Of a stretch of DNA of 64,000 nt, positions 1 to 64,000 are shown in pieces. The notes beneath the pieces were generated by a model. The model was not told where the DNA came from, made no database searches, and saw nothing but the letters and a program-made list of their open reading frames with translations. The first letter of the stretch is position 1. The number at the start of each line of letters is the position of its first letter. Source of the stretch: Branchiostoma floridae (lineage: Eukaryota; Chordata; Leptocardii; Amphioxiformes; Branchiostomatidae); the NCBI RefSeq assembly GCF_000003815.2, contig NC_049985.1, positions 14,373,774 through 14,437,773 on the forward strand, given 5' to 3'. Position numbers and translations under genes: made by a program.

Positions 1-1004
1 CAACACAAGCTGCACGCCTTAGGAAAGGTGAGCAAACAAATTCACAGAATAAAAAAAACGAAATTCAGACAGCAAAATGTCTCTGCACTGAGAACACTGT
101 CCCGCCAAAGCGCGGGAAACAGACCGCCAAACAAAAATTCCAGAACACGCCATAAGGCGGCAAGGCAATACTGCGTACCTTCTAGGTTAGTGACACTAAC
201 GCCAAAGGAAACTACTCAGTCCTTTGCTGCCGGCAAGATACGTTCCCAGAAGAAAAGATGTCACCGGCACATGGCTGGTACCGCGCTACAGGAGCTCTGC
301 TAGACAACGTCCTGTTCGTGCGGCTCATGATTCACTTGTGAATAGAGGGGGAGTTATATCACATGTCATAAACTCACGCGAGTGGAGATCTCGCGAGAGT
401 TCATTCCATTGTGATATCATTGGGAATCCAGGGTTCTCCCCAGAGAGTGGAATAAGGGAGGCCCTCCACTATACTCTCAGCCAGCTCCACTATACTATTT
501 TTCAAATTTAGTGTGTTTCTTCCCTATTTTCTTTGTTAGTTTTGCTAAAATTAATGACAATTCACAGATTTTTGTACCAAGTGGCATCACTTTTCCAGTC
601 AGCATTGTCTGCAAAAACTTGTGAATGAGCAATGATCAAAACAATAGTAGTGTTGCCACTTCACAACAAAGGAATAACAACCCATTTTCAAGTGCAGCGC
701 GTTAATGCGGGTTATTTTTGCCAGCCCCTCCACTATACTAAAAAATTCTGAACCCTGAAATATCACGTCCAGATATGATAAGACAGAACACAGGAAACAT
801 AGAGTCTGACATAGACTTTACAGAAGTACCTGACCTTGGTGCTGAAATGTCCTTTTTGAATGATTTTTGCAATTACAGACAAAGCAAACATTATGTTAAC
901 TGTGTTGAAATTGCATTTGACAGATATGAGCCAACTACATAACATATAGTTGGCAGTGACATGGTGAACAGCTGCGATGTACGTTTATTTTCTAAACACT
1001 GTAC
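1..1004. other. Left-edge region without a recognised exon; CpG-containing first 450 bp with promoter-type motifs
   Basis: No exon with credible splice sites was found here, although the ankyrin gene must continue to the left of its exon at 1005-1103. The first 450 bases are CpG-richer than the rest. They contain TTTCCCGC on the minus strand (112-119, the E2F consensus core) and an exact TCTCGCGAGA palindrome at 389-398, a motif known from animal core promoters. The phrase CCACTATACT recurs near 466, 488 and 730, suggesting a small repeat. Short open frames here have no recognisable family. Confidence 0.4.
389..398. promoter_or_regulatory. TCTCGCGAGA palindromic promoter motif
   Basis: This is an exact TCTCGCGAGA ten-mer. 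The motif is known as an element of TATA-less animal promoters and is reported as a binding site for Kaiso-like factors. An E2F-type core lies about 270 bp away (112-119). No downstream first exon could be assigned, so a promoter here is an inference. Confidence 0.35.
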
Positions 1005-4000
1005 CTTGTTTGTGGTGTTTGGATCAGCGCCGTGCCTAAGAAGTTCTCTCAGAGCGAAGAACTGGTCCCACTCCGTGGCCAGGTGTAACGGATAATCTCC
1101 GTTCTAGAGTAGAGCGTCCGAAGAAAACATTCAGAATTGAGGTATAAAAATGCAAAAAATGTTCATAGATCTGCTATTAGTCTAAGATTACATGTACATT
1201 TCCGACAATACAATTTGGCTTTGTTAATTTGCGTATATGGATGACATCCGCACGCGCATCGATTCTCATCCGTTTCAAAAAGAAGTTTTGACCATACTTT
1301 AAAGTGCACAAAGCAGCTGTAAAATTACATCTATAGCCATAAATTGAGAAAAAAATATCAGAAAGCGGAGTCACAAACGATGGTGGTGAAAGACCAAAAA
1401 TGGCATATAAGTATACCGTACTCTGCGTGTTAAGTCATTTATTCATCCTTCCTCACCACGTTCATGATGAAGACAACATTTTTTTTTGGCGAAACATTTT
1501 CATTCGCACGCTCGCAAATCAGCTTAGGAGTTCCCGGTGGATGTCATTCCTATGTTGAAATCAACATGGTTTGATGTTGAAAAAAAGAAGGAAAATCTAC
1601 AAATGCAACTGTGTGATTTTAGGATGAATGTGTGGTACCTTGTTGACGGGATCTTTGAGAGCACGGTTCTCACACAGCAAGGCTACTACAGAGGCGTGTC
1701 CGGTACGGGCCGCGCAGTGGAGGGGCGTGTCATCGTCCTGAAACACACGTGACGTCATCATGATTGACATTCAGAATGTTAGATGCTGCGAGATAGCTTT
1801 GCAATTTTTTTTTAAAATATATGAGGATCTGATTACAAAATACGACCCAGTGTACCATCATGTTCACTACTGCACACGTAGGCCTTTTTGTTACGGTATT
1901 TCTATATATATAGAGTATTAAAAATTAAAGAGTGTATATTGATATGTTATACCATACCTCGTTCCTGATGTTAACATACGCGTCATATTCGATTAATATC
2001 TTTGCGACTTCTGGGTGACCCTTTGTTCCTGTATGGTGCAGAGGAGTGTCACCGAACTGCAAAAAAAAGAAATAACATTTTATTAATATTAATATGAAAG
2101 GTTACATGACATTAGCCAGATTTGAAAGTCAGGTACAAATACAAAGAATCTTCATATTCAAGAAATAAGATTTTTAGAAAACGCATGTAAAGTCACAGTG
2201 CTTTCCTCTCTAAACGTCTCAATACTTTATCATCAAGAATAACATATCAACAGTCAACGAGGTTAGCAAGGTGCTAAGTCATGCATTTATTACTTACGTC
2301 ATTGGTAATGTCGACGTCAGCCAGTAACGACAAAAGTTTTGCTGCGACCTCTACGTGACCTTTGGCGGCGGCCATGTGAAGTGCCGTGTTCCCGTCCTGT
2401 AAAAAACGTGATGGACATGTAGATGGAGAAGTACAGTTTGTCAGGTCATAGATATCCTACCTAGCAGTGCCCTAGACGGAAAACGTCCTCCAAGACTTCA
2501 AGAATTGTTAGCCTCTACCAGGCTCCGTAGATCTGTGGTCTAATAGTAGAAATTGGACAAATAGAGTTTATAGTACCACAGCGAGGAAATAACTTCTCTG
2601 GCCGGCTGACTCCCCTAGCGCACTATTGCCTCCATTGCCGCCGATTTGTCCAATTTCTACTATATATAGACCACCGATCCGCGGAGCCTGGTACCATATT
2701 GATATATCCGATCGGGATGCGTTTGTACTAGATGTTAAGTAAGAATTGATATCACACTCTTCAAGTTAAAGGTAACGTTTTGTATATTCATTACCTAAAT
2801 GAGCAATGGAGGTTATGTTTTATAAATTTGGCAGCGTTTGTGTGTCATGTTGTCTGTTGGTGAACAAGATAACATGAGAACGGCTGGATTGGTTTCATAC
2901 TTGGTGTGTCGGTAGGATGACATGTGACATAAACTAGATATGATTAGATTATGGGTTCCCTGACGGCTTTCCTTTGGTATAGCAGAGTATCTACAGGTTT
3001 TGTCATCTCGTTTATTAAAAAAATAAAAAATAANNNNNNNNNNNNNNNNNNNNNNNNNNNNNNNNNNNNNNNNNNNNNNNNNNNNNNNNNNNNNNNNNNN
3101 NNNNNNNNNNNNNNNNNNNNNNNNNNNNNNNNNACAGCTCATGATATCGCTCCACTAGATCACAGTCTCCGTTCCTGGCGCCGTGGAAAAACGTCTTTGA
3201 TATCACCTACAGAAGGAGTAGGCGTTCAATGATTGGTCGATTCAAAATAAACGACGGTCGACCGTACAATGATGTCAGGCTTACCGTTATTCTTGTCATC
3301 ATCAACGTTTCCTGATTCAAAATATGAAAAGCTTAAGATATGAAACTGTTCTTCCAATATTGTTTTATGATAGACTTCTCACAAAAATATATGAAGAACA
3401 CTGTTAATTATAGACACACTTACCAAGTAACGCCTGAATGTGTCCCCTAAGACGTAAGACAAGGCGTTCAACATGCTGTCATCTTGAAGGTACTTCCGCC
3501 TGTACCTGTCGTACAGGTAGTACACAGATGGGCGGGTCAGTTCCAGGTACCGCCGGAGCTTCTCAAACTTTGGGTGGGACAGGCGCTTCAACCCCGGTCC
3601 TAGCAGGATGAAGAGACAAAAAAATTGCAAGCGTTGCTAGATATATAAGTCACATTGTTCACGGTGCTCTAACACACACACACAAACACACAGACACACA
3701 CCATAGAGAGAGAGAGAGTCTGTGTGTTTGTGTGTGTGTGTCCGTGTATCCGTCTGCCTGTCTGTGTGTGTCTGTGTATTTGAGGGAGATCGAATGGGTG
3801 AGAAAGAAGGAGAGTGTAATCCAGTAACATTTGTCCCCTAACGTTTACCAACAATGTGTTTATATATGTCCTTCTCGTAGCTTAAAGAAGAAAAGATGAT
3901 AAAAAGATTTGTTGCTTTTCCAGTGTTACTCCTTTATATCTATAGAATATTTTTTCAAAGACTGGTTTATTGGAGACTCTGACAATGATTTGTAATCTCT

Positions 4001-4344
4001 AGATTGTCTTCAAGTCACCCACCTTCTTGTTTAACGGAACCCTTCAACTCATCTGCTCTCTTTTCTACGTAAGGAAGCACCTCATCCTCCAAGGTCTGAT
4101 GCCTCTGACACGATACTAAGATCTCCACTAACAGACTCAAATCTGTCTCGGTCACCAATTGTCGTGAGACGAGAACGTCAATCAAAAACTCGGCCGTGGG
4201 CGGAGCTATGTTCGGAACCAATCGGGTTTCTTCCGGAAAGTAGTCTTCGCACAACAGTCGGATGTGTTCGGCATGTCCGATTTCCAGGTCCGAAGCCACT
4301 CGAGCGAGGAGATCGCGAAACGAAATAGTCCCCTCCTTTGCCAT
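1005..4344 (-). CDS. Death-effector-like domain plus ankyrin-repeat protein (3' end outside window)
   Basis: The gene reads right to left. Exon 1 (4344-4023) starts at ATG 4344 and encodes about 107 residues with the helical hydrophobic pattern of a death-effector domain (FRDLL..V..DL....HIRLLCEDYFPEE...LIDVLVSRQ...LSLLVEILV). Exon 2 (3599-3424) encodes a basic helical linker rich in Tyr and Arg. Exon 3 begins at 3206 with an ankyrin start (FHGARNGDCDLVERYHEL) and enters the assembly gap. Four further exons, 2396-2298, 2056-1958, 1737-1639 and 1103-1005, are each exactly 99 bp, phase 0, and encode one 33-residue ankyrin repeat (for example DGNTALHMAAAKGHVEV). All visible junctions have AG/GT signals and join in frame. 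DED-ankyrin combinations suggest an adaptor in apoptosis or innate immune signalling, but that role is inferred. The classical RxDL motif is not obvious, so another death-fold is possible. Exons may be missing in the gap and beyond the left edge. Confidence 0.8.
2516..2693. mobile_element. Short foldback MITE in an intron of the ankyrin gene
   Basis: The left end starts TACCAGGCTCCG and the right end is its inverted copy. The two arms match over about 50 bases with a few differences, including a shared core GTAGAAATTGGACAAAT. The roughly 75-bp centre is unrelated. No long target duplication is visible, but the boundaries fit a TA duplication (TA-CCAGG...CCTGG-TA), as in Tc1/mariner-derived MITEs. 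It contains no coding capacity. Confidence 0.75.
3034..3133. other. Assembly gap of 100 N
   Basis: The run of exactly 100 N is the conventional size for a gap of unknown length. It truncates the ankyrin exon that begins at 3206, and one or more further ankyrin exons could be lost here. Confidence 0.98.
3670..3775. repeat. Compound microsatellite (CA)n, (GA)n, (TG)n
   Basis: CA-rich, then GA, then TG-rich dinucleotide tracts follow one another in the intron between exons 1 and 2 of the death-fold/ankyrin gene. The CA and TG tracts are mutually complementary and could fold back. Confidence 0.85.
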
Positions 4345-6170
4345 AACGTCAGGATTTTTCTTACTGAGTTTGTTTTTCGTAGTCCGTTGTTTTACCTCAA
4401 ATGGGTACGGAATACTGTTGAAAATGAAAACGATACAAAAATATTAGATATGCAGTAAGTTAACACTTAAAGAAAGACTTGTACATAGACATTTGGCTAT
4501 AGCCGGCTCTTGCCTCAACAGCAAGTTCCAAAAATACATAAATGAATGTTTTATAAATGCACCATATTACAGTGTAACGGTCACTATTTCACACTAGTAC
4601 TACTCAGCCAGTAACTTAACATAAACTGAGCGCAATAATGAAATGCGCATGTATGTTTATATTTTTATTCTTATTTTTGCTTTCAGGGTACTTCTCTGTA
4701 GAATATCAATCTGATAGTATATTGTTATCATTTAGAAACATTGACAGCTAAATGCAAGCTAAATGTGTTTACAAACTGTATCGCTGACGTTAACGGATAA
4801 CTGGCCACTGAGTAAACAACAAACAACCTAACTGGTCCTTGTCTGTCCCGATAAGGTATTCCACCTCACTTACGACTTTTCGAGTGCACTAAGTGTTCCT
4901 TAGTTTCCGTTACCACAGACAAGTATATATAACGTTACAAGCTTTCATGAAGTTTAAAAGTCCGTTCTGATTTTGTTACTGGTAGAGGTTTTGACGAGGG
5001 GGTTATAGAATTTGATATAAAACACCCTAAACAAGTGAATTTTGAGAAACAACTCGAAATAAGTCTAAAATAAAGCTATTATGAATGAACGAATATAATA
5101 TGTCTATTATGCACAGTTTACCTGTATGCACGATGTTATTGAAGGCTTCTTGAATGCGAGACTAAGATTCCGCCCTCCCCACCTGTCGCCGCTCACCTGT
5201 TGCCCTACCTGTACGAGGTCGTAACCATGGAAGCGTGACATTACACCTGGCTGGAGCGAACCATTCATGCAGTGGGGGTGGGGTACTGATAACAGTTTTT
5301 TTGTAACGTGACGTAATGAGTACCCCAGCAATAAAAACACTATGTACATACAATAAACATTTATTTGGATCTATTTTATCGAATTTCTCGGGGTAAGATC
5401 GTATATACACTATAAGTTGAACAGTACGGGTTCCCGTGCCGTTATTTGTGTACTTGTGTGCTCAATGTTATGATCATATGATAGCCAACAAATGTAATCA
5501 TATCTCCATCCTCTACGTAGGTATATTTGTTCCATGAAAGCACATATCGTGTTGGTTCATTTTCCGTTTCGTTTAGTTTGACAAATTCAGCTACTGTATA
5601 AGTTAAGTTTTCCTTTTCACCCAATAGACTAGATGTGCCCCTCGAGCTCTTTGCATTAGGTATGAACTTGCAACAAAAATTATTATCATTATTATTGTTC
5701 GTCATAGAAAAAAAAACAGTAGAGACAAAGTGTGGCGATTTCATGATTTTTAATTCCAGAAAAACTGCATAAGTTCTTGCACAGTATCAATCAAAACAAA
5801 AAGTACATGTATTAGGTATGCCAATGTCTCCTGTTACACTGGGAATTGTCTATTTACAAAGCACGGGAAACAAAAACAAGCCTGATATTTCCAGTTAGGT
5901 CACATGACAGCATACCCCATTCGCATTTCTCAGTTACCTCTACATTCATAAAGGATCCGTCGCTTCCGTTGACTAACTTTGATCTTTACTTTCGCGCTGC
6001 CAAAGTTGAGCATAGTTTGACAAAACAAAATGTCAAGCCTGAAGCTTACAGACATCACTTTGTACTTGCAACATGCAAACACAAACGAAGTCACAATCGT
6101 CGCATTTTACATTGTACAAAATGTACAATCATGCTACATTATAGAAGTCCGTTTTCACAATGTGATACTG
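4345..6170. other. Intergenic region, no gene recognised
   Basis: This AT-rich spacer separates the death-fold gene from the PIP-box pair and should hold the promoter of the minus-strand gene starting at 4344. A minus-strand open frame at 5442-5744 (100 codons) has Asn-rich low complexity and no recognisable family, and is not called. Confidence 0.5.
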
Positions 6171-6602
6171 TCACCTCTTCCTGAAGAAGTCCGTAACTGT
6201 CGTCTGTTTTACAGTCTTAGAACTTGACCGTAGAAGTCTCTCCTCGCACCACTTCTCCTCCAAGACGTTCTCAGTCTGTAGGATGTTGTCCAAGACGTTT
6301 GTGTGTCCCTCCCTCACCACGAACTTCTTTAGTCTTTTCAAACATTGTAGCGCCTCTGGAAGGTTCGTAATGTCGTCTGACTTCTGTTCCTCTGACGCTG
6401 CTTCTCTGTCGAACTCCTCTTCTAGAGATCTTTTTCTCTTCCTCTGTCCGTTGCTTCTCTGGTGCACGGCACTGCGTGGGTTGGCGATGAAGATGGGTCC
6501 GGTGTTGCTGCCGAAACTGTCGTTAAGATCCAGCGTCTCCAGTCCCTGTTGTATCGTGACGAACCGAACTCTGCGAGGTTTGGAGTCCACGTTTGGTGCC
6601 AT
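6171..6602 (-). CDS. Small PIP-box protein, copy 1; pogo/Tigger transposase-tail-like
   Basis: The start at 6602 was chosen because the paralogue at 7655-8104 aligns from this Met; the open frame extends upstream to 6974 but that part is not shared. The 143-aa product has a basic N-terminus, a basic patch (GQRKRKR) that could be a nuclear localisation signal, an acidic stretch, then a conserved helical block (PEALQCLKRLKKFVVREGH...VLEEKWCEERL) and the C-terminal tail KQTTVTDFFRKR. QTTVTDFF fits the PCNA-interacting consensus QxxhxxFF and contains the TD pair found in high-affinity boxes such as that of p21. An ALxxL...LExxV helical block followed by a terminal PIP box is the arrangement at the end of pogo/Tigger transposases. 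I infer a nuclear PCNA-binding protein, perhaps a domesticated transposase tail; the function is unknown. Confidence 0.72.
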   Translation of the reverse strand: MAPNVDSKPRRVRFVTIQQGLETLDLNDSFGSNTGPIFIANPRSAVHQRSNGQRKRKRSLEEEFDREAASEEQKSDDITNLPEALQCLKRLKKFVVREGHTNVLDNILQTENVLEEKWCEERLLRSSSKTVKQTTVTDFFRKR

Positions 6603-7654
6603 CCTCACGGGCTGTCTGCTTGGCTCAGAGTCAGCGAGAGAAATGACTGACCGAAGCAAAGAAAGACATATATAGTCTAGTGTAGGTTGTCTACGCTTGG
6701 CGTCAGTTGTCGCGTTACACACTGTTCTTTGATTGTGGTGTAGAAACGAACAATGAACATGAAGCCATTGTCTTTTCATGTGACGACCTGAAGCCCTGTA
6801 TAGAATCATTAGACAAGTTTCAAACTCGCCAAACCAGAAAATCGTGAACAACTGCTTAGACTGTGCATGGCCTTCTAAATCAACAATACCCTGGTATCTC
6901 TCCATAATATCTACTGATACTGAATGACGAGTTAAAGATTCGATTGCTCTTTTTGTTCTATGCTTGGTCGCCACTACTCAGCTTTGCGGTTGGGCTGTCT
7001 TTTACTTGACGTTGCTTAAAAGGAATCGTATTATCACGATCTTTTTATTACCCTGAGCATTATTCAACATGCGAAATATGGCACATTGACATAAACAGAA
7101 AAACGATACTTCATAATTTTACAATATCCTTCATTGAAAAATAATAAAGCTATACGACCAGATGGCTTCTGCTATTTGTAATAACAAAAATCTGACTGTT
7201 ATTAATGAAACAAACAGGAATGATCATGGAAAACTATATACCATGTTTGCCTCTCTAACGTATCTCATTTCTATGAACATATATGTCATATACAGTGTTG
7301 ATGACACGAAACTTGGTAGATCTAGAATGCAGAGCGTATTTATTCTAAAACAGTACATGAACTGGCTCCATTGCATACACAAATAGATTACGGTGTGCCA
7401 TCAATGATATGGCAAAGCAATTGTTATTTTCACTGTTTATATTTGTTTGTGCTCTAGCTGTGTACACTAGTACATATTAGTCATTGTATATGTCAAATAA
7501 GACATCCCATTCTTATGTCACTGTAATTGTACTTCTACTTTATCACTGACCGGAGCTTGTAAGAGCATAAAGTTTAACGTAAAATAAAGGTTTCATTCAG
7601 TCATTTGTTTACCCGTAAGATTATGTTCCGTTACAATCAGAATTTCAACTGGCA
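6603..7654. other. Spacer between the two PIP-box genes
   Basis: The spacer lies 5' of copy 1 and 3' of copy 2. An open frame continues upstream of copy 1 to 6974 but is not conserved in copy 2, so it is treated as leader. No other gene or named repeat was recognised. Confidence 0.45.
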
Positions 7655-8104
7655 TCATAATTGTCTCTTCCTGAAGAAGTCTGTAACTGTTGTCTGCTTT
7701 ACAGTCTTAGAACTTGGCCTCACAAGTCTCTCCTCACACCACTTCTCCTCCAAGACGTTTTCCAGCTCCAAGACGCTGTCCAAGACATCCGAATGTCCCT
7801 CCCTCACCATGAACGTCTTCAGTCTTTTCAGACATTGCAGCGCCTCTGGAATAGTCTTGACTTCTTCCGGGTTCCTTTCTCTCGTCTCCAGCGAACCTTC
7901 CATGTCAACATCGTCTTCCAACGCTCGTTTTCTTTTCCGCTGCTTGCAAACGTTGTTCTTAGCCTCCAATGTTTCCCCAAAGTTAGAGCAAAGTTCGGTC
8001 TTGGCGTTGCTGCAAAATCTTTCGTCCAGTACAAGTGCTTCTAACCCCAGCTGTAGCGAGCTAAACGGGGTCCGGTGTTGTTTGGGATCCCTTTTAGGTG
8101 GCAT
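7655..8104 (-). CDS. Small PIP-box protein, copy 2; tandem paralogue of the 6171-6602 gene
   Basis: The 149-aa product starts at ATG 8104 (MPPKRDPKQHR), which aligns with the start of copy 1. The N-terminal half has diverged, although GLE(T/A)L and the SFGSN/RFCSN position are still recognisable. The basic patch KQRKRKR and the C-terminal 60 residues are strongly conserved, including KQTTVTDFF at the end, followed by RKRQL. The reading frame is intact and both copies are intronless, in the same orientation and about 1 kb apart, so they arose by tandem duplication. Stronger conservation of the helical block and PIP box than of the linker suggests selection on PCNA binding. The fourth residue after the box is Gln, not the basic residue expected of a CRL4-Cdt2 PIP degron, so replication-coupled degradation is uncertain. 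Confidence 0.72.
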   Translation of the reverse strand: MPPKRDPKQHRTPFSSLQLGLEALVLDERFCSNAKTELCSNFGETLEAKNNVCKQRKRKRALEDDVDMEGSLETRERNPEEVKTIPEALQCLKRLKTFMVREGHSDVLDSVLELENVLEEKWCEERLVRPSSKTVKQTTVTDFFRKRQL

Positions 8105-9261
8105 CGTCGCAATATGGTCCCAGCTAGTATAGAATCTGATATGAGTAACTTTGGAGGAACACAAGTGTGTTCTTAGAACTTTGCAGGGCACAACATTGTC
8201 TACACTCTACACACCAAGCCAACTGTCGTTATGCCCCGGGCTAATTTACATCATTAACTATCTTTAAGTATAATCATCTTCAACGACCTGTCAAATAGGT
8301 TCTCCAATGGGGCCTTTAAAAACAAGAGAAACCGGAAAATCAACAAAATGGCGGGTATACACCGCATAATAATAACAAAGTGATGCAAATGTGTCTGGTG
8401 CTTTAATCGCTCCGTTTACATGTTATTACATTTTCTGGTAATTGTTTCATGAATAACGCAATGTACAATTACAATATGAAAGCAGATAATCTGATAATAT
8501 TAGTAATAATCCCTGCAATATGGGCTAAGCAGGAGAAGAAGAATATGACATAGTTTCAAAAAGGAAGGTTTTAAAAACTCCTTTGAAAGAAAACTCAACA
8601 TAATATTTCTGTCAGATTTGACCTTGCATATCAATACATAGTCTAGCAGTTTGAGAAAAGTTGATTCATTGTTAGTTACAAAGAATAAGAAATATGTTTT
8701 TTTAAAACCTATTTTATCAAGTTGCATGGGACAAGAAATGGATTGACAATTGGTACTGGTTATAGTCGAAAACAGAAAGATCACATATGAGTAGAAATGG
8801 ACTCAAGTTACGAAACATCATATCAAACCATTGACATCTGTCTAGCATTCACAACAACTTCATAACAATATAGAGACAACCACAGCAACCTTGATAACTT
8901 TATACATTTTTAATTAGTGCAATTGTCTTATAATGTTATTGTTCTGAAAACTATTGATGAGTAAAGTTGCAACAGAAAAATGCCCCCCTTTCTGTTTTTA
9001 TACCACAGGTGGAACATAATATTTGTATCCTACAGTCAGATTTAAGGAAGGTAACATTTGAAGTATTCTTCTGCTTTGTACACAAAACAGTAATACAAAA
9101 AGGACAAAATGTTGACATATTATGCATATTTTTGTGTAGAAAAAAGTCTCCTATTACAGCGATGCATTTTACAAAGCCCTCTGTTGAAATTTTTTGGCCC
9201 ACAACAAAGACAATATCTACATGTACATTGTATTTCTACACTGTTGTAAGTTAAGATAGAA
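8105..9261. other. Spacer between PIP-box copy 2 and the 3' end of NUP62
   Basis: The part near 8105-8400 should contain the promoter of copy 2. The remainder, up to 9261, is downstream of the NUP62 stop codon and is likely its 3' untranslated region and flank. It is AT-rich with no exon-like structure. Confidence 0.45.
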
Positions 9262-12200
9262 TCACTCAAAAGCCAGTCGGAAGCTGTGTTCCTGCTCCTT
9301 CCTCTGCACCTCACACTGTTTGGCAACCTCATCTACTTTTCTCTGCAACACCGCTAGAAAGTAGTATAGGGAACACACTTTAGATAATACTTTTGAAACA
9401 TGGTACAAAACACTATTAACAATTATACTGTGTTTGCTTGGAGTGGACTTGCCTTACTCAAGTGAAAACAAATTTCAGTGGCAAAGAACGTTAAGGGATC
9501 AGAAACAAAACCAGAAACATCTATGAATGGTAAACTCAAATGTTCTAATAAAAAATTGTTTAAACATACAGATTTGAGTAATCTTATTTAGGCCACACCG
9601 ACTTAATTCTATCAATAACATCCTCTGTCTGGAGACCCCAAAACTAATGCGCGCGTGCAAAAAAAGAGAAAAATCCAGAAAAAAAAAGCTGCTAAACCAC
9701 AGTACTAAACATCTAGTCCTTTCTTTCCCAGGCTTGGTTTGTCCTATTCACCTCCAGTTAGTGTAAGAGACAATTGTCGCTATTTCAATCATGTTTATAT
9801 TGCTCTTCTTGTTCACAGAAGGAACAGGGGTGCTGCTGGCCCCATGCCCTGACCACGTGCCCCCTTAGGCCTTACCCTGGAGAGCAGATCCTCTGGTAAG
9901 CATGAAATTCTGATTGACCAGGGCTGCTGTTGTGTAACATGTGGCACAGTTTGTTTGTTTTGTAGAAAAGAATAAAAAATCAATGTGCGCACGGATGTCA
10001 TCCATAAAATCAAGTCAGTGTGGCCTTACAAGTGAATCGTAATGTCCTTACCTGCATTCTGGTCCAACCACTGTAAGGAGTCCATGTGGGCATTCAGGAT
10101 TCTGGCTATCTGGTGGAGCTAGTGGGAAGATACATAGGAGTTACTGACTGCTACATACAATGTAAATATAGAATACAATCATTGTCACTTGAGGTGCCAG
10201 CTCGACTGTGGGTTCTTTGGCGGAGGGCAATTCGACCTGCGGAAGGACAGGGACCGAGAGTGATGCGGAATACACCGTGTTGTAGTATTTCATATACGTC
10301 ATACCCACCTGAGTGTTTCAATGCCAATGTGCCGGAAGTTGTGTCCTCGAGCAAAAATTGAAACAACAGCAATTCCAACGTCCAAATTCTATAATTCGAA
10401 TTGTCAACAATGGTGCACTCATCAACACACTTGAAGTGCATTTCACTTTTTCAGTTGTTCTATTGAAGCCCATGTGATAAGCAGTACCCCATGAGATAAG
10501 GCAAGTTATCACTCAGTGCAAGACACCGATATCAAAGGTTATCAAGGTCCAGGTGTGACATATTTAATGTCTCATATCCTTAGTACCAATTTGCCTGACA
10601 GGTGTTCCTTATGCAACAGTCACTATAAAGAAATTAAAGAAATCTTACTTTTTTATGTTAAGTGATGTTAAATATTACAAAAATCTACATGTACTTGCCA
10701 GCTCCCCATGCAGTATGTCCTACCCTGAGGTGTAGAAAGAAAGAGACAACACTTACAGGGTCGTTACTGGTGTTGGGGGCTCCTGATTGGTTGAGGTGTT
10801 CTATGATGTCCTTGATGTCCTGCATCATCCTCTTGAGCTGTGCATCTGTGTTCTCAGCTAACTGGTACCTGTGTAGTTACAATAGTACAGCAATTAGTCC
10901 CAGTCATCTCCACATAGAATGATATGGCTAAATTTTACACTATCCTCTGTAAAGGAGGTCATCATCAGCACTGGTTGGTTTGTTGCTTACTTGTAAACAG
11001 AAATGTTAGGAATGAATTTTCATTATGAATTTTGCATGTAGGTTTTGAGGAAAAGGGGATTACATGAAATGGAAAATTGGATTTAGGAGTTTTTAAATGG
11101 ATTATTGACTATGCAAGACAAGGACATCTCCCTAGCAGATTGGTTTCGAACTGCAGCAAAATTTCAAACCAAACATCAGATTACAAGCATTTTAAAGCTA
11201 TAGAGGACATCATGCAGCATTTACTGAATTGTTTGCAGTAAATAGTCTTCCATCACAGTATTGACTACAGTACAAGTATATTGCATTTCCGCGAACTCAT
11301 AAGAACCGCAAACATTTCTTCATTTTCCCACGAGAGTGAAATTAAATCATTGCAACCTTTACTGTATTTACAGTATACAGGGATTATTATGTTCTTTTGT
11401 TTGATGTTTTCTGAAACAGTTTTGTGTGCTTCTGAATCAACCAGTATACCTGGAATTCTGCACAACACACCAGCTGTTCTGAATAACAATTTGAAAACTG
11501 TACAGCAAACTGTACAATCTGTAAAGTGATTTTACAGATGCATTGATGAAGACAAGACATCCACGTAAAACAATATCTAAAGACAATTCAATTTCTACCA
11601 CTGCATAAGATTTGGAGACTTATTCTGGACGTTTTGAACAACATAATTGAATAGTCTTCAGTGTTATTGCAAGTTTACAGGGACAGTACTAAAAGTCCTC
11701 ACGTGTGTTCCCTCTCCAGGTCTGCGTGCTGCTGGTAGATGGAGGGAGCCTGGCTCTTCACAGCGCCCTCTAGCGGCAGTAACATGTCCTCCAGCTCCCG
11801 CTGCTGCGCCAGTATGAAGTCAAGCTCGTGGTCCAACCTGCCCTGGTCAAGCTTCACCCGCTGGACAGCCTCGTTCAGGGCTACAATCTGAAACAGGTGG
11901 TAGTGGTTTCACAAACATTATATAAGATACAACACGGTGTATTTTTCATTTCATATCACCAGAGGTACCAGCCCAACTGCAGATAGGATCGCCTTACAGC
12001 CCAAGGCCAAGTTTGACAGTAGAAAATTGGTAAAATGAGCATCAACTCTACTCTGCTTCGCTCTTGCCATTTTCTTGGACGTGTAAGCCCCCAAACATGT
12101 GAATGCCTGTTGGCCTAATCTGTTCATTTTCTATTTCTATACTTGGTCTAAAATCCGGTCCACTGATTTTGTTCAGGTCCTGTTTTTCTGGACCAGCCCA

Positions 12201-15200
12201 ACAAGAAAAAAACGGTTTTGTACCACCCCTAAATACAACCATCCCAAAATGTCCCCAATTTCCTGTAACTGTGTTGTAATCATTTTGTACCTCATGTGAA
12301 AGCACGTCTAACCCTTTTTTGACACAAAACAGTGCACCATAGACTAGATAGTGAGTGATGACATTATGTGAGTGTCAGATGTGCTTTACTGACCTTTTCT
12401 CCGTTCTCGATGACCTGTCTGTCCCAGGCGTTGACCTGCGTGGCCTGGTGCAGGAAGGTTCTCTCTGTCTCCTCCAGCTGCACACTCCACTTGTTGATCT
12501 TCTCTTCCAGCTGGGTGAAGGTCATGGTCGGACCCTTAGTGGCACTGTGGAAAACAAACAACAACAACAAGTGTATGTAGTGTATAACAACATCAATGTT
12601 GTTATACACTACATGTACCTGACATGTCGTGACTCACAACACTCTCTTCTGTTCAAATTTGGAAACTATTGAGGAATTGAGAAAATCTTGAAATCTTGTA
12701 TTATCAAAATTACTTCAAACTTCAAAGGACTTACTTCAAGGTTCAGGGTAATGGTAATGGTAATGGTAAGGTAGCCAAGGGACCAATGAGTGGGGGGACT
12801 TTGGAAGGGGGGGGGGACTTGGGAAAATGGGATTGGTCCTTCCACGAGACAAAGATTTTACCCCATGAAATCAATGTTACCCCATTAGCCCACTGTATTT
12901 TACTGTTGCGATTCCAATAACATAAAATAGAATTAAAGTTCTCAGTACATAGACAGCAACTGAATAAATGAAGACTTCCATGAAGTACAATATACAATGA
13001 ATAGAGATATAAACTGTCTTTCAGCCCCCTTCTGACTGAGTGTACCTGGCAGCTGTAGTTGCTGCAGCTGTGCTTGCTGCAGGTGCAGACGTCTGGGCAC
13101 CTGTTAGTGAGAAGGACGTGGTGTTTGCAGTCGGTTTGACTGCAGCAACTCCCTGCAGCAACCCAGCTGCAGTGGCCCCACCAGCGACTGTAGTAGCAGT
13201 GGTGCCGAAACTCAGGGCTGCTGTTGGTTTGGCTGCACTTGTTGTAGCAGCTGTTGTGGCAGCTGCACCAAAGTTCAGGCCAGCTGGCAGCTGTGGGGCT
13301 GTAGCTGTTGTAGCTGCTGCTGCTGTAGTCTTAGCAGCTGAAACTGCAGGGGTGGTGCTTGCTGAAACAAGAAAGTGAATTTTGTTATTGTTAACGTTTT
13401 TGGGTGGGCCGATCACTCTCTCTTTGCAGCCAAGAGCTGAATTGCGAGGAGCTTACAATTAGCAGAGCTAAGGTCCAACAGTCCATAATGGCAGCCTGTA
13501 TACAGCGCCTAGTAACCTCAATATGACTGTCACAGTAATTGCCTTGGTCGCGGGCATGGGACTGCAGGTTTTTAACCACAACAAGGACCTACAAGGCCTA
13601 CAAGTACAAGGACCCCTACCCTAGTTTTAGGTGTGGTGTGTTCTTTAATGTGCTCAAGGTGTGGCTCTCCTCAAACGTGGGACTTCCATTTAACATCATT
13701 TCCGAGGGATGTTGTCCCTAACCAAAGCTAGGTACGTTCTCATTTCCACCTAAGTGAAGGAAGGATTGTAGTCATATAAAGTGCCTTTCCCAAGAGCACA
13801 TCATCTGGTATATCCATCCATCTGTCAGTAAAAAACCTAGCTTTGGTATGCAAATTCTTTCTGGTGCTTTTCAAATAAGGTATGTAACATAAAACCTTGT
13901 AATTTTGTGCTCAGAAAGGTCGCATGTTGCAACAACAACTTAATCAATCTTGCAGTATGTTTTCGTGCCTTTAATCAAGCCATAGGAGGAAGTGGGATCG
14001 GTCGTAATTTTGAAGAATCCTAATTTCGTCCTCACATCAGGAAATCTTCACCAGTGAATAAAGAGCAGATTAATAAACTTTCCATCGATGACAACTGATA
14101 TGCCTTGAAGTCCTCCTCTTTGAAGTACAGCGATTTCAACACATGTATATGTAAAATAGGCACCATTTTGAAAATGTACATAAACACGCCCAATCACCCA
14201 TACTATGGACCATAGTCTGAAAATGCACCCATCCAAAATATTCACTTGTCCTATCGGGCAAGACGTACATAAAAGATTTACTTGCCCCAAGCAAATTTTT
14301 ACTTGCCCGAAATTTAAATGACTTTTGTCTATGCATTTTCACTTCCAGCAATACTTTTGACATTGCTTCTAGTTTTCTGTGCTGACCAATGTTTGATGCC
14401 ATAACTGTGAAAGTATATCAAAATCTCACTTGACCGATCAAGCACGTGGGGCACATACGTATACGCTTGCCCGATCAGCACTTTCAGTTTCACTTGCCAG
14501 GGACAATTGGGCTTGTGGACTTGTCCTACCCTGGGAGCCAGACAGGACCGGGTATAGCTAGTGAGTTTTGTTCGGGAGCCAAGACAGTCAGCCTGCTGAT
14601 CTCACATAGCGCTCCGGGGAGTTTAAGTCTGACGGAGTTATCGCTTAAGGGAAGGTGGACCTCATCGGGCTTAAACTCCCCGGGGCGCTAATAGGCGCTC
14701 GGCGGGCCTTACTGTCTTGGGCCACCGAATAAACTGTCTGTCCTAGCTGTCCGAGCCCAGCTGGCTCCAGGGTAGACTTGTCCAAGCCTGCACACATTGG
14801 GAACTCTAGCCTATGGCCTGCTGCCAGTGCTGGGCAGAGGTCAAAGTTGTGTTCAGTTGGGTAGTGGAGGGCTCAAAATGGAATACAATAATTATAGTGC
14901 CACTTAAAATCCTAGAAAACCCTTCTATTTCTTGAAAATTCTAACACTGACAAAATGCAGTATGTACATTACATATTGTACAGTCAAACTTGTAGTGACC
15001 ACCTCTACGTAAGGACTACCTGGCCAGTGTGACCTGACATTTTGTTGGTTTTAAGAATCCTGTCTATGATGATCATCACCTCAGTGTCTACAAACATTAA
15101 CATTTTTAAATTGTGCATCTATTTCTATATCTCATAATGTTCACTTTGATTTAAAGAAGATGTGAGATATAGAAATAAAATGCATGTTTAAGATTAAGAT

Positions 15201-18200
15201 TTATAGAGACTACTATCTTTTTCCTGCATGAATACATACTTCTAAGAAGCATTTGGAAAAAAAAAACAGTCCAACTTGCTGTGGACATATAACAGTACTT
15301 AGCTCATATTCATCCCTCTGCATTTCAATCTGTAATGTTTCAGAACCTATCTGTCAGTCAAAACCTAGCTCTGGTTTACAAGTTCTTTCTAGTGTTTCGC
15401 AAAAATAATAGGTATACGACATTCATAGTAAAACCTTGTAATTTTGAGCTTACAAAGATCGCATGTTGCAACAACAACTTAATTAAGCTTCTGGTATGTT
15501 TCCGTGACATTAAACAAGCCGTGTGTGTGTGTGTGGGGGGGGGGGGGGCTGGGGAATCGGTCGTAATTTTGAGGAATTCTACTTCATGTCTTAATCAGGC
15601 TGTGGGCTTCGAACACACGTAAAGCAGGCACGACGCGTAAACATGCCCCATCACCCCTCTTCGGAAAATGCACACATGGAAATAAAGAGATCGACAGATC
15701 TCAACAGTGATACCAAAGAGGTTAATTATTTCAACATCCTTGGTTATACCAATAGCGCACACCTGGGATGTACATGTACATTGTAGTTTGTACTACTAGT
15801 AGTACTCTCGGCACACTATGGCCTCTCTGGGCAGATGTCAAAGTTGTGTTGCACAGAAGTGGTGGGGTCAAAATGGGCATACAATTATAGTGTCACTTAA
15901 CATCCTTAAAAATCCTTCTTTTCCTTAAAACTTTTGGCCCGATCTAGAGACCTTTTAGACTCAACAGGTAGGCCCATTTTGGTCCAAATTTGTTCAGTTC
16001 ACCAATTCAGTCAGTATAACTTATAAGGACAGAGTTCAGTTGTTGGGTCTTGTGGATGGATACATGTCCAGGAGAAAGCTGGGGTTACAGGTTTCTGACA
16101 TTAATAGAGCTAGCTTTTCTAGGAGTGTGAGCTGAATAACCGTTTTCTTTGAATGATAATGAAGACAAACTTAATTCTGTTGGAGGAAACGTTTTGAGAT
16201 TTAAATTGGGGTATTAGTACTTAAACAAGGTCTTGTTTTAGTGCTTCTTATGCTAGGCTCCAATGGGGATGCCCAACTCTATATAATGACTGCCCTGATG
16301 TGCATTCATGCTGCCAGGAGCCTAGTCTCCAAGCAGACCCTACGGTGCCTTAGAAATAGTATCAAAGCTGGCCAGGGACTTGGTATACCGGCACCAGGGT
16401 CTGCCCTCAGTCGGGCTGATCTGACGCTATTAGCATCTATTTGTTGCCTATTAAACTGTGCTTGCCGAGTAGGTGTTAATTGCCCTCCCGGCCTGGGATG
16501 GCTCGTGCGCCCCTGCACCGTCTCACGGGAAGTCACGTCACGGGTCACCTACGATGACCGTTACCGGCAGATTTAAAATGCCGGCATCAATGGAGGCCAG
16601 AGTACGACGTGTTTTCCGCGATGTATGGGGATTCAAGCCGAAGAAAGCACAGCTCGATTCCATTTTGGCCACTCTGGAAGGCAAGGATGTCTTTGTCGGC
16701 ATCGCTACCGGTCAGGGGAAATCCCTATGCTACCAATGCAAGCCTTAGTTGCTAGCCGGGAGCAAACATCTGGTCCTTGACGCAGTTTTTGCCGGAGGAA
16801 ATTACAAAATCGCAGAACGAAATAGAAATAAACTTTCAGGAGACAGAAATGGCAGCGCGCTTGGCTTGTTGTGGTTCTTTCTACCGCATCCAAACATAAC
16901 AGAGAGGATTACGATCAGGTGGCATGTTTTTAAAACTCATAACGTTAGTTTGGTGTTATTATATATGTATATCGAAATTTGTAGTTTGTTTGGTATTATT
17001 TTCAGACTTCAAATCGATTTTAAACTAAATATTTTATGTATTGTGGCGCTTGTTCTATTACGTTGCGATGCTGTCAAATTTTTCAATCCGGCGCCATTTG
17101 GCGCGAACCAGGCGAACCTACCGCTGGGAAGTGCGCGCTATCACTGACTTCGTCCAGTGTAAGTCGCTCGTAAAGTAATTAGCACTTGACAACAGGGTGG
17201 GGCAGCGACACCATTGTTGAATAGAAACGCTCCACCCTGTTTCAGTGCAGGCAGACCTCCGGTGCCCGTCTGACTCCCTTAGCCGGCTATCTCCCTTTGG
17301 CCGGCTATACTCCTTTGCCAGCTTTGATACTATTTCTAAGGCACCGTAGGGTCTGCTTGGAGACTACCAGGAGCCATCAAATACGTGCCTTTACCTGTTG
17401 TGGCACCTCCTCCGAACATGACACTTCCAGCGGGCGTGGCGACCGGTGTGGTTCCCAGTACCAACCCTCCTGGTGCGGTGGTACCTGCTGTGGTGGCGGA
17501 GGTAGCCGCAGACGCTGCAGTGGTCTGGCCGAAGGTAAAGCCGGGGGTACTGGTAGTCAGGGGCTGACCTAAGGTGAACCCTCCAGTGTTTGTTTGGGGG
17601 GTTGGTGTGGCAAACCCAGCTGTGGGCATCAACAAAAAACATGTTCTCTAACTAAGTAACAGTTTTCTCAATGTTAAATAAACAGAGGTCTAAACACTGT
17701 TTTATAGGAAGACACCCCTTGTAGTTCATTTAACACAAGATGGAAGTTAACTAAACAGTTGCCCTCCAAGTGTAATTCATATCAATGGCAACACAACGTT
17801 GGCCTTGATGATGTCTTTCAAAAATGAAAGCAAACAGGAAACACATAAAAAATCCTATCAACTAGTTCAGTTACATTCTGTGAAACATTTTGGAATATAC
17901 CACTTAGCATGGTTATTCATTTGGAGTCTTTCTCATATACTAAGGCCTGCTTTCGACTGACGGTAGTATACGGCTGTGCAACTATCATTGTGAGTGACAG
18001 CTGTCTATTAGACACCTGGTCAGGAATTATTGAGGGGCAGGTCACTACAGTAACCTCTTGGGCACAAATTCAAAATGGCAAGAGATTTGCTTCTTTTCGT
18101 CATGCAGCAGATTATTATTTTTTGCTCAGAACATGCGCGTTGTCCTTCAGATGAGACAGTATAAGCATACTGCAGGCTTGCACATGATTCACTTAATTTA

Positions 18201-18622
18201 CCATGGACTATTTCATTTAGGCTGGAATAGTTGCTGGTCCCCCGCTGAAGGGTCACATGGCCAAGTCCAATCTTAAGGTGGGTGCATGATGATTCAAAGA
18301 AAAAACGTTGCACAACTATTTTGATTTTGTCTCAATACAGCCTAATAATATTGTCATCGGAGATGTATTGGACAGACGCACGACTATTTATACTAACTAT
18401 TATATGTCTAAAGCAGCACTGTGTACCTGGTTTCGACTGTAGTGAGGCCCCAGGTGTGAAGCCTAAAGACCCAGGCTGACCACCTGCAGAAGGAGTGGAC
18501 ATCACTTGACCACCAAGAGTGAAGCCAGGTTTGGGATCTGCTGCACCCGTGGTTGTTGATACCGGCATGGCGAACAGGCTCGCAGTTGGCGCGGCTGTTG
18601 TAGTCTGACCAAATGAAAACAT
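9262..18622 (-). CDS. NUP62: Nucleoporin NUP62 (p62), complete coding region in eight exons
   Basis: Coding exons run 18622-18427, 17619-17395, 13361-13046, 12544-12394, 11887-11703, 10868-10757, 10118-10052 and 9353-9262. Together they make 1,344 bp, 447 aa plus stop, with AG/GT junctions in phase throughout. Residues 1-245 are a Thr/Ala-rich FG domain with FSFG, GFTFG, GGFTLG, LNFG and LSFG motifs. Residues 246-447 are the coiled-coil Nsp1-like domain, and several blocks match vertebrate p62 closely (QLEEKINKWSVQLEE, QATQVNAWDRQVIENGEK, LAENTDAQLKRM, LNAHMDSLQWLDQNA). In other animals p62 forms the central channel complex of the nuclear pore with NUP58 and NUP54 and binds transport receptors through its FG repeats. 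The ATG directly abuts an acceptor site, so the 5' UTR lies in an upstream exon not located here. The protein is shorter than human p62 (522 aa), mainly in the FG part. Confidence 0.95.
12576..12613. repeat. Perfect 18-bp inverted repeat in a NUP62 intron
   Basis: Left arm 12576-12593 and right arm 12596-12613 are exact reverse complements separated by CA. In the NUP62 pre-mRNA this would be a strong hairpin ending about 30 nt upstream of the 3' splice site of the exon 12544-12394. It may be a minimal foldback insertion; no flanking duplication was seen. Confidence 0.8.
13395..13725. repeat. Dispersed repeat, copy 1 (matches 25057-25380)
   Basis: GGGTGGGCCGA.CACTCTCTCTTTGC, CAGTAATTGC, CATGGGACTG.AGGT and TGTGGCTCTCCTCAAAC recur in the same order and orientation at 25057-25380, in an intron of another gene. 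The two copies differ at many positions and by indels. Neither has coding capacity. The family is unnamed here and could be an old non-autonomous element. Confidence 0.75.
13817..14940. repeat. Direct segmental duplication inside a NUP62 intron, copy 1
   Basis: Blocks 13817-14060 and 14800-14935 match 15347-15620 and 15800-15925 in order and orientation; shared stretches include CGCATGTTGCAACAACAACT and GGTCAAAGTTGTGTT-like text. Copy 1 carries the MITE 14527-14774, which copy 2 lacks, so the MITE inserted after the duplication or was lost from copy 2. Confidence 0.75.
14527..14774. mobile_element. 248-bp MITE with imperfect TIRs and a 9-bp target duplication
   Basis: The ends are TACCCTGGGAGCCAG on the left and its inverted counterpart CTGGCTCCAGGGTA on the right. 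Exact direct repeats GACTTGTCC flank it at 14518-14526 and 14775-14783. Inside is a second foldback (near 14610-14690) around CTCCGGGGAGTTTAAG. There is no coding capacity. A 9-bp duplication is typical of Mutator-like elements and possible for Merlin-like ones. The terminal TA and 9-bp duplication are shared with the larger element at 16323-17366. Confidence 0.85.
15347..15930. repeat. Direct segmental duplication inside a NUP62 intron, copy 2
   Basis: This is the partner of 13817-14940. It contains an insertion of (GT)n followed by a long poly-G run at about 15520-15550, absent from copy 1, and it lacks the MITE. Confidence 0.75.
16323..17366. mobile_element. 1,044-bp DNA transposon with perfect 50-bp TIRs, 9-bp TSD and a helicase exon inside
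   Basis: The left terminal repeat (16323-16372) and the right one (17317-17366) are identical over 50 bases in inverted orientation, beginning TAGTCTCCAAGCAGACCC. Direct repeats CCAGGAGCC at 16314-16322 and 17367-17375 form a 9-bp target duplication. The insertion lies in a NUP62 intron, only 28 bp beyond the 5' splice site of the exon 17619-17395. No transposase is recognisable; the interior instead carries the start of a RecQ-like helicase frame. The perfect TIRs indicate recent movement in trans. The 9-bp duplication suggests a Mutator-like element, but the superfamily is not established. Confidence 0.9.
16578..16783 (+). pseudogene. RecQ-like helicase N-terminal fragment inside the transposon
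   Basis: From ATG 16578 the frame reads MPASMEARVRRVFRDVWGFK and continues through a Q-motif-like KKAQLDSILATLEGKD to GIATGQGKSLCYQ, a Walker A motif of the RecQ type (GxGKSLCYQ). The frame ends at TAG 16746-16748, but moving one base restores MQALVASREQTSGP for a further 40 bases, so a one-base frameshift follows the Walker motif. Only helicase motifs 0 and I are present; DEAH and later motifs are absent. It is either cargo captured from a host RecQ-like gene or the remnant of a helicase once encoded by the transposon family. Confidence 0.75.
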
Positions 18623-20542
18623 CTGTTGAAAAAAGTGATGTAACGTTACTTAGTAATTGGTAAATGTGTCATAATATTGAATGGCAAAATATGACGTACA
18701 GAGATATTGAACTTTGAGATTCGAGGTAGAATCTGAAGAAGAAAAGGGACAATATTGTTAACAGTTGGGTTCAAGTGCCACCAACTGACCTGTCTACTAC
18801 TACTAGTAACTTGTCCTCACACAGTTAGCACATTGGGTTTGTGAGCTGCCTGAGTTTGGCACAGGTTCCCAGCATTAGGAGACTACAACTCGTCACTGTT
18901 GTGTTTTATACAAAAGTTAATATTACCAACGATCGTAAAACATATCTGTTCTTTTATCCCCGCTATAACAGAAAAGCAAGGAGAAGTTGAATTTATCCGG
19001 CTGCTAGCCAGTAGAGATTTGCTTGGCTATCCTGGCACAGCCATTTGTGACCTGAAACCAAATTTGTGCAGTGTAACGTCTCCTACTAGTAGTTTACAGT
19101 TAAGAGGTCAGAGTTATGACTTATACGTTGAGGATACCTTGAGGATGCTTAATATGCTACAGACCTTGTATTTGAAGAGAGAAACGTTCTTTAAGTAAGA
19201 GCCAACTGCAGTTATTCATCTTATCCCACACTTCCATTTGGAGTTCCAACTTACAGGGTATTTGATTGCAGCACTCATTCCCAGCCTCTCAATCAAAATG
19301 AAGAAAAAAATATGTTATACTTTTTGTTGAAATGTTGCATGGACTAAAGTACCATATTCCTCGTTCATTATCCATAAATCATTTCGGTCTAAACGTTGCC
19401 GTATCTTGTAGTGGCTAGAGAAGAAGAAGAGATACAACGTCACGTTAGGTTTGCCCCCCTCCCCAAAACTTGCATACCTGACATCGAAACTGTCGTAGAT
19501 TTACTTACCTTCACTTTATAGATTGGCTACTCATGAAAAGCATCCGTACTGGACTTGATATTTGCAACTGAAACTCTGGTATCTCTTATGTATTTGGTCA
19601 AATCCTGTTCTTTCGTCACAAATGTACACACGCTTACAGGAAAACTGATGTGAAACCGCGTAATTCGTGTTGTATTGTAAGTGTAGCACCTTATTTGTCG
19701 ACATCCGAATCGCAGCTAAAATTGCTTCTTACCGATTCGTAGCTTCTCGTTGCAATATATAAGCAGGTGTGGGTTATTTCAAGCGCCCTTTCATCATGTT
19801 TATCAGACTCCCGAAGAGGGATACGTTTTCGGTGTTCTTTGAGTGTAAGTCTGTTGGAAGCATGGAATGAGATGTTGTGAATCGGCCACGTGATATTGAA
19901 CGTGGACAAGGGAGCATTACCCTTCAGAAAAATTACAGCCAGGTGTAACATGTTATATTGCGAACCGTGACCATTGGACATACTTCAACTGGGGCACTCT
20001 TAAGAAATATTTGGTTGAGCTTTAAAATTACTTTTAAAATGTACTTCTGGATACTTGTTTGACAACTTATAGCCTTAGTAACCTTATTTCCAACTTGCAT
20101 GTGGTCAAAAATGGGCCTTGATCTTTGTCAATCATCCCATAGAAACCCCTACTTAAGACTTGAAAAAATGCCTTCATAAAAATGGGGCGCTCTTAGGAAA
20201 TCTTGGTCCGATCGTGAAAACAATGTTTGTAGCGTGTGTGTGAATAGTTGTTTATCAGTTTCTATCCTTAGCAACTTAATTCTTCTCTTCATCTAGCCCC
20301 AAAATTGACGAACTTCAGCAATTATCCCATAGGAACCAATAGTTAAGGCATTCCCATTATACATCACACTTCATGGGTCTCTATGAAGGGGCAATACAAA
20401 TCAGTTACTGGATTATAAATGGCTCATTTATTTGTTCATCTATGATTAATTTTTACAAACTTAGTCGATTTTGTGTTCACAAAGATGTGTTTTTGAAATT
20501 TTGTAGAAAATAATACTCTACTCTGGAGTACAGTATGCCTTT
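18623..20542. other. NUP62 upstream region, no coding gene recognised
   Basis: The 5' UTR exon and promoter of NUP62 should lie here, because the ATG at 18622 directly follows an acceptor. No unambiguous first exon or promoter motif was identified. Short open frames at 18899-19198 (plus) and 19691-19981 (minus) show no family resemblance. Confidence 0.45.
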
Positions 20543-21300
20543 AATTGCCCCTTCGTAAAATTTTAGTTATTCTGTAGGTACACCCGTTGTTCATGTGAAA
20601 TATTCATTATACTTCCGCCAGCAGGTGATAAGGTATTTCCTGGATTAATGAATAAATAAATGAAATGAGATATGACACGAGTATGGCGTGCATGTTGATC
20701 ATGTACAAGCACCATGTATATCCGGGTATCAGTCATGATCCCTTCACGTGAATAGTGGGCGTTACAATTTCCCGATAACTTTAACCAATGCGAACGTTCA
20801 TTTCTACTGTTATATTTGCATAACAATACCTGACTGTCAATCATTTCAACACACATCAAATTCTGTTCAGCGTCTTTATATTTCAGGCAAGCCCCACACA
20901 AACCCCAGTTTCTTCAGAACTCCAAAGCTATCCAGACTGCGGACCGTCATCCCAGACTCCACAGTAGAAAACTCGCCTTAATCGATATCATCCTTACTTC
21001 AGTTTACCACAAGTAAGTTTCAGTTTTGTCGGTTACCGAATTATCTAATTAGTGAAGGCATTTACGTTCTTGCGTATTTTATGTAGAGGGATTAAAACGA
21101 TTTGCCATTTCTACGGTTGGTGCGAGTGGTGCATTTGAGGTACACTATAGTTTTTTTGTCATTCTTTCTTTGACTCGCAAGGACTTATTACTATCTGTCA
21201 GTATGTAACTGTTAATACATAACAGAAGAAAGCGCGTCGCTCAGGTGTACCGTGGTCCGTAACAAACTTTGGTCAGGGTTGCTCTCCCCGCGGTGCCGGT
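20543..21300 (+). promoter_or_regulatory. Promoter plus non-coding first-exon module, copy A
   Basis: The core holds a CCAAT box (TTTAACCAATGCGA, about 20780), an exact octamer ATTTGCAT at 20814-20821, the phrase ACAATACCTGACTGTCAAT, a degenerate TATA position (TTTATATTT, 20875), and an exon ending at the 5' splice site AA/GTAAGT (21012/21013). Copies B (41130-41515) and C (55795-56400) share all of this, and A and C also share several hundred bases of the following intron. The next plus-strand exon is 22683, so the module probably drives the 283-aa protein gene; this is inferred from position. An AATAAATAAATG-ended insertion lies at about 20600-20690. Confidence 0.75.
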
Positions 21301-21314
21301 CAGCCCAATACTTG

Positions 21315-21629
21315 AAATGTACCAGTAATGTAAAGAAAATGAAGCTTATGATTTTTAAGAAAACAGGACGCACATTTAAAAAGTTAAAATTTCTACTCGG
21401 TTCTGAAAATATAGAAATCGCTACTTTATGCTCCTATTTATAACTACCCTCATCGGGCAGCTACTCCCTAGCAAAGAAACAACTCGCTCTGAAAGCGCGC
21501 AAAGCAGTTTTCAGTATCAAATACCTTATCAGCTCGCAGATATCCGTGAAAGCTTTATTATGGATCTTTGATGTTTGCATTAAATCACTTATGCTCTACG
21601 GATGCGAAATCTGGGGGAAAGACTATTGA
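21315..21629 (+). pseudogene. Non-LTR retrotransposon remnant (end of reverse transcriptase domain)
   Basis: One frame encodes NVKKMKLMIFKKTG...LKFLLGSENIEI, then SGSYSLAKKQLALKARKAVF and LYGCEIWG. This series is characteristic of the region following the reverse transcriptase palm in LINE ORF2 proteins. A single in-frame TAA at 21441-21443 interrupts it, and a TGA ends it at 21627-21629. It sits in the first intron downstream of promoter module A, where module C has unrelated sequence, so it inserted after duplication. The catalytic YADD part is absent. Confidence 0.8.
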
Positions 21630-21849
21630 TAATGTCGGCCAAATGTCCGATTGAATCGCTTCTGTAAAAAACATATTACCGATTCTTTTACTAGTAGATG
21701 TCAATTTGAAGACAATGTTACTACTGCTTGCATATAAATGTACCACACAATTGTATGGGATTTGATTTGGACCGTCGGTTTGATTTGGACCGTCGATCGT
21801 CTTCGAGGCTTGTATGTTATTTGATTGCGAAGGAAAGAAATTCAAAGTT

Positions 21850-22590
21850 TTTTAGATGCATTTATAAAAATGTGAATAAAAGAAATACGGGATTTAAAAA
21901 AACAATTATGATGATTGTGAATGACAGAAATGTAGAATTTTTTTCAAATGCAATGATGACTATTCTGAATGAAAGGAAGCGACCATGGAGCAGAGTCAGT
22001 TCTAGTTCAGCTGTCAGGACTGCGTACAACCCTGAGTCACTTGGCTTGCAAGTGCACAACAGATGAAAGGAAGATGCATCTTTGGGCACGATGGACAACC
22101 AAGAATGAAAGAAAGGCGGGATTTTATAAAAATGCAATTATGACGATTGTAATAAAACGAAAGCAGGGAATTTATACAAATGCAATTATGATCATGGTAA
22201 TTAAAAGAGAGGTGGGAATTTACACAAACGCAATTATGATGATTGTGATTAAAAGAAAGGTGGGAATTTATACAAATATGATTATGACAATTGTGATTAA
22301 AAGAAAGATAGGAATTTATACAAATGTAATAATGACGATTGTGATTAAAAGAAAGATAGGAATTTATACAAATGTAATAATGACGATTGTGATTAAAAGA
22401 AAGATAATTTATACAAATGTAATAATGACGATTGTGATTAAAAGAAAGATAATTTATACAAATGTAATAATGACGATTGTGATGAAAAGAAAGTTAATTT
22501 ATGCAAATGTGATTAAAAGAAAGTTATTTTTACAATTACATTTATACAAATGTAATTATGACGATTGTGTTGAAATTAAAGGTGGGAGTT
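21850..22590. repeat. 45-51 bp minisatellite (about 10 units plus degenerate ones)
   Basis: The unit resembles GGAATTTATACAAATGTAAT followed by AATGACGATTGTGATTAAAAGAAAG. The best units lie at 22120-22500, with degenerate units at 21850-21970 separated by unrelated sequence. Unit lengths of 45, 48 or 51 bp keep a plus-strand frame open (repeats of IYTNVIMTIVIKRK), but there is no sign that it is translated. Confidence 0.9.
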
Positions 22591-22682
22591 CTTTGTGAAT
22601 ATTTTCTAGATATTTCCTACAATGAAGAAATTGATTGTTTCTGAGAATTTGGGTAATCCCAGGTTCTCATTTATTATTATAG

Positions 22683-22754
22683 GTCGAGAGAGGTAACATG
22701 GCTGACACGACAGACAACCCACGTCCAACTGCCGACGGCGCCAGCCCCGCGAAG
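22683..22754 (+). repeat. Duplicated first coding exon, copy 1
   Basis: This 72-bp exon has 15 bases of leader and 19 codons beginning ATGGCTGACACG. It has an AG acceptor and a GC donor (AAG/GCAAGT). The copy at 23144-23215 is nearly identical, including flanking intron (for example AATTGTACATTTAGATTTAT), so the duplicated block covers about 22650-22930 and 23100-23370. The exon length is a multiple of three in phase 0, so either or both copies could be used without changing frame. Confidence 0.8.
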
Positions 22755-25700
22755 GCAAGTTCAAATTGTACATTTAGATTTATCATAAAGTGATACGACG
22801 TCGACCAATCAGAACTCACCATTTCATACTGGTTGTGACGCCTTAACATTGTAGAATTACCACAATCGGTGAATACTAATTCTCAAGTGGTGAATGATAA
22901 ATCTCAAGTGGTGAATAATAAAATTTACCAAACAGAATGAGAGCCACACCGGACATTGACCAATCAGGAGAGATACATATGCTGAAGCTTAAGGAATGAG
23001 TAGAGTTAAGGAGGTATTAAAAATATTTGATAGTCCAAGACTGCAATGTTACAAAATATTGTCGGCGGAAATTTTGGTTTCACAATTAAATCTCTGATCT
23101 TATGAGATTTTCTATAACTTCAGGTTCTCATTCATTATTTTAGGTTGAGGGAGGTAACATGGCTGACACGACGGACAACCCACGTCCAACTGCCGACGGC
23201 ACCAACCCCGCGAAGGCAAGCTCAAATTGTACATTTAGATTTATCATTTAAAGTCACCATTTCATATTGGTTGTGACGCCTTATGAGAAGTGCAACAAGT
23301 GGTGAATACTAATTCTCAAGTGGTGAATGATAAATCTCAAGTGGTGAATAATAAAATTGACCAACCAGAATGACAGACACACCAGACATTGGCCAAACAA
23401 AAGAAGAGCTACACAGGGCATTGACTAATCACAAGGAGAGATACATATCAAAGTGAATGAGGAGTTAAGTAGATTTGATCAAGTAATTATTACACTTTAG
23501 GTGTATGTGTACGATCATCGGTGGCCTACATGTATGCTCCGTATGGGGCAAAGGGCCCAGGCAAGTTAAAGTAAGTAAGTAAGTGTATGTGTCGGTTTGT
23601 TTTACAGGATGGACCGGATTTTGAGAAGCCCATGGACCGTGAGTAGTGAAACAGTTTGGCGAGGGGAGGGCCAAGCATATATATACATACTTTCAAGAGC
23701 TAAATTGTTTACTATACTAGACTAGGTTCAGTTGCTTTTAACTTAATGACGGAACAGTAGGCTTATGTTATCTCTGGAGTGACTGGAGGGAAAAGAGAAA
23801 GTACTGTTAGTATAATTGATGAAGTGGCAAAGGGCTGAAGTGGGAAACAGTATTTAAGATGGATTTTTACATGTCATCATTGACTTTGTGTGGAAATGTA
23901 TTCAAATATTCCGCTATTCCTAAAGTGCCACTAATATTCTGATCCTAGTGCTGCATAAAATTTATAGTGTTTGGTATCTTACTTGTACATACATATGTAA
24001 GTTCCGAATGGCTTTCCTCAGTCCAGCCTGGCCCTTTCTTACCCTTGGATAACTAATTGTTCTACATGATGTTGATAGAAATAGTTTTCCTGGTCGCCTA
24101 CATGAAAACGATAGTGTTGTTTTAGGTTTATTTGTTTGTCTGTATTAGTATGTGTACAGGTTTATCACGTTTATCTTTAAAATCTTTTAAAAATGATTGT
24201 TTTTAGTCCCAGAGGGAAAAGCTGAGATGCAAATCCTCAACGAAGTTCTGGAAAAGCTGATTAAAGGAATGACAGAATCAAGGGTAAACTAAACCCAACC
24301 TCTAATTTTTTTCTTATTTATCAATTAAGAGTTATTTTTCTCATGTAGCAAAACAATTGAATGGTCCTGTTGAGACCTCTAAAAGCCTAGGCCTGATCTC
24401 CACCCGGTCTGCCTAAACACCTCAAACGACCTCAACCTTCTGATTTGTTTTCATTTATAAATGCATAAACAATGTATCCAGAGCGCCACACAAGGTTGAT
24501 GCCCCATGTAAACTGCATATTAGATTCGTTTGAGGTCACTTGAGATGTTTAGGCAGACCCATGTCCAACACCGACGATCCTGTTGCTTCATGAATACATA
24601 AATATGCTAACTGTTGGTCAACGTATTCTGTAATTGGGTCCCTTCGTTATGCTCAGACTTCTTGATGTTTATACTATAGTAGTATTAGAAATCAGTGACC
24701 TGGCTTAGACGTGAAAGGCAACAAACTCTGGCAGCTAAGGATCTTCACAGAGGCCTGAATAGTGAGAATTTGTCCCACATAGCCTATGCGATAGCTGTGT
24801 TATCACTATCATAGGCCTCTACATTTATTTGAATTTGCAACTTTTTCGCCTTTAATAGGAAGGAGAAAAAATCACAATAACGGTCCATGACTTCAAACAA
24901 ATCCAGATGAAGTTGAAGTCAGGTAAGAAAGTTTCTGTGCTGGAAGAAATAAAAGCTTTGGACTTCGAGGGACGACTTAGCTTCGATGAGGAAGTCAAAC
25001 TGGAAGTTGACAAGGCATTGAAAAGGTCAGTGCGAAATAAGTAATGTAGAAGGATTGTTATTGTTATTGGGTGGGCCGACTACTCTCTCTTTGCTGCCAG
25101 GGGCTGAATTGCAAGGAGCTTACAATAGGCAGGGCTAAATCGCAAGTGTCTGGAGCGAGCTGCTATTCGGCACTAATTCTGCTGACCTAAATACGACAGT
25201 AATTGCTCCAGGTGCGGCCATGGGACTGTAGGTGTTTGAACCACTCAGACCGGAAAGGACCCTTACTCTTTTCGATAAGTGTGTTGGGTTCTTTAACGTG
25301 CTTTACGTGTGGCTCTCCTCAAACACGGGACCTCCATTCAACGTCCTATCCGAGGGACGAGATCAACTTCTTTCTCTTCCACCCGAATTCATATATCGGG
25401 CGTCCTCTCAGCCTCATTCGAACTTTTTTTAGCAAGTTCTTGTGAATTATGCAAACCATTTATTATTCACTATGTCAACTTTGTCTGTCCTAACTACGAA
25501 AATCCCATCATTGGTATTATATTTTTCATCTCCTGCAGGATACAGCACATTCAAAAGGAACTAGGTGGCATTCGGGGAATGCTAACTTCTATTCAGACGG
25601 TAACATTGTTCTCTTGAATGTTTTAATAAGTTGACATTGAATTAATTTTATGCTTATCAAACCTCTTTAAAAACCGAAAAAATGTGACAGATACATATGT

Positions 25701-28174
25701 GACTTATGTGGAACATCTACAGATCTCAAGTATGCAATTGAGAATTAATTTGCACAATTAACACAAGGGTGTTATCAATCCTTTGTGGTAAATGGTAGAA
25801 ATTACCTACTTGAGATATGTGTAAGTTAGGTTAAGATGTACACCATGATGCATACATTATGCTAATTACAGCCTTAGTGATGAGACAAGATGAAACATTG
25901 CATATTTCAGGGAGATATGAGGTCTCTGAGGTTGTTGATTAAGAAATGGGTATAACGCTGCAATGTTGATGTTAACTAGGATTAACTTGCAACAAATTCC
26001 ATTGCTAACAGAAGGTGATTTGTCTTGCAGAAAGTGGGAACTATCTCAGGTGTGAAGCTGGAAGCCAAACGACTGATGGAATCACTAGAGGAATCTGATT
26101 TGACATATGAGGCAACTGAGGGAAAGGTACGTCAATCACAGTCGACGACTTGTTAAACTTTGATGAGATGACATATATTTTCTGCCAAAGCGGCTCATAT
26201 CTAATGAGCGACAGGCTCAAGTCAGAGACACTGTATGCAAATACATGTACCATGTTCATCATACTAAAAACATTTCAAGCAAACTAAAACGTTTCATGAT
26301 CAGTCATTCATCGTCAACTCATTCGTCAAGACGTATAGGAGCAACAGGGAAACCGGTTTAGAAATTATCGTATGGACAAGGAAGAGTTTTGGCATTAGTC
26401 AGTGAGTGTGTATAAAACACTGTGCCTGGTGTCACCATTTTGAGAACTGGAGATGTTGGTAGATGTGACATCCGAAACATATGGAACGAAGTAGAATATG
26501 ATCCCCTGTATTTACTCATGTTTTCTGATCATATCTTCGCTCTGTTTTCCTCAGGACATCCAAATCATACGAGAGAGCTGTTTGAAATGTATTCCGGACT
26601 TACTCGCCTTCATGAACGAAGTTCGATTGAAACAATTGAAAGTTCAGGCCCTAATGAGGATGCAGTGGCAACAACAAGTAAATCCTCATCCTTATCATTC
26701 GCATACAGTCTTAAAATCAAAAGTCATAATAATTATGGTAATGGTATAGATTTTAGCATAGAAAATATTGTGTTGCGCAGAGCAGGGAAATGAACCGTAT
26801 CACGTCTGTTTTTGTTCACAACACGGGTACATAGCTCAAATATTTAGAGTTAGCTTTTAACCTTAAATGGACACAAGCTATATTTCTCTAAACTATTTGT
26901 CCGCCCTATTTGTCCGACTATTTGGTACCTGCAATTAGCCCTGATTGGCAAGACTTTGCAATAAATGTATTATCATTATTTTCCAACTTTTTGAAAAGCA
27001 AACTTAAACCGACTATCACTCACTAGCACAATGTTAGCCTCTGACAACAAACGAATAGAGACAATGCTGCATTTCTTTCATCATACTCTTGACATGAACT
27101 ATTACAGGTGAGGCAAATCATGGAAATGCACGAGAAGAACATCGTGGAAACAACCGGTCTGTTTATGATGGAGGAAATCCTGCAATACAACAAGTTGTTG
27201 GTCGGGTAAGCAGAATTATCACCTTTCTTAAATGTGCAAATAAAGATAATCATGCAAATCGATAACTTTTAGAGATAATTGAAAATGCCTCTATATAGAT
27301 GAAGATTCACATGCCCATCGTGTATGCATTTCTACCTTTTAACTTATTTCTACGTTTTCCTATGAGAACAAAATTTAATCGGGTCTTCCTGACGGTTCAT
27401 AGATTTTGCTTCCCTTGACTTTTGAAAGCTTCAGTTGTTTTTCTTGCATGGAGACAAAAGACACTAATTTATTTTCATTTAATACATATGAACGACGTAA
27501 GTTAAACATGCTGCAGAACCCGCAGGATAGTTAAGATTATATTTTAGTTAATGCAATTGAAAGTCCGCTAATTAGCATAGACGTCCAAATTGGCTATGAG
27601 ACAAACACTTTTGGAATTAACTTTATTTGAAACACTAAGCATCCCTTCTTTCTTTACAGTATTTTATGGCTTCGTACAGAAACTATCGCAAATTCTTATG
27701 CCAACTTGGCACGAACTTCATTCCATTGTATTTGCCTTATCAATGCTGTTATGATATATACAAGATCTAATGCATATAATTTATCTATTGCAATTCCGAC
27801 TTAAAGCGGTTCCTTTTTGTTTAAGATTTGCGAACGAAAATCCAAGTCACCCGATCAGGAAGGAAACAGCTTCATCAACATCATCGACAACTTCATCAGC
27901 AACAGCTTCATCAACAGCTTCATCAACAACCTCTGTTGCAGTTTCCATTGGTATAAGATTTCACCTTTTTGATTCATGGTGGCAGTTACTGTTACAGTAC
28001 ATTTCTTTTTGAAACAATAAACCAAGTTGGATTAATCTGTGTGCACTTCTAGCAGTGATAATCGAATAATTGGCTGTCGGCAATTCGTGTGATTTAACCA
28101 AGGTACATATTTGGTATTATTACCTAATCTGTTGTTTACATGGCACTCTGATTTCAGCAGAAGAAACCATCTGA
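22698..28174 (+). CDS. Helix-rich protein of unknown family with Ser/Thr-rich tail (283 aa, 10 coding exons)
   Basis: Exons are 22698-22754 (or the duplicate 23159-23215), 23608-23638, 24207-24283, 24859-25025, 25539-25599, 26031-26126, 26555-26677, 27108-27205, 27826-27950 and 28158-28174, with the stop at 28172. All joins keep frame; the first donor is GC, the others GT. The product has no signal peptide or membrane segment. Residues 1-30 are hydrophilic, about 35-235 are charged, leucine-rich amphipathic helices (for example LNEVLEKLIKGM, IQHIQKELGGIRGML, ISGVKLEAKRLMESLEES), and a Ser/Thr/Ala-rich low-complexity tail follows. I do not recognise the family. A helical bundle is likely and a pore-forming or adaptor role is only one speculation. 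The gene lies behind promoter module A, shared with the beta-trefoil genes. The last short exon is the least certain. Confidence 0.78.
23144..23215 (+). repeat. Duplicated first coding exon, copy 2
   Basis: This is the partner of 22683-22754. It encodes the same 19-residue N-terminus with two changes (GTNPAK for GASPAK) and keeps the acceptor, ATG (23159) and GC donor. If spliced after copy 1 the leader reads VEGGN in frame, giving a protein with a repeated N-terminus. Confidence 0.8.
23511..23582 (+). mobile_element. Retroelement 3' fragment with (AAGT)n tail and 10-bp target duplication
   Basis: The 72-bp insertion ends CAAGTTAAAGTAAGTAAGTA and is flanked by exact GTGTATGTGT at 23501-23510 and 23583-23592. 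A short tetranucleotide tail with a target-site duplication is the signature of a 5'-truncated LINE or SINE. It lies 25 bp upstream of the exon at 23608, including much of the region just before its acceptor. Confidence 0.75.
25057..25380. repeat. Dispersed repeat, copy 2 (matches 13395-13725)
   Basis: It shares GGGTGGGCCGA.TACTCTCTCTTTGC, CAGTAATTGC, CATGGGACTG and GTGTGGCTCTCCTCAAACAC in order with the copy in the NUP62 intron. It lies in the intron after exon 24859-25025. Confidence 0.75.
27218..27320. repeat. Short direct repeat, partner of 29411-29510
   Basis: CCTTTCTTAAATGTG.AAATAAAGATAATCATGCAAATCGATAACTTTT, followed by AAAATGCCTCTAT, recurs about 2.2 kb downstream in the same orientation. 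It includes an octamer-like ATGCAAAT. Unclassified. Confidence 0.7.
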
Positions 28175-31060
28175 TTCAGCATCTACCGTACGGTGGTAAG
28201 ACAGAATTCTTTTTAACGATGACACCTGCTTTCGTGCATTGGCTTCTTTTCAATTGGTACATTTACCTTTTTTTGAATGAGCATAATTCTATTCTGTGGC
28301 ACAGACGACGCGTGCTTCTCTATGTTATTACAATAGTTGCAAGCCGAAGAATATTCCGGCGTGAACTCCATGTTTATTTTCCTTTATTTTCCTCTACAAC
28401 AGAGAAACTCCAGAATTCATGATCTACTTGCTGGACGGCAACTGTTAACCAGTTTCTTATGAGGAAGTACCAAACAGAGGCTCCATCAATTTGGTACCAT
28501 AGCATGAGCATTAGGTTTATTATCATCTTTATCTAGCATCATAAACGTGTTATACTTTACAGGGATTCTGTTTGTGAACAAGACTGGCCGCAGGAATAAT
28601 AGAATGATATCATAAGAGATGACTTAATGACTTTATTGCATATTACCCGAGGTCTCAAGTCTGGAAAAGTCGTGTATTTTTCTCAAAATGCTTTCAAACT
28701 AAATATTGTAAGACAAGTGAGAATTGTCCATGTAGTTGCAGCAAACATATGCAACATTCACTACATTACAATTCAGAGTTTTTTTACACACTAGAGCTCA
28801 GGCATTGTGAATGATATCATAGAGCTGTAGCTTCCCGGAGATGATTTCAAAGTGACATATAGGACTAGTGGCTTTGGTGTTAGTGGTTTTGTAACTCTTG
28901 CAGAGGGTTGTAATGAACATAGACATGAAATTTTAGTAGCATGATTGTACCTTACGTTATATAATATTTTCATCTGAATATAGTTTCATGGAATTAACCG
29001 GAAAAAAATTACAACATATGCCCTTCAACACATTACAATTCTGATGCAGAGATAAAGATCCTGAACATCATTCCTTTACTTACATGTACAACACAATGTG
29101 TACACAATGGCATTCTATCTGAATTGCACCATCGCATAATTTTTACCTTTATTACCAGTATAATGCTATCAGGTCAAAAGGATATGTTAAAATTATAGGT
29201 GTTCAACTTTGGTGTTTTGCTTTGTAACAACGGTTCTTTACTTGACTTATGCTATGGGAATGGATGACTGTGTTTCACAAGACTGTATATTTCCTTGTGG
29301 TATGGTCTAAGTCTAAACTGTGTGAACATTTCCATTTTAATTTGTTCCTATAGTGCTTAGGATCTGCACATGGGTGTCATATTCAGCAAGACATTCTCAA
29401 TACGGATTATATAACCTTTCTTAAATGTGTAAATAAAGATAATCATGCAAATCGATAACTTTTCGAAAGAGTTAAAAATGCCTCTATGAAAATAGATGAG
29501 GGTTCACGCGCTCCTTTTAGACCCCGGGTGGGACACAACTCTGACTGCAAGTCTGACTTGCTACCTTTTGCATTCCCCCTCAAAGATTATGACAACACAC
29601 GATTTTGAAGACAGATAGATAAGGTTTTGTAGAACTGTTATGCCCAAGTATTGAAGTTACACCCATTCTTCTGGACGAGACCAATAACTTTTTTTCATTT
29701 ACCCTCATGTTGAGCTGCTTACCGCAAAAGAAGCCCAATTGTACATATTGTACTGTTTCTTTAGATCAAGCTGGAAATAATGGTCAATGGTTGTGTACCA
29801 GAGATCTGTTTAATCTCTGAGAATTATGAATACATTATGGCATTGTTGGTAAACCCAGAATGAAAAGAACACTCAGATCATTGATATTTGAAGCCATAAT
29901 TAATAACATTGTGCCTTAATACGATGCTTGGTAGATATCACATATGATGAAATTTGCATTGCAATTGAAATGGTTACAATAAAGTATTTTGCAGCTTCAG
30001 CAATGTGTACAGCATGTTTATTGGTGTGATTGTCATCTAGAGAGGAGATAAGTATTATAGGTATAAGGCTAGATAGGCTCATTTTTCAAATAGTCAGAAC
30101 AGGCCAGCATACATACTATCAATTAGTAAAAAATGTACAATGTATGTCAAATTAAGTTCTATAAAGTCTGATAGATTGTGCATGCAGGGAATCTTGTGAT
30201 GCAGATGCAGATTTATGGTTACCGTAAAGCAAAATTTAACCCTAGGCCTATTCAGACCATATTTACTTAATCTATGCTTGGTCATGTGCTCCTTTCATTA
30301 ACTTACACGCGTCACAATGTTGATAGTCCAATAATTTACCACTTAGAAGAAATATGGTAGTTTCGCATTAATCATGCAAATAAAGGACTTACTTGCATAT
30401 TTGGTATGTGTTGATTCCCCATCTACCGCAAACTACACACGGCACATGTATTTGAGTCCTATAATAAAGCAAACACTACACATGTATATTTTCCCGATTC
30501 GCACAATTTTTGCATTATGCACATCTCTGTCTGATCTGCCATACCAAATGGGAATCCGTTCTGGAGCCGTTGTCTCCGTAACTCTTGCTGCCTTGATCCC
30601 AGACAGTACTACACTACTGTAAGTGTGGAAGGAAAGGGGTGTATATTTATTGTCATGATCAGTAAGGCTTGGTTGTTGATGAAAGGCTTCAGGCACTTTA
30701 TGATGCCAAAAGTCTGCGAAAGTTAACGTTCCTTTGTGATATGAAGGTTAATAATCATTCCACTGTTGATCACTGTCAAGAACCATACCTAAGTACCTGG
30801 TCAAAGTTTGATTCTGCTAATGTGAGATGCAATTTTCATTCATTCTCAGCATTTATCCCTAGTATGGCGTTTCCTTCATTTAGCGCCAGCACTGATGTAT
30901 ATTGCAATTGTCTTATTGATATTGTAGATTGCGAGGTCTTTCACGCATAATGATAGTATAAAATTTGTTGTAAATTTTGTTGTAAATTTTTGGACAACGG
31001 CTAATTGCACGAAGCAGGAAAAAGACGAACAAAGAAGTAATTGATGTTTATGTTCCGTTG
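28175..31060. other. Downstream region of the helical-protein gene, no further gene recognised
   Basis: It probably contains the 3' UTR of the gene ending at 28174. The second copy of the short repeat lies at 29411-29510. The open frames of 60-93 codons here have no family resemblance and no convincing splice context. Confidence 0.5.
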
Positions 31061-31345
31061 CGGTACCAAAGAATGGCGCCAGGGGGCATTTGAGATTTTG
31101 TCCTCCTGTCCTTCGTTACAAAACAAGACCACAGCACACCCAGGTCAAAAAATACAAAAACGGAACTTCTGCTGCAGTACCAAGATCACACACCAGGGGG
31201 CCCAAAATTGACTTTGACCTTTGGCTCCCAAAACCTACCCACATACCAAATATCATCGAAATCCATCCAGAGGTTCTTGCGTTGTGTTGACTAAAACAAT
31301 CGGGAAGCACAGACAGACAGACAGGCAGACAGATAGAGAGACAGA
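31060..31345. repeat. Dispersed repeat family member ending in an (ACAG)n tract
   Basis: The segment contains CTGCTGCAGTACCAAGATCAC, GGGGGCCCAAAATTGA, TTTGACCTTTGGCTCCC and CCTACCCACA, and ends in ACAGACAGACAGGCAGACAG. The reverse complement of the same series is seen at about 45061-45300 (GTGTGGGTAGG...GACCTTGGTACTGCAGCAAAA) and, more decayed, at 52250-52410. This is a dispersed non-coding element, possibly SINE- or MITE-derived. Confidence 0.7.
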
Positions 31346-31855
31346 CACATCCAAAACTATATTTCCATTTTTCATGGAGATAAAAATCACCTACATGCTC
31401 TCGAGTTGCACAATTACACGCGATTACAGACCCCCGCCGACACATAAACCAACGGAACCGAACATAATCAAACCACGGCTTCTCGAGTTGTGCAGTCAAA
31501 TTAGTCAAAACAGCTCAACCGCCCATGATAACTCAACAACGTTAACTACAAACGAATGAAACATAACATGACCATTTTTCTTGGTGGAAGTAATGAGCTG
31601 CCAACGAGGGTAAAGAAGAGCTAGCAAAAGGTACGTTTTATTATGCTGGATATCGTTTTGTTGTACCTCCTTTACAGACTTTCAGAGCGGTGGTGTTTAT
31701 TATTTTGGGAGACGCTGATTCGGGGTTTCCAACAAGGTTCACTATGACGGGTTTTCAATAAGGTTCACTATGCCGGGGAAGGGGAGGGACCGTGGGTTAG
31801 CTATATAGCCTCAGTATTGACTTATTACCTTCGCTAGAAGGTTATGTTTTACGTA

Positions 31856-31885
31856 GCGCGCGGGCGTGTGTGTATGAGTGTGTGC

Positions 31886-31919
<34 letters not shown>

Positions 31920-32076
31920 TTGACCAGCATAACTCCAGAATGCCTGGATAGGTGGTATTGATACTTGGTATGTAGGTAGGTCTTGATGAGACCTCGAAAC
32001 TATTAGATTTTGGGCTCCCTAGCGGCTGGTCTTGATGAGACCTCGAAACTATTAGATTTTGGGCTCCCTAGCGGCT
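31856..32076. repeat. (GT)n tract and perfect 49-bp tandem duplication
   Basis: A GT-rich tract occupies about 31862-31920. Then 31979-32027 and 32028-32076 are two identical 49-bp units beginning GGTCTTGATGAGACCTCGAA and ending CTAGCGGCT. The phrase GGGCTCCCTAGCGGC resembles GGGCCTCCTAGCGGCTTCC at 52330, so the duplication lies in another member of the same dispersed family. Confidence 0.85.
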
Positions 32077-35000
32077 TGCTATCGTGTTACCATAGTCTCT
32101 CTTCTTTATCTTGTCCCTCAGTGCCAGACAATTTCAGGCTACTTTGCTCGTGTGGAATACACTTCAAATGCGCATGCACAGCCTTAAGCATCCGTAATGG
32201 CGAAGATGTGAGATAATCGTCACATCGTAAAAAGGAGCGTTTAAACCACACCTCCTTCGACCTTTCATGCAACCGCATAGTGTTCTGTACAACGTCACCT
32301 ACTACTCTTAATTGAAGTTTGACATACTAACATCCGAGCTAGGGACACGTACCGCGTTTCTATAGTAAGCCATATGCATTATTCAAGAAGGGTACTGCAT
32401 GTGGACATTTAAAGAGACAAACTTGTTTTTTACTTTTTGTCATGACAAGAAAAGCAGGGACTAGACTCTGAAGGTTTCCATGTGTGTAGGATTGAGGAAA
32501 CGGGGTTGTAGATATCGACTACTGGGATAAATCGTACATCTAAATAAATTTGTGCATACTACTTCATGCTCACAGTGTACTTCTCTCGTCATGGTATAGG
32601 TGTGTCAAAACACAGTCAGATCAGACAGAAAATATTGTCGATTTTTATGTTTCGAAATCATTTGGAGAGGCCATTTTTTTCTATTTGCCACGAATGACTG
32701 AAATCAGCTGTTGATACTTTTAAACTAAGGCTAGTCGCCAAGGAAAGCTGAAAGAAGGAAAATAAGCTCAGACTAAAACGAGAGTGGAAAAAAGATTACC
32801 CAGGACAAACCACACAGATTGAAACAGAGTTTTGGTATCAATGAACTTTCCATTTTAAAGCAAGTTCATCAAATTTAATTCTTCCTTTTTCTCACTATTT
32901 TGTACAGCACCGCTGTTGCGAGTCGCTCAAAGCCGCTATCCCAAATACAGAAAATATAGATACTTCCATACATTTAAAAAAAAATTGAGTCATTTGGAGA
33001 CTGTTGGACCTTGTATGGATTTTAGATTTTCTCTCGGATACGATTTTTTGAAGATGAAATATGTGTGGTTAATTAATTGACATGTCCTTAGTATAGTTCA
33101 TTGCCTCTTCGCCTTAATTACATGACGCTACGCGCTTACAGCTGATTGGTTAAAGTTGTATCACATGATCACGTGAAGGATCGCATGATCAGGGTGTGTT
33201 TGCAAATTGACATGTGTCTAGAAAAGCGACCTTATTCGGGAAATATCATACAGTTTTTGAAATTTTCTACTTTCACTTGGACACTAAGAAAAGAACATTT
33301 ATGAAAATGAAAAAAAAAAAACTATACTCAACGCCTCCTGCACAAGTCACCGCTGATTTAGTCTCTTGAAATATGGGGTCTCTTGAAATATGAATTTTCC
33401 ATAGTCTCTCTTCTTTATCTTAATCTTTTTCCTCACTGGTTTCCAAATTTGACAAAGTTCAGGCTACTCAGTTCGTGGAGAATTCACTTCAAATGCGATT
33501 ACACAGCCTTAGGCATCTGTTCATGTGAATACGTGAGGTCATCGTCACAGTGACCACTCAAAATGGAGCGCTTAAGTGTCAAAGTGGTCAAACCAGCTCC
33601 GCAGCTCATGATAATTCAGCGACTACAAACGAACGAAATGGTGGAAGTAATAAGTTATCCACGAAGGTAAGAAGAGCTAGCAGAAGGTACGTTTTTTAAA
33701 AAAATACTCGGCCTTAAATTGGCCGACCTTCCGGATATCCAGATTAGATAATCCGATACTAGTAGAAACGTACACGAGCGACATGATTGACCAACTCGCT
33801 CAGTCTCTCTTCTTAATCTTTGCCTCAGTGCCTCCCACTAGACAAATTACAGGCTACTTTGTTCGTGCAGAATACACTTCAAATGCGCATGTACAGGCTT
33901 AGGCGTCTTTACAAGTGAACACCTGAATAGCACTGTCACAATGGGATAGAAAAAAGGAGGTTTAAACCGCGCCTTCTTTGACCTTTCGCGTAACCGCATG
34001 GTGTACTCGTACAGAACCTTGCGTATCAAACTTTACTGAAGTTTGATACAAGTACCATCCGAAGGAGATATGGAATCGCGCCGCGTTTCTTTCGTGCGGC
34101 TCTGTCCAATCATTTTGTTTGTCTTTTGACCAAACATGTACATGTTCGGTCAAACATGTTCAAGGAAGACATATGGATATTGCCAGAAAACTTGTTTTGT
34201 CATGACAAGTAAAACAGGGACTAGACTTCAAGTGTGTCACACAGTCAGAAGACAGGAAATATTGTCGATTTTTATGGAGAGGTCACTTTTTTTCTATTTG
34301 CTATGAATGGCTTAAATAAGTCGTTGATACTAAGGCTAGTTACCGAGGATAGCTGAAAGAAGAGAAATAAGCTCAGACTTAACCGAGATTGGAAAAAAAG
34401 ATTACCTAGGATAAAAACCACACATACTGAAACTATAGTTTTGGTATCTATGATTTCATTGTAACATCGAATGCAAGCAAGTTACTAGTTATAAATTTCA
34501 ATTCTTCATTTTCGCACTGTTTTGCACAGCACCGATGTTGCAAGTCGCTCAAAGCCGCTATCCAAAATACAGAAAAACATTCTACATTCATACATTTTGA
34601 AAAATTAGAGTCATTTGGGGATTGGAGGACTTGGAATGGATTTTAGTAGATTTTTTCCCGAATAAGACTTTGTGAAGACGAGATTTCTGTGGGGTTCATT
34701 GTCCCTTAGTAAAGTTCATTGCGTCTTTTTCTTAATTACATGACGCTACGCGCCTACACTGATTGGTTAAAGTTGTATCACATGTTCACGTGAAGGATCG
34801 CATGATCAACTTGTGTTTGTACATTGACATGTGTTTAAAAAACGGCCTTTTTAGGAAAATATCGTACGTTTTTCGAAATTTTCTATTTTCACATGGACAC
34901 TAATAAAAAGCAAATTTACCAAAATGGAAAAAAAATACACTCAACGCGTCCTGCCGCTGATTTAGTCTCCTGAGATATTTTCCGTTTTTCTATAGTCTCT

Positions 35001-36633
35001 CTTCTTTATCTTGTCCCTCAGTGATTCCCAAACTGACAAAGTTCAGGCTTGTTGGTTCGTACAGAATACACTTTAAATGCGCTTGCACAGCTTTAGGCAT
35101 CTGTTCATGTGAATACGTGAGGTCATCGTCACAGTGGCCACACAAAATGGAGCGCTTAAGTGTCAAAGTGGTCAAACCAGCTCCACCGCTCATGATAATT
35201 CAGCGACTACAAACGAACGAAACTGGTGGAAGTAATAAGTTGTCCACGAAGGTAAGAAGACCTGGCAGAAGGTACGTTTTTTTAAAAATACTCGGCCTTA
35301 AATTGGCCGACCTTCCCGATATCCAGATTAGATAATCCGATACTAGTTGAAAACTTTAAACAAGCAACATCATTGACCAACTCGTTCAGTCTCTCCTCGG
35401 TCTCTTCTGCATCAGTGCCTTCCACTAGACAAATTACAGGCTACTTTGTTCGTGCAGAATACACTTCAATTGCGTCTTTACGAGTGAACACCTGAATAGC
35501 ACTGTCACAATGGCATAGCAAAAATGAGGGTTTAAACCGCACCTTATTTAACCTTTCATATAACCGTATGGTGTACAGAACCTCACGTATTAAACTTTAC
35601 TAAAATGTGACACAAGTACCACTCGAAGGACAGAAAATATTGTCGATTTTCATGTTTCGAAACCATTTGGTGAGGCCATTTTTTCTCTTCGCTATGAATG
35701 GCTGAAATAAGGCTAGTTGAAAGAAGAAAAATAAGCTTAGACTTACCTTAGAGTGAAAAAAAAAATTACCCAGGATGAAAACCACACAGATTGAAACAAT
35801 AGTTTTGGTATCAATGATTTCATTGTAACATCGAATGCACGCAAGTTATTGCTAGTTATAAAATTCAATTCTTCATTTTTCTCACGCACTGTTTTGCACA
35901 GCACCGCTGTTGCAACTCGCTCAAAGACGCTATCCCAACTACAGAAAATATTCTACTTCCATACATTTAAAATGAGTCATTTGGGGATTGGAGGACTTGG
36001 AATGGATTTTAGTAGATTTTCTCACGGAAAAGACATTGTGAAGCCGAGATTTCTGTGGGGTTCATTGTCCCTTAGTAAAGTTCATTACGTCTTTGTCTTA
36101 ATTACATGACGCTACGCGCATATAGCTGATTGGTTCAAGTTGTATCACATGATCACGTGAAGGATCGCATGATCAGGGTGTGTTTGCAGATTGACATGTG
36201 TCTAAAAAAGCGACCTTATCTATTTGGGAAATATCATACAGTTTTTGAAATTTTCTACTTTCACTTGGACACTAAGAAAAGAACATTTATGAAAATGAAA
36301 AAAAAAAGTACACTCAACGCCTCCTGCATAAGTTGCCGCTGATTTAGTCTACTGAAACATTGATGGGATTTTCCGTGTTTTCATAGTCTCTCTTCTTTAT
36401 CTTGTCCCACAGTGGTTCCAAATTGACAAAGTTCAGACTACTTGGCTCGTGCAGAATACACTTCAAATGCGCATTCACATTTAGGCGTCTGTACAGGTGA
36501 ATACGTGAGGTCATCGGCACAGTGACCACGCAAAATGGAGCGCTTAAGTGTCAAAGTGGTCAAACCAGCTCCACCGCTCATGATAATTCAACGACTACAA
36601 ACGAACGAAACTGGTGGAAGTAATAAGTTGCCC

Positions 36634-36712
36634 TTTGTAATAGCCATAGGCTAGTTGGGCAGCCCTGGCTGTGTGTTCGGTGCAGCCAAACCAATAAATA
36701 AATAAATAAAAA
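36634..36712 (+). mobile_element. 5'-truncated retroelement tail with (AATA)n end and 12-bp target duplication
   Basis: The 79-bp insert ends AATAAATAAATAAATAAAAA and is flanked by AATAAGTTGCCC at 36622-36633 and 36713-36724. Sister array units at about 33650 and 35235 show the uninterrupted site (TAATAAGTTGTCCACGAAGG), so this is a clean insertion into one unit after the array was amplified. Confidence 0.85.
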
Positions 36713-37403
36713 AATAAGTTGCCCACGAAGGTAAGAAGAGCTAGCAGAAGGTACGTTTTTTTTAAAATACTCGGCCTTAAATTGGCCGACCTTCCCGATA
36801 TCCAGATTAGATAATCCGATACTAGTTGAAAACTTTAAACAAGCAACATCATTGACCAACTCGTTCAGTCTCTCCTCGGTCTCTTCTGCATCAGTGCCTT
36901 CCACTAGACAATTTCAGGCTACTTTGTTCGTGCAGAATACACTTCAATTGCGCATGTACAGGCTTAGGCGTTTTTACGAGTGGACACCTGAATAGCACTG
37001 TCACAATGGCAAAAGGGAGAATTTAAACCGCACCTTCTTTGACCTTTCGCGTAACTGCATGGTGTACAGAACATCACGTATTAAACTTTACTAAAATTTG
37101 ATACAAGTACCATCCGAAGGAGATACAGACTTGCGCCGCCTTTCTTTTTTTTCGTGCGGCTCTATCCAACGATTTTGTTCGTCCTTTAGCTAACCATGTG
37201 CATTATTCCCGAACGGCATTGCATGTGAATATTGCCAGAAAACTTGTTTTTGCCATGACAAGAAAAAAAAGCAGGGAGTGGACTATGAAGGTTTCCATGC
37301 GTGTAGGATTTTTTAAAGCGAACGGGGTAACGACTACTGGGATAAATCTTAACATGCATTGGCATAATACCGGCCGTAAGACTTATACCGGCCGTTGCAC
37401 AGC

Positions 37404-37877
37404 NNNNNNNNNNNNNNNNNNNNNNNNNNNNNNNNNNNNNNNNNNNNNNNNNNNNNNNNNNNNNNNNNNNNNNNNNNNNNNNNNNNNNNNNNNNNNNNNN
37501 NNNNNNNNNNNNNNNNNNNNNNNNNNNNNNNNNNNNNNNNNNNNNNNNNNNNNNNNNNNNNNNNNNNNNNNNNNNNNNNNNNNNNNNNNNNNNNNNNNNN
37601 NNNNNNNNNNNNNNNNNNNNNNNNNNNNNNNNNNNNNNNNNNNNNNNNNNNNNNNNNNNNNNNNNNNNNNNNNNNNNNNNNNNNNNNNNNNNNNNNNNNN
37701 NNNNNNNNNNNNNNNNNNNNNNNNNNNNNNNNNNNNNNNNNNNNNNNNNNNNNNNNNNNNNNNNNNNNNNNNNNNNNNNNNNNNNNNNNNNNNNNNNNNN
37801 NNNNNNNNNNNNNNNNNNNNNNNNNNNNNNNNNNNNNNNNNNNNNNNNNNNNNNNNNNNNNNNNNNNNNNNNNNNNN
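37404..37877. other. Assembly gap of 474 N
   Basis: The gap interrupts the tandem array, as expected where repeat units hinder assembly. Open frames crossing it are artefacts of the N run. Confidence 0.98.
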
Positions 37878-38100
37878 TTCTGAGGTATGCACACTTCAGA
37901 CATCTAGGTGTCCAATACATCATTCGATTACAATGCATTCGAAGACAACAAGGCCAAACGTTTTCAGTATCTTTTTCGGGACAGGCAGCTCGTCGTGGGA
38001 CGAACACACCGTCACATTCATTGCCAGATTTGTAGATCATAATTACACAAGCTCACGCCACAAGACGAACATGATTCAACAGCAATCTTGAATTTCTATT

Positions 38101-38150
38101 GGTGACCCCAAGGAGCTTTTATCAGCCTGATAAAAGCTCCTTGGTGACCC
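38101..38150. repeat. Perfect 16-bp-arm palindrome flanked by direct 8-bp repeats
   Basis: The arms 38110-38125 (AAGGAGCTTTTATCAG) and 38127-38142 are exact inverted copies around a single C, and GGTGACCC flanks them at 38101-38108 and 38143-38150. The flanking direct repeats look like an 8-bp target duplication around a minimal foldback element. The surrounding 37878-38650 has no recognised gene. Confidence 0.8.
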
Positions 38151-41129
38151 ACAACTCATGTAAAAGTGTGAAGAACCGTTGCATAATAGCCCGAATCTAC
38201 GACTGAATTCGAATGGGCAAAATTGAACGTACGCAGCCATTTTCCCGCCATTTTTATATCTACGCTAGCAGTAAAGTGTTACGTCATAGCGGTTGTGACA
38301 GACAAAGTTAAATGAAAATTCTTGACAGTATACGTCCGTTTTCTCATGACATTTTGTATGCTCATGCAGGTTTATGTTTTATGCATTTACTAACAGAAAA
38401 GGAAGGAACATGAAGGATGTATAAAGGTACATAGCGACAGTTAATTGTGCCGTGTTTCTTCCGGACGGTATTTTGTACCCCCTCTCAACCACGCGCCCGT
38501 TCGCCGTGTAATTCCGCGGCGTGTTACAATTACGATATTACGCTTTTAGCAGGACAAGAGTGGCAGAAAAGTTACACAGAAGAAGTGGCAAGGGTAAGCT
38601 ATAACAGCAACATGTAACTGGAGAAAATGATGCGTTGACAATTTGTCAAATCAGTATGGCTAGAGAAATCGTCGTAAACGTGCCGGTATTATGATAATAG
38701 ATGTTACATATAATTTAACTTGTACACCCATGTACACAATGTACTTCTCGTCATGGTATAGGTGTGTCAAAACAAACAAATCAGACAGAAAATTTTGTCG
38801 ATTTTCATGATTCGAAATCATTTGGAGAGGCAATTTTTTCTATTTGCCATGAATGGCTCAAATAAGCCATTGATACTTTTAAACTAAGGCTAGTCACTGA
38901 GGATAGCTCAAAGAAGAAGGGAAATAAGGTCAGACTAAACCGAGAGTGTCAAAAAAGATTACGCAACTGCAGGGGGAAAACCACACAGAGTTAAACTACA
39001 GTATATTTTTGGTATCCATGAACTTTTCATTGTAACATCGAATGCACAAAAATTTACTAGTAATCAAATTCAATTCTTCATTTTTCTCACTGTTTTGTAC
39101 AGCACCGCTGTTGCAAGTCGATCAAAGCCGCTATCCCAAATACAGAAAAAAATTCTACTGAAAATAATTTAGGGATTGTAGGACTTTGTATGGATTGTAG
39201 ATTTTCTCACGGATAAGACTTTTTAAAGCTAAGATTTCTGTGAGGTTCATTGTCCCTGAGAAAAGTTCATTGCGTCTTCGTCTTAATTACATGACGCTAC
39301 TCGCATACAGCTGATTGGTTAAAGTTGTATCACATGATCACGTGAAGGATCGTATGATCAGCTTGTGTTTTTCAGATTAACATATGTTTAGAAAAATGGC
39401 GTTTTTAGGGAAATATCATACAGTTTTTGAAATTCTCTACTTTCACATGGACACTAAGAAAAGAAAATGTATGAAAATGAAAAAAAAACTACACTCAACG
39501 TCTCCTGTGTAAGTCGCGACGTCGTCGCTGATTTAGTCGCTTGAAATATGGATTTTCCATAGTCTCTCTTCTTTTCCTGTCCCTCACTGGTTTCCGATTT
39601 TGACAAAGTTCAGACTACTTGGCTCGTGTAGAAACATTTATGCGCATGCACAGCCTTAGGCGTTAGTACAAGTAAATATGTGTGTTCATCGGCTCTGTCC
39701 AGTCATTTTGTTTGCCTTTTAACTAAGCATGTACATTATCTAAGAAGGGTACTGCATGTGGACATTTATAGAAAACTTGTTTTGTCATGACAAAAATACA
39801 AAGACTAGACCTCAGAAGGTTTCCATGTGTGTAGGATTGGGTTAATGGGGTTGTAAATATCGACTACTGGGATAAATCGTATATATAAATAAATTTGTAC
39901 ACACGTGTTCATGTACACCATGTACCTCTCGTCATGTTGTGTCAAAACACACGGCCAGAAGATAGGAAATATTGTCAATATTGCAACCATTTTTTTTTTT
40001 TGCCATGAATGGCTAAAATAAGTTGCTGAGAGTTTTAAACTAAGGCTAATCACTGATGATAGCTAAAAGAAGGGAAATAAGCTCAGACTAAACCGAGAGT
40101 GAAAAAAAAAAGATGACTCGTAGTGAAACTATAGTTTTGGTATCCATGGACTTTTCATTATAACATCTAATGTACGCAAGTTAAACAATACTTCATTTTT
40201 CTACTGTGTTGTACAACTTCGTTGTTGCAAGTCGCTCAAAGCCGCTATCCCAAAAACAGAAAAATATGTTATTGCCATAGATTTAAAAAAACATGTCATT
40301 TGGGGATTGTAGGACTTGGAGTAGATTTTAGATTTTCTCTCGGATAAGACTCTTTGAAGGTGGACTTTCTGTAGGGTTCATTGTCCCTTAGTAAAGTTCA
40401 TTGCGTCTTCGTCTTAATTACATGACGCTACGCGCTTACAGCTGATTGGTTGAAGTTGTATCACATGTTCACGTGTAGGATCGCATGATCAGCTTGTTGT
40501 ATTTGCAGATTGACATATGTTTAGAAAAACCGCCCTTTTAAGTAAATATCGTACAGTTTTTAAAATTTCTACTTTCACATGGGCACTAAAGAAAAGAAAA
40601 TTTATGAAAGTGAAAAAAATACCCTCAACGCCTCCTGCATAAGTCACCACTGATTTAGTCTGTTGTAATATTGATTGGATTTTCCGTGTTTCCATAGTCT
40701 CTCTTCTTTATCTTGTCCCTCAGTGGTTCCCTATTGACAAAGTTCAGACTACTTGGCTCGTGCAGAAAACACTTCAAATGCGCATGCACAGCCTTAGGCA
40801 TTTGTACAAATGAATACTTGAAAGCATTGTCACAATGGCATCGTTAAAAGGAGTTTTTGAACCACACCTCCCTTGATCTTTCGCGTAATCGCATGGTGTA
40901 CAGAACCTCACGTGTTGAACTTTACTGAAGTTTGATTCAATTGACCCTTTTTCGGAAATATCATACAGTTCTTTCAGATTTTCTACGTTTACATGGACCA
41001 TAAGAAAAGAAAATTTATCGACACCAAAAAAACTTTGTGGATTCAACGTCTCCTGCATAAGTCGCTACTGAATCTGACCTTTTGTGGAGTTCATTGTTCG
41101 TAAAAATTACCCAGTGTTCACGTGGAGTA

Positions 41130-41515
41130 CTAATGATACTTTGATGACAGATACATACATGGTGCACAAGTTGATCATGCACTACTACCATCCATGAACA
41201 TGCGTCAGCCATGATCTTGTCGCGTGAACAGGGGGCGTACCTATAACTTTCTGACAGCTTTAACCAATGCGAGTGTTCATTTCTCCTGATGTATTTGCAT
41301 TACAATACCTGACTGTCAATCATATCTAACTGTCAAACACACCAAATTCTGTTCAGCGGCTATAAATTTCGGGCAAGACCCGCACAAACCCCAGTTTCTC
41401 CGGAACTCCGAAGCTATCCAGACTGCGGACCGTCATCCCAGCGGACAACCTCAGCGCCTTACTTCAGTTGACCAGAACTTGTAAGTTTGTCCTTGTCAGT
41501 TACCGATTAGATTAA
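41130..41515 (+). promoter_or_regulatory. Promoter plus non-coding first-exon module, copy B
   Basis: CCAAT (TTTAACCAATGCGA, about 41258), octamer ATTTGCAT at 41293-41300, ACAATACCTGACTGTCAAT, and a good TATA box TATAAATTT at 41361 are followed at about +30 by CCCCAGTTTCTCCGGAACTC. The first exon ends at CTT/GTAAGT (41480/41481). This is the copy with the best TATA box and is taken to drive the beta-trefoil gene at 44782-48050. The transcription start near 41390 is inferred from TATA spacing. Confidence 0.78.
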
Positions 41516-41929
41516 ACAAGTTTTTGTTGCGTTCTTAGCTTATTCTGGGTTTGGGCACAGTCAGGGATTTAAATGATGATTGCGAGTGATACATTTGATC
41601 TGAAAAAGACTTTTAATCTTGGACGTGCGAAGACTGATCACCACCATGTCATTTCTTTGTCAGTATGTCGCATGTAATCAAGTGTCCCTCGATTGTCAGA
41701 CGGTACAATCCCGGTGCCGTGGTCCCCAAACAGACCTGGTCGTGGACCGCGATCTACAATGGACCAGGACCCGAAATTGACGTTTTTTGTACCAATGAGA
41801 GAGACCAGAGCTACCATGGATTTTTTTAAATATGTAATAACCAAGTTAATTTTGAAAAAAATTCCATGGTAGCTCTATCTGGTCCCTCTCGGTGGTACAA
41901 AAACGGCCATGGACTATGCCTCACTTGAA

Positions 41930-43810
41930 CCAAGAACAGCATTGCGCGCCGTTTTTTTTTCGTACGGCGTATTGAGATTTTGATTAAAATGTGTTTTGTC
42001 TTGCTCACTTTCTGTCTCGTTCTTTTATTGTTATCTTGAGAACACTTGAGATTGTTTTCTTTTTGATATACGAAGAGTCTCGTTAGAATCCAACGCAACT
42101 TCAGATGCCTCCAGCAACATGATTTTTAGGTTGAACACTTTGATAAGATACTTTTGAAAGGATTGCAAGGCCAGGAATTTTGAGACGTTTTAAAAAAGCC
42201 CAAGGCCCGCAAAGCAACGTTGAAGGATAAGCCATTCAGACCTTATCGAGTTTGAGACTACTACTCCGCGCCATCGGGAACACTTCGCCGCCCTGGTCGC
42301 GCTAAGGGTCGATCACACTTCGCACGTACTACTGATTGAAGGCTTGCTAAACTTTTTACCGGGTGCGACGCGATTTTGCACTTCTCTGGGCTGCTCAATG
42401 TGGGTCCCTTTTTTCCGGTGCGTAGCCCAGAGAAGCGGTTGGTTCAACCGTCCAACCCTTCAACCGTTCTCTTCTATTTCACCCTCGTTAAACTCCAGCT
42501 CCGGCCCGCACGGTCCAGCTCTTGCCCGCACTGATTCCAGCTCCGGCCCGCACGTTCCAGCTCCGGCCCACACGTCCCAGCTCCGACCCGCACGGTCCAG
42601 CTCTTGCCCGCACTGATTCCAGCTCCGGCCCGCACGTCCTAAGCTCCGGCCCACACGTCCCAGCTCCGGCCCGCACTGATTCCAGCTCCGGCCTGCACGT
42701 CCCAGCTCCGGCCCACACGTCCCAGCTCCGGCCCGCACGGTCCCTTTTTCACTAAAAAATTGCCCCCAAAAGTTTAAAAGTTGCCCATTTTAAGAAACTT
42801 TCGGAACGATATGCAAAACTTTTTAGCGCATTCGTTGGCTAACATGTTCACCCATCCCCTGACCGAATATGACGGCCCAAGACCCGCTGGTTTTTGAGAT
42901 TACCCCATACCTCCCGTCGCGATACCATAAGTCAGGCGCGCCTAGGCGTAGAACGCCATACAATTAAAGTTTCCGCTTTACGCACTGAAGGAACGCACGA
43001 TCTTTAATAAATACAGATAACATGGATAACATGACTGTCCATTTCTTTGTAAGACAAATCTCATGTAATGTTTTTTTAATAGAGGACAGACCAATTCAGT
43101 AATTCGATGTTTAAAAACTCTTTTTTCATGTGATTTTGTTTAACATTCAGGCTTTTTCCAAAATACGCATCGGGCAGCTTTTTTCAGAAGCTTTCTTATT
43201 ACCGTTGAAATGATAGACGCGGCCGATCGATATCCTGACTTCCAAAGATCGTTGCCGGATTCCATCGCACAGCTGGTCGGTCCGGGTTCTGCTGGTCCAC
43301 CGTGTAGACCGCTTCAGCACCTACCGTGGAGTTGACGCAAGAGGAACGAAGTCAAGCAGCCTCAGCTACGAACAGTTACGGATATCCCGCCATGCCTTCC
43401 AAGAACCAAGAACAAAACTGCGCCGCAGTGTACGCCTCTTTATTTCTCTACGGCGTATTGAGATTTTGATTAAAGTTTGTTTTGTCTTGCTCATTTTCCG
43501 TCTCGTTCTTTTATCGATCTCCAGAACACAGATTTGCTTTCTTGTGATACATGTATGTGAATAGTCTTGTTAGAATCAAACTCAATTCCAGATGGGTTCA
43601 TGCCTGTGGCGACGTGATTTTGAAGTTGAATACTTGAATAAAATGATCAACAAACCATTACAGGGTCTGGAATTGCAAGGATGCTTTCAGAAAACCCACA
43701 ATCAAAGCGAGATATGGAACGATAAACCACTCGTTCGCTGACCTTTGAGTCTGATGATACAACTCCGCGCGCGCCGCACCGGGAAACTTCGCCGCCCTGC
43801 CTACATATAA
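41930..43810. repeat. Internal direct duplication in the first intron of the beta-trefoil gene
   Basis: CGGCGTATTGAGATTTTGAT, with TTTTGTCTTGCTCA and CTCGTTCTTTTAT, occurs at 41960-42030 and 43450-43515. The phrase CACTTCGCCGCCCTG-like occurs at about 42280 and 43785. Related blocks appear at 55452-55560, 57115-57160 and 58102-58230 in the paralogous locus. The intron is therefore a mosaic of blocks shared between the two loci. No coding exon was recognised. Confidence 0.7.
42493..42748. repeat. GC-rich minisatellite, 18-22 bp units
   Basis: About twelve units of CCAGCTCCGGCCCGCACGT and variants (GGTCCAGCTCTTGCCCGCACTGATT) occur in tandem with a higher-order pattern. The array is GC-rich in an AT-rich intron and keeps long frames open on both strands (minus: RAGAGTCGPEL-type repeats), which are by-products of the repeat. 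Confidence 0.9.
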
Positions 43811-44249
43811 CTGTTGTGTTACAGATATGCATTTGCCTCGATACAAGAATTTCCAGCACTTTTGCAAAACCTTGAAAATCCTTTTTCTCAAATCAAACTC
43901 TAGCTCAACTGCATCTTCTATTTTCACTGGATGCTCATATCATACCACCTAATTGCATTTCTTACAAAGGATTAGCCTTAGGGTGAAAGAACTGATTCAA
44001 CGCACCCGTTTCACTTTTATTGATAGAGCCATATATATCTGAATATATATATATATACTAGATACATGAATCACTCTCTACTTCTGCAGATATATGTGTA
44101 ATTATAATGCTAGGAAATTTTTAACTTTTGGGTCCATGAGGATGACATTTCCCTGCTCTACTCCACAAATCTTAATTTATCTCCAAAACCTCTTCAGGAA
44201 TAGCGATATTGAAGTGTTGATGACTAGCCCCGATCTGTGTATGGGATCA

Positions 44250-44319
44250 TAAGGCCTGCTCTTTTGCTATAACCAGCGAATGAATTTATGAGGTGGTTAT
44301 AGCAAATGACCAGGCCTTA
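44250..44319. mobile_element. 70-bp foldback MITE-like element
   Basis: The left arm 44250-44275 (TAAGGCCTGCTCTTTTGCTA...) and right arm 44294-44319 are inverted copies over 26 bases with two mismatches, around an 18-bp spacer. The paralogous intron near 61150 lacks it. No target duplication was recognised. Confidence 0.65.
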
Positions 44320-44781
44320 GAGCACCATATACACTGAGAAATTGGCGGGTCATCAACGATATTATCATATAGACTATCCAGATTGACTGACCCTGCTTGC
44401 ACCGCTTTGCCCAATTGTCTCTGGTTAAGCTTTTCAGATTCCCGCCCGTCAGCCGCTTGATGTTGCTTCCGGGTGTTTTCCCGTGACTCCGAAAATAAGT
44501 CTTAATCAAAGACCCTTCATCCTTGGTGCATATCTGATCTTGTGATCCAGCCCTCTTCAAAGATGGGCAATGGGGCATATGTTTTGCTCCTTTTGATTAG
44601 TCAATGATCTAAATAACTCTTATTCCGATTTACCAGTTCCCTGTGTATCGCTCCTTCTGATTGAGTGGGGCGGTTATACTTTGATGAACCGCTTAAGAAG
44701 TTAACTCAAATTTCGTCTGGTGATTGACACCACTTTTTGTGTTTCTTTTTCATCTAGAAAACGAAGCGTCCCAATCCAGAA

Positions 44782-47700
44782 ATGGCGGCACACCACTATA
44801 AGGTACGTTATTCTTTGTTTTATTTTGTATTCTCATGCATTCCTCATTTATACCTCCCTTAAGTTATTTAACTTTTTTTACAACATTCACGCTTGTAGTG
44901 ATCTTGCATTACACGTCTGAAACATCTGACCGTTTCCAAAATCACATCTAGTTGCTTGAGTAACTGCTTCTTGGCGTAACTTATATTACAGTTTGTCAGA
45001 ACTTACGTCTGATCTCTGAAAAGTTTATTTTTCTTTGTAACATAATTAATGTTAATCATAATTACCTCCATGATAAAGGGAGGTATAGTTTTTGGTGTGT
45101 CTGTGTTTCCAGATATCGATATTTGTGGTCAGATGATATTTTTGTGTGGGTAGGGGTTGGGAAGACAAAGGTCAAGGTCAATTTTGGGTCCCTGGTATGT
45201 GACCTTGGTACTGCAGCAAAACTGGAAATGTAGCGGCATTTTTGGTCGAAATCTCCCAAGGAGCATAACGGAACATAGGATAGATGGATTTCCATGATAT
45301 TTAGTATCCAGGTATCTTTGGCAGAGATGTACACAATGAAGTGTAAATTATACAAATTTGGACTTAATTTACTTAAAGGAAAATTTATATTTATAGTGAT
45401 TTCCATTATATGACTCATACGCAGTTTGTGGCAGGTGGAAGATAAGCAGCTACCAATTATGCTAATAAGTCTCTAATTTGCATAATCAATGCGAAAGTGT
45501 TCTAATTCATGTAGTAAATGATTGGATTGTCAATATTGTGACCTGTATAAGTCAGTTAAACTTGTATATATCCAAGCATAAATTATGCAGTTGTGAGAGT
45601 CATTTGCATAACTAAAATATTTCATGGAGATTTGAGGTCTCCGAACTCTTGATTTGTAATTTGTAATTCATTTGTTGATGGTCTCCAGCCATCAGTATTG
45701 GCCCATTTGATATTTTCATCTGCAGAGAATCATAGAGTCAAAGATCATACAGTCCAATATTAGGACTTCGAACAATTTCCTTTGCACATTATCTTGGACC
45801 TTTTAGAAGTCATGATAGTAGCTGTTTCATATCATTACTTGGAGAACTGATATCATTTTGCCCTGAGAATTATTTCAAGAGGACTGTGTAAAACTAGTAT
45901 GTGCATACACTAATGTTGCAATTTCTTCTGATTGTCACTCACATGCTGCATTGTGAATACCGCTACATGAATTAACACGTTCACTATTCACCAGTACATC
46001 GTGAGCCAGGACCATCCTCTTGTCATGACCCTCAAACATTTCAGCAACGACGACAACACTCAAATCGTTGTCATGGGTAAACAAGCGCACAATAAGGACT
46101 ACCAACTGTGGTACCATAAGGTAATGATGGCGTGTAGGCCTAATATAATTGTGTACAAAAAACGCCATTCAGAATGCGTGGATTTGCAGGGCTCTCATCC
46201 GGGCAAATGTGTCCTTTATTTTCACAAAAATGTAATCTTGATGCACGGGACGGCATGATGTCTGACACAAGTGTGTGAATCAGTAAGCAAACGGGATCAC
46301 ATGATTTAAGTGATCCAAATGTATGCGCATGTGCAGATTTATGTGGGCTTATGGAATGACCATTTTACTCATTACCTGTGCGTTGACATTGAGCAGAAAA
46401 CTGGTTAAGTGGTGAAAAGTAATATATTCAGTCCCTGTATCTTGTAGTTGCTGAAGTATGCGGTATAGTAATTTGAATTCACCATATGACATTGGTTAAT
46501 GTAACTATCATACAATGTATGTACACTAGTAGCTTCACTCTCAGAATTTCCTTCAGATAAACTTCTGGTTCAATCATGTATGACTTCTCTATCTATACCT
46601 GATGATATGTTTTTCAATCCATTAGGATGACAGCTATATAATAGCTATGGCTACTGCAGACAACAGAGCAGTAACTAACGAAGTGACGACACCAGCAAAT
46701 GGTAATCGGTAAGTTTCATTCCATGAACCTGAATCAATATTTAGTTTATAACAGCTTCTTGCCCGAATGCAAGCTGCATGAAACTGAAAAAAGACAAAAA
46801 ACTATTGAGAGAAATATATGAAATTGTGACTACTCTAGTCTAAATGTTAACTTATCGAGTTTGAGTTAGAATAATAACAGTTTGCTGCATTTAGCAACAG
46901 TCATTTTTTTAGAATGGTAGTTAATTAAGTTATTTTTTGTAAAAAGCATTCCAAGTCACTGTGAGGGTTTTTGAATACTATCTATAACAATTTTGAATTA
47001 TAAAAGAATATCTAAGCCCGAATAATTCTTAAACAAGCTTTTCAGAATTCTTTAAGATAAATATTTCGGAAACATTCTGACTGAAAGTGACCATACAAAA
47101 ATTTCAAATAGATATGTGATTCTTTCACTTCACTTCTAGAAACATTTACAAATATCTGTAATATTTCCAAACGATAGATTTGGATGATTGCCCCATAAAA
47201 GCCCTATTGTTTGTCTCTGCATATTCTACATTTTTTTGTAACTACTGGGTACTTTGTGGCGAGCAATCGACATTCAACTGTACTTCCCTATACATTGAAC
47301 GTGTGAATTGCTTTCTGTCCAGTTCACTGATTATCACATAGTGTTACAAAATGTAGAATATGATAAATAATGGTAGAATGTTGTTACCATCATTTAGAAA
47401 CTATTGGAAGTATCCCATTTGACATCATTAACATTTCCGAAGAAAGTTTTACATTGACGAGGGGATATTTAGAAAGTTGAAATAACATTCAAGTATAGAA
47501 TCTCTTAGACATATCATTACAATGAATTTAAACATTTGTCAATGATGACAATTAGTTGAAATGGATTTTACTGAAGTGTGAAAATGATTTTCCCCTAACA
47601 ACAGTAATTTCGTCATAGCTAGGTGCTTGTTCAATGTATAATTTGATTTGGAGGAAACTATTTGCAACTGTCACGGAACCTGGCATTTCTTAACATCAAT

Positions 47701-48050
47701 TAATTCGGAATCATGCACGCAAAATGTTTTGGATAGATGAAGTCACAGATAAATGGATAGGTAACGAGAAAGTGATTGTTGACAAAATGAAGAGGAGTCA
47801 TTGAACTGTTTTTTTTGCCGTTTCATTTCCTAGTATCTTCAATAGGACGAAGACTGGTGCTCAGAATCAGAAGTGGAACATCGTGCCCACCGACGCGGGA
47901 GCGGTGTACATTACCCCAGAGCTGGATAATAATTTGGCCCTGACACTGAAGGACGGCAACCCGCAGGAAGGGACTGAAGTGATTCTGACACCAATTCTAG
48001 ATAGTGGAATCCCTACTGGAAGTCAACTGTGGAAATTTGATCACAAGTAA
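44782..48050 (+). CDS. Small ricin-type beta-trefoil (QxW) lectin-like protein, complete (148 aa)
   Basis: Coding exons are 44782-44802, 45995-46120, 46626-46708 and 47834-48050, all with AG/GT sites and in frame; the exon with the ATG begins at 44758. Three QxW motifs, QLW at residues 44-46, QKW at 89-91 and QLW at 141-143, are spaced by about 45-52 residues, as in the three lobes of a ricin-B-type beta-trefoil. There is no signal peptide, so the protein is predicted to be cytosolic or unconventionally secreted. It consists of the trefoil alone with no catalytic chain. The expected role is carbohydrate or ligand binding; the ligand is unknown. Promoter module B lies 3.3 kb upstream. A paralogue with identical exon 3 length and intron phases begins at 61764. 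Confidence 0.88.
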
Positions 48051-49180
48051 ACTTAAAATGCACTTAATGTGATGATTATCAACAATCACAATATTGCATT
48101 TTTTGTGTCATCAACTATCCAATCTATCTATCCAATATGTAGCTGGGGGTGAACATTGCCTCTTCTATACACGCACTTGTATGGCCACAGCAAGCAAATT
48201 GTATGGATGACACCTCCTTTGAAGACTCAAACTTTAATGTAAGAGGGTGAAAAAAACACGATTGGTAAAATAATAGACATTGTAACAAGAATTGAAGCAA
48301 CAAAACATGGTATTGCAACCAACAAGTCTTTTACTTCTGTATTCAAAAGGTACCCAAAGTGACACCAGTGTGTTAGACTGGTTCACTTACCAAGTAACTT
48401 ATCTATGAACAGTCATGGCTTAGCCACATTGGTCCCACTTTTTGTTATCAAACTAGGTTTGTAAGTACAATCAAGGATGCCACACCATTTAATTTTGGTA
48501 CTCATCATATTGACCATCTCTGGAGGGGGAAAATTCTTTTTTTTCAAAATTAGGTGAAAATCAATGCCCGATGTTATCCATCAAATGTACTTGCTGTGGC
48601 CTAAGGTTTAAGTTGTTGTTGTTGTTGTCCTTCTTTAACGTCTACTTCACTGCTAGACATGGTCTCTTGGTGCTTAAACTATAGCTCATTGGAAATACTA
48701 TAACGCTAACAAAAACAACTGAAGTGGTTTGCAACCTTTGTAGACGGTTATGATGACATCAGATAAACTTGCTAGTATTCAACAATATGTTCTGTACTGT
48801 CGCCATTGTCACGAGTCTAAATACATGTATCTAATTCCATGTAATTTTTCATATTCCATATACATATACATGGTACATGTACATGTAATATGTGTGCAGT
48901 TGCATGGAAAGGTGAAAGATTTCTAAGGATATCCTTGAGAGTGTATTCAGGTAACTCTCCTGCCTTTGTACTAAAGAACTCTTACGAGGGGGCTGATCAG
49001 ACTGAAGTCATGCGGTTACAAGGTAGTACATAATCCTTGGACCTCTTTACCACAATTCTCTTTACTTTCCCTTTATCATATTGTTTAAGGTGTTTACAAA
49101 TTCCATTTTCGTACATGTAACCCCTGACTTCAGTCAATTTTGTCACATTTTTTTTTTTCATTTTGTCATAACGTATTTAG
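48051..49180. other. 3' flank of the beta-trefoil gene
   Basis: The region probably includes the 3' UTR. A short (GTT)n tract lies near 48615. No exon was recognised. Confidence 0.5.
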
Positions 49181-49181
49181 A

Positions 49182-49745
49182 ATCAGGCACACAATGTCCC
49201 TCTAGAGACAGACAACAAGTTGGCAACATCCAGAGTGTGAGTAGTCCTGAATTTTGGGAAGATAGTAAGTCTATAGGGATGTGAATCTTGTCATAGGGGT
49301 AGACGCTGTGCCAACAGATTTTATTGCTTTTTATTACCATTTATCTAAATGCAGGCACACAATGTCCTTCTGATAGCACATGTCATACCATCTATACCTG
49401 GTGAAAAATGAGAAACAATCAGATTGTGAATTTTCATGAAATCATGTAAAACCACAAGTCTAAAGGAATGATGACTTTGTTATAGAAGTAGACGCTGTGC
49501 TAATAGACCTTACATATTTTTTTTTGCTATTTTAACATAGTTTATTGGTAATCAGGCACACAATGTCCTTCTAATGACAAATCATACTAAGTTTACTTGG
49601 TGAAAAGTGAGAAATATTCAGATTGTGAGTTTTCCTACATGTTCGAAGGCGTTAAGCCTTAGGAAATTGTGGTTCTGTCATAGAAGTAGACGCTGTGCCA
49701 ATAGTTTTTGTTTTTCATTGCCAATGTTTTCGATACAAGCATCTC
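49182..49745. repeat. Three tandem units of about 190 bp
   Basis: Each unit starts AGGCACACAATGTCC(C/T)TCT (about 49183, 49355 and 49553) and ends with TAGACGCTGTGC.AA.AGA-type text (49300, 49490, 49688) before a T-rich stretch. The units have diverged, and their open frames are short. Their function is unknown. Confidence 0.8.
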
Positions 49746-50742
49746 ATGTTGAGACCGCTGCTACACCCATATTAGCAGACAGGCTGTTAGTCAACTACAG
49801 CAGTCTAAAACATGTGTAAAACTATCTACACATAGAGGTGCTGTATCTATATCATTGGCACCTTTTTTCAAGTATACATTATCTATAGGAAACGATAAGT
49901 GAAATTTAGACCCCAGTCTATACAGTTGAAAGTCTAACACTGCAAAGTAAGAACCGCTTTGTTCCATCTAAAGCCAAAGGAAAGCATGTACTCTGGTCTC
50001 AGAGTTAACACTTATATGGAAGACCCGTGAAACTTGTGTGAATGTAGTTTAAGACAAGAAAAAACTGCATTGCTTACCTTTGTCACAGGTATGACTTTCA
50101 TGACTGTACATCAATGACGTCAGCAGATTTTTATGTTATGTTATCCTAAGATGAATGGTTGATGGGAATGTTAAAGAACTTGTGACATGTTAAGAACTTG
50201 AGACCCAAAATGTATAATAACGAATAAGAAGACAAAATGTTACCATTTTCTTATGATCTGTTATAGGCTTGAAAAAAATATGAACTAACTGGGGAAAGCA
50301 CATTATAGCAAAAGAATTATCATGTCAAGGATCTAGGAATACAACTGGAAATAGTACATTGTGTTACATCTTTTGTTACAGTCCCCAGAAAAAAAACAAT
50401 GAAAACTATTTTTAATATCAAGTCTTTTAACACGCGTACAGTTACCAACACTACTGTATCTGCTGTCTGACATTGAGACTGGCGATGTTAAGGAAGTTGA
50501 AGATTTTGTAGCTCTGGCTTTTTCATTAATTAATAATAAAGCGTAACTGCTTGCATTTTGTGATTCTGTAATTTTTACCTTGTTCGTCAGAGTGACGGAA
50601 TGGTTGTATGTGTTAGCATGAGACATGTAAACATACAGTACATCCAGCACACATCGTTTCTGGCTTATTATACAAAGTAAAATGACAAAGTAAAGAAAAA
50701 AAAACATTTAAAAAGGCATTATAAACAAAACGTGCCATCAAG

Positions 50743-50774
<32 letters not shown>

Positions 50775-51150
50775 ATGTGCGCGCGCGTGTGTTCATGAGT
50801 GTTAGTATGATGCATAGAAATACGTCGGACTCCGTTCCCATGGAAATTGGATATTGTAACGTTATATCTCCCTATAGCCAAATGACTTTGACCAATCAAT
50901 ATTGATGAGATTGACAAAATTCACCGCGATATAATTGACTTTCAAACTAGGGCGTGAGTGTTCTAATAATAGATTACATTCTATACAGTATATACTCAGT
51001 GGTCTAGCACCAATACTTTAATTGAAATTGCAACAAATAGCCGCTATACATTGAAATTGGTAGCTGACCGCCTGAAAGTAAAACGTAGGTAAAGGTAGTC
51101 TTGTTGCCTTTTTAACGCAGAAATAAAGGCAGTTGGTGGTTATTCAATGT
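49746..51150. other. Intergenic region with a (GT)n/(GC)n microsatellite
   Basis: A GT tract followed by GCGCGCG lies at about 50740-50790. No gene is recognised; the minus-strand open frame 50333-50707 has no family resemblance. Confidence 0.5.
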
Positions 51151-51153
51151 GCC

Positions 51154-51155
<2 letters not shown>

Positions 51156-51238
<83 letters not shown>
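51156..51238. repeat. (TA)n microsatellite, about 40 units
   Basis: This is an uninterrupted TATA tract. It creates artefactual open frames of alternating Ile and Tyr. Confidence 0.97.
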
Positions 51239-51239
<1 letters not shown>

Positions 51240-51241
<2 letters not shown>

Positions 51242-52420
51242 TGTATATGGCTACTTAGAAATGTGGCTATCTGTATACAAATTAATGAGTATCAATACGC
51301 TAAAATTTACGTGGAAACGAGAATATTTTGATAATTATGGACCCGCCTAACTATGCAGGGTCCTACGGCCGTAACTCACGGCCCGGACTCGGCACACCAC
51401 ACGGAGCGAGTCGCACATGTTGGACGTTCACATCGCTAACTCACAACAAACCTCCACATGTTATACCTTCTACCTACCTAGTCCCTTGACCTCCAGGTCG
51501 TTGGGGGGACAAGGTAGCCATGAAGATACATCATTTTAAAGCTTAGAAAACGCTTGTTACACACATGGATGGAAGTTTTTAAAAAAACTAAGACATCAAG
51601 GGTGAAAAATGCCATCAAAATTTTCAAACTGGGGGAAAACCACCTTAAAATTGTAGTACAAGAAAGTTACACATCCGATACCACAATATATGGGTTGCTT
51701 CCAAATAAGACTGAGATGCAAATAAGGCTGACGCAACGCCATGCCCGCGGAACACTTAAACGCGGAAGTGACTTCCCCGGCTCGCGAGGCATTTTTACGA
51801 AGGCTATATCTCAACAATCTTTTATCCCCTGTTTAAAATGTCAACATTGCCAGGGTCTACATACAACATACTACAATTCTGGTAAGTTTGAAGTTCTAGG
51901 CCGTTCTCAATTTTACACAGCGATCAATCGAAAATCGCTACGCGTACGGAAAACCCCGCCGCCGCACGCATGTGCGTTGAGAATGGAAATCCTACTAACA
52001 GGCCATGTACCTCAGATTGAAGGATTGGCGGGAAATATTCAAATGTCCCGTCCTTGAAAAGTGCACAAGGCAATGTGATTCTGCCAACTATCGCAATGCG
52101 TGTCGGGAAATGATACACTTTTCGTCATTCGACCTTGAATTGTGCACCAATCAATGTCATCCGTGCAACTTACTTCAACTCTTTAAATCCAACTGAAAAG
52201 AGCGCCACCTAGCTGTATGCAGCATTACAACAGAACTTTAACTTCCAGGGCCCCTCAAAGGTTCTCATATTGTCATCATTCACAAATGGGTGGGTAGGGG
52301 TCAGGAAAACGAAGGCTAAGTTCGATAATGGGCCTCCTAGCGGCTTCCTGAGGTACTGCAGCAAAACTTCAATTTTTGACATCTCGTGTTCTGAACATGC
52401 TGTGGCCATGATTTTTGAGT
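51240..52420. other. Region without a recognised gene; unexplained 168-codon open frame; dispersed repeat
   Basis: The plus-strand frame 51554-52057 is open for 167 residues but resembles no family I know and has no obvious splice or promoter context. It may be part of an unidentified repeat, since the GC-richer text around 51350-51510 (GACCTCCAGGTCGTTGGGGG) is unlike its neighbours. From 52250 to 52410 is a decayed member of the dispersed family at 31060 and 45061. Confidence 0.4.
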
Positions 52421-52421
52421 G

Positions 52422-52563
52422 GTAGATTGCCTAAGTGATGACTTACATAATGTAATACTAATCATGCAAATAAACAGCTAATTTGCATAATTGTAGATTG
52501 CCTAAGTGATGACTTACATAATGTAATACTAATCATGCAAATAAACAGCTAATTTGCATAATT
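52422..52563. repeat. Perfect 71-bp tandem duplication in an octamer-rich repeat region
   Basis: 52422-52492 and 52493-52563 are identical, each with ATCATGCAAATAAACAGCTAATTTGCATAATT. Further down to 53050 similar but degenerate units recur (AATTATGCAAATGAC, TTGTCACATATGTA.CTGA), so ATGCAAAT/ATTTGCAT sites occur in many copies over 600 bp. Confidence 0.88.
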
Positions 52564-53439
52564 AATGAGGAAAGTTCAGACATCCACTGAGTTTCATGAT
52601 AGGACTTTCAAACTTGTCACATATGTAGCTGAGAAAGTGAAATGTCCAATACATATCAATTATGCAAATGACGACCTCATTTACATAATTAATGAGAAAA
52701 CATGAACATGTTGACGGATCATCATGATTTTTGGTATGTAGATATCCTAAGTGAAGACTTACATAGAAGGATACTTATGCAAATTAACAGTAAATTTGTC
52801 ACATATGTAACTGAGAAAGAAAGAAATGTCAATACATGTTAATTATGCAAATGACAACCTAATTTGTATAATTGATGAGAAAATATTAATATGTTGACCA
52901 ATTGTCATAATTTTTGTTATGTAGATAGCCTAAGTGATGACATACATGAAGCAAACCATTAGTTAATTTTCATAATTAATGACGGATGTTTATAAATCCA
53001 CTGCAGTGCATGATAGGACTTTCAAACTTGTCACATATGTAACTGACAAAGAGAGAAATGTCAAAAGACACTTGGCCAAAGCCCCCCTATTGTTTGGCCT
53101 GGCCGGAGTCTGGTAGTGACTACATGATTTGACATTGTCAACTTTGCCAAGAAGTTTATGTTATTGGTAGCGTTTGTGGGTTTGTGGGAACACACGTTCA
53201 TGCATGCAGTCGTTTGCTATTGGAGTAGGTACTCTTTAGTAATACATGAATAAGACCTTAAAGTCTTGAATAAAGGCATGATTATTTGGCGAAGGGATGT
53301 GTTCGTGGAACTCTAGTTGAAGATATGAAATGTGAAATTTGCCTTAACACTGTACTGACTCAAGTCAGCGCAGGAGAAGTTAATCAAAATGAAAAAAAAA
53401 TACACTGACTTCAACTTGAATTTTCTGAAACTGATCTTT

Positions 53440-53660
53440 CTGTGGAGTCCATAGTTCAATATATGAAGCTACATGTATAAATCTGATTGGTTAACACACA
53501 GACGTTTACGTGAAGATTCAAGATACTTTTCCTGCTTAAGGTGTTTCTAAAGCTGAGTTGCAAGTGGGATTGATTGTCCTTTCATAAAATCTTAGTCATA
53601 CTGAAGGCACGCCCAACGACTGCTGTACACAAGTTGATCATGCACCAGTATTTCAAAAAT
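53440..53660 (+). promoter_or_regulatory. Partial copy (D) of the promoter-module upstream part
   Basis: CTGATTGGTTAACACACAGACG resembles the CCAAT core of the tandem array. AAGCTGAGTTGCAAGTGGGA, CATAAAATCTTAGTCATACT and GTACACAAGTTGATCATGCACC match the upstream part of modules A-C. The octamer, TATA and exon 1 parts are missing, so the copy is truncated. Confidence 0.65.
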
Positions 53661-54850
53661 GATCAGTTACATGTTGCTATTGCAGCTTACCTTTGCCAAT
53701 TCTGTTGTGTAACTATTTTTTGTCTCTCTAGCCCTGCTAAAACGAAACGTCGCAATCGTAACACAACACGGAATTGCACGGAGAATGTTCGCGCGGTTTG
53801 AATTGGGTTCCATAATACCACCAGGAACAATATTAACTTGACGTTATGTACCTATAAACATCCACTGTTGCTACTTAATTTCCTGTTGATAATTGTACAA
53901 AAGAACATAAACTGTACGGTGCAAAAGGCATAAGAAACGGACATATACTGTCAAGAATTTTAACTTTGGCCCGTCACAACGCTATGACGTAAACTTTACC
54001 GCTGGCGTTGAAATAAAAATAGCGGGGAAAACATGGCGGCGTTTCTATTTTGCCCATTCAACTGTAAATTCAGGTTATTATGCAACAGTTCTTGGCACTT
54101 CGACAAGAGTTTTAGGTCACCAACCAAACAGAAATTTAAGATTACTGCTCGTCTTGTGCCGTGAACACGAGTGATTATTATCTACAAATCCGGAGATAAA
54201 CATAACGATATGTTCTTCCCACTACGCGCTCGCCTGCCCCGATAAGGAACTGAAAACTTTTGACCTTGTTGTCTTCGAACACATCAGTATAGAATCCTTT
54301 TTGAAAATGTGTCAAACACCTGGATGTTTAAAGTGTGCATGCCTCGAAAATTACTGTTGCTGCACAAGTATATATCATTACATTCATCGCTTATATCATA
54401 AGGCGGTATCATGATTAATCGCGGTATTATGGTAATGGGTGTTATAATTCACTTTCATGACAGTTGTTATGACGACGTTCAAAAATGAATCTAGTACAAT
54501 GGTGTTTGTAAGGTGTTGCCGCATGTAAAGGAATTTTTTGAGGACTCAGCGCAGGAGAAGTTAATCAAAACAAAACAAAAAATACACTAATGTGGATTCA
54601 ACTTACTTGAGAACTTTTGAAGCTGATCTTTCTGTGGGTCTCATTGTCTCTTAGTCAAGTTCATCGCCACTTCGCCTTAATTATATGAAGCTACGCGTAT
54701 TTATATATAAAGCTGATCAGTTAAAGATATAAGCACACAAAACTTTCACGTGAATTAACCATTATGATACTTTCACAGTACATGAACGTGGTATATGATT
54801 AAGTTTGTAGAGTCTGGAGAAGCTGCCTGTTTCTGGAAATAGAAATTGTC
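53661..54850. other. Upstream region of the second beta-trefoil locus, no gene recognised
   Basis: It contains array-like text at 54600-54760 (TGATCTTTCTGTGGGTCTCATTGTC, CTACGCGTATTTATATATAAAGCTGATCAGTTAAAG, TTTCACGTGAA), a diverged copy of the CCAAT/E-box unit. Short open frames are not supported. Confidence 0.45.
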
Positions 54851-54856
54851 TGAATG

Positions 54857-55560
54857 TCTTCAGTTCGAAAAGAAAAGCAGTGCGTCCTTGGTTAGGGTCA
54901 TACAAGTCAAGGTTCCGTCGCCTTGAGTACTTGTTTTGACAGTTGTTATGACGACGTTCAAAAATCACTCGAAAAGTTGGAGAGTACAATAGTGTTTGTA
55001 AGGTGTTGCAGATCTTACAACAGATATGGATAACTGCTATAGACATCATAAAATATGTATAAGTTTCTTTCATGTGTAACCGTTATGAGTCACTTTCATG
55101 ACAGTTATGACGAAGTTAAAAAATGAGTCGAACACAGTGTAGGTGTTGCCGCAGATCTTCCAACAGATATGGATACATACTATAGCCATAATAAAATATG
55201 TATAATTCTCTTTCATGTTTCTCCATTTTATCACTTTTCTCGCCCCGCGGCAACGCCTTTCGCTTCTTTTGTTGGAACAACATTTTTCTCCAAGCCCCAA
55301 ACTACAAACAATGTATACAAATGTGAATGTAAAGGTAAATCGGGTGACCCCAGGCTCAGGACATGACATGACTTGTCATTTCTGCATGAGCGGGTAGTTG
55401 AATGTGGCTTTGCTGAGGCTTTCATATGTCAGGCAAGCACAAGCAACATGGAAGAATAGGCCACTCGTCCGCAGACCGGCTTCCAGTCTGAGACTAAAAC
55501 TTTGCGCCGCGCGCGGGAAGACTTCGCCGCCTTTGCGCCGCTCACGATCGACCACAATCC
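54857..55560. repeat. Segmental duplication, copy 1 (partner 57498-58212)
   Basis: ATGTCTTCAGTTCGAAAAGA through CAACAGATATGGATA and the CGTCCGCAGACCGGCT block recur about 2.64 kb downstream in order and orientation. The copies flank promoter module C. No coding frame is conserved. Confidence 0.85.
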
Positions 55561-55794
55561 GTATAAAGCTGATCATTTGAAAACTTTCACATGAAGGAAC
55601 CATTATGATACTTTCACAGTACATGAACGTGGTATATGATTAAGTTTTGTAGATTGGCATAAGTTTGGAGAAACTGCCTGTTTCTGGAAATAACAGTACG
55701 TTCTCGAATTCTTTTTACCTTTACAGGGACCCTAAGCAGAAGATGACTAAAATAATTATATTTCAATGCGTTTCTGAAGCTGAGCTTCAAGTAG

Positions 55795-56400
55795 GGTTCA
55801 TTGCCCTTTCGTAAAATCTTAGTCATACTGTAGGCACACCCAACAATTGCGGTAAACAAGTTAGTCATGCACCATCACTACCGTATCCATGTATGAATCA
55901 TGATTTCTTCACGTGAATGGTAGGAGTTACAATTTTATGCAAGCTTTGATCAATGCGAGGGTTCATTTCTCCTGATGTATTTGCATAACAATACCTGATT
56001 GTCATTAATTTCAAACACATCAAATTCTGTTCAGCGGCTTTAAGTTTCGGGCAAAACCGCCCAAACCCCAGTTTCTCCGGAACTCCGAAGCTATCCAGAC
56101 TGCGGACCCGAGTCTCCACAGCATAAAACTCAGCGCCACCCTGGTCGACATCATCCTCACTTCGGTTTACCAGAATTTGTAAGTTTCATTTGTGTCACAG
56201 TTGCCGAATGATTTAATTAATGGAAACGTTTTGCCATCACTACTGCGGCTTGTTCCAGGGATGCATTTGAGGTGCAAAGTAGTTTCTGTCATTCTTCCTT
56301 TGACTTGCGAGGACTTACTAGTGACTGTCAATATGTAATATGTAGCAGAAAAAAACGTCGCTCGAGCGGTACCGCTGTCCGTAAGAAACTTTGGTCAGGG
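55795..56400 (+). promoter_or_regulatory. Promoter plus non-coding first-exon module, copy C
   Basis: It contains TTTGATCAATGCGA (a weakened CCAAT), octamer ATTTGCAT at 55979-55986, ACAATACCTGATTGTC, a poor TATA position (CTTTAAGTTT, 56038), CCCCAGTTTCTCCGGAACTC and a first exon ending at TTT/GTAAGT (56178/56179). It is taken to drive the second beta-trefoil gene, whose coding exons start at 61764. The following intron matches that of copy A up to about 56400. Confidence 0.75.
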
Positions 56401-57497
56401 TTGCGGGGAGCGCTCCCCACGGTCCGCCCAAGCGCGAAGTCCGGGAAGTCGGACACAAACGTGTCTGGCAGTGCGCGAGAACGGTAAACCCTACTCTTTG
56501 GGGAATGAAACGTCTCCGAAATTCATTATTGTTAGTTTCGACCACTCCGAACGCGCGTCGGCAGACTTTATTGGCCAGTGCCACGCTCTTGAAAGTTGAA
56601 CGTTAACGAACCCTCAGAAAGACGTGTCCCTGCAATAGACCCCATGAGTACTCGAGTGCGTTCAAAGAGATGTTGGTATCTGACTGAGGTCTTCATCGGA
56701 ACACAAGCCTAGTGAGCCACTGCAAAATTTCGTTGTTTCTTTCGCTGTTTCACATAGTAATAGTCTTTCCCATTCATTTCCGATACGTGAAATAGAAGGA
56801 AGCATATCTTTTTAACAAAAAAAAACAACAACAACAAAACAATGACTGGGGTTTGTAGAGGAGACTGATTCGCCCTAAGAACAGCTGACCCGGCTCAGTT
56901 CGCCTCTAGCCTAGGTTAGAATCCACTCATTTCAGCTTGTGTCTGCTATCAATGAAATTATAGATTTAATCGCTTTGGGTCTACCGTCTTCACTCCAGTA
57001 CCTACCCCCATACTGTGCAGTTGACGCAAGGTTGAACGAAGTAATAGTGGCAACAAATCTTAGTGGCAACAAAAATTGCAGTTACGAAACCGCCATGCTT
57101 GCTAATAACAGAACTGCAGGTCTGTTTGTTTCTGTACGGAGTACTGAGACTTTGATTACAACATGATCGCCTACTGTGGAGTTGACGCAACAACAACCGA
57201 GGAGGTTGGTCGTTACCAAATCCCTGCATATGAAGGCGAGACCGTCTTTTCTCACCGAGTCTTAGGTCCGTACAGAAAAACTTGGCTTGGTGTGGCCCTA
57301 CTCGCACCTGTTGCATTGGGTTCTGGTCGCCTGGGCCAAGGGCTTGTCGGCTTTGCTGACGAAGCAAAGACGTTTAACTATGTCCAGAGAAACCAGAGTG
57401 TGTGTACTTCGGTTTTGTCAAGACGGTGTTGTCTCACTTCAGTCCGCACAGAAAAACGCGCGTGTCCGTGCATCCTATGGGAACGCTAATTGCATGT
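56401..57497. other. First intron of the second beta-trefoil gene, GC-richer mosaic
   Basis: Repeated small blocks such as GTGGAGTTGACGCAA (57177; compare 43330 and CAGTTGACGCAAG at 57019) and TCTGTACGGAGTACTGAGAC (57132) are shared with the intron of the first locus. Overlapping open frames of 60-130 codons reflect GC content, not genes. Confidence 0.45.
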
Positions 57498-58212
57498 CTT
57501 CAGTTCGAAAAGAAAAGCAGCGCGTCCTTGGTTGGGGTCATACAAGTCAAGGTTCCGTCGCCTTGAGTACTTGTTTTGACAGTTGTTATGACGACGTTCA
57601 AAAATCACTCGAAAAGTTGGAGAGTACAATAGTGTTTGTAAGGTGTTGCCGCAGATCTTCCAACAGATATGGATAACTGCTATAGACATCATAAAATATG
57701 TATAAGTTTCTTTCATGCGTAACCGTTATGAGTCACTTTCATGACAGTTGGTATGACGAGGTTAAAAAATGACTCGAATACCTTGGTGCTTGGAAGGTGT
57801 TGCCGCTGATTTTTCAACAGATATGGATACATACTATATATAGCCATGATAAAATATGTATAAGTCTCTTTCATGTTTCTCCGTTTTATCACTTTTCTCG
57901 CTCCGAAGTAACGCCTTTTTTCTATTGGAACAACATTTTTCTCCAAGCCCCAAACTGAATACAATGTGTACACAAATTGTAAAGGTAAATCGGGTGACCC
58001 CAGGCTGAGGTGGCTTGACCTGTTCTTTCTGAAGCGAGTAGTTGAATTCGGCTTCGCTACGGATCATATGTTAGGCCGGCAAGCACACCCAAAGCAACAT
58101 GGAAGAACATGCCACTCGTCCGCAGACCGGCTACCAGTCTGAGACTAGAACTTTGCGCCGCGCCCGGCCGGGAGACTTTGCTGTCTTTGCGCCGCTCACG
58201 ATCAACCACAAT
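57498..58212. repeat. Segmental duplication, copy 2 (partner 54857-55560)
   Basis: It matches the upstream copy over about 700 bp, ending in the ACTCGTCCGCAGACCGGCT block that also has diverged relatives at 42220 and 43710. The LINE inserted about 200 bp further downstream. Confidence 0.85.
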
Positions 58213-58412
58213 CCGTAACGTACCACTGACGCAACGTTCAGGTGGCTTGCTCAGATTTTTACCGCTTACATCGCATTTTTCCTTGTCTGGGCAACAGGTA
58301 GCGTATTTTTAAACGTCGACTACTGAAATGATAGGTTCTTTCTACGCGGCCGACCGATGTCCTCAGAGGTTCCATGGCACCGCACAGCGGGTCGCCCTGG
58401 ATTCCCCCGGCA

Positions 58413-60640
58413 CCTGTTCAATGTTCAATGTTCAATGTTGTTCAATGTTTTATTTTATTAAGGTTCTCGCGGGCAAACACACATTCACCCGAATTTTGAC
58501 CTTATTACACACGTCAGGCTTACCAAAGCCACACAAAACACATAATAACAATAGCTGCATACAAACAACGACTTGTAGATTCCAGTTAACATTTGTATAA
58601 CATACATAATAGATTAAAATCAACGTGTTGGAAAACGGTACCGAGTTAACAAGCAGTACAGGTAATGGCTAGCAACAAGTGTTAATAGCACTACTGTGTA
58701 ACCTTCTTGTTGTATAGACGGATGGCGCTATGGAGGAAGGACTTGCTGAGTCTCTTAGTACGGGCTTTTGGTAAACTGATTGTCCTAGAGTTTCTAAGTG
58801 TGCGTCCCGTGGCCCCTGTTCTTGTGGGTGGAACCATGTCATGTAGGGGGTGGTCTTCCTTGAGCATGCGTTCAAACAGCTGTACCGCTGCCTCCTCCCG
58901 TCTGACCTTCAGTGTTGGCAAGTCGGGCACACTGCGTCTACCTCCAAGGGAGATGATGCGCAGGGCCCGGCGCTGTACCCTCTCGATGGCCAGTTCCTGC
59001 TCCTTACTGCACCCGACCAGTATCACATGGCCATACTCAAGTACTGGACGTACAAGTGACAGGTATATCTGTATCAGGTCCGTTATACTGGTACCTTGCT
59101 TCGTCAACAGACGCAGATAATATAGTCTGCGCGATGCTTTACTGATCATTGCAGAGATCTGTTCGTCGAAGGTGAGGTTCTTGTCCATGTAGAAACCTAG
59201 CCCCTTGGCACAGTCAACGGATGGAACTGGTTGGCCTCCAAGTGTGATCATAGGTGGAATCGGAGCAGATTTGCTGAAGCAGATCTGGAGAAGTAAACTC
59301 TTCCCACCGTTCAACGTCATCCTGTTGTCTTCTGCCCAGGAGTTAAGATGAGTAGACTCCTCTTCAACAGTTGTATCCTGATCAGCTAAAGGCACAGGAA
59401 TAGTCCTCGACAGAGAAACGTCATCGGCATATCCAACATCCATTGTGTCGTTATACACGGTGGAGCGTGTGCTCATGAACAGCAGAAATAGGTACGGAGA
59501 CAGCACTCCTCCCTGGGGCACCCCTGACGTTAGGGTGCGCCAGGAGCTGCTCTCCCCGTCCATAACCACTCTCTGCCGTCGGTTCTGTAAGAAGCTGAAA
59601 ATCCATCTCTGCATACGAGGGCTGACGTGAATGTCAATGACACGCTGGAGAAGCAGAGCATGGTCCACGCGATCGAACGCCTTACTCATGTCAGCGAAGA
59701 TGGCTCTGACGAGCGTCGGCTTGTTTGCGTCCACAGCTGTCAGCCACGTTTGCACCATGCGAACAAGAGCCAGGGTCGTTGACGAACCCTTTACATAGGC
59801 GTACTGGTTCTTGATGACTGACTGGATGGAGGGTAGCAGCCTTTTCAAGATGCATCTCTCTAGAAGCTTTGCTAAGACTGAGAGGAGGGACACTGGTCTC
59901 ATGCCACGAGCTTGACATGCACCGGGAAATTTTGGCACCGGGACCACGTTTGCAGACTTCCAGCCTACAGGAACTGTCCCCTCTGCGTATGAGGCGTTGA
60001 AAAGGTGGGTCACAATCGGAGCAAGGTCCTCTGCGAACTCAGTAAGAATCCAGTTAGGTAAACTGTCGGGCCCGCATGCCTTCTTGGGTTTGACAGACTT
60101 CAGAAGACACTTGACCTCCCCAATGGAGCACAAGTCAGGACCTGGGTCACCTAGTGGTAGGGGGAACATGTAAAGTGGAACACTTTGGCACCATGCCTCA
60201 GAGAAATGCTGACTGATCGTTTCCGCCGCTTGTCCCGCAGGAATCCCGTCCAAAGCAGAGCGTCCCGACTTCTGCGACCGACCAAGCTCCCGGTTAATAC
60301 ATGACCACCACTTGCGTGGATTTTCCTGTTTCAGCTGTTGGATACAGTTACGGTAGTGAAAGTTTTTGGCCTGTTGCACTACTGTTTTAACCTTGTTCCT
60401 CAGTTGTTTCCACAGAGGCGACTTTCCGTGTCGCTGGAATTCCTCTTGTCTCTGTTTAATGGCCCTTTTCACTCTCTCAGTCATCCAACTTTTGTCGTCC
60501 GCCCGCACAGACCTGACCTTCATCGGGAAGTGATGCTCCACGAGGTGCATGATGGTACTGTAAAACTCGGAGACTTTCTCTTCCATCGACGCGGCGTCGA
60601 GTACACGTGACCAGTCAGCTACCGCGAAGTTGTCTCAGAA
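58413..60640 (-). mobile_element. 5'-truncated LINE (CR1/L2/Jockey-like), antisense in intron
   Basis: The element reads right to left. Its 3' end (low coordinates) carries repeats of CATTGAA (58415-58447), the short terminal repeat type of CR1-like LINEs. The coding frame begins upstream of its first Met (FAVADWSRVLDAAS before 60586) and is cut by TGA near 60640. The endonuclease domain is missing. It lies in the first intron of the second beta-trefoil gene, and the surrounding blocks match the LINE-free intron of the first locus (compare 43213-43305 with 58328-58410), so it is a locus-specific insertion. Confidence 0.9.
58691..60586 (-). CDS. LINE reverse transcriptase (ORF2 C-terminal part, 631 aa)
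   Basis: This frame is uninterrupted. Non-LTR reverse transcriptase motifs are present in order: KKACGPDSLPNWIL (about 168-181), MRPVSLLSVLAKLLERCI (about 229-246), motif A FADMSKAFDRVDH (about 297-309), motif B SGVPQGGVLSPYLF (about 354-367), motif C GYADDVSL (385-392), then the NGGKS and LGFYMDKNLTFDEQI blocks and a C-terminal SLVRPVLEYG block. The catalytic Asp residues are present. The enzyme performs target-primed reverse transcription. The missing endonuclease region makes this copy unable to move autonomously, although the intact frame points to a fairly young insertion. Confidence 0.93.
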   Translation of the reverse strand: MEEKVSEFYSTIMHLVEHHFPMKVRSVRADDKSWMTERVKRAIKQRQEEFQRHGKSPLWKQLRNKVKTVVQQAKNFHYRNCIQQLKQENPRKWWSCINRELGRSQKSGRSALDGIPAGQAAETISQHFSEAWCQSVPLYMFPLPLGDPGPDLCSIGEVKCLLKSVKPKKACGPDSLPNWILTEFAEDLAPIVTHLFNASYAEGTVPVGWKSANVVPVPKFPGACQARGMRPVSLLSVLAKLLERCILKRLLPSIQSVIKNQYAYVKGSSTTLALVRMVQTWLTAVDANKPTLVRAIFADMSKAFDRVDHALLLQRVIDIHVSPRMQRWIFSFLQNRRQRVVMDGESSSWRTLTSGVPQGGVLSPYLFLLFMSTRSTVYNDTMDVGYADDVSLSRTIPVPLADQDTTVEEESTHLNSWAEDNRMTLNGGKSLLLQICFSKSAPIPPMITLGGQPVPSVDCAKGLGFYMDKNLTFDEQISAMISKASRRLYYLRLLTKQGTSITDLIQIYLSLVRPVLEYGHVILVGCSKEQELAIERVQRRALRIISLGGRRSVPDLPTLKVRREEAAVQLFERMLKEDHPLHDMVPPTRTGATGRTLRNSRTISLPKARTKRLSKSFLHSAIRLYNKKVTQ

Positions 60641-61763
60641 GCAAGGACGTAGTGCCACCGCTTGTCGGTAATCTCGCCTGTCAGAGATTGTCCCTCCAAT
60701 TATCGAAAACAAAGACAAATTCTTAACTTTTCTTAACCGGAAAAAACTGATCATGAAAACAACGATCTCACGGAACACCGAAAACTACCAGACTGTTTTC
60801 ATTTTGTTCTTGTCATTTTGTAAAAATATTAGAAAGAACAATTTCAAGATGGACATTATGAACTTAAATTTCTTTCTTTTTCACACACATAGAGCTGACA
60901 AGGAATCTTTCTTCACAGCAACCATCATGACAGCCCGTCAGGTGATATTCCAGATCCATTTCTACTTCATACACATAGTAATTGCATTTGTTGAAAAGAA
61001 TTAGTCCTATGGTAAAAGAACTGATTCAACCCAGTTTACTGAGAGGAACAAGGAAAAGCCTGCTTCACTTGTATCATGTAGAGATAAATGTAATTAGTGC
61101 CAGGGAATGTTTAGATATTTTTGTCCTGGAGGATGACATTTCACTATCTATATCAGATCTTGGGATCCAGCCTTCTTCAAAGATTGGCAATGGAGCATAT
61201 GTTTTGCTCCTTTTGATTAGTCAATGTTCTGTATTAATGTATAACTCTAATTCTGATTGGCCTATTTCCTGTGTGTCCCTCGTTCATATTGGATCGGGTG
61301 ATTGTACTTCTAAGGGCCACTGAAGATTTTAACAACCACTTGTGGCACTTCTATGATGTTAAGGCGTCATAAGGCCATGTTGATTTCTTTACATGGGTGA
61401 CATTAGCGCGTGCAAGGGAAAATTGACACAAATTTGCAAAGTTGGCACATTGTGTAAAAGGCATGTATCAAACTGGACTGCGCCAGGCATTCGGAAAATT
61501 GTTTAAACTGGTGCAATTGGTTACCTAAAATTGAGGATTTGCGGCGCGGCTATTTTGGTTGGCTTATCTGGGCTACTTATGTCAATGCACACACCATGGG
61601 AAGGCTGACAATTTGCAAAAATTTCCTAGCTTTCCTTGCCGCAGTCCGATGAGATATATACTTTACCATTAAGTGGCATACAAGATGACTCAACTTTTGT
61701 CTGATATTTGACGTAATTTTTTTCTGTTCATTTTTCATCCAGAAAACTCCCTGTCCACAGCCA
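60641..61763. other. Intron remainder 5' of the coding start of the second beta-trefoil gene
   Basis: 61150-61320 matches 44520-44690 in the first locus (GATCCAGCC.TCTTCAAAGAT, GCATATGTTTTGCTCCTTTTGATTAGTCAATG), so the proximal intron is homologous. The region from 61320 to 61650 has no counterpart that I could see and no gene. Confidence 0.55.
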
Positions 61764-64000
61764 ATGCCAGCCTATCAGGTGCGTTATTCCTTATCTTATT
61801 TGTATTCAATGTGAAACGCACTTTGTCACAGTAATTTGGACGGAGTAATCATGTAAGAGTAGTACACTAATGTAAATAACGTGTAGTTGTTAGTAATGCG
61901 TCTTATATGCCATACATTGTACCTGATGCAATCGCTGTGACTTTGTCTTTGTTCAGTTCAGTTCTTTGTTTACTTCTAACCATTATGTGAACCGATGGTT
62001 TACATTAATTAATTCCTGGGTTCCTGACATGTTTTCCTTACTGCTAAGCCTCACCAAGCCCTCCCTGGTCTCACACAAAACAATACTTGATTCAATTTTT
62101 AAGTTTGAAAAAGAATATGTGATGTTATCTCTAAGTAACCAAATGTACAGTGCCCTAAGTATATTCTCTTCTACGTATATGAACAATGTTTCAATGTTTC
62201 TAAATATTGAAAGTATGATATGATTAGTATGCTTGAATAAATTTGTTACAAATGTTTGAATACAGTTCGTTTTAAGTTTCGAGATGACATTCTTTCAAGA
62301 CAGATTTGTACTATTTGCATACACAAGTGTTGCAATTTCTTCTTTTTGTCAGATTTATTTATTTATTAAGATTCCCCATATACATATACGCTGGAGGGCA
62401 TGGTGGAACAAGTATCAGAAGATGGCTTTCAAAGCCGCCATACCGATATACACATATGTGCTGTATCGTAAATACCACTACATGTATATGAAGCAACAGC
62501 TTCTTTATCTATCAGTTCATCAGAAGCCAGGCGTGGACAAATCATGTCATGACCATCAACGATTACAGGAACCAGACAGCTAACATTGTTGCCTTTGATG
62601 AATCCAAGCCAAATCAAGACTACCAACTGTGGTTCCATCAGGTAATGATGGTTTGTAGGCCTAATAGTCGTTTGCGAGGAACACAATTCAAAATGAGTGC
62701 ATCTGCAGTGATCGCATCTGGAGAAATGTGTCCTTTTTATTTTCACAAAAAATGTAATTTTGATGCATGACCTCCAAATGTACGCACATGTGCAGATCAG
62801 ATTCATTGTGTGAAACTTGGATTCACAACATTAGATTGGTTAATGTAACTATCATACAATGTATAATACTAGTGACTTCGCTCTCAGACTGTCTTTCAGA
62901 TAAACTCCTGGTTCTATCAAGCATGTATAACTTCTCTTATATACCTGATGATATGTTATTTTACAATCCATTAGGACGAGGGTTACATAGTAGCTAAGGC
63001 TACTGACAACATGGCCATGGCTCTGGAGGGCGACGCCATAGGACCTGATGTGAAGTAAGTTTCAATCAATCAATGGTATATTTGCTTAAATAATTACAAC
63101 TTCTTGTCCGAAGGCAAATTGCAGGAAAAACAGGAAAAACGAAAATTGAATGCATTTTTGCAACAGGCATTTTGTGAATGGTAGTTAATTTTGTGTTCTC
63201 TTTTATGTAGAACTCATTCCAAGTCCCTGAGGTGGTTTTTGAATACAACATGCATTATGGTTTGAATTATAAAAGGATATTTAAGCCCTAATAGCTCTAA
63301 CATGGCAAAAAATGAATATGAAAATTTAAAAACATTCGTTCGAAATGTGAACGTTTTGGAAACATTCTGGAAGTGACCATACAAAAGTCTCTTTATTTAG
63401 AATAATTTTCAATATCTATGTGATTCTTTCACTTCTAGAAACATTTTCAAATATTTGTAACAATTTACAAATGGTAGATTTCGACTCTTGCCCCCATTAA
63501 AGCCGCATTATCTGCCCCTAGAGCCCTGTACATTCTAGATTTCACTGCTGGGTCCTTTGTGGTGAGCCATCGATGCATGACATTCAACCATACTTTCCTG
63601 TACTTAATTATGGATGTGTGATCTACCCAGGCCACTGAGCCATCTACAAAGTTTTACAAAAATGGTAGAAAATGATATCGATAGTAGAATGCTGTTATCA
63701 TTATTTAGAGACTGTCGTAAGTATCCTATTGCACACTGTGACATTTCCAAAGTTTAACAACACCTTTAACACAACCGGGGAAATACTTAGAACCCTGAAA
63801 TAACATTCAAAATACTTTCAATGTCTTAAATCTTATAGGCATATAATTACAAAGATTTGAAAACATTTGTAAAAGATAACAATGAGTTGAAATGGACTAC
63901 TTGAAAGGGTAAAAATGATTGTCCCCTGACAACATTAGTCTTTTGTCATTGTTGTGTTCTTGTCCTGACGGAATGTAACATTAGATTGGGAGGTAAGTAT
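61764..64000 (+). CDS. Second ricin-type beta-trefoil gene, partial (last exon beyond the window)
   Basis: Exons are 61764-61778 (MPAYQ), 62516-62641 and 62975-63054, with the ATG-bearing exon starting at 61743. Exon 3 has the same 126-bp length as in the paralogue and encodes the first lobe with its QLW at residues 42-44 (DYQLWFHQ). Exon 4 (DEGYIVAKATDNMAMALEG) ends in the same phase. The exon for the second and third lobes is not found before 64000; intron text at 63880-63960 aligns with 47570-47650, about 190 bp before the last exon of the first gene, so it should lie just outside. Divergence is much greater in the exposed loop (residues 20-35) than around QLW. Expression is probably under module C. 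Confidence 0.85.

What the first reader, a model, noticed from the sequence alone, without database searches (positions are those of the whole stretch)
20543..56400. One promoter plus first-exon cassette stands in front of two unrelated gene families
Modules at 20543-21300, 41130-41515 and 55795-56400 share CCAAT, an exact ATTTGCAT octamer, ACAATACCTGA, the TATA position, a non-coding exon and its 5' splice site. Two copies precede related beta-trefoil genes; one precedes a helical-protein gene with no visible similarity to them. A partial fourth copy lies at 53440-53660. The shared sequence is directly seen; shared regulation of different effectors through a transplanted promoter is inference. 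This is the best candidate in the window for an undescribed co-regulated gene system.
Basis: partly seen in the sequence, partly recalled or inferred. Interest (0 to 1): 0.75.

Follow-up and report, generated by a model that had tools for sequence, protein, structure and literature searches.

The report
Shared promoter before unrelated animal genes
Three genes in this stretch of an animal genome, two related lectins and one unrelated helical protein, appear to start with the same conserved promoter and non-coding first exon, which suggests that one gene took over its neighbours' switch.

Summary
Three modules (about 20541-21296, 41130-41745, 55797-56404) are homologous. The best-conserved segment of their alignment is 20779-21020: 173 of 208 columns identical in all three, 152 of 299 outside; 0 of 2000 shuffles scored as high. 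It runs from six bases before CCAAT to the end of the GTAAGTTT donor motif, so promoter plus exon 1 is the conserved unit, also before the helical gene. The octamer is half of a SOX-OCT composite: of 23 octamers in the window, only these 3 adjoin a SOX half-site. Corrections: CCAAT is in 2 of 3, TATAAA in 1 of 3, and the 'fourth copy' is upstream flank only. Downstream lie two R-type lectins and an unrelated 283-aa protein, mostly helical by a crude count. Best reading: the helical gene captured a lectin-type promoter and non-coding first exon, a known kind of event. No transcript was seen; joint expression is inference. The lectin genes are duplicates, so the module reached an unrelated gene once. 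Genome-wide copy number is untested: the genome search did not complete in 15 of 15 tries.

The parts
20541..21296 (+). Module 1 (M1): promoter, non-coding exon 1 and start of intron 1, before the helical gene; about 20587-20673 is a stretch that M2 and M3 lack
   Evidence: blastn to 21282 and three-way alignment
20779..21020 (+). Most conserved segment: from six bases before CCAAT to the last base of GTAAGTTT
   Evidence: maximal-scoring segment, 173 of 208 vs 152 of 299 columns, 0 of 2000 shuffles
20814..20828 (-). SOX-OCT composite TATTGTTATGCAAAT, 14 of 15 to CATTGTTATGCAAAT
   Evidence: motif from passages of PMC4576985
20834..20843 (-). PBX-PREP decamer TGATTGACAG (exact)
   Evidence: motif from passages of PMC6023610
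20907..21012 (+). Predicted non-coding exon 1 of the helical gene (initiator CCAGTTT, donor CAA|GTAAGTT)
   Evidence: prediction only
22683..28174 (+). Helical gene H: exons 22683-22754, 23608-23638, 24207-24283, 24859-25025, 25539-25599, 26031-26126, 26555-26677, 27108-27205, 27826-27950, 28158-28174; 283 aa
   Evidence: open frame across 9 junctions, 8 GT-AG and 1 GC-AG; prediction by eye, no transcript
41130..41745 (+). Module 2 (M2), before lectin gene L2
   Evidence: blastn to 41506, the rest by alignment
41293..41307 (-). SOX-OCT composite TATTGTAATGCAAAT (13 of 15)
41313..41322 (-). PBX-PREP decamer TGATTGACAG (exact)
41393..41480 (+). Predicted non-coding exon 1 of L2; TATAAA 32 nt upstream of the start
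   Evidence: prediction only
44758..48050 (+). Lectin gene L2 (148 aa): exons 44758-44802, 45995-46120, 46626-46708, 47834-48050
   Evidence: Pfam RicinB_lectin_2 E 7.6e-10, above cut-off
55797..56404 (+). Module 3 (M3), before lectin gene L3
55979..55993 (-). SOX-OCT composite TATTGTTATGCAAAT (14 of 15)
56070..56178 (+). Predicted non-coding exon 1 of L3
   Evidence: prediction only
61743..63054 (+). Lectin gene L3, first exons 61743-61778, 62516-62641, 62975-63054; the rest lies beyond what was read here
   Evidence: 28 of 66 residues identical to L2, E 4e-12
53543..53647 (+). Partial copy: upstream flank only, no promoter core
   Evidence: 85% to 55770-55874

Best explanation
The module is a working RNA polymerase II core promoter plus a non-coding, AUG-free first exon, inherited by two duplicated R-type lectin genes and captured by segmental duplication or recombination in front of an unrelated gene for a helical protein. 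Transcription would start at the CCAGTTT initiator (A at 20907, 41393, 56070), about 30 bp after the TATA position. Exon 1 (88-109 nt) would be spliced by its GTAAGT donor to a second exon that holds the ATG. Shown: homology, the conserved segment from CCAAT to donor, the exact sites, the open spliced frames. Inferred: the transcription start, the splicing across intron 1, control by a POU-SOX pair and (in M1 and M2) PBX-PREP, the direction of capture (from lectin to helical gene), and joint expression of the three genes, perhaps in the early embryo.
For: (1) Conservation is not even along the module. The maximal-scoring three-way segment is 20779-21020, from six bases before CCAAT to the last base of GTAAGTTT (0 of 2000 shuffles as good); pairwise, 0 of 2000 for M1-M2, 0 of 2000 for M2-M3 and 43 of 2000 for M1-M3. 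A dead relic would be expected to decay evenly. (2) The initiator CCAGTTT is identical in 3 of 3 and lies about 30-32 nt from the TATA position; YYANWYY starts at 1% of bases on this strand; the 5' UTR has no ATG in 3 of 3 (distances counted by hand). (3) 3 of 23 octamers in the window adjoin a SOX half-site, and those 3 are the modules. The exact 14-mer ATTGTWATGCAAAT occurs 3 times, only in the modules. Exact TGATTGACAG occurs twice, in M1 and M2. (4) The helical gene has an open 283-aa frame across 9 splice junctions, with an acceptor before its ATG exon; tblastn with L2 and L3 found no lectin exon between M1 and that gene. (5) M1 and M3 are the closest pair in the intron part (153 of 200 columns vs 124 and 119; 1999 of 2000 bootstraps), so M1 nests with a lectin module if rates are even.
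Against: No transcript was seen. M3 lacks CCAAT, a TATA consensus and the decamer, and M2 lacks the E-box and has one more change in the SOX half-site, so if all three work, none of these is essential. M1-M3 alone gives the weakest support for the conserved segment. Other parts of the module do not repeat the M1-M3 link: upstream of the core M1-M2 is nominally closest (66, 64 and 61 of 95 columns; 1285 of 2000 bootstraps) and in the core M2-M3 (1096 of 2000). In the intron the M2 branch is more than twice as long as the others (by hand), and a fast M2 would give the same distances without any nesting. Gene conversion could also make the core more alike than its flanks. The segment method was run with match rates I chose and only on columns from 20683 on. 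Motif reading was after the fact and used factors known from vertebrates; the species is unverified.
Confidence: 0.62

Rival explanations
1. M1 is a leftover of a duplicated lectin locus whose coding part was lost; the helical gene uses its own promoter near exon 2.
For: M1 is separated from exon 2 by 1.67 kb holding a probable LINE remnant (read by eye; Pfam gave only a sub-threshold DUF6451 hit) and a minisatellite at about 22108-22590. Partial duplication is frequent at the lectin loci: 53543-53647 and 54739-54841 repeat upstream flank of M3.
Against: The promoter core, exon 1 and donor of M1 are about as well kept as those of M2 and M3 (184, 182 and 186 of 208 columns), while flanks decayed. 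No lectin exon was found downstream of M1 before 44 kb (no hit with E below 2 there).
Confidence: 0.22
2. The module is a dispersed mobile element or repeat (solo LTR, DNA element) that carries a promoter and happens to lie before these genes.
For: A 64-kb window holds three full copies and a fragment; retrotransposon sequence lies near (RVT_1 in an ORF at 58691-60634, E 1.1e-24). Copy number in the genome is unknown.
Against: Best inverted 20-mers within 30 bases of the assumed ends match at 12-13 of 20; the longest direct repeat around M1 is 5 nt; A[AT]TAAA matches (3 in M1, 1 in M2, 0 in M3) are not at a position shared by the modules. All three full copies lie on the same strand upstream of an ATG exon, but two of them by gene duplication.
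Confidence: 0.1
3. The core was homogenised by gene conversion between neighbours, not kept by selection.
For: The closest pair differs by region: M1-M3 in the intron, M2-M3 (weakly) in the core, M1-M2 (weakly) upstream.
Against: Conversion tracts have no evident reason to begin at the CCAAT box and end at a splice donor motif in all three pairs.
Confidence: 0.06

Closest known systems
REST seminal-vesicle genes of mammals (Svp5, SVP200; PMC7556508, passages seen)
   Same: A new gene made from the promoter and first exon of one gene and the coding part of another; upstream promoter, first exon and start of the intron are homologous to one gene, the coding exon to another.
   Different: There the first exon encodes the signal peptide; here it is non-coding, so only control and UTR are shared.
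Schistosoma japonicum signal-sequence gene family (PMC3434034, abstract and passages seen)
   Same: Several genes with similar core promoter and 5' part, thought to have spread by duplication with repeats nearby.
   Different: There the shared part is dispersed over 34 contigs and includes coding sequence; here three copies within 36 kb and a non-coding exon.
SOX-OCT composite sites of vertebrate pluripotent cells (PMC4576985, PMC8257633, PMC12370185; passages seen)
   Same: Same half-sites in the same order and with no spacer; 14 of 15 bases in M1 and M3, 13 of 15 in M2, against CATTGTTATGCAAAT.
   Different: In the vertebrate work the pair is Sox2 with Oct4. In the passages seen, class III POU factors in neural stem cells preferred another palindrome. 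Which POU factor would act here is unknown.
DECA (PBX-PREP) plus CCAAT (NF-Y) elements of the zebrafish blastula (PMC6023610, passages seen)
   Same: M1 and M2 hold an exact TGATTGACAG 49 bp downstream of a CCAAT (positions).
   Different: M3 holds neither; of seven zebrafish elements tested in HEK293 cells, one drove a reporter.

Membership tests
Promoter plus first-exon capture (as in REST genes) | Homologous promoter and first exon before coding parts that are not homologous | tested here: met
   DNA homology; proteins E 5.2; the exon itself is predicted
Promoter plus first-exon capture (as in REST genes) | Shared first exon appears in mature transcripts of both genes | not testable with these tools
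   no RNA data held
Promoter plus first-exon capture (as in REST genes) | First exon encodes a signal peptide (REST genes proper) | tested here: not met
   no ATG in the predicted 5' UTR, 3 of 3: works like, but is not, a REST gene
SOX-OCT composite element | SOX half-site directly joined to ATGCAAAT | tested here: met
   14, 13 and 14 of 15 bases; 3 of 23 octamers
SOX-OCT composite element | Bound by a SOX-POU pair and active in early embryo | not testable with these tools
   only literature context: a group of amphioxus open-chromatin regions enriched in early motifs such as Oct4, Sox2 and Nanog (figure legend in PMC6292497)
PBX-PREP (DECA) element | TGATTGACAG | tested here: inconclusive
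   exact in M1 and M2, degenerate in M3; with one mismatch not enriched in the window, 10 vs 7.3 expected
R-type (ricin B-like beta-trefoil) lectins | Match to the family profile above its curated cut-off | tested here: met
   L2: RicinB_lectin_2 39.8 bits vs cut-off 25.6; Ricin_B_lectin 23.9 bits, below its cut-off of 29; the L3 part gave no lectin hit but matches L2 at E 4e-12
LTR or DNA transposon | Terminal repeats and target-site duplication | tested here: not met
   inverted ends sought within 30 bases of assumed ends, direct repeats around M1 only
LTR or DNA transposon | Many copies in the genome | not tested
   The genome search did not complete, 15 of 15 tries

The most novel reading that the evidence does not exclude
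The module is a portable start unit: a SOX-POU (and TALE) promoter with an AUG-free exon and a splice donor that can be placed before any gene and bring it under one early programme, and it has built a dispersed set of co-expressed effector genes in this animal, with cargo evolving fast behind a frozen promoter (L2-L3 coding exons 3 and 4: 128 of 203 bases identical; promoter plus exon 1 of M2-M3: 186 of 208).
Probability: 0.12. Interest if true: 0.75.

Novelty: new member of a known kind. Interest (0 to 1): 0.42.

Why it matters
Capture of a promoter together with a non-coding exon is a simple route to a ready-made regulon. My searches for precedents brought two comparable cases to light, REST genes and a Schistosoma family, both of which move coding sequence too. 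Here the footprint of conservation outlines the moved unit from its CCAAT box to its splice donor, which makes the case testable with one transcript experiment. If the species is an amphioxus, it also offers a compact SOX-OCT promoter in an animal outside the vertebrates, where POU5/Oct4 is described (PMC9492771, passages), so it could be asked which POU factor reads the composite site there.

Tried and rejected
Genome-wide copy number: the genome search 'own' was sent in the same form 15 times and never answered. Bacterial relatives of the helical protein: 43 stretches matched one of six peptide patterns, none encoded a relative (such a scan reaches close relatives only). Pfam, NCBIfam and PDB gave no relative of the helical protein above any cut-off; the best weak hits were PSY3 (E 0.0011, 19 bits, cut-off 25), ExtJ (E 0.0084) and the dynamin-1 stalk (E 0.066), which fit a generic helical bundle. 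A pore-forming or toxin-like role was considered and dropped: no profile supports it. RNA families: 0 matches at gathering score in the window. A conserved RNA fold of exon 1: 14 pairs, none with a change on both sides; rejected. Positive selection on the lectins: coding exons 3 and 4 are less alike than intron 3 and the first part of intron 4 (128 of 203 vs 895 of 1164 bases), but the compared ends of intron 2 are at 70 of 131 and 121 of 240, dN 0.43 is below dS 0.60 over 70 codons, and pN exceeded pS in 19% of 2000 bootstraps, so it is not shown. Paper searches: no held paper contains ATTTGCATAACAATA. Listings for amphioxus with promoter, first exon and duplication (15 of 116 shown), amphioxus beta-trefoil lectins (6 of 6; 12 of 38), amphioxus SOX/POU (15 of 106; 12 of 14) and shared promoters (2 of 2) showed nothing that names this locus; of most of these I saw titles and the start of abstracts only.
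Full report
SETTING. The window looks like animal nuclear DNA: spliced genes and assembly gaps (a run of N at 37404-37877). From memory of gene style I take it for an amphioxus (Branchiostoma); no tool confirmed this, and no genome of the species could be searched. Other features: minus-strand ORFs matching Nsp1_C (nucleoporin type, E 1.5e-15) and an ankyrin repeat (E 3.2e-6), and a death-effector-like ORF below its cut-off.

OBSERVATION. blastn of each module against the window gives M1-M3 72% over 579 columns, M1-M2 80% over 287, M2-M3 78% over 296, all with E below 1e-60. In a three-way alignment the octamer and ACAATACCTGA are identical in 3 of 3, and so is GTAAGTTT. CCAAT is in M1 and M2 only; TATAAA is in M2 only. 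The fourth copy has 105 bp of upstream flank and no core. Upstream of M1 (18000-20540) and in the rest of intron 1 (21297-22682) no further similarity to the lectin loci was found (where rows starting in the minisatellite were not printed; one search covers 20000-22700 in full).

CONSERVED UNIT. I asked where along the alignment identity is concentrated, without telling the method the elements. The maximal-scoring segment of columns from 20683 on is 20779-21020 in M1 coordinates: 173 of 208 ungapped columns identical in all three, against 152 of 299 outside; 0 of 2000 column shuffles reached that score. Its right end is the last base of GTAAGTTT, its left end six bases before CCAAT. By pairs the segment is 20779-21020 (M1-M2, 0 of 2000), 20786-21020 (M2-M3, 0 of 2000) and 20796-21022 (M1-M3, 43 of 2000). 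Columns with a gap in any compared row were left out, and the match rates of the score were my choice. Thus promoter, exon 1 and donor form one conserved unit, and M1 is about as intact as the others (184, 182 and 186 of 208 columns for M1-M2, M1-M3 and M2-M3).

ANATOMY. From 5' to 3' in M1: E-box CACGTG 20745 (also in M3, not in M2 at that place), CCAAT 20785, GTTCATTTCT 20796, octamer 20814 with the SOX half-site running to 20828, decamer 20834, TATA position about 20877, initiator CCAGTTT with A at 20907, donor at 21013. Octamer to start is 93, 100 and 91 bp; exon 1 is 106, 88 and 109 nt; the 5' UTR of 121, 112 and 130 nt holds no ATG. On the minus strand the octamer reads TATTGTTATGCAAAT in M1 and M3 and TATTGTAATGCAAAT in M2, 14, 14 and 13 of 15 bases of the Sox/Oct motif CATTGTTATGCAAAT given in PMC4576985 (passages; comparison). 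Of 23 octamers in the window, 3 adjoin a SOX half-site, the three modules. With up to two mismatches the 14-mer ATTGTWATGCAAAT has 7 matches where 2.9 are expected; 2 of 100 shuffles had as many; the 3 perfect ones are the modules and a fourth, at 29952, has one mismatch. TGATTGACAG, the DECA motif of PMC6023610 (passages), is exact in M1 and M2, the only two in the window, and degenerate in M3; with one mismatch it is not enriched (10 vs 7.3 expected, 21 of 100 shuffles as many). These sites were recognised after the fact, so their chance is higher than the bare numbers say.

GENES. H: ten exons from 22683 to 28174 give an open 283-aa frame, 8 junctions GT-AG and 1 GC-AG. It has no Pfam or NCBIfam match above cut-off and no convincing PDB match. 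A crude propensity count% helix, with no hydrophobic N-terminus. L2: 148 aa, RicinB_lectin_2 E 7.6e-10; its best PDB match is ThreeFoil, E 2e-5. L3: 73 residues read in the window, 28 of 66 identical to L2. H and L2 are not detectably related (E 5.2).

HISTORY. L2 and L3 are related genes with the same exon layout as far as read: intron 3 aligns at 264 of 323 bases and about the first 945 bases of intron 4 at 631 of 841, though the compared ends of intron 2 do not (70 of 131 and 121 of 240). So M2 and M3 most simply share the module by gene duplication, and only M1 is a transfer to another gene. In the intron part M1 is closest to M3 (153 of 200 columns, against 124 for M1-M2 and 119 for M2-M3; 1999 of 2000 bootstraps). 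Upstream M1-M2 is nominally closest (1285 of 2000) and in the core M2-M3 (1096 of 2000), both weak. Under even rates the intron nests M1 among lectin modules, hence capture by H; a fast-evolving M2 would imitate this. No mobile-element ends were found. Sequence that I read by eye as the end of a LINE follows M1 directly at about 21320-21630, without a profile match above cut-off; it may have set the right edge of the visible homology.

FUNCTION. I commit to a captured, working promoter (0.62). Control by a SOX-POU pair is plausible but not shown (about 0.45). Early embryonic expression is a guess from two literature facts: a group of amphioxus regulatory regions is enriched in early motifs such as Oct4, Sox2 and Nanog (figure legend in PMC6292497), and DECA with CCAAT is bound in the zebrafish blastula (PMC6023610). 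In the passages of PMC4576985 class III POU factors did not use the Sox/Oct motif in neural stem cells, and POU5 is treated as a vertebrate family in the passages of PMC9492771 that I saw. So the reader of this site in the present animal is an open question.

KNOWN OR NEW. Mergers of an old promoter and first exon with another gene's coding part are described for REST genes (PMC7556508, passages), and spread of a core promoter with a signal sequence for Schistosoma genes (PMC3434034, abstract and passages). The present case is a new member of that kind, with a non-coding exon and an unrelated cargo. Interest is moderate; it would rise if the unit proved dispersed.

Noticed in passing
32106-41071: Diverged repeat units spaced about 1.1-3.2 kb (4-8 copies by family) upstream of M2, with pieces that look related upstream of M3 (53365-53445, 54546-54637). 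By eye three copies hold an ATG stretch reading MERLSVKVVKPAP... followed by a GTAAGAAG donor; one looks frameshifted and one carries an insert of about 90 bp, so they may be relics of a repeated first exon.
   Followed up: partly
22683-22754 and 23144-23215: The ATG exon of the helical gene is tandemly duplicated. Both copies are 72 nt, in frame if both are used, and both end in a rare GC splice donor (GCAAG), which suggests alternative exons.
   Followed up: partly
45995-46120, 46626-46708 vs 62516-62641, 62975-63054: Coding exons of the two lectins are less alike (128 of 203) than intron 3 and part of intron 4 (895 of 1164), but not less than the ends of intron 2; dN/dS is about 0.72, so positive selection is not shown.
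   Followed up: yes
58691-60634: 647-aa reverse-transcriptase open frame (RVT_1, E 1.1e-24) on the minus strand inside the predicted intron 1 of L3.
   Followed up: partly
22108-22590: Minisatellite of 45-48 bp units in the predicted intron 1 of the helical gene.
   Followed up: no
41784-41903: Imperfect palindrome (76% over 129 columns with its own reverse complement) in the predicted intron 1 of L2.
   Followed up: no
6171-6977 and 7655-8206: Two minus-strand ORFs sharing a C-terminus with VKQTTVTDFFRKR, which looks like a PCNA-binding tail (recalled); no Pfam match at E 0.1 for the second ORF or for the part of the first that was scanned, whose first residues were mistyped.
   Followed up: partly
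4015-4443: Minus-strand ORF resembling a death effector domain, E 7.3e-5 but below Pfam's cut-off.
   Followed up: partly
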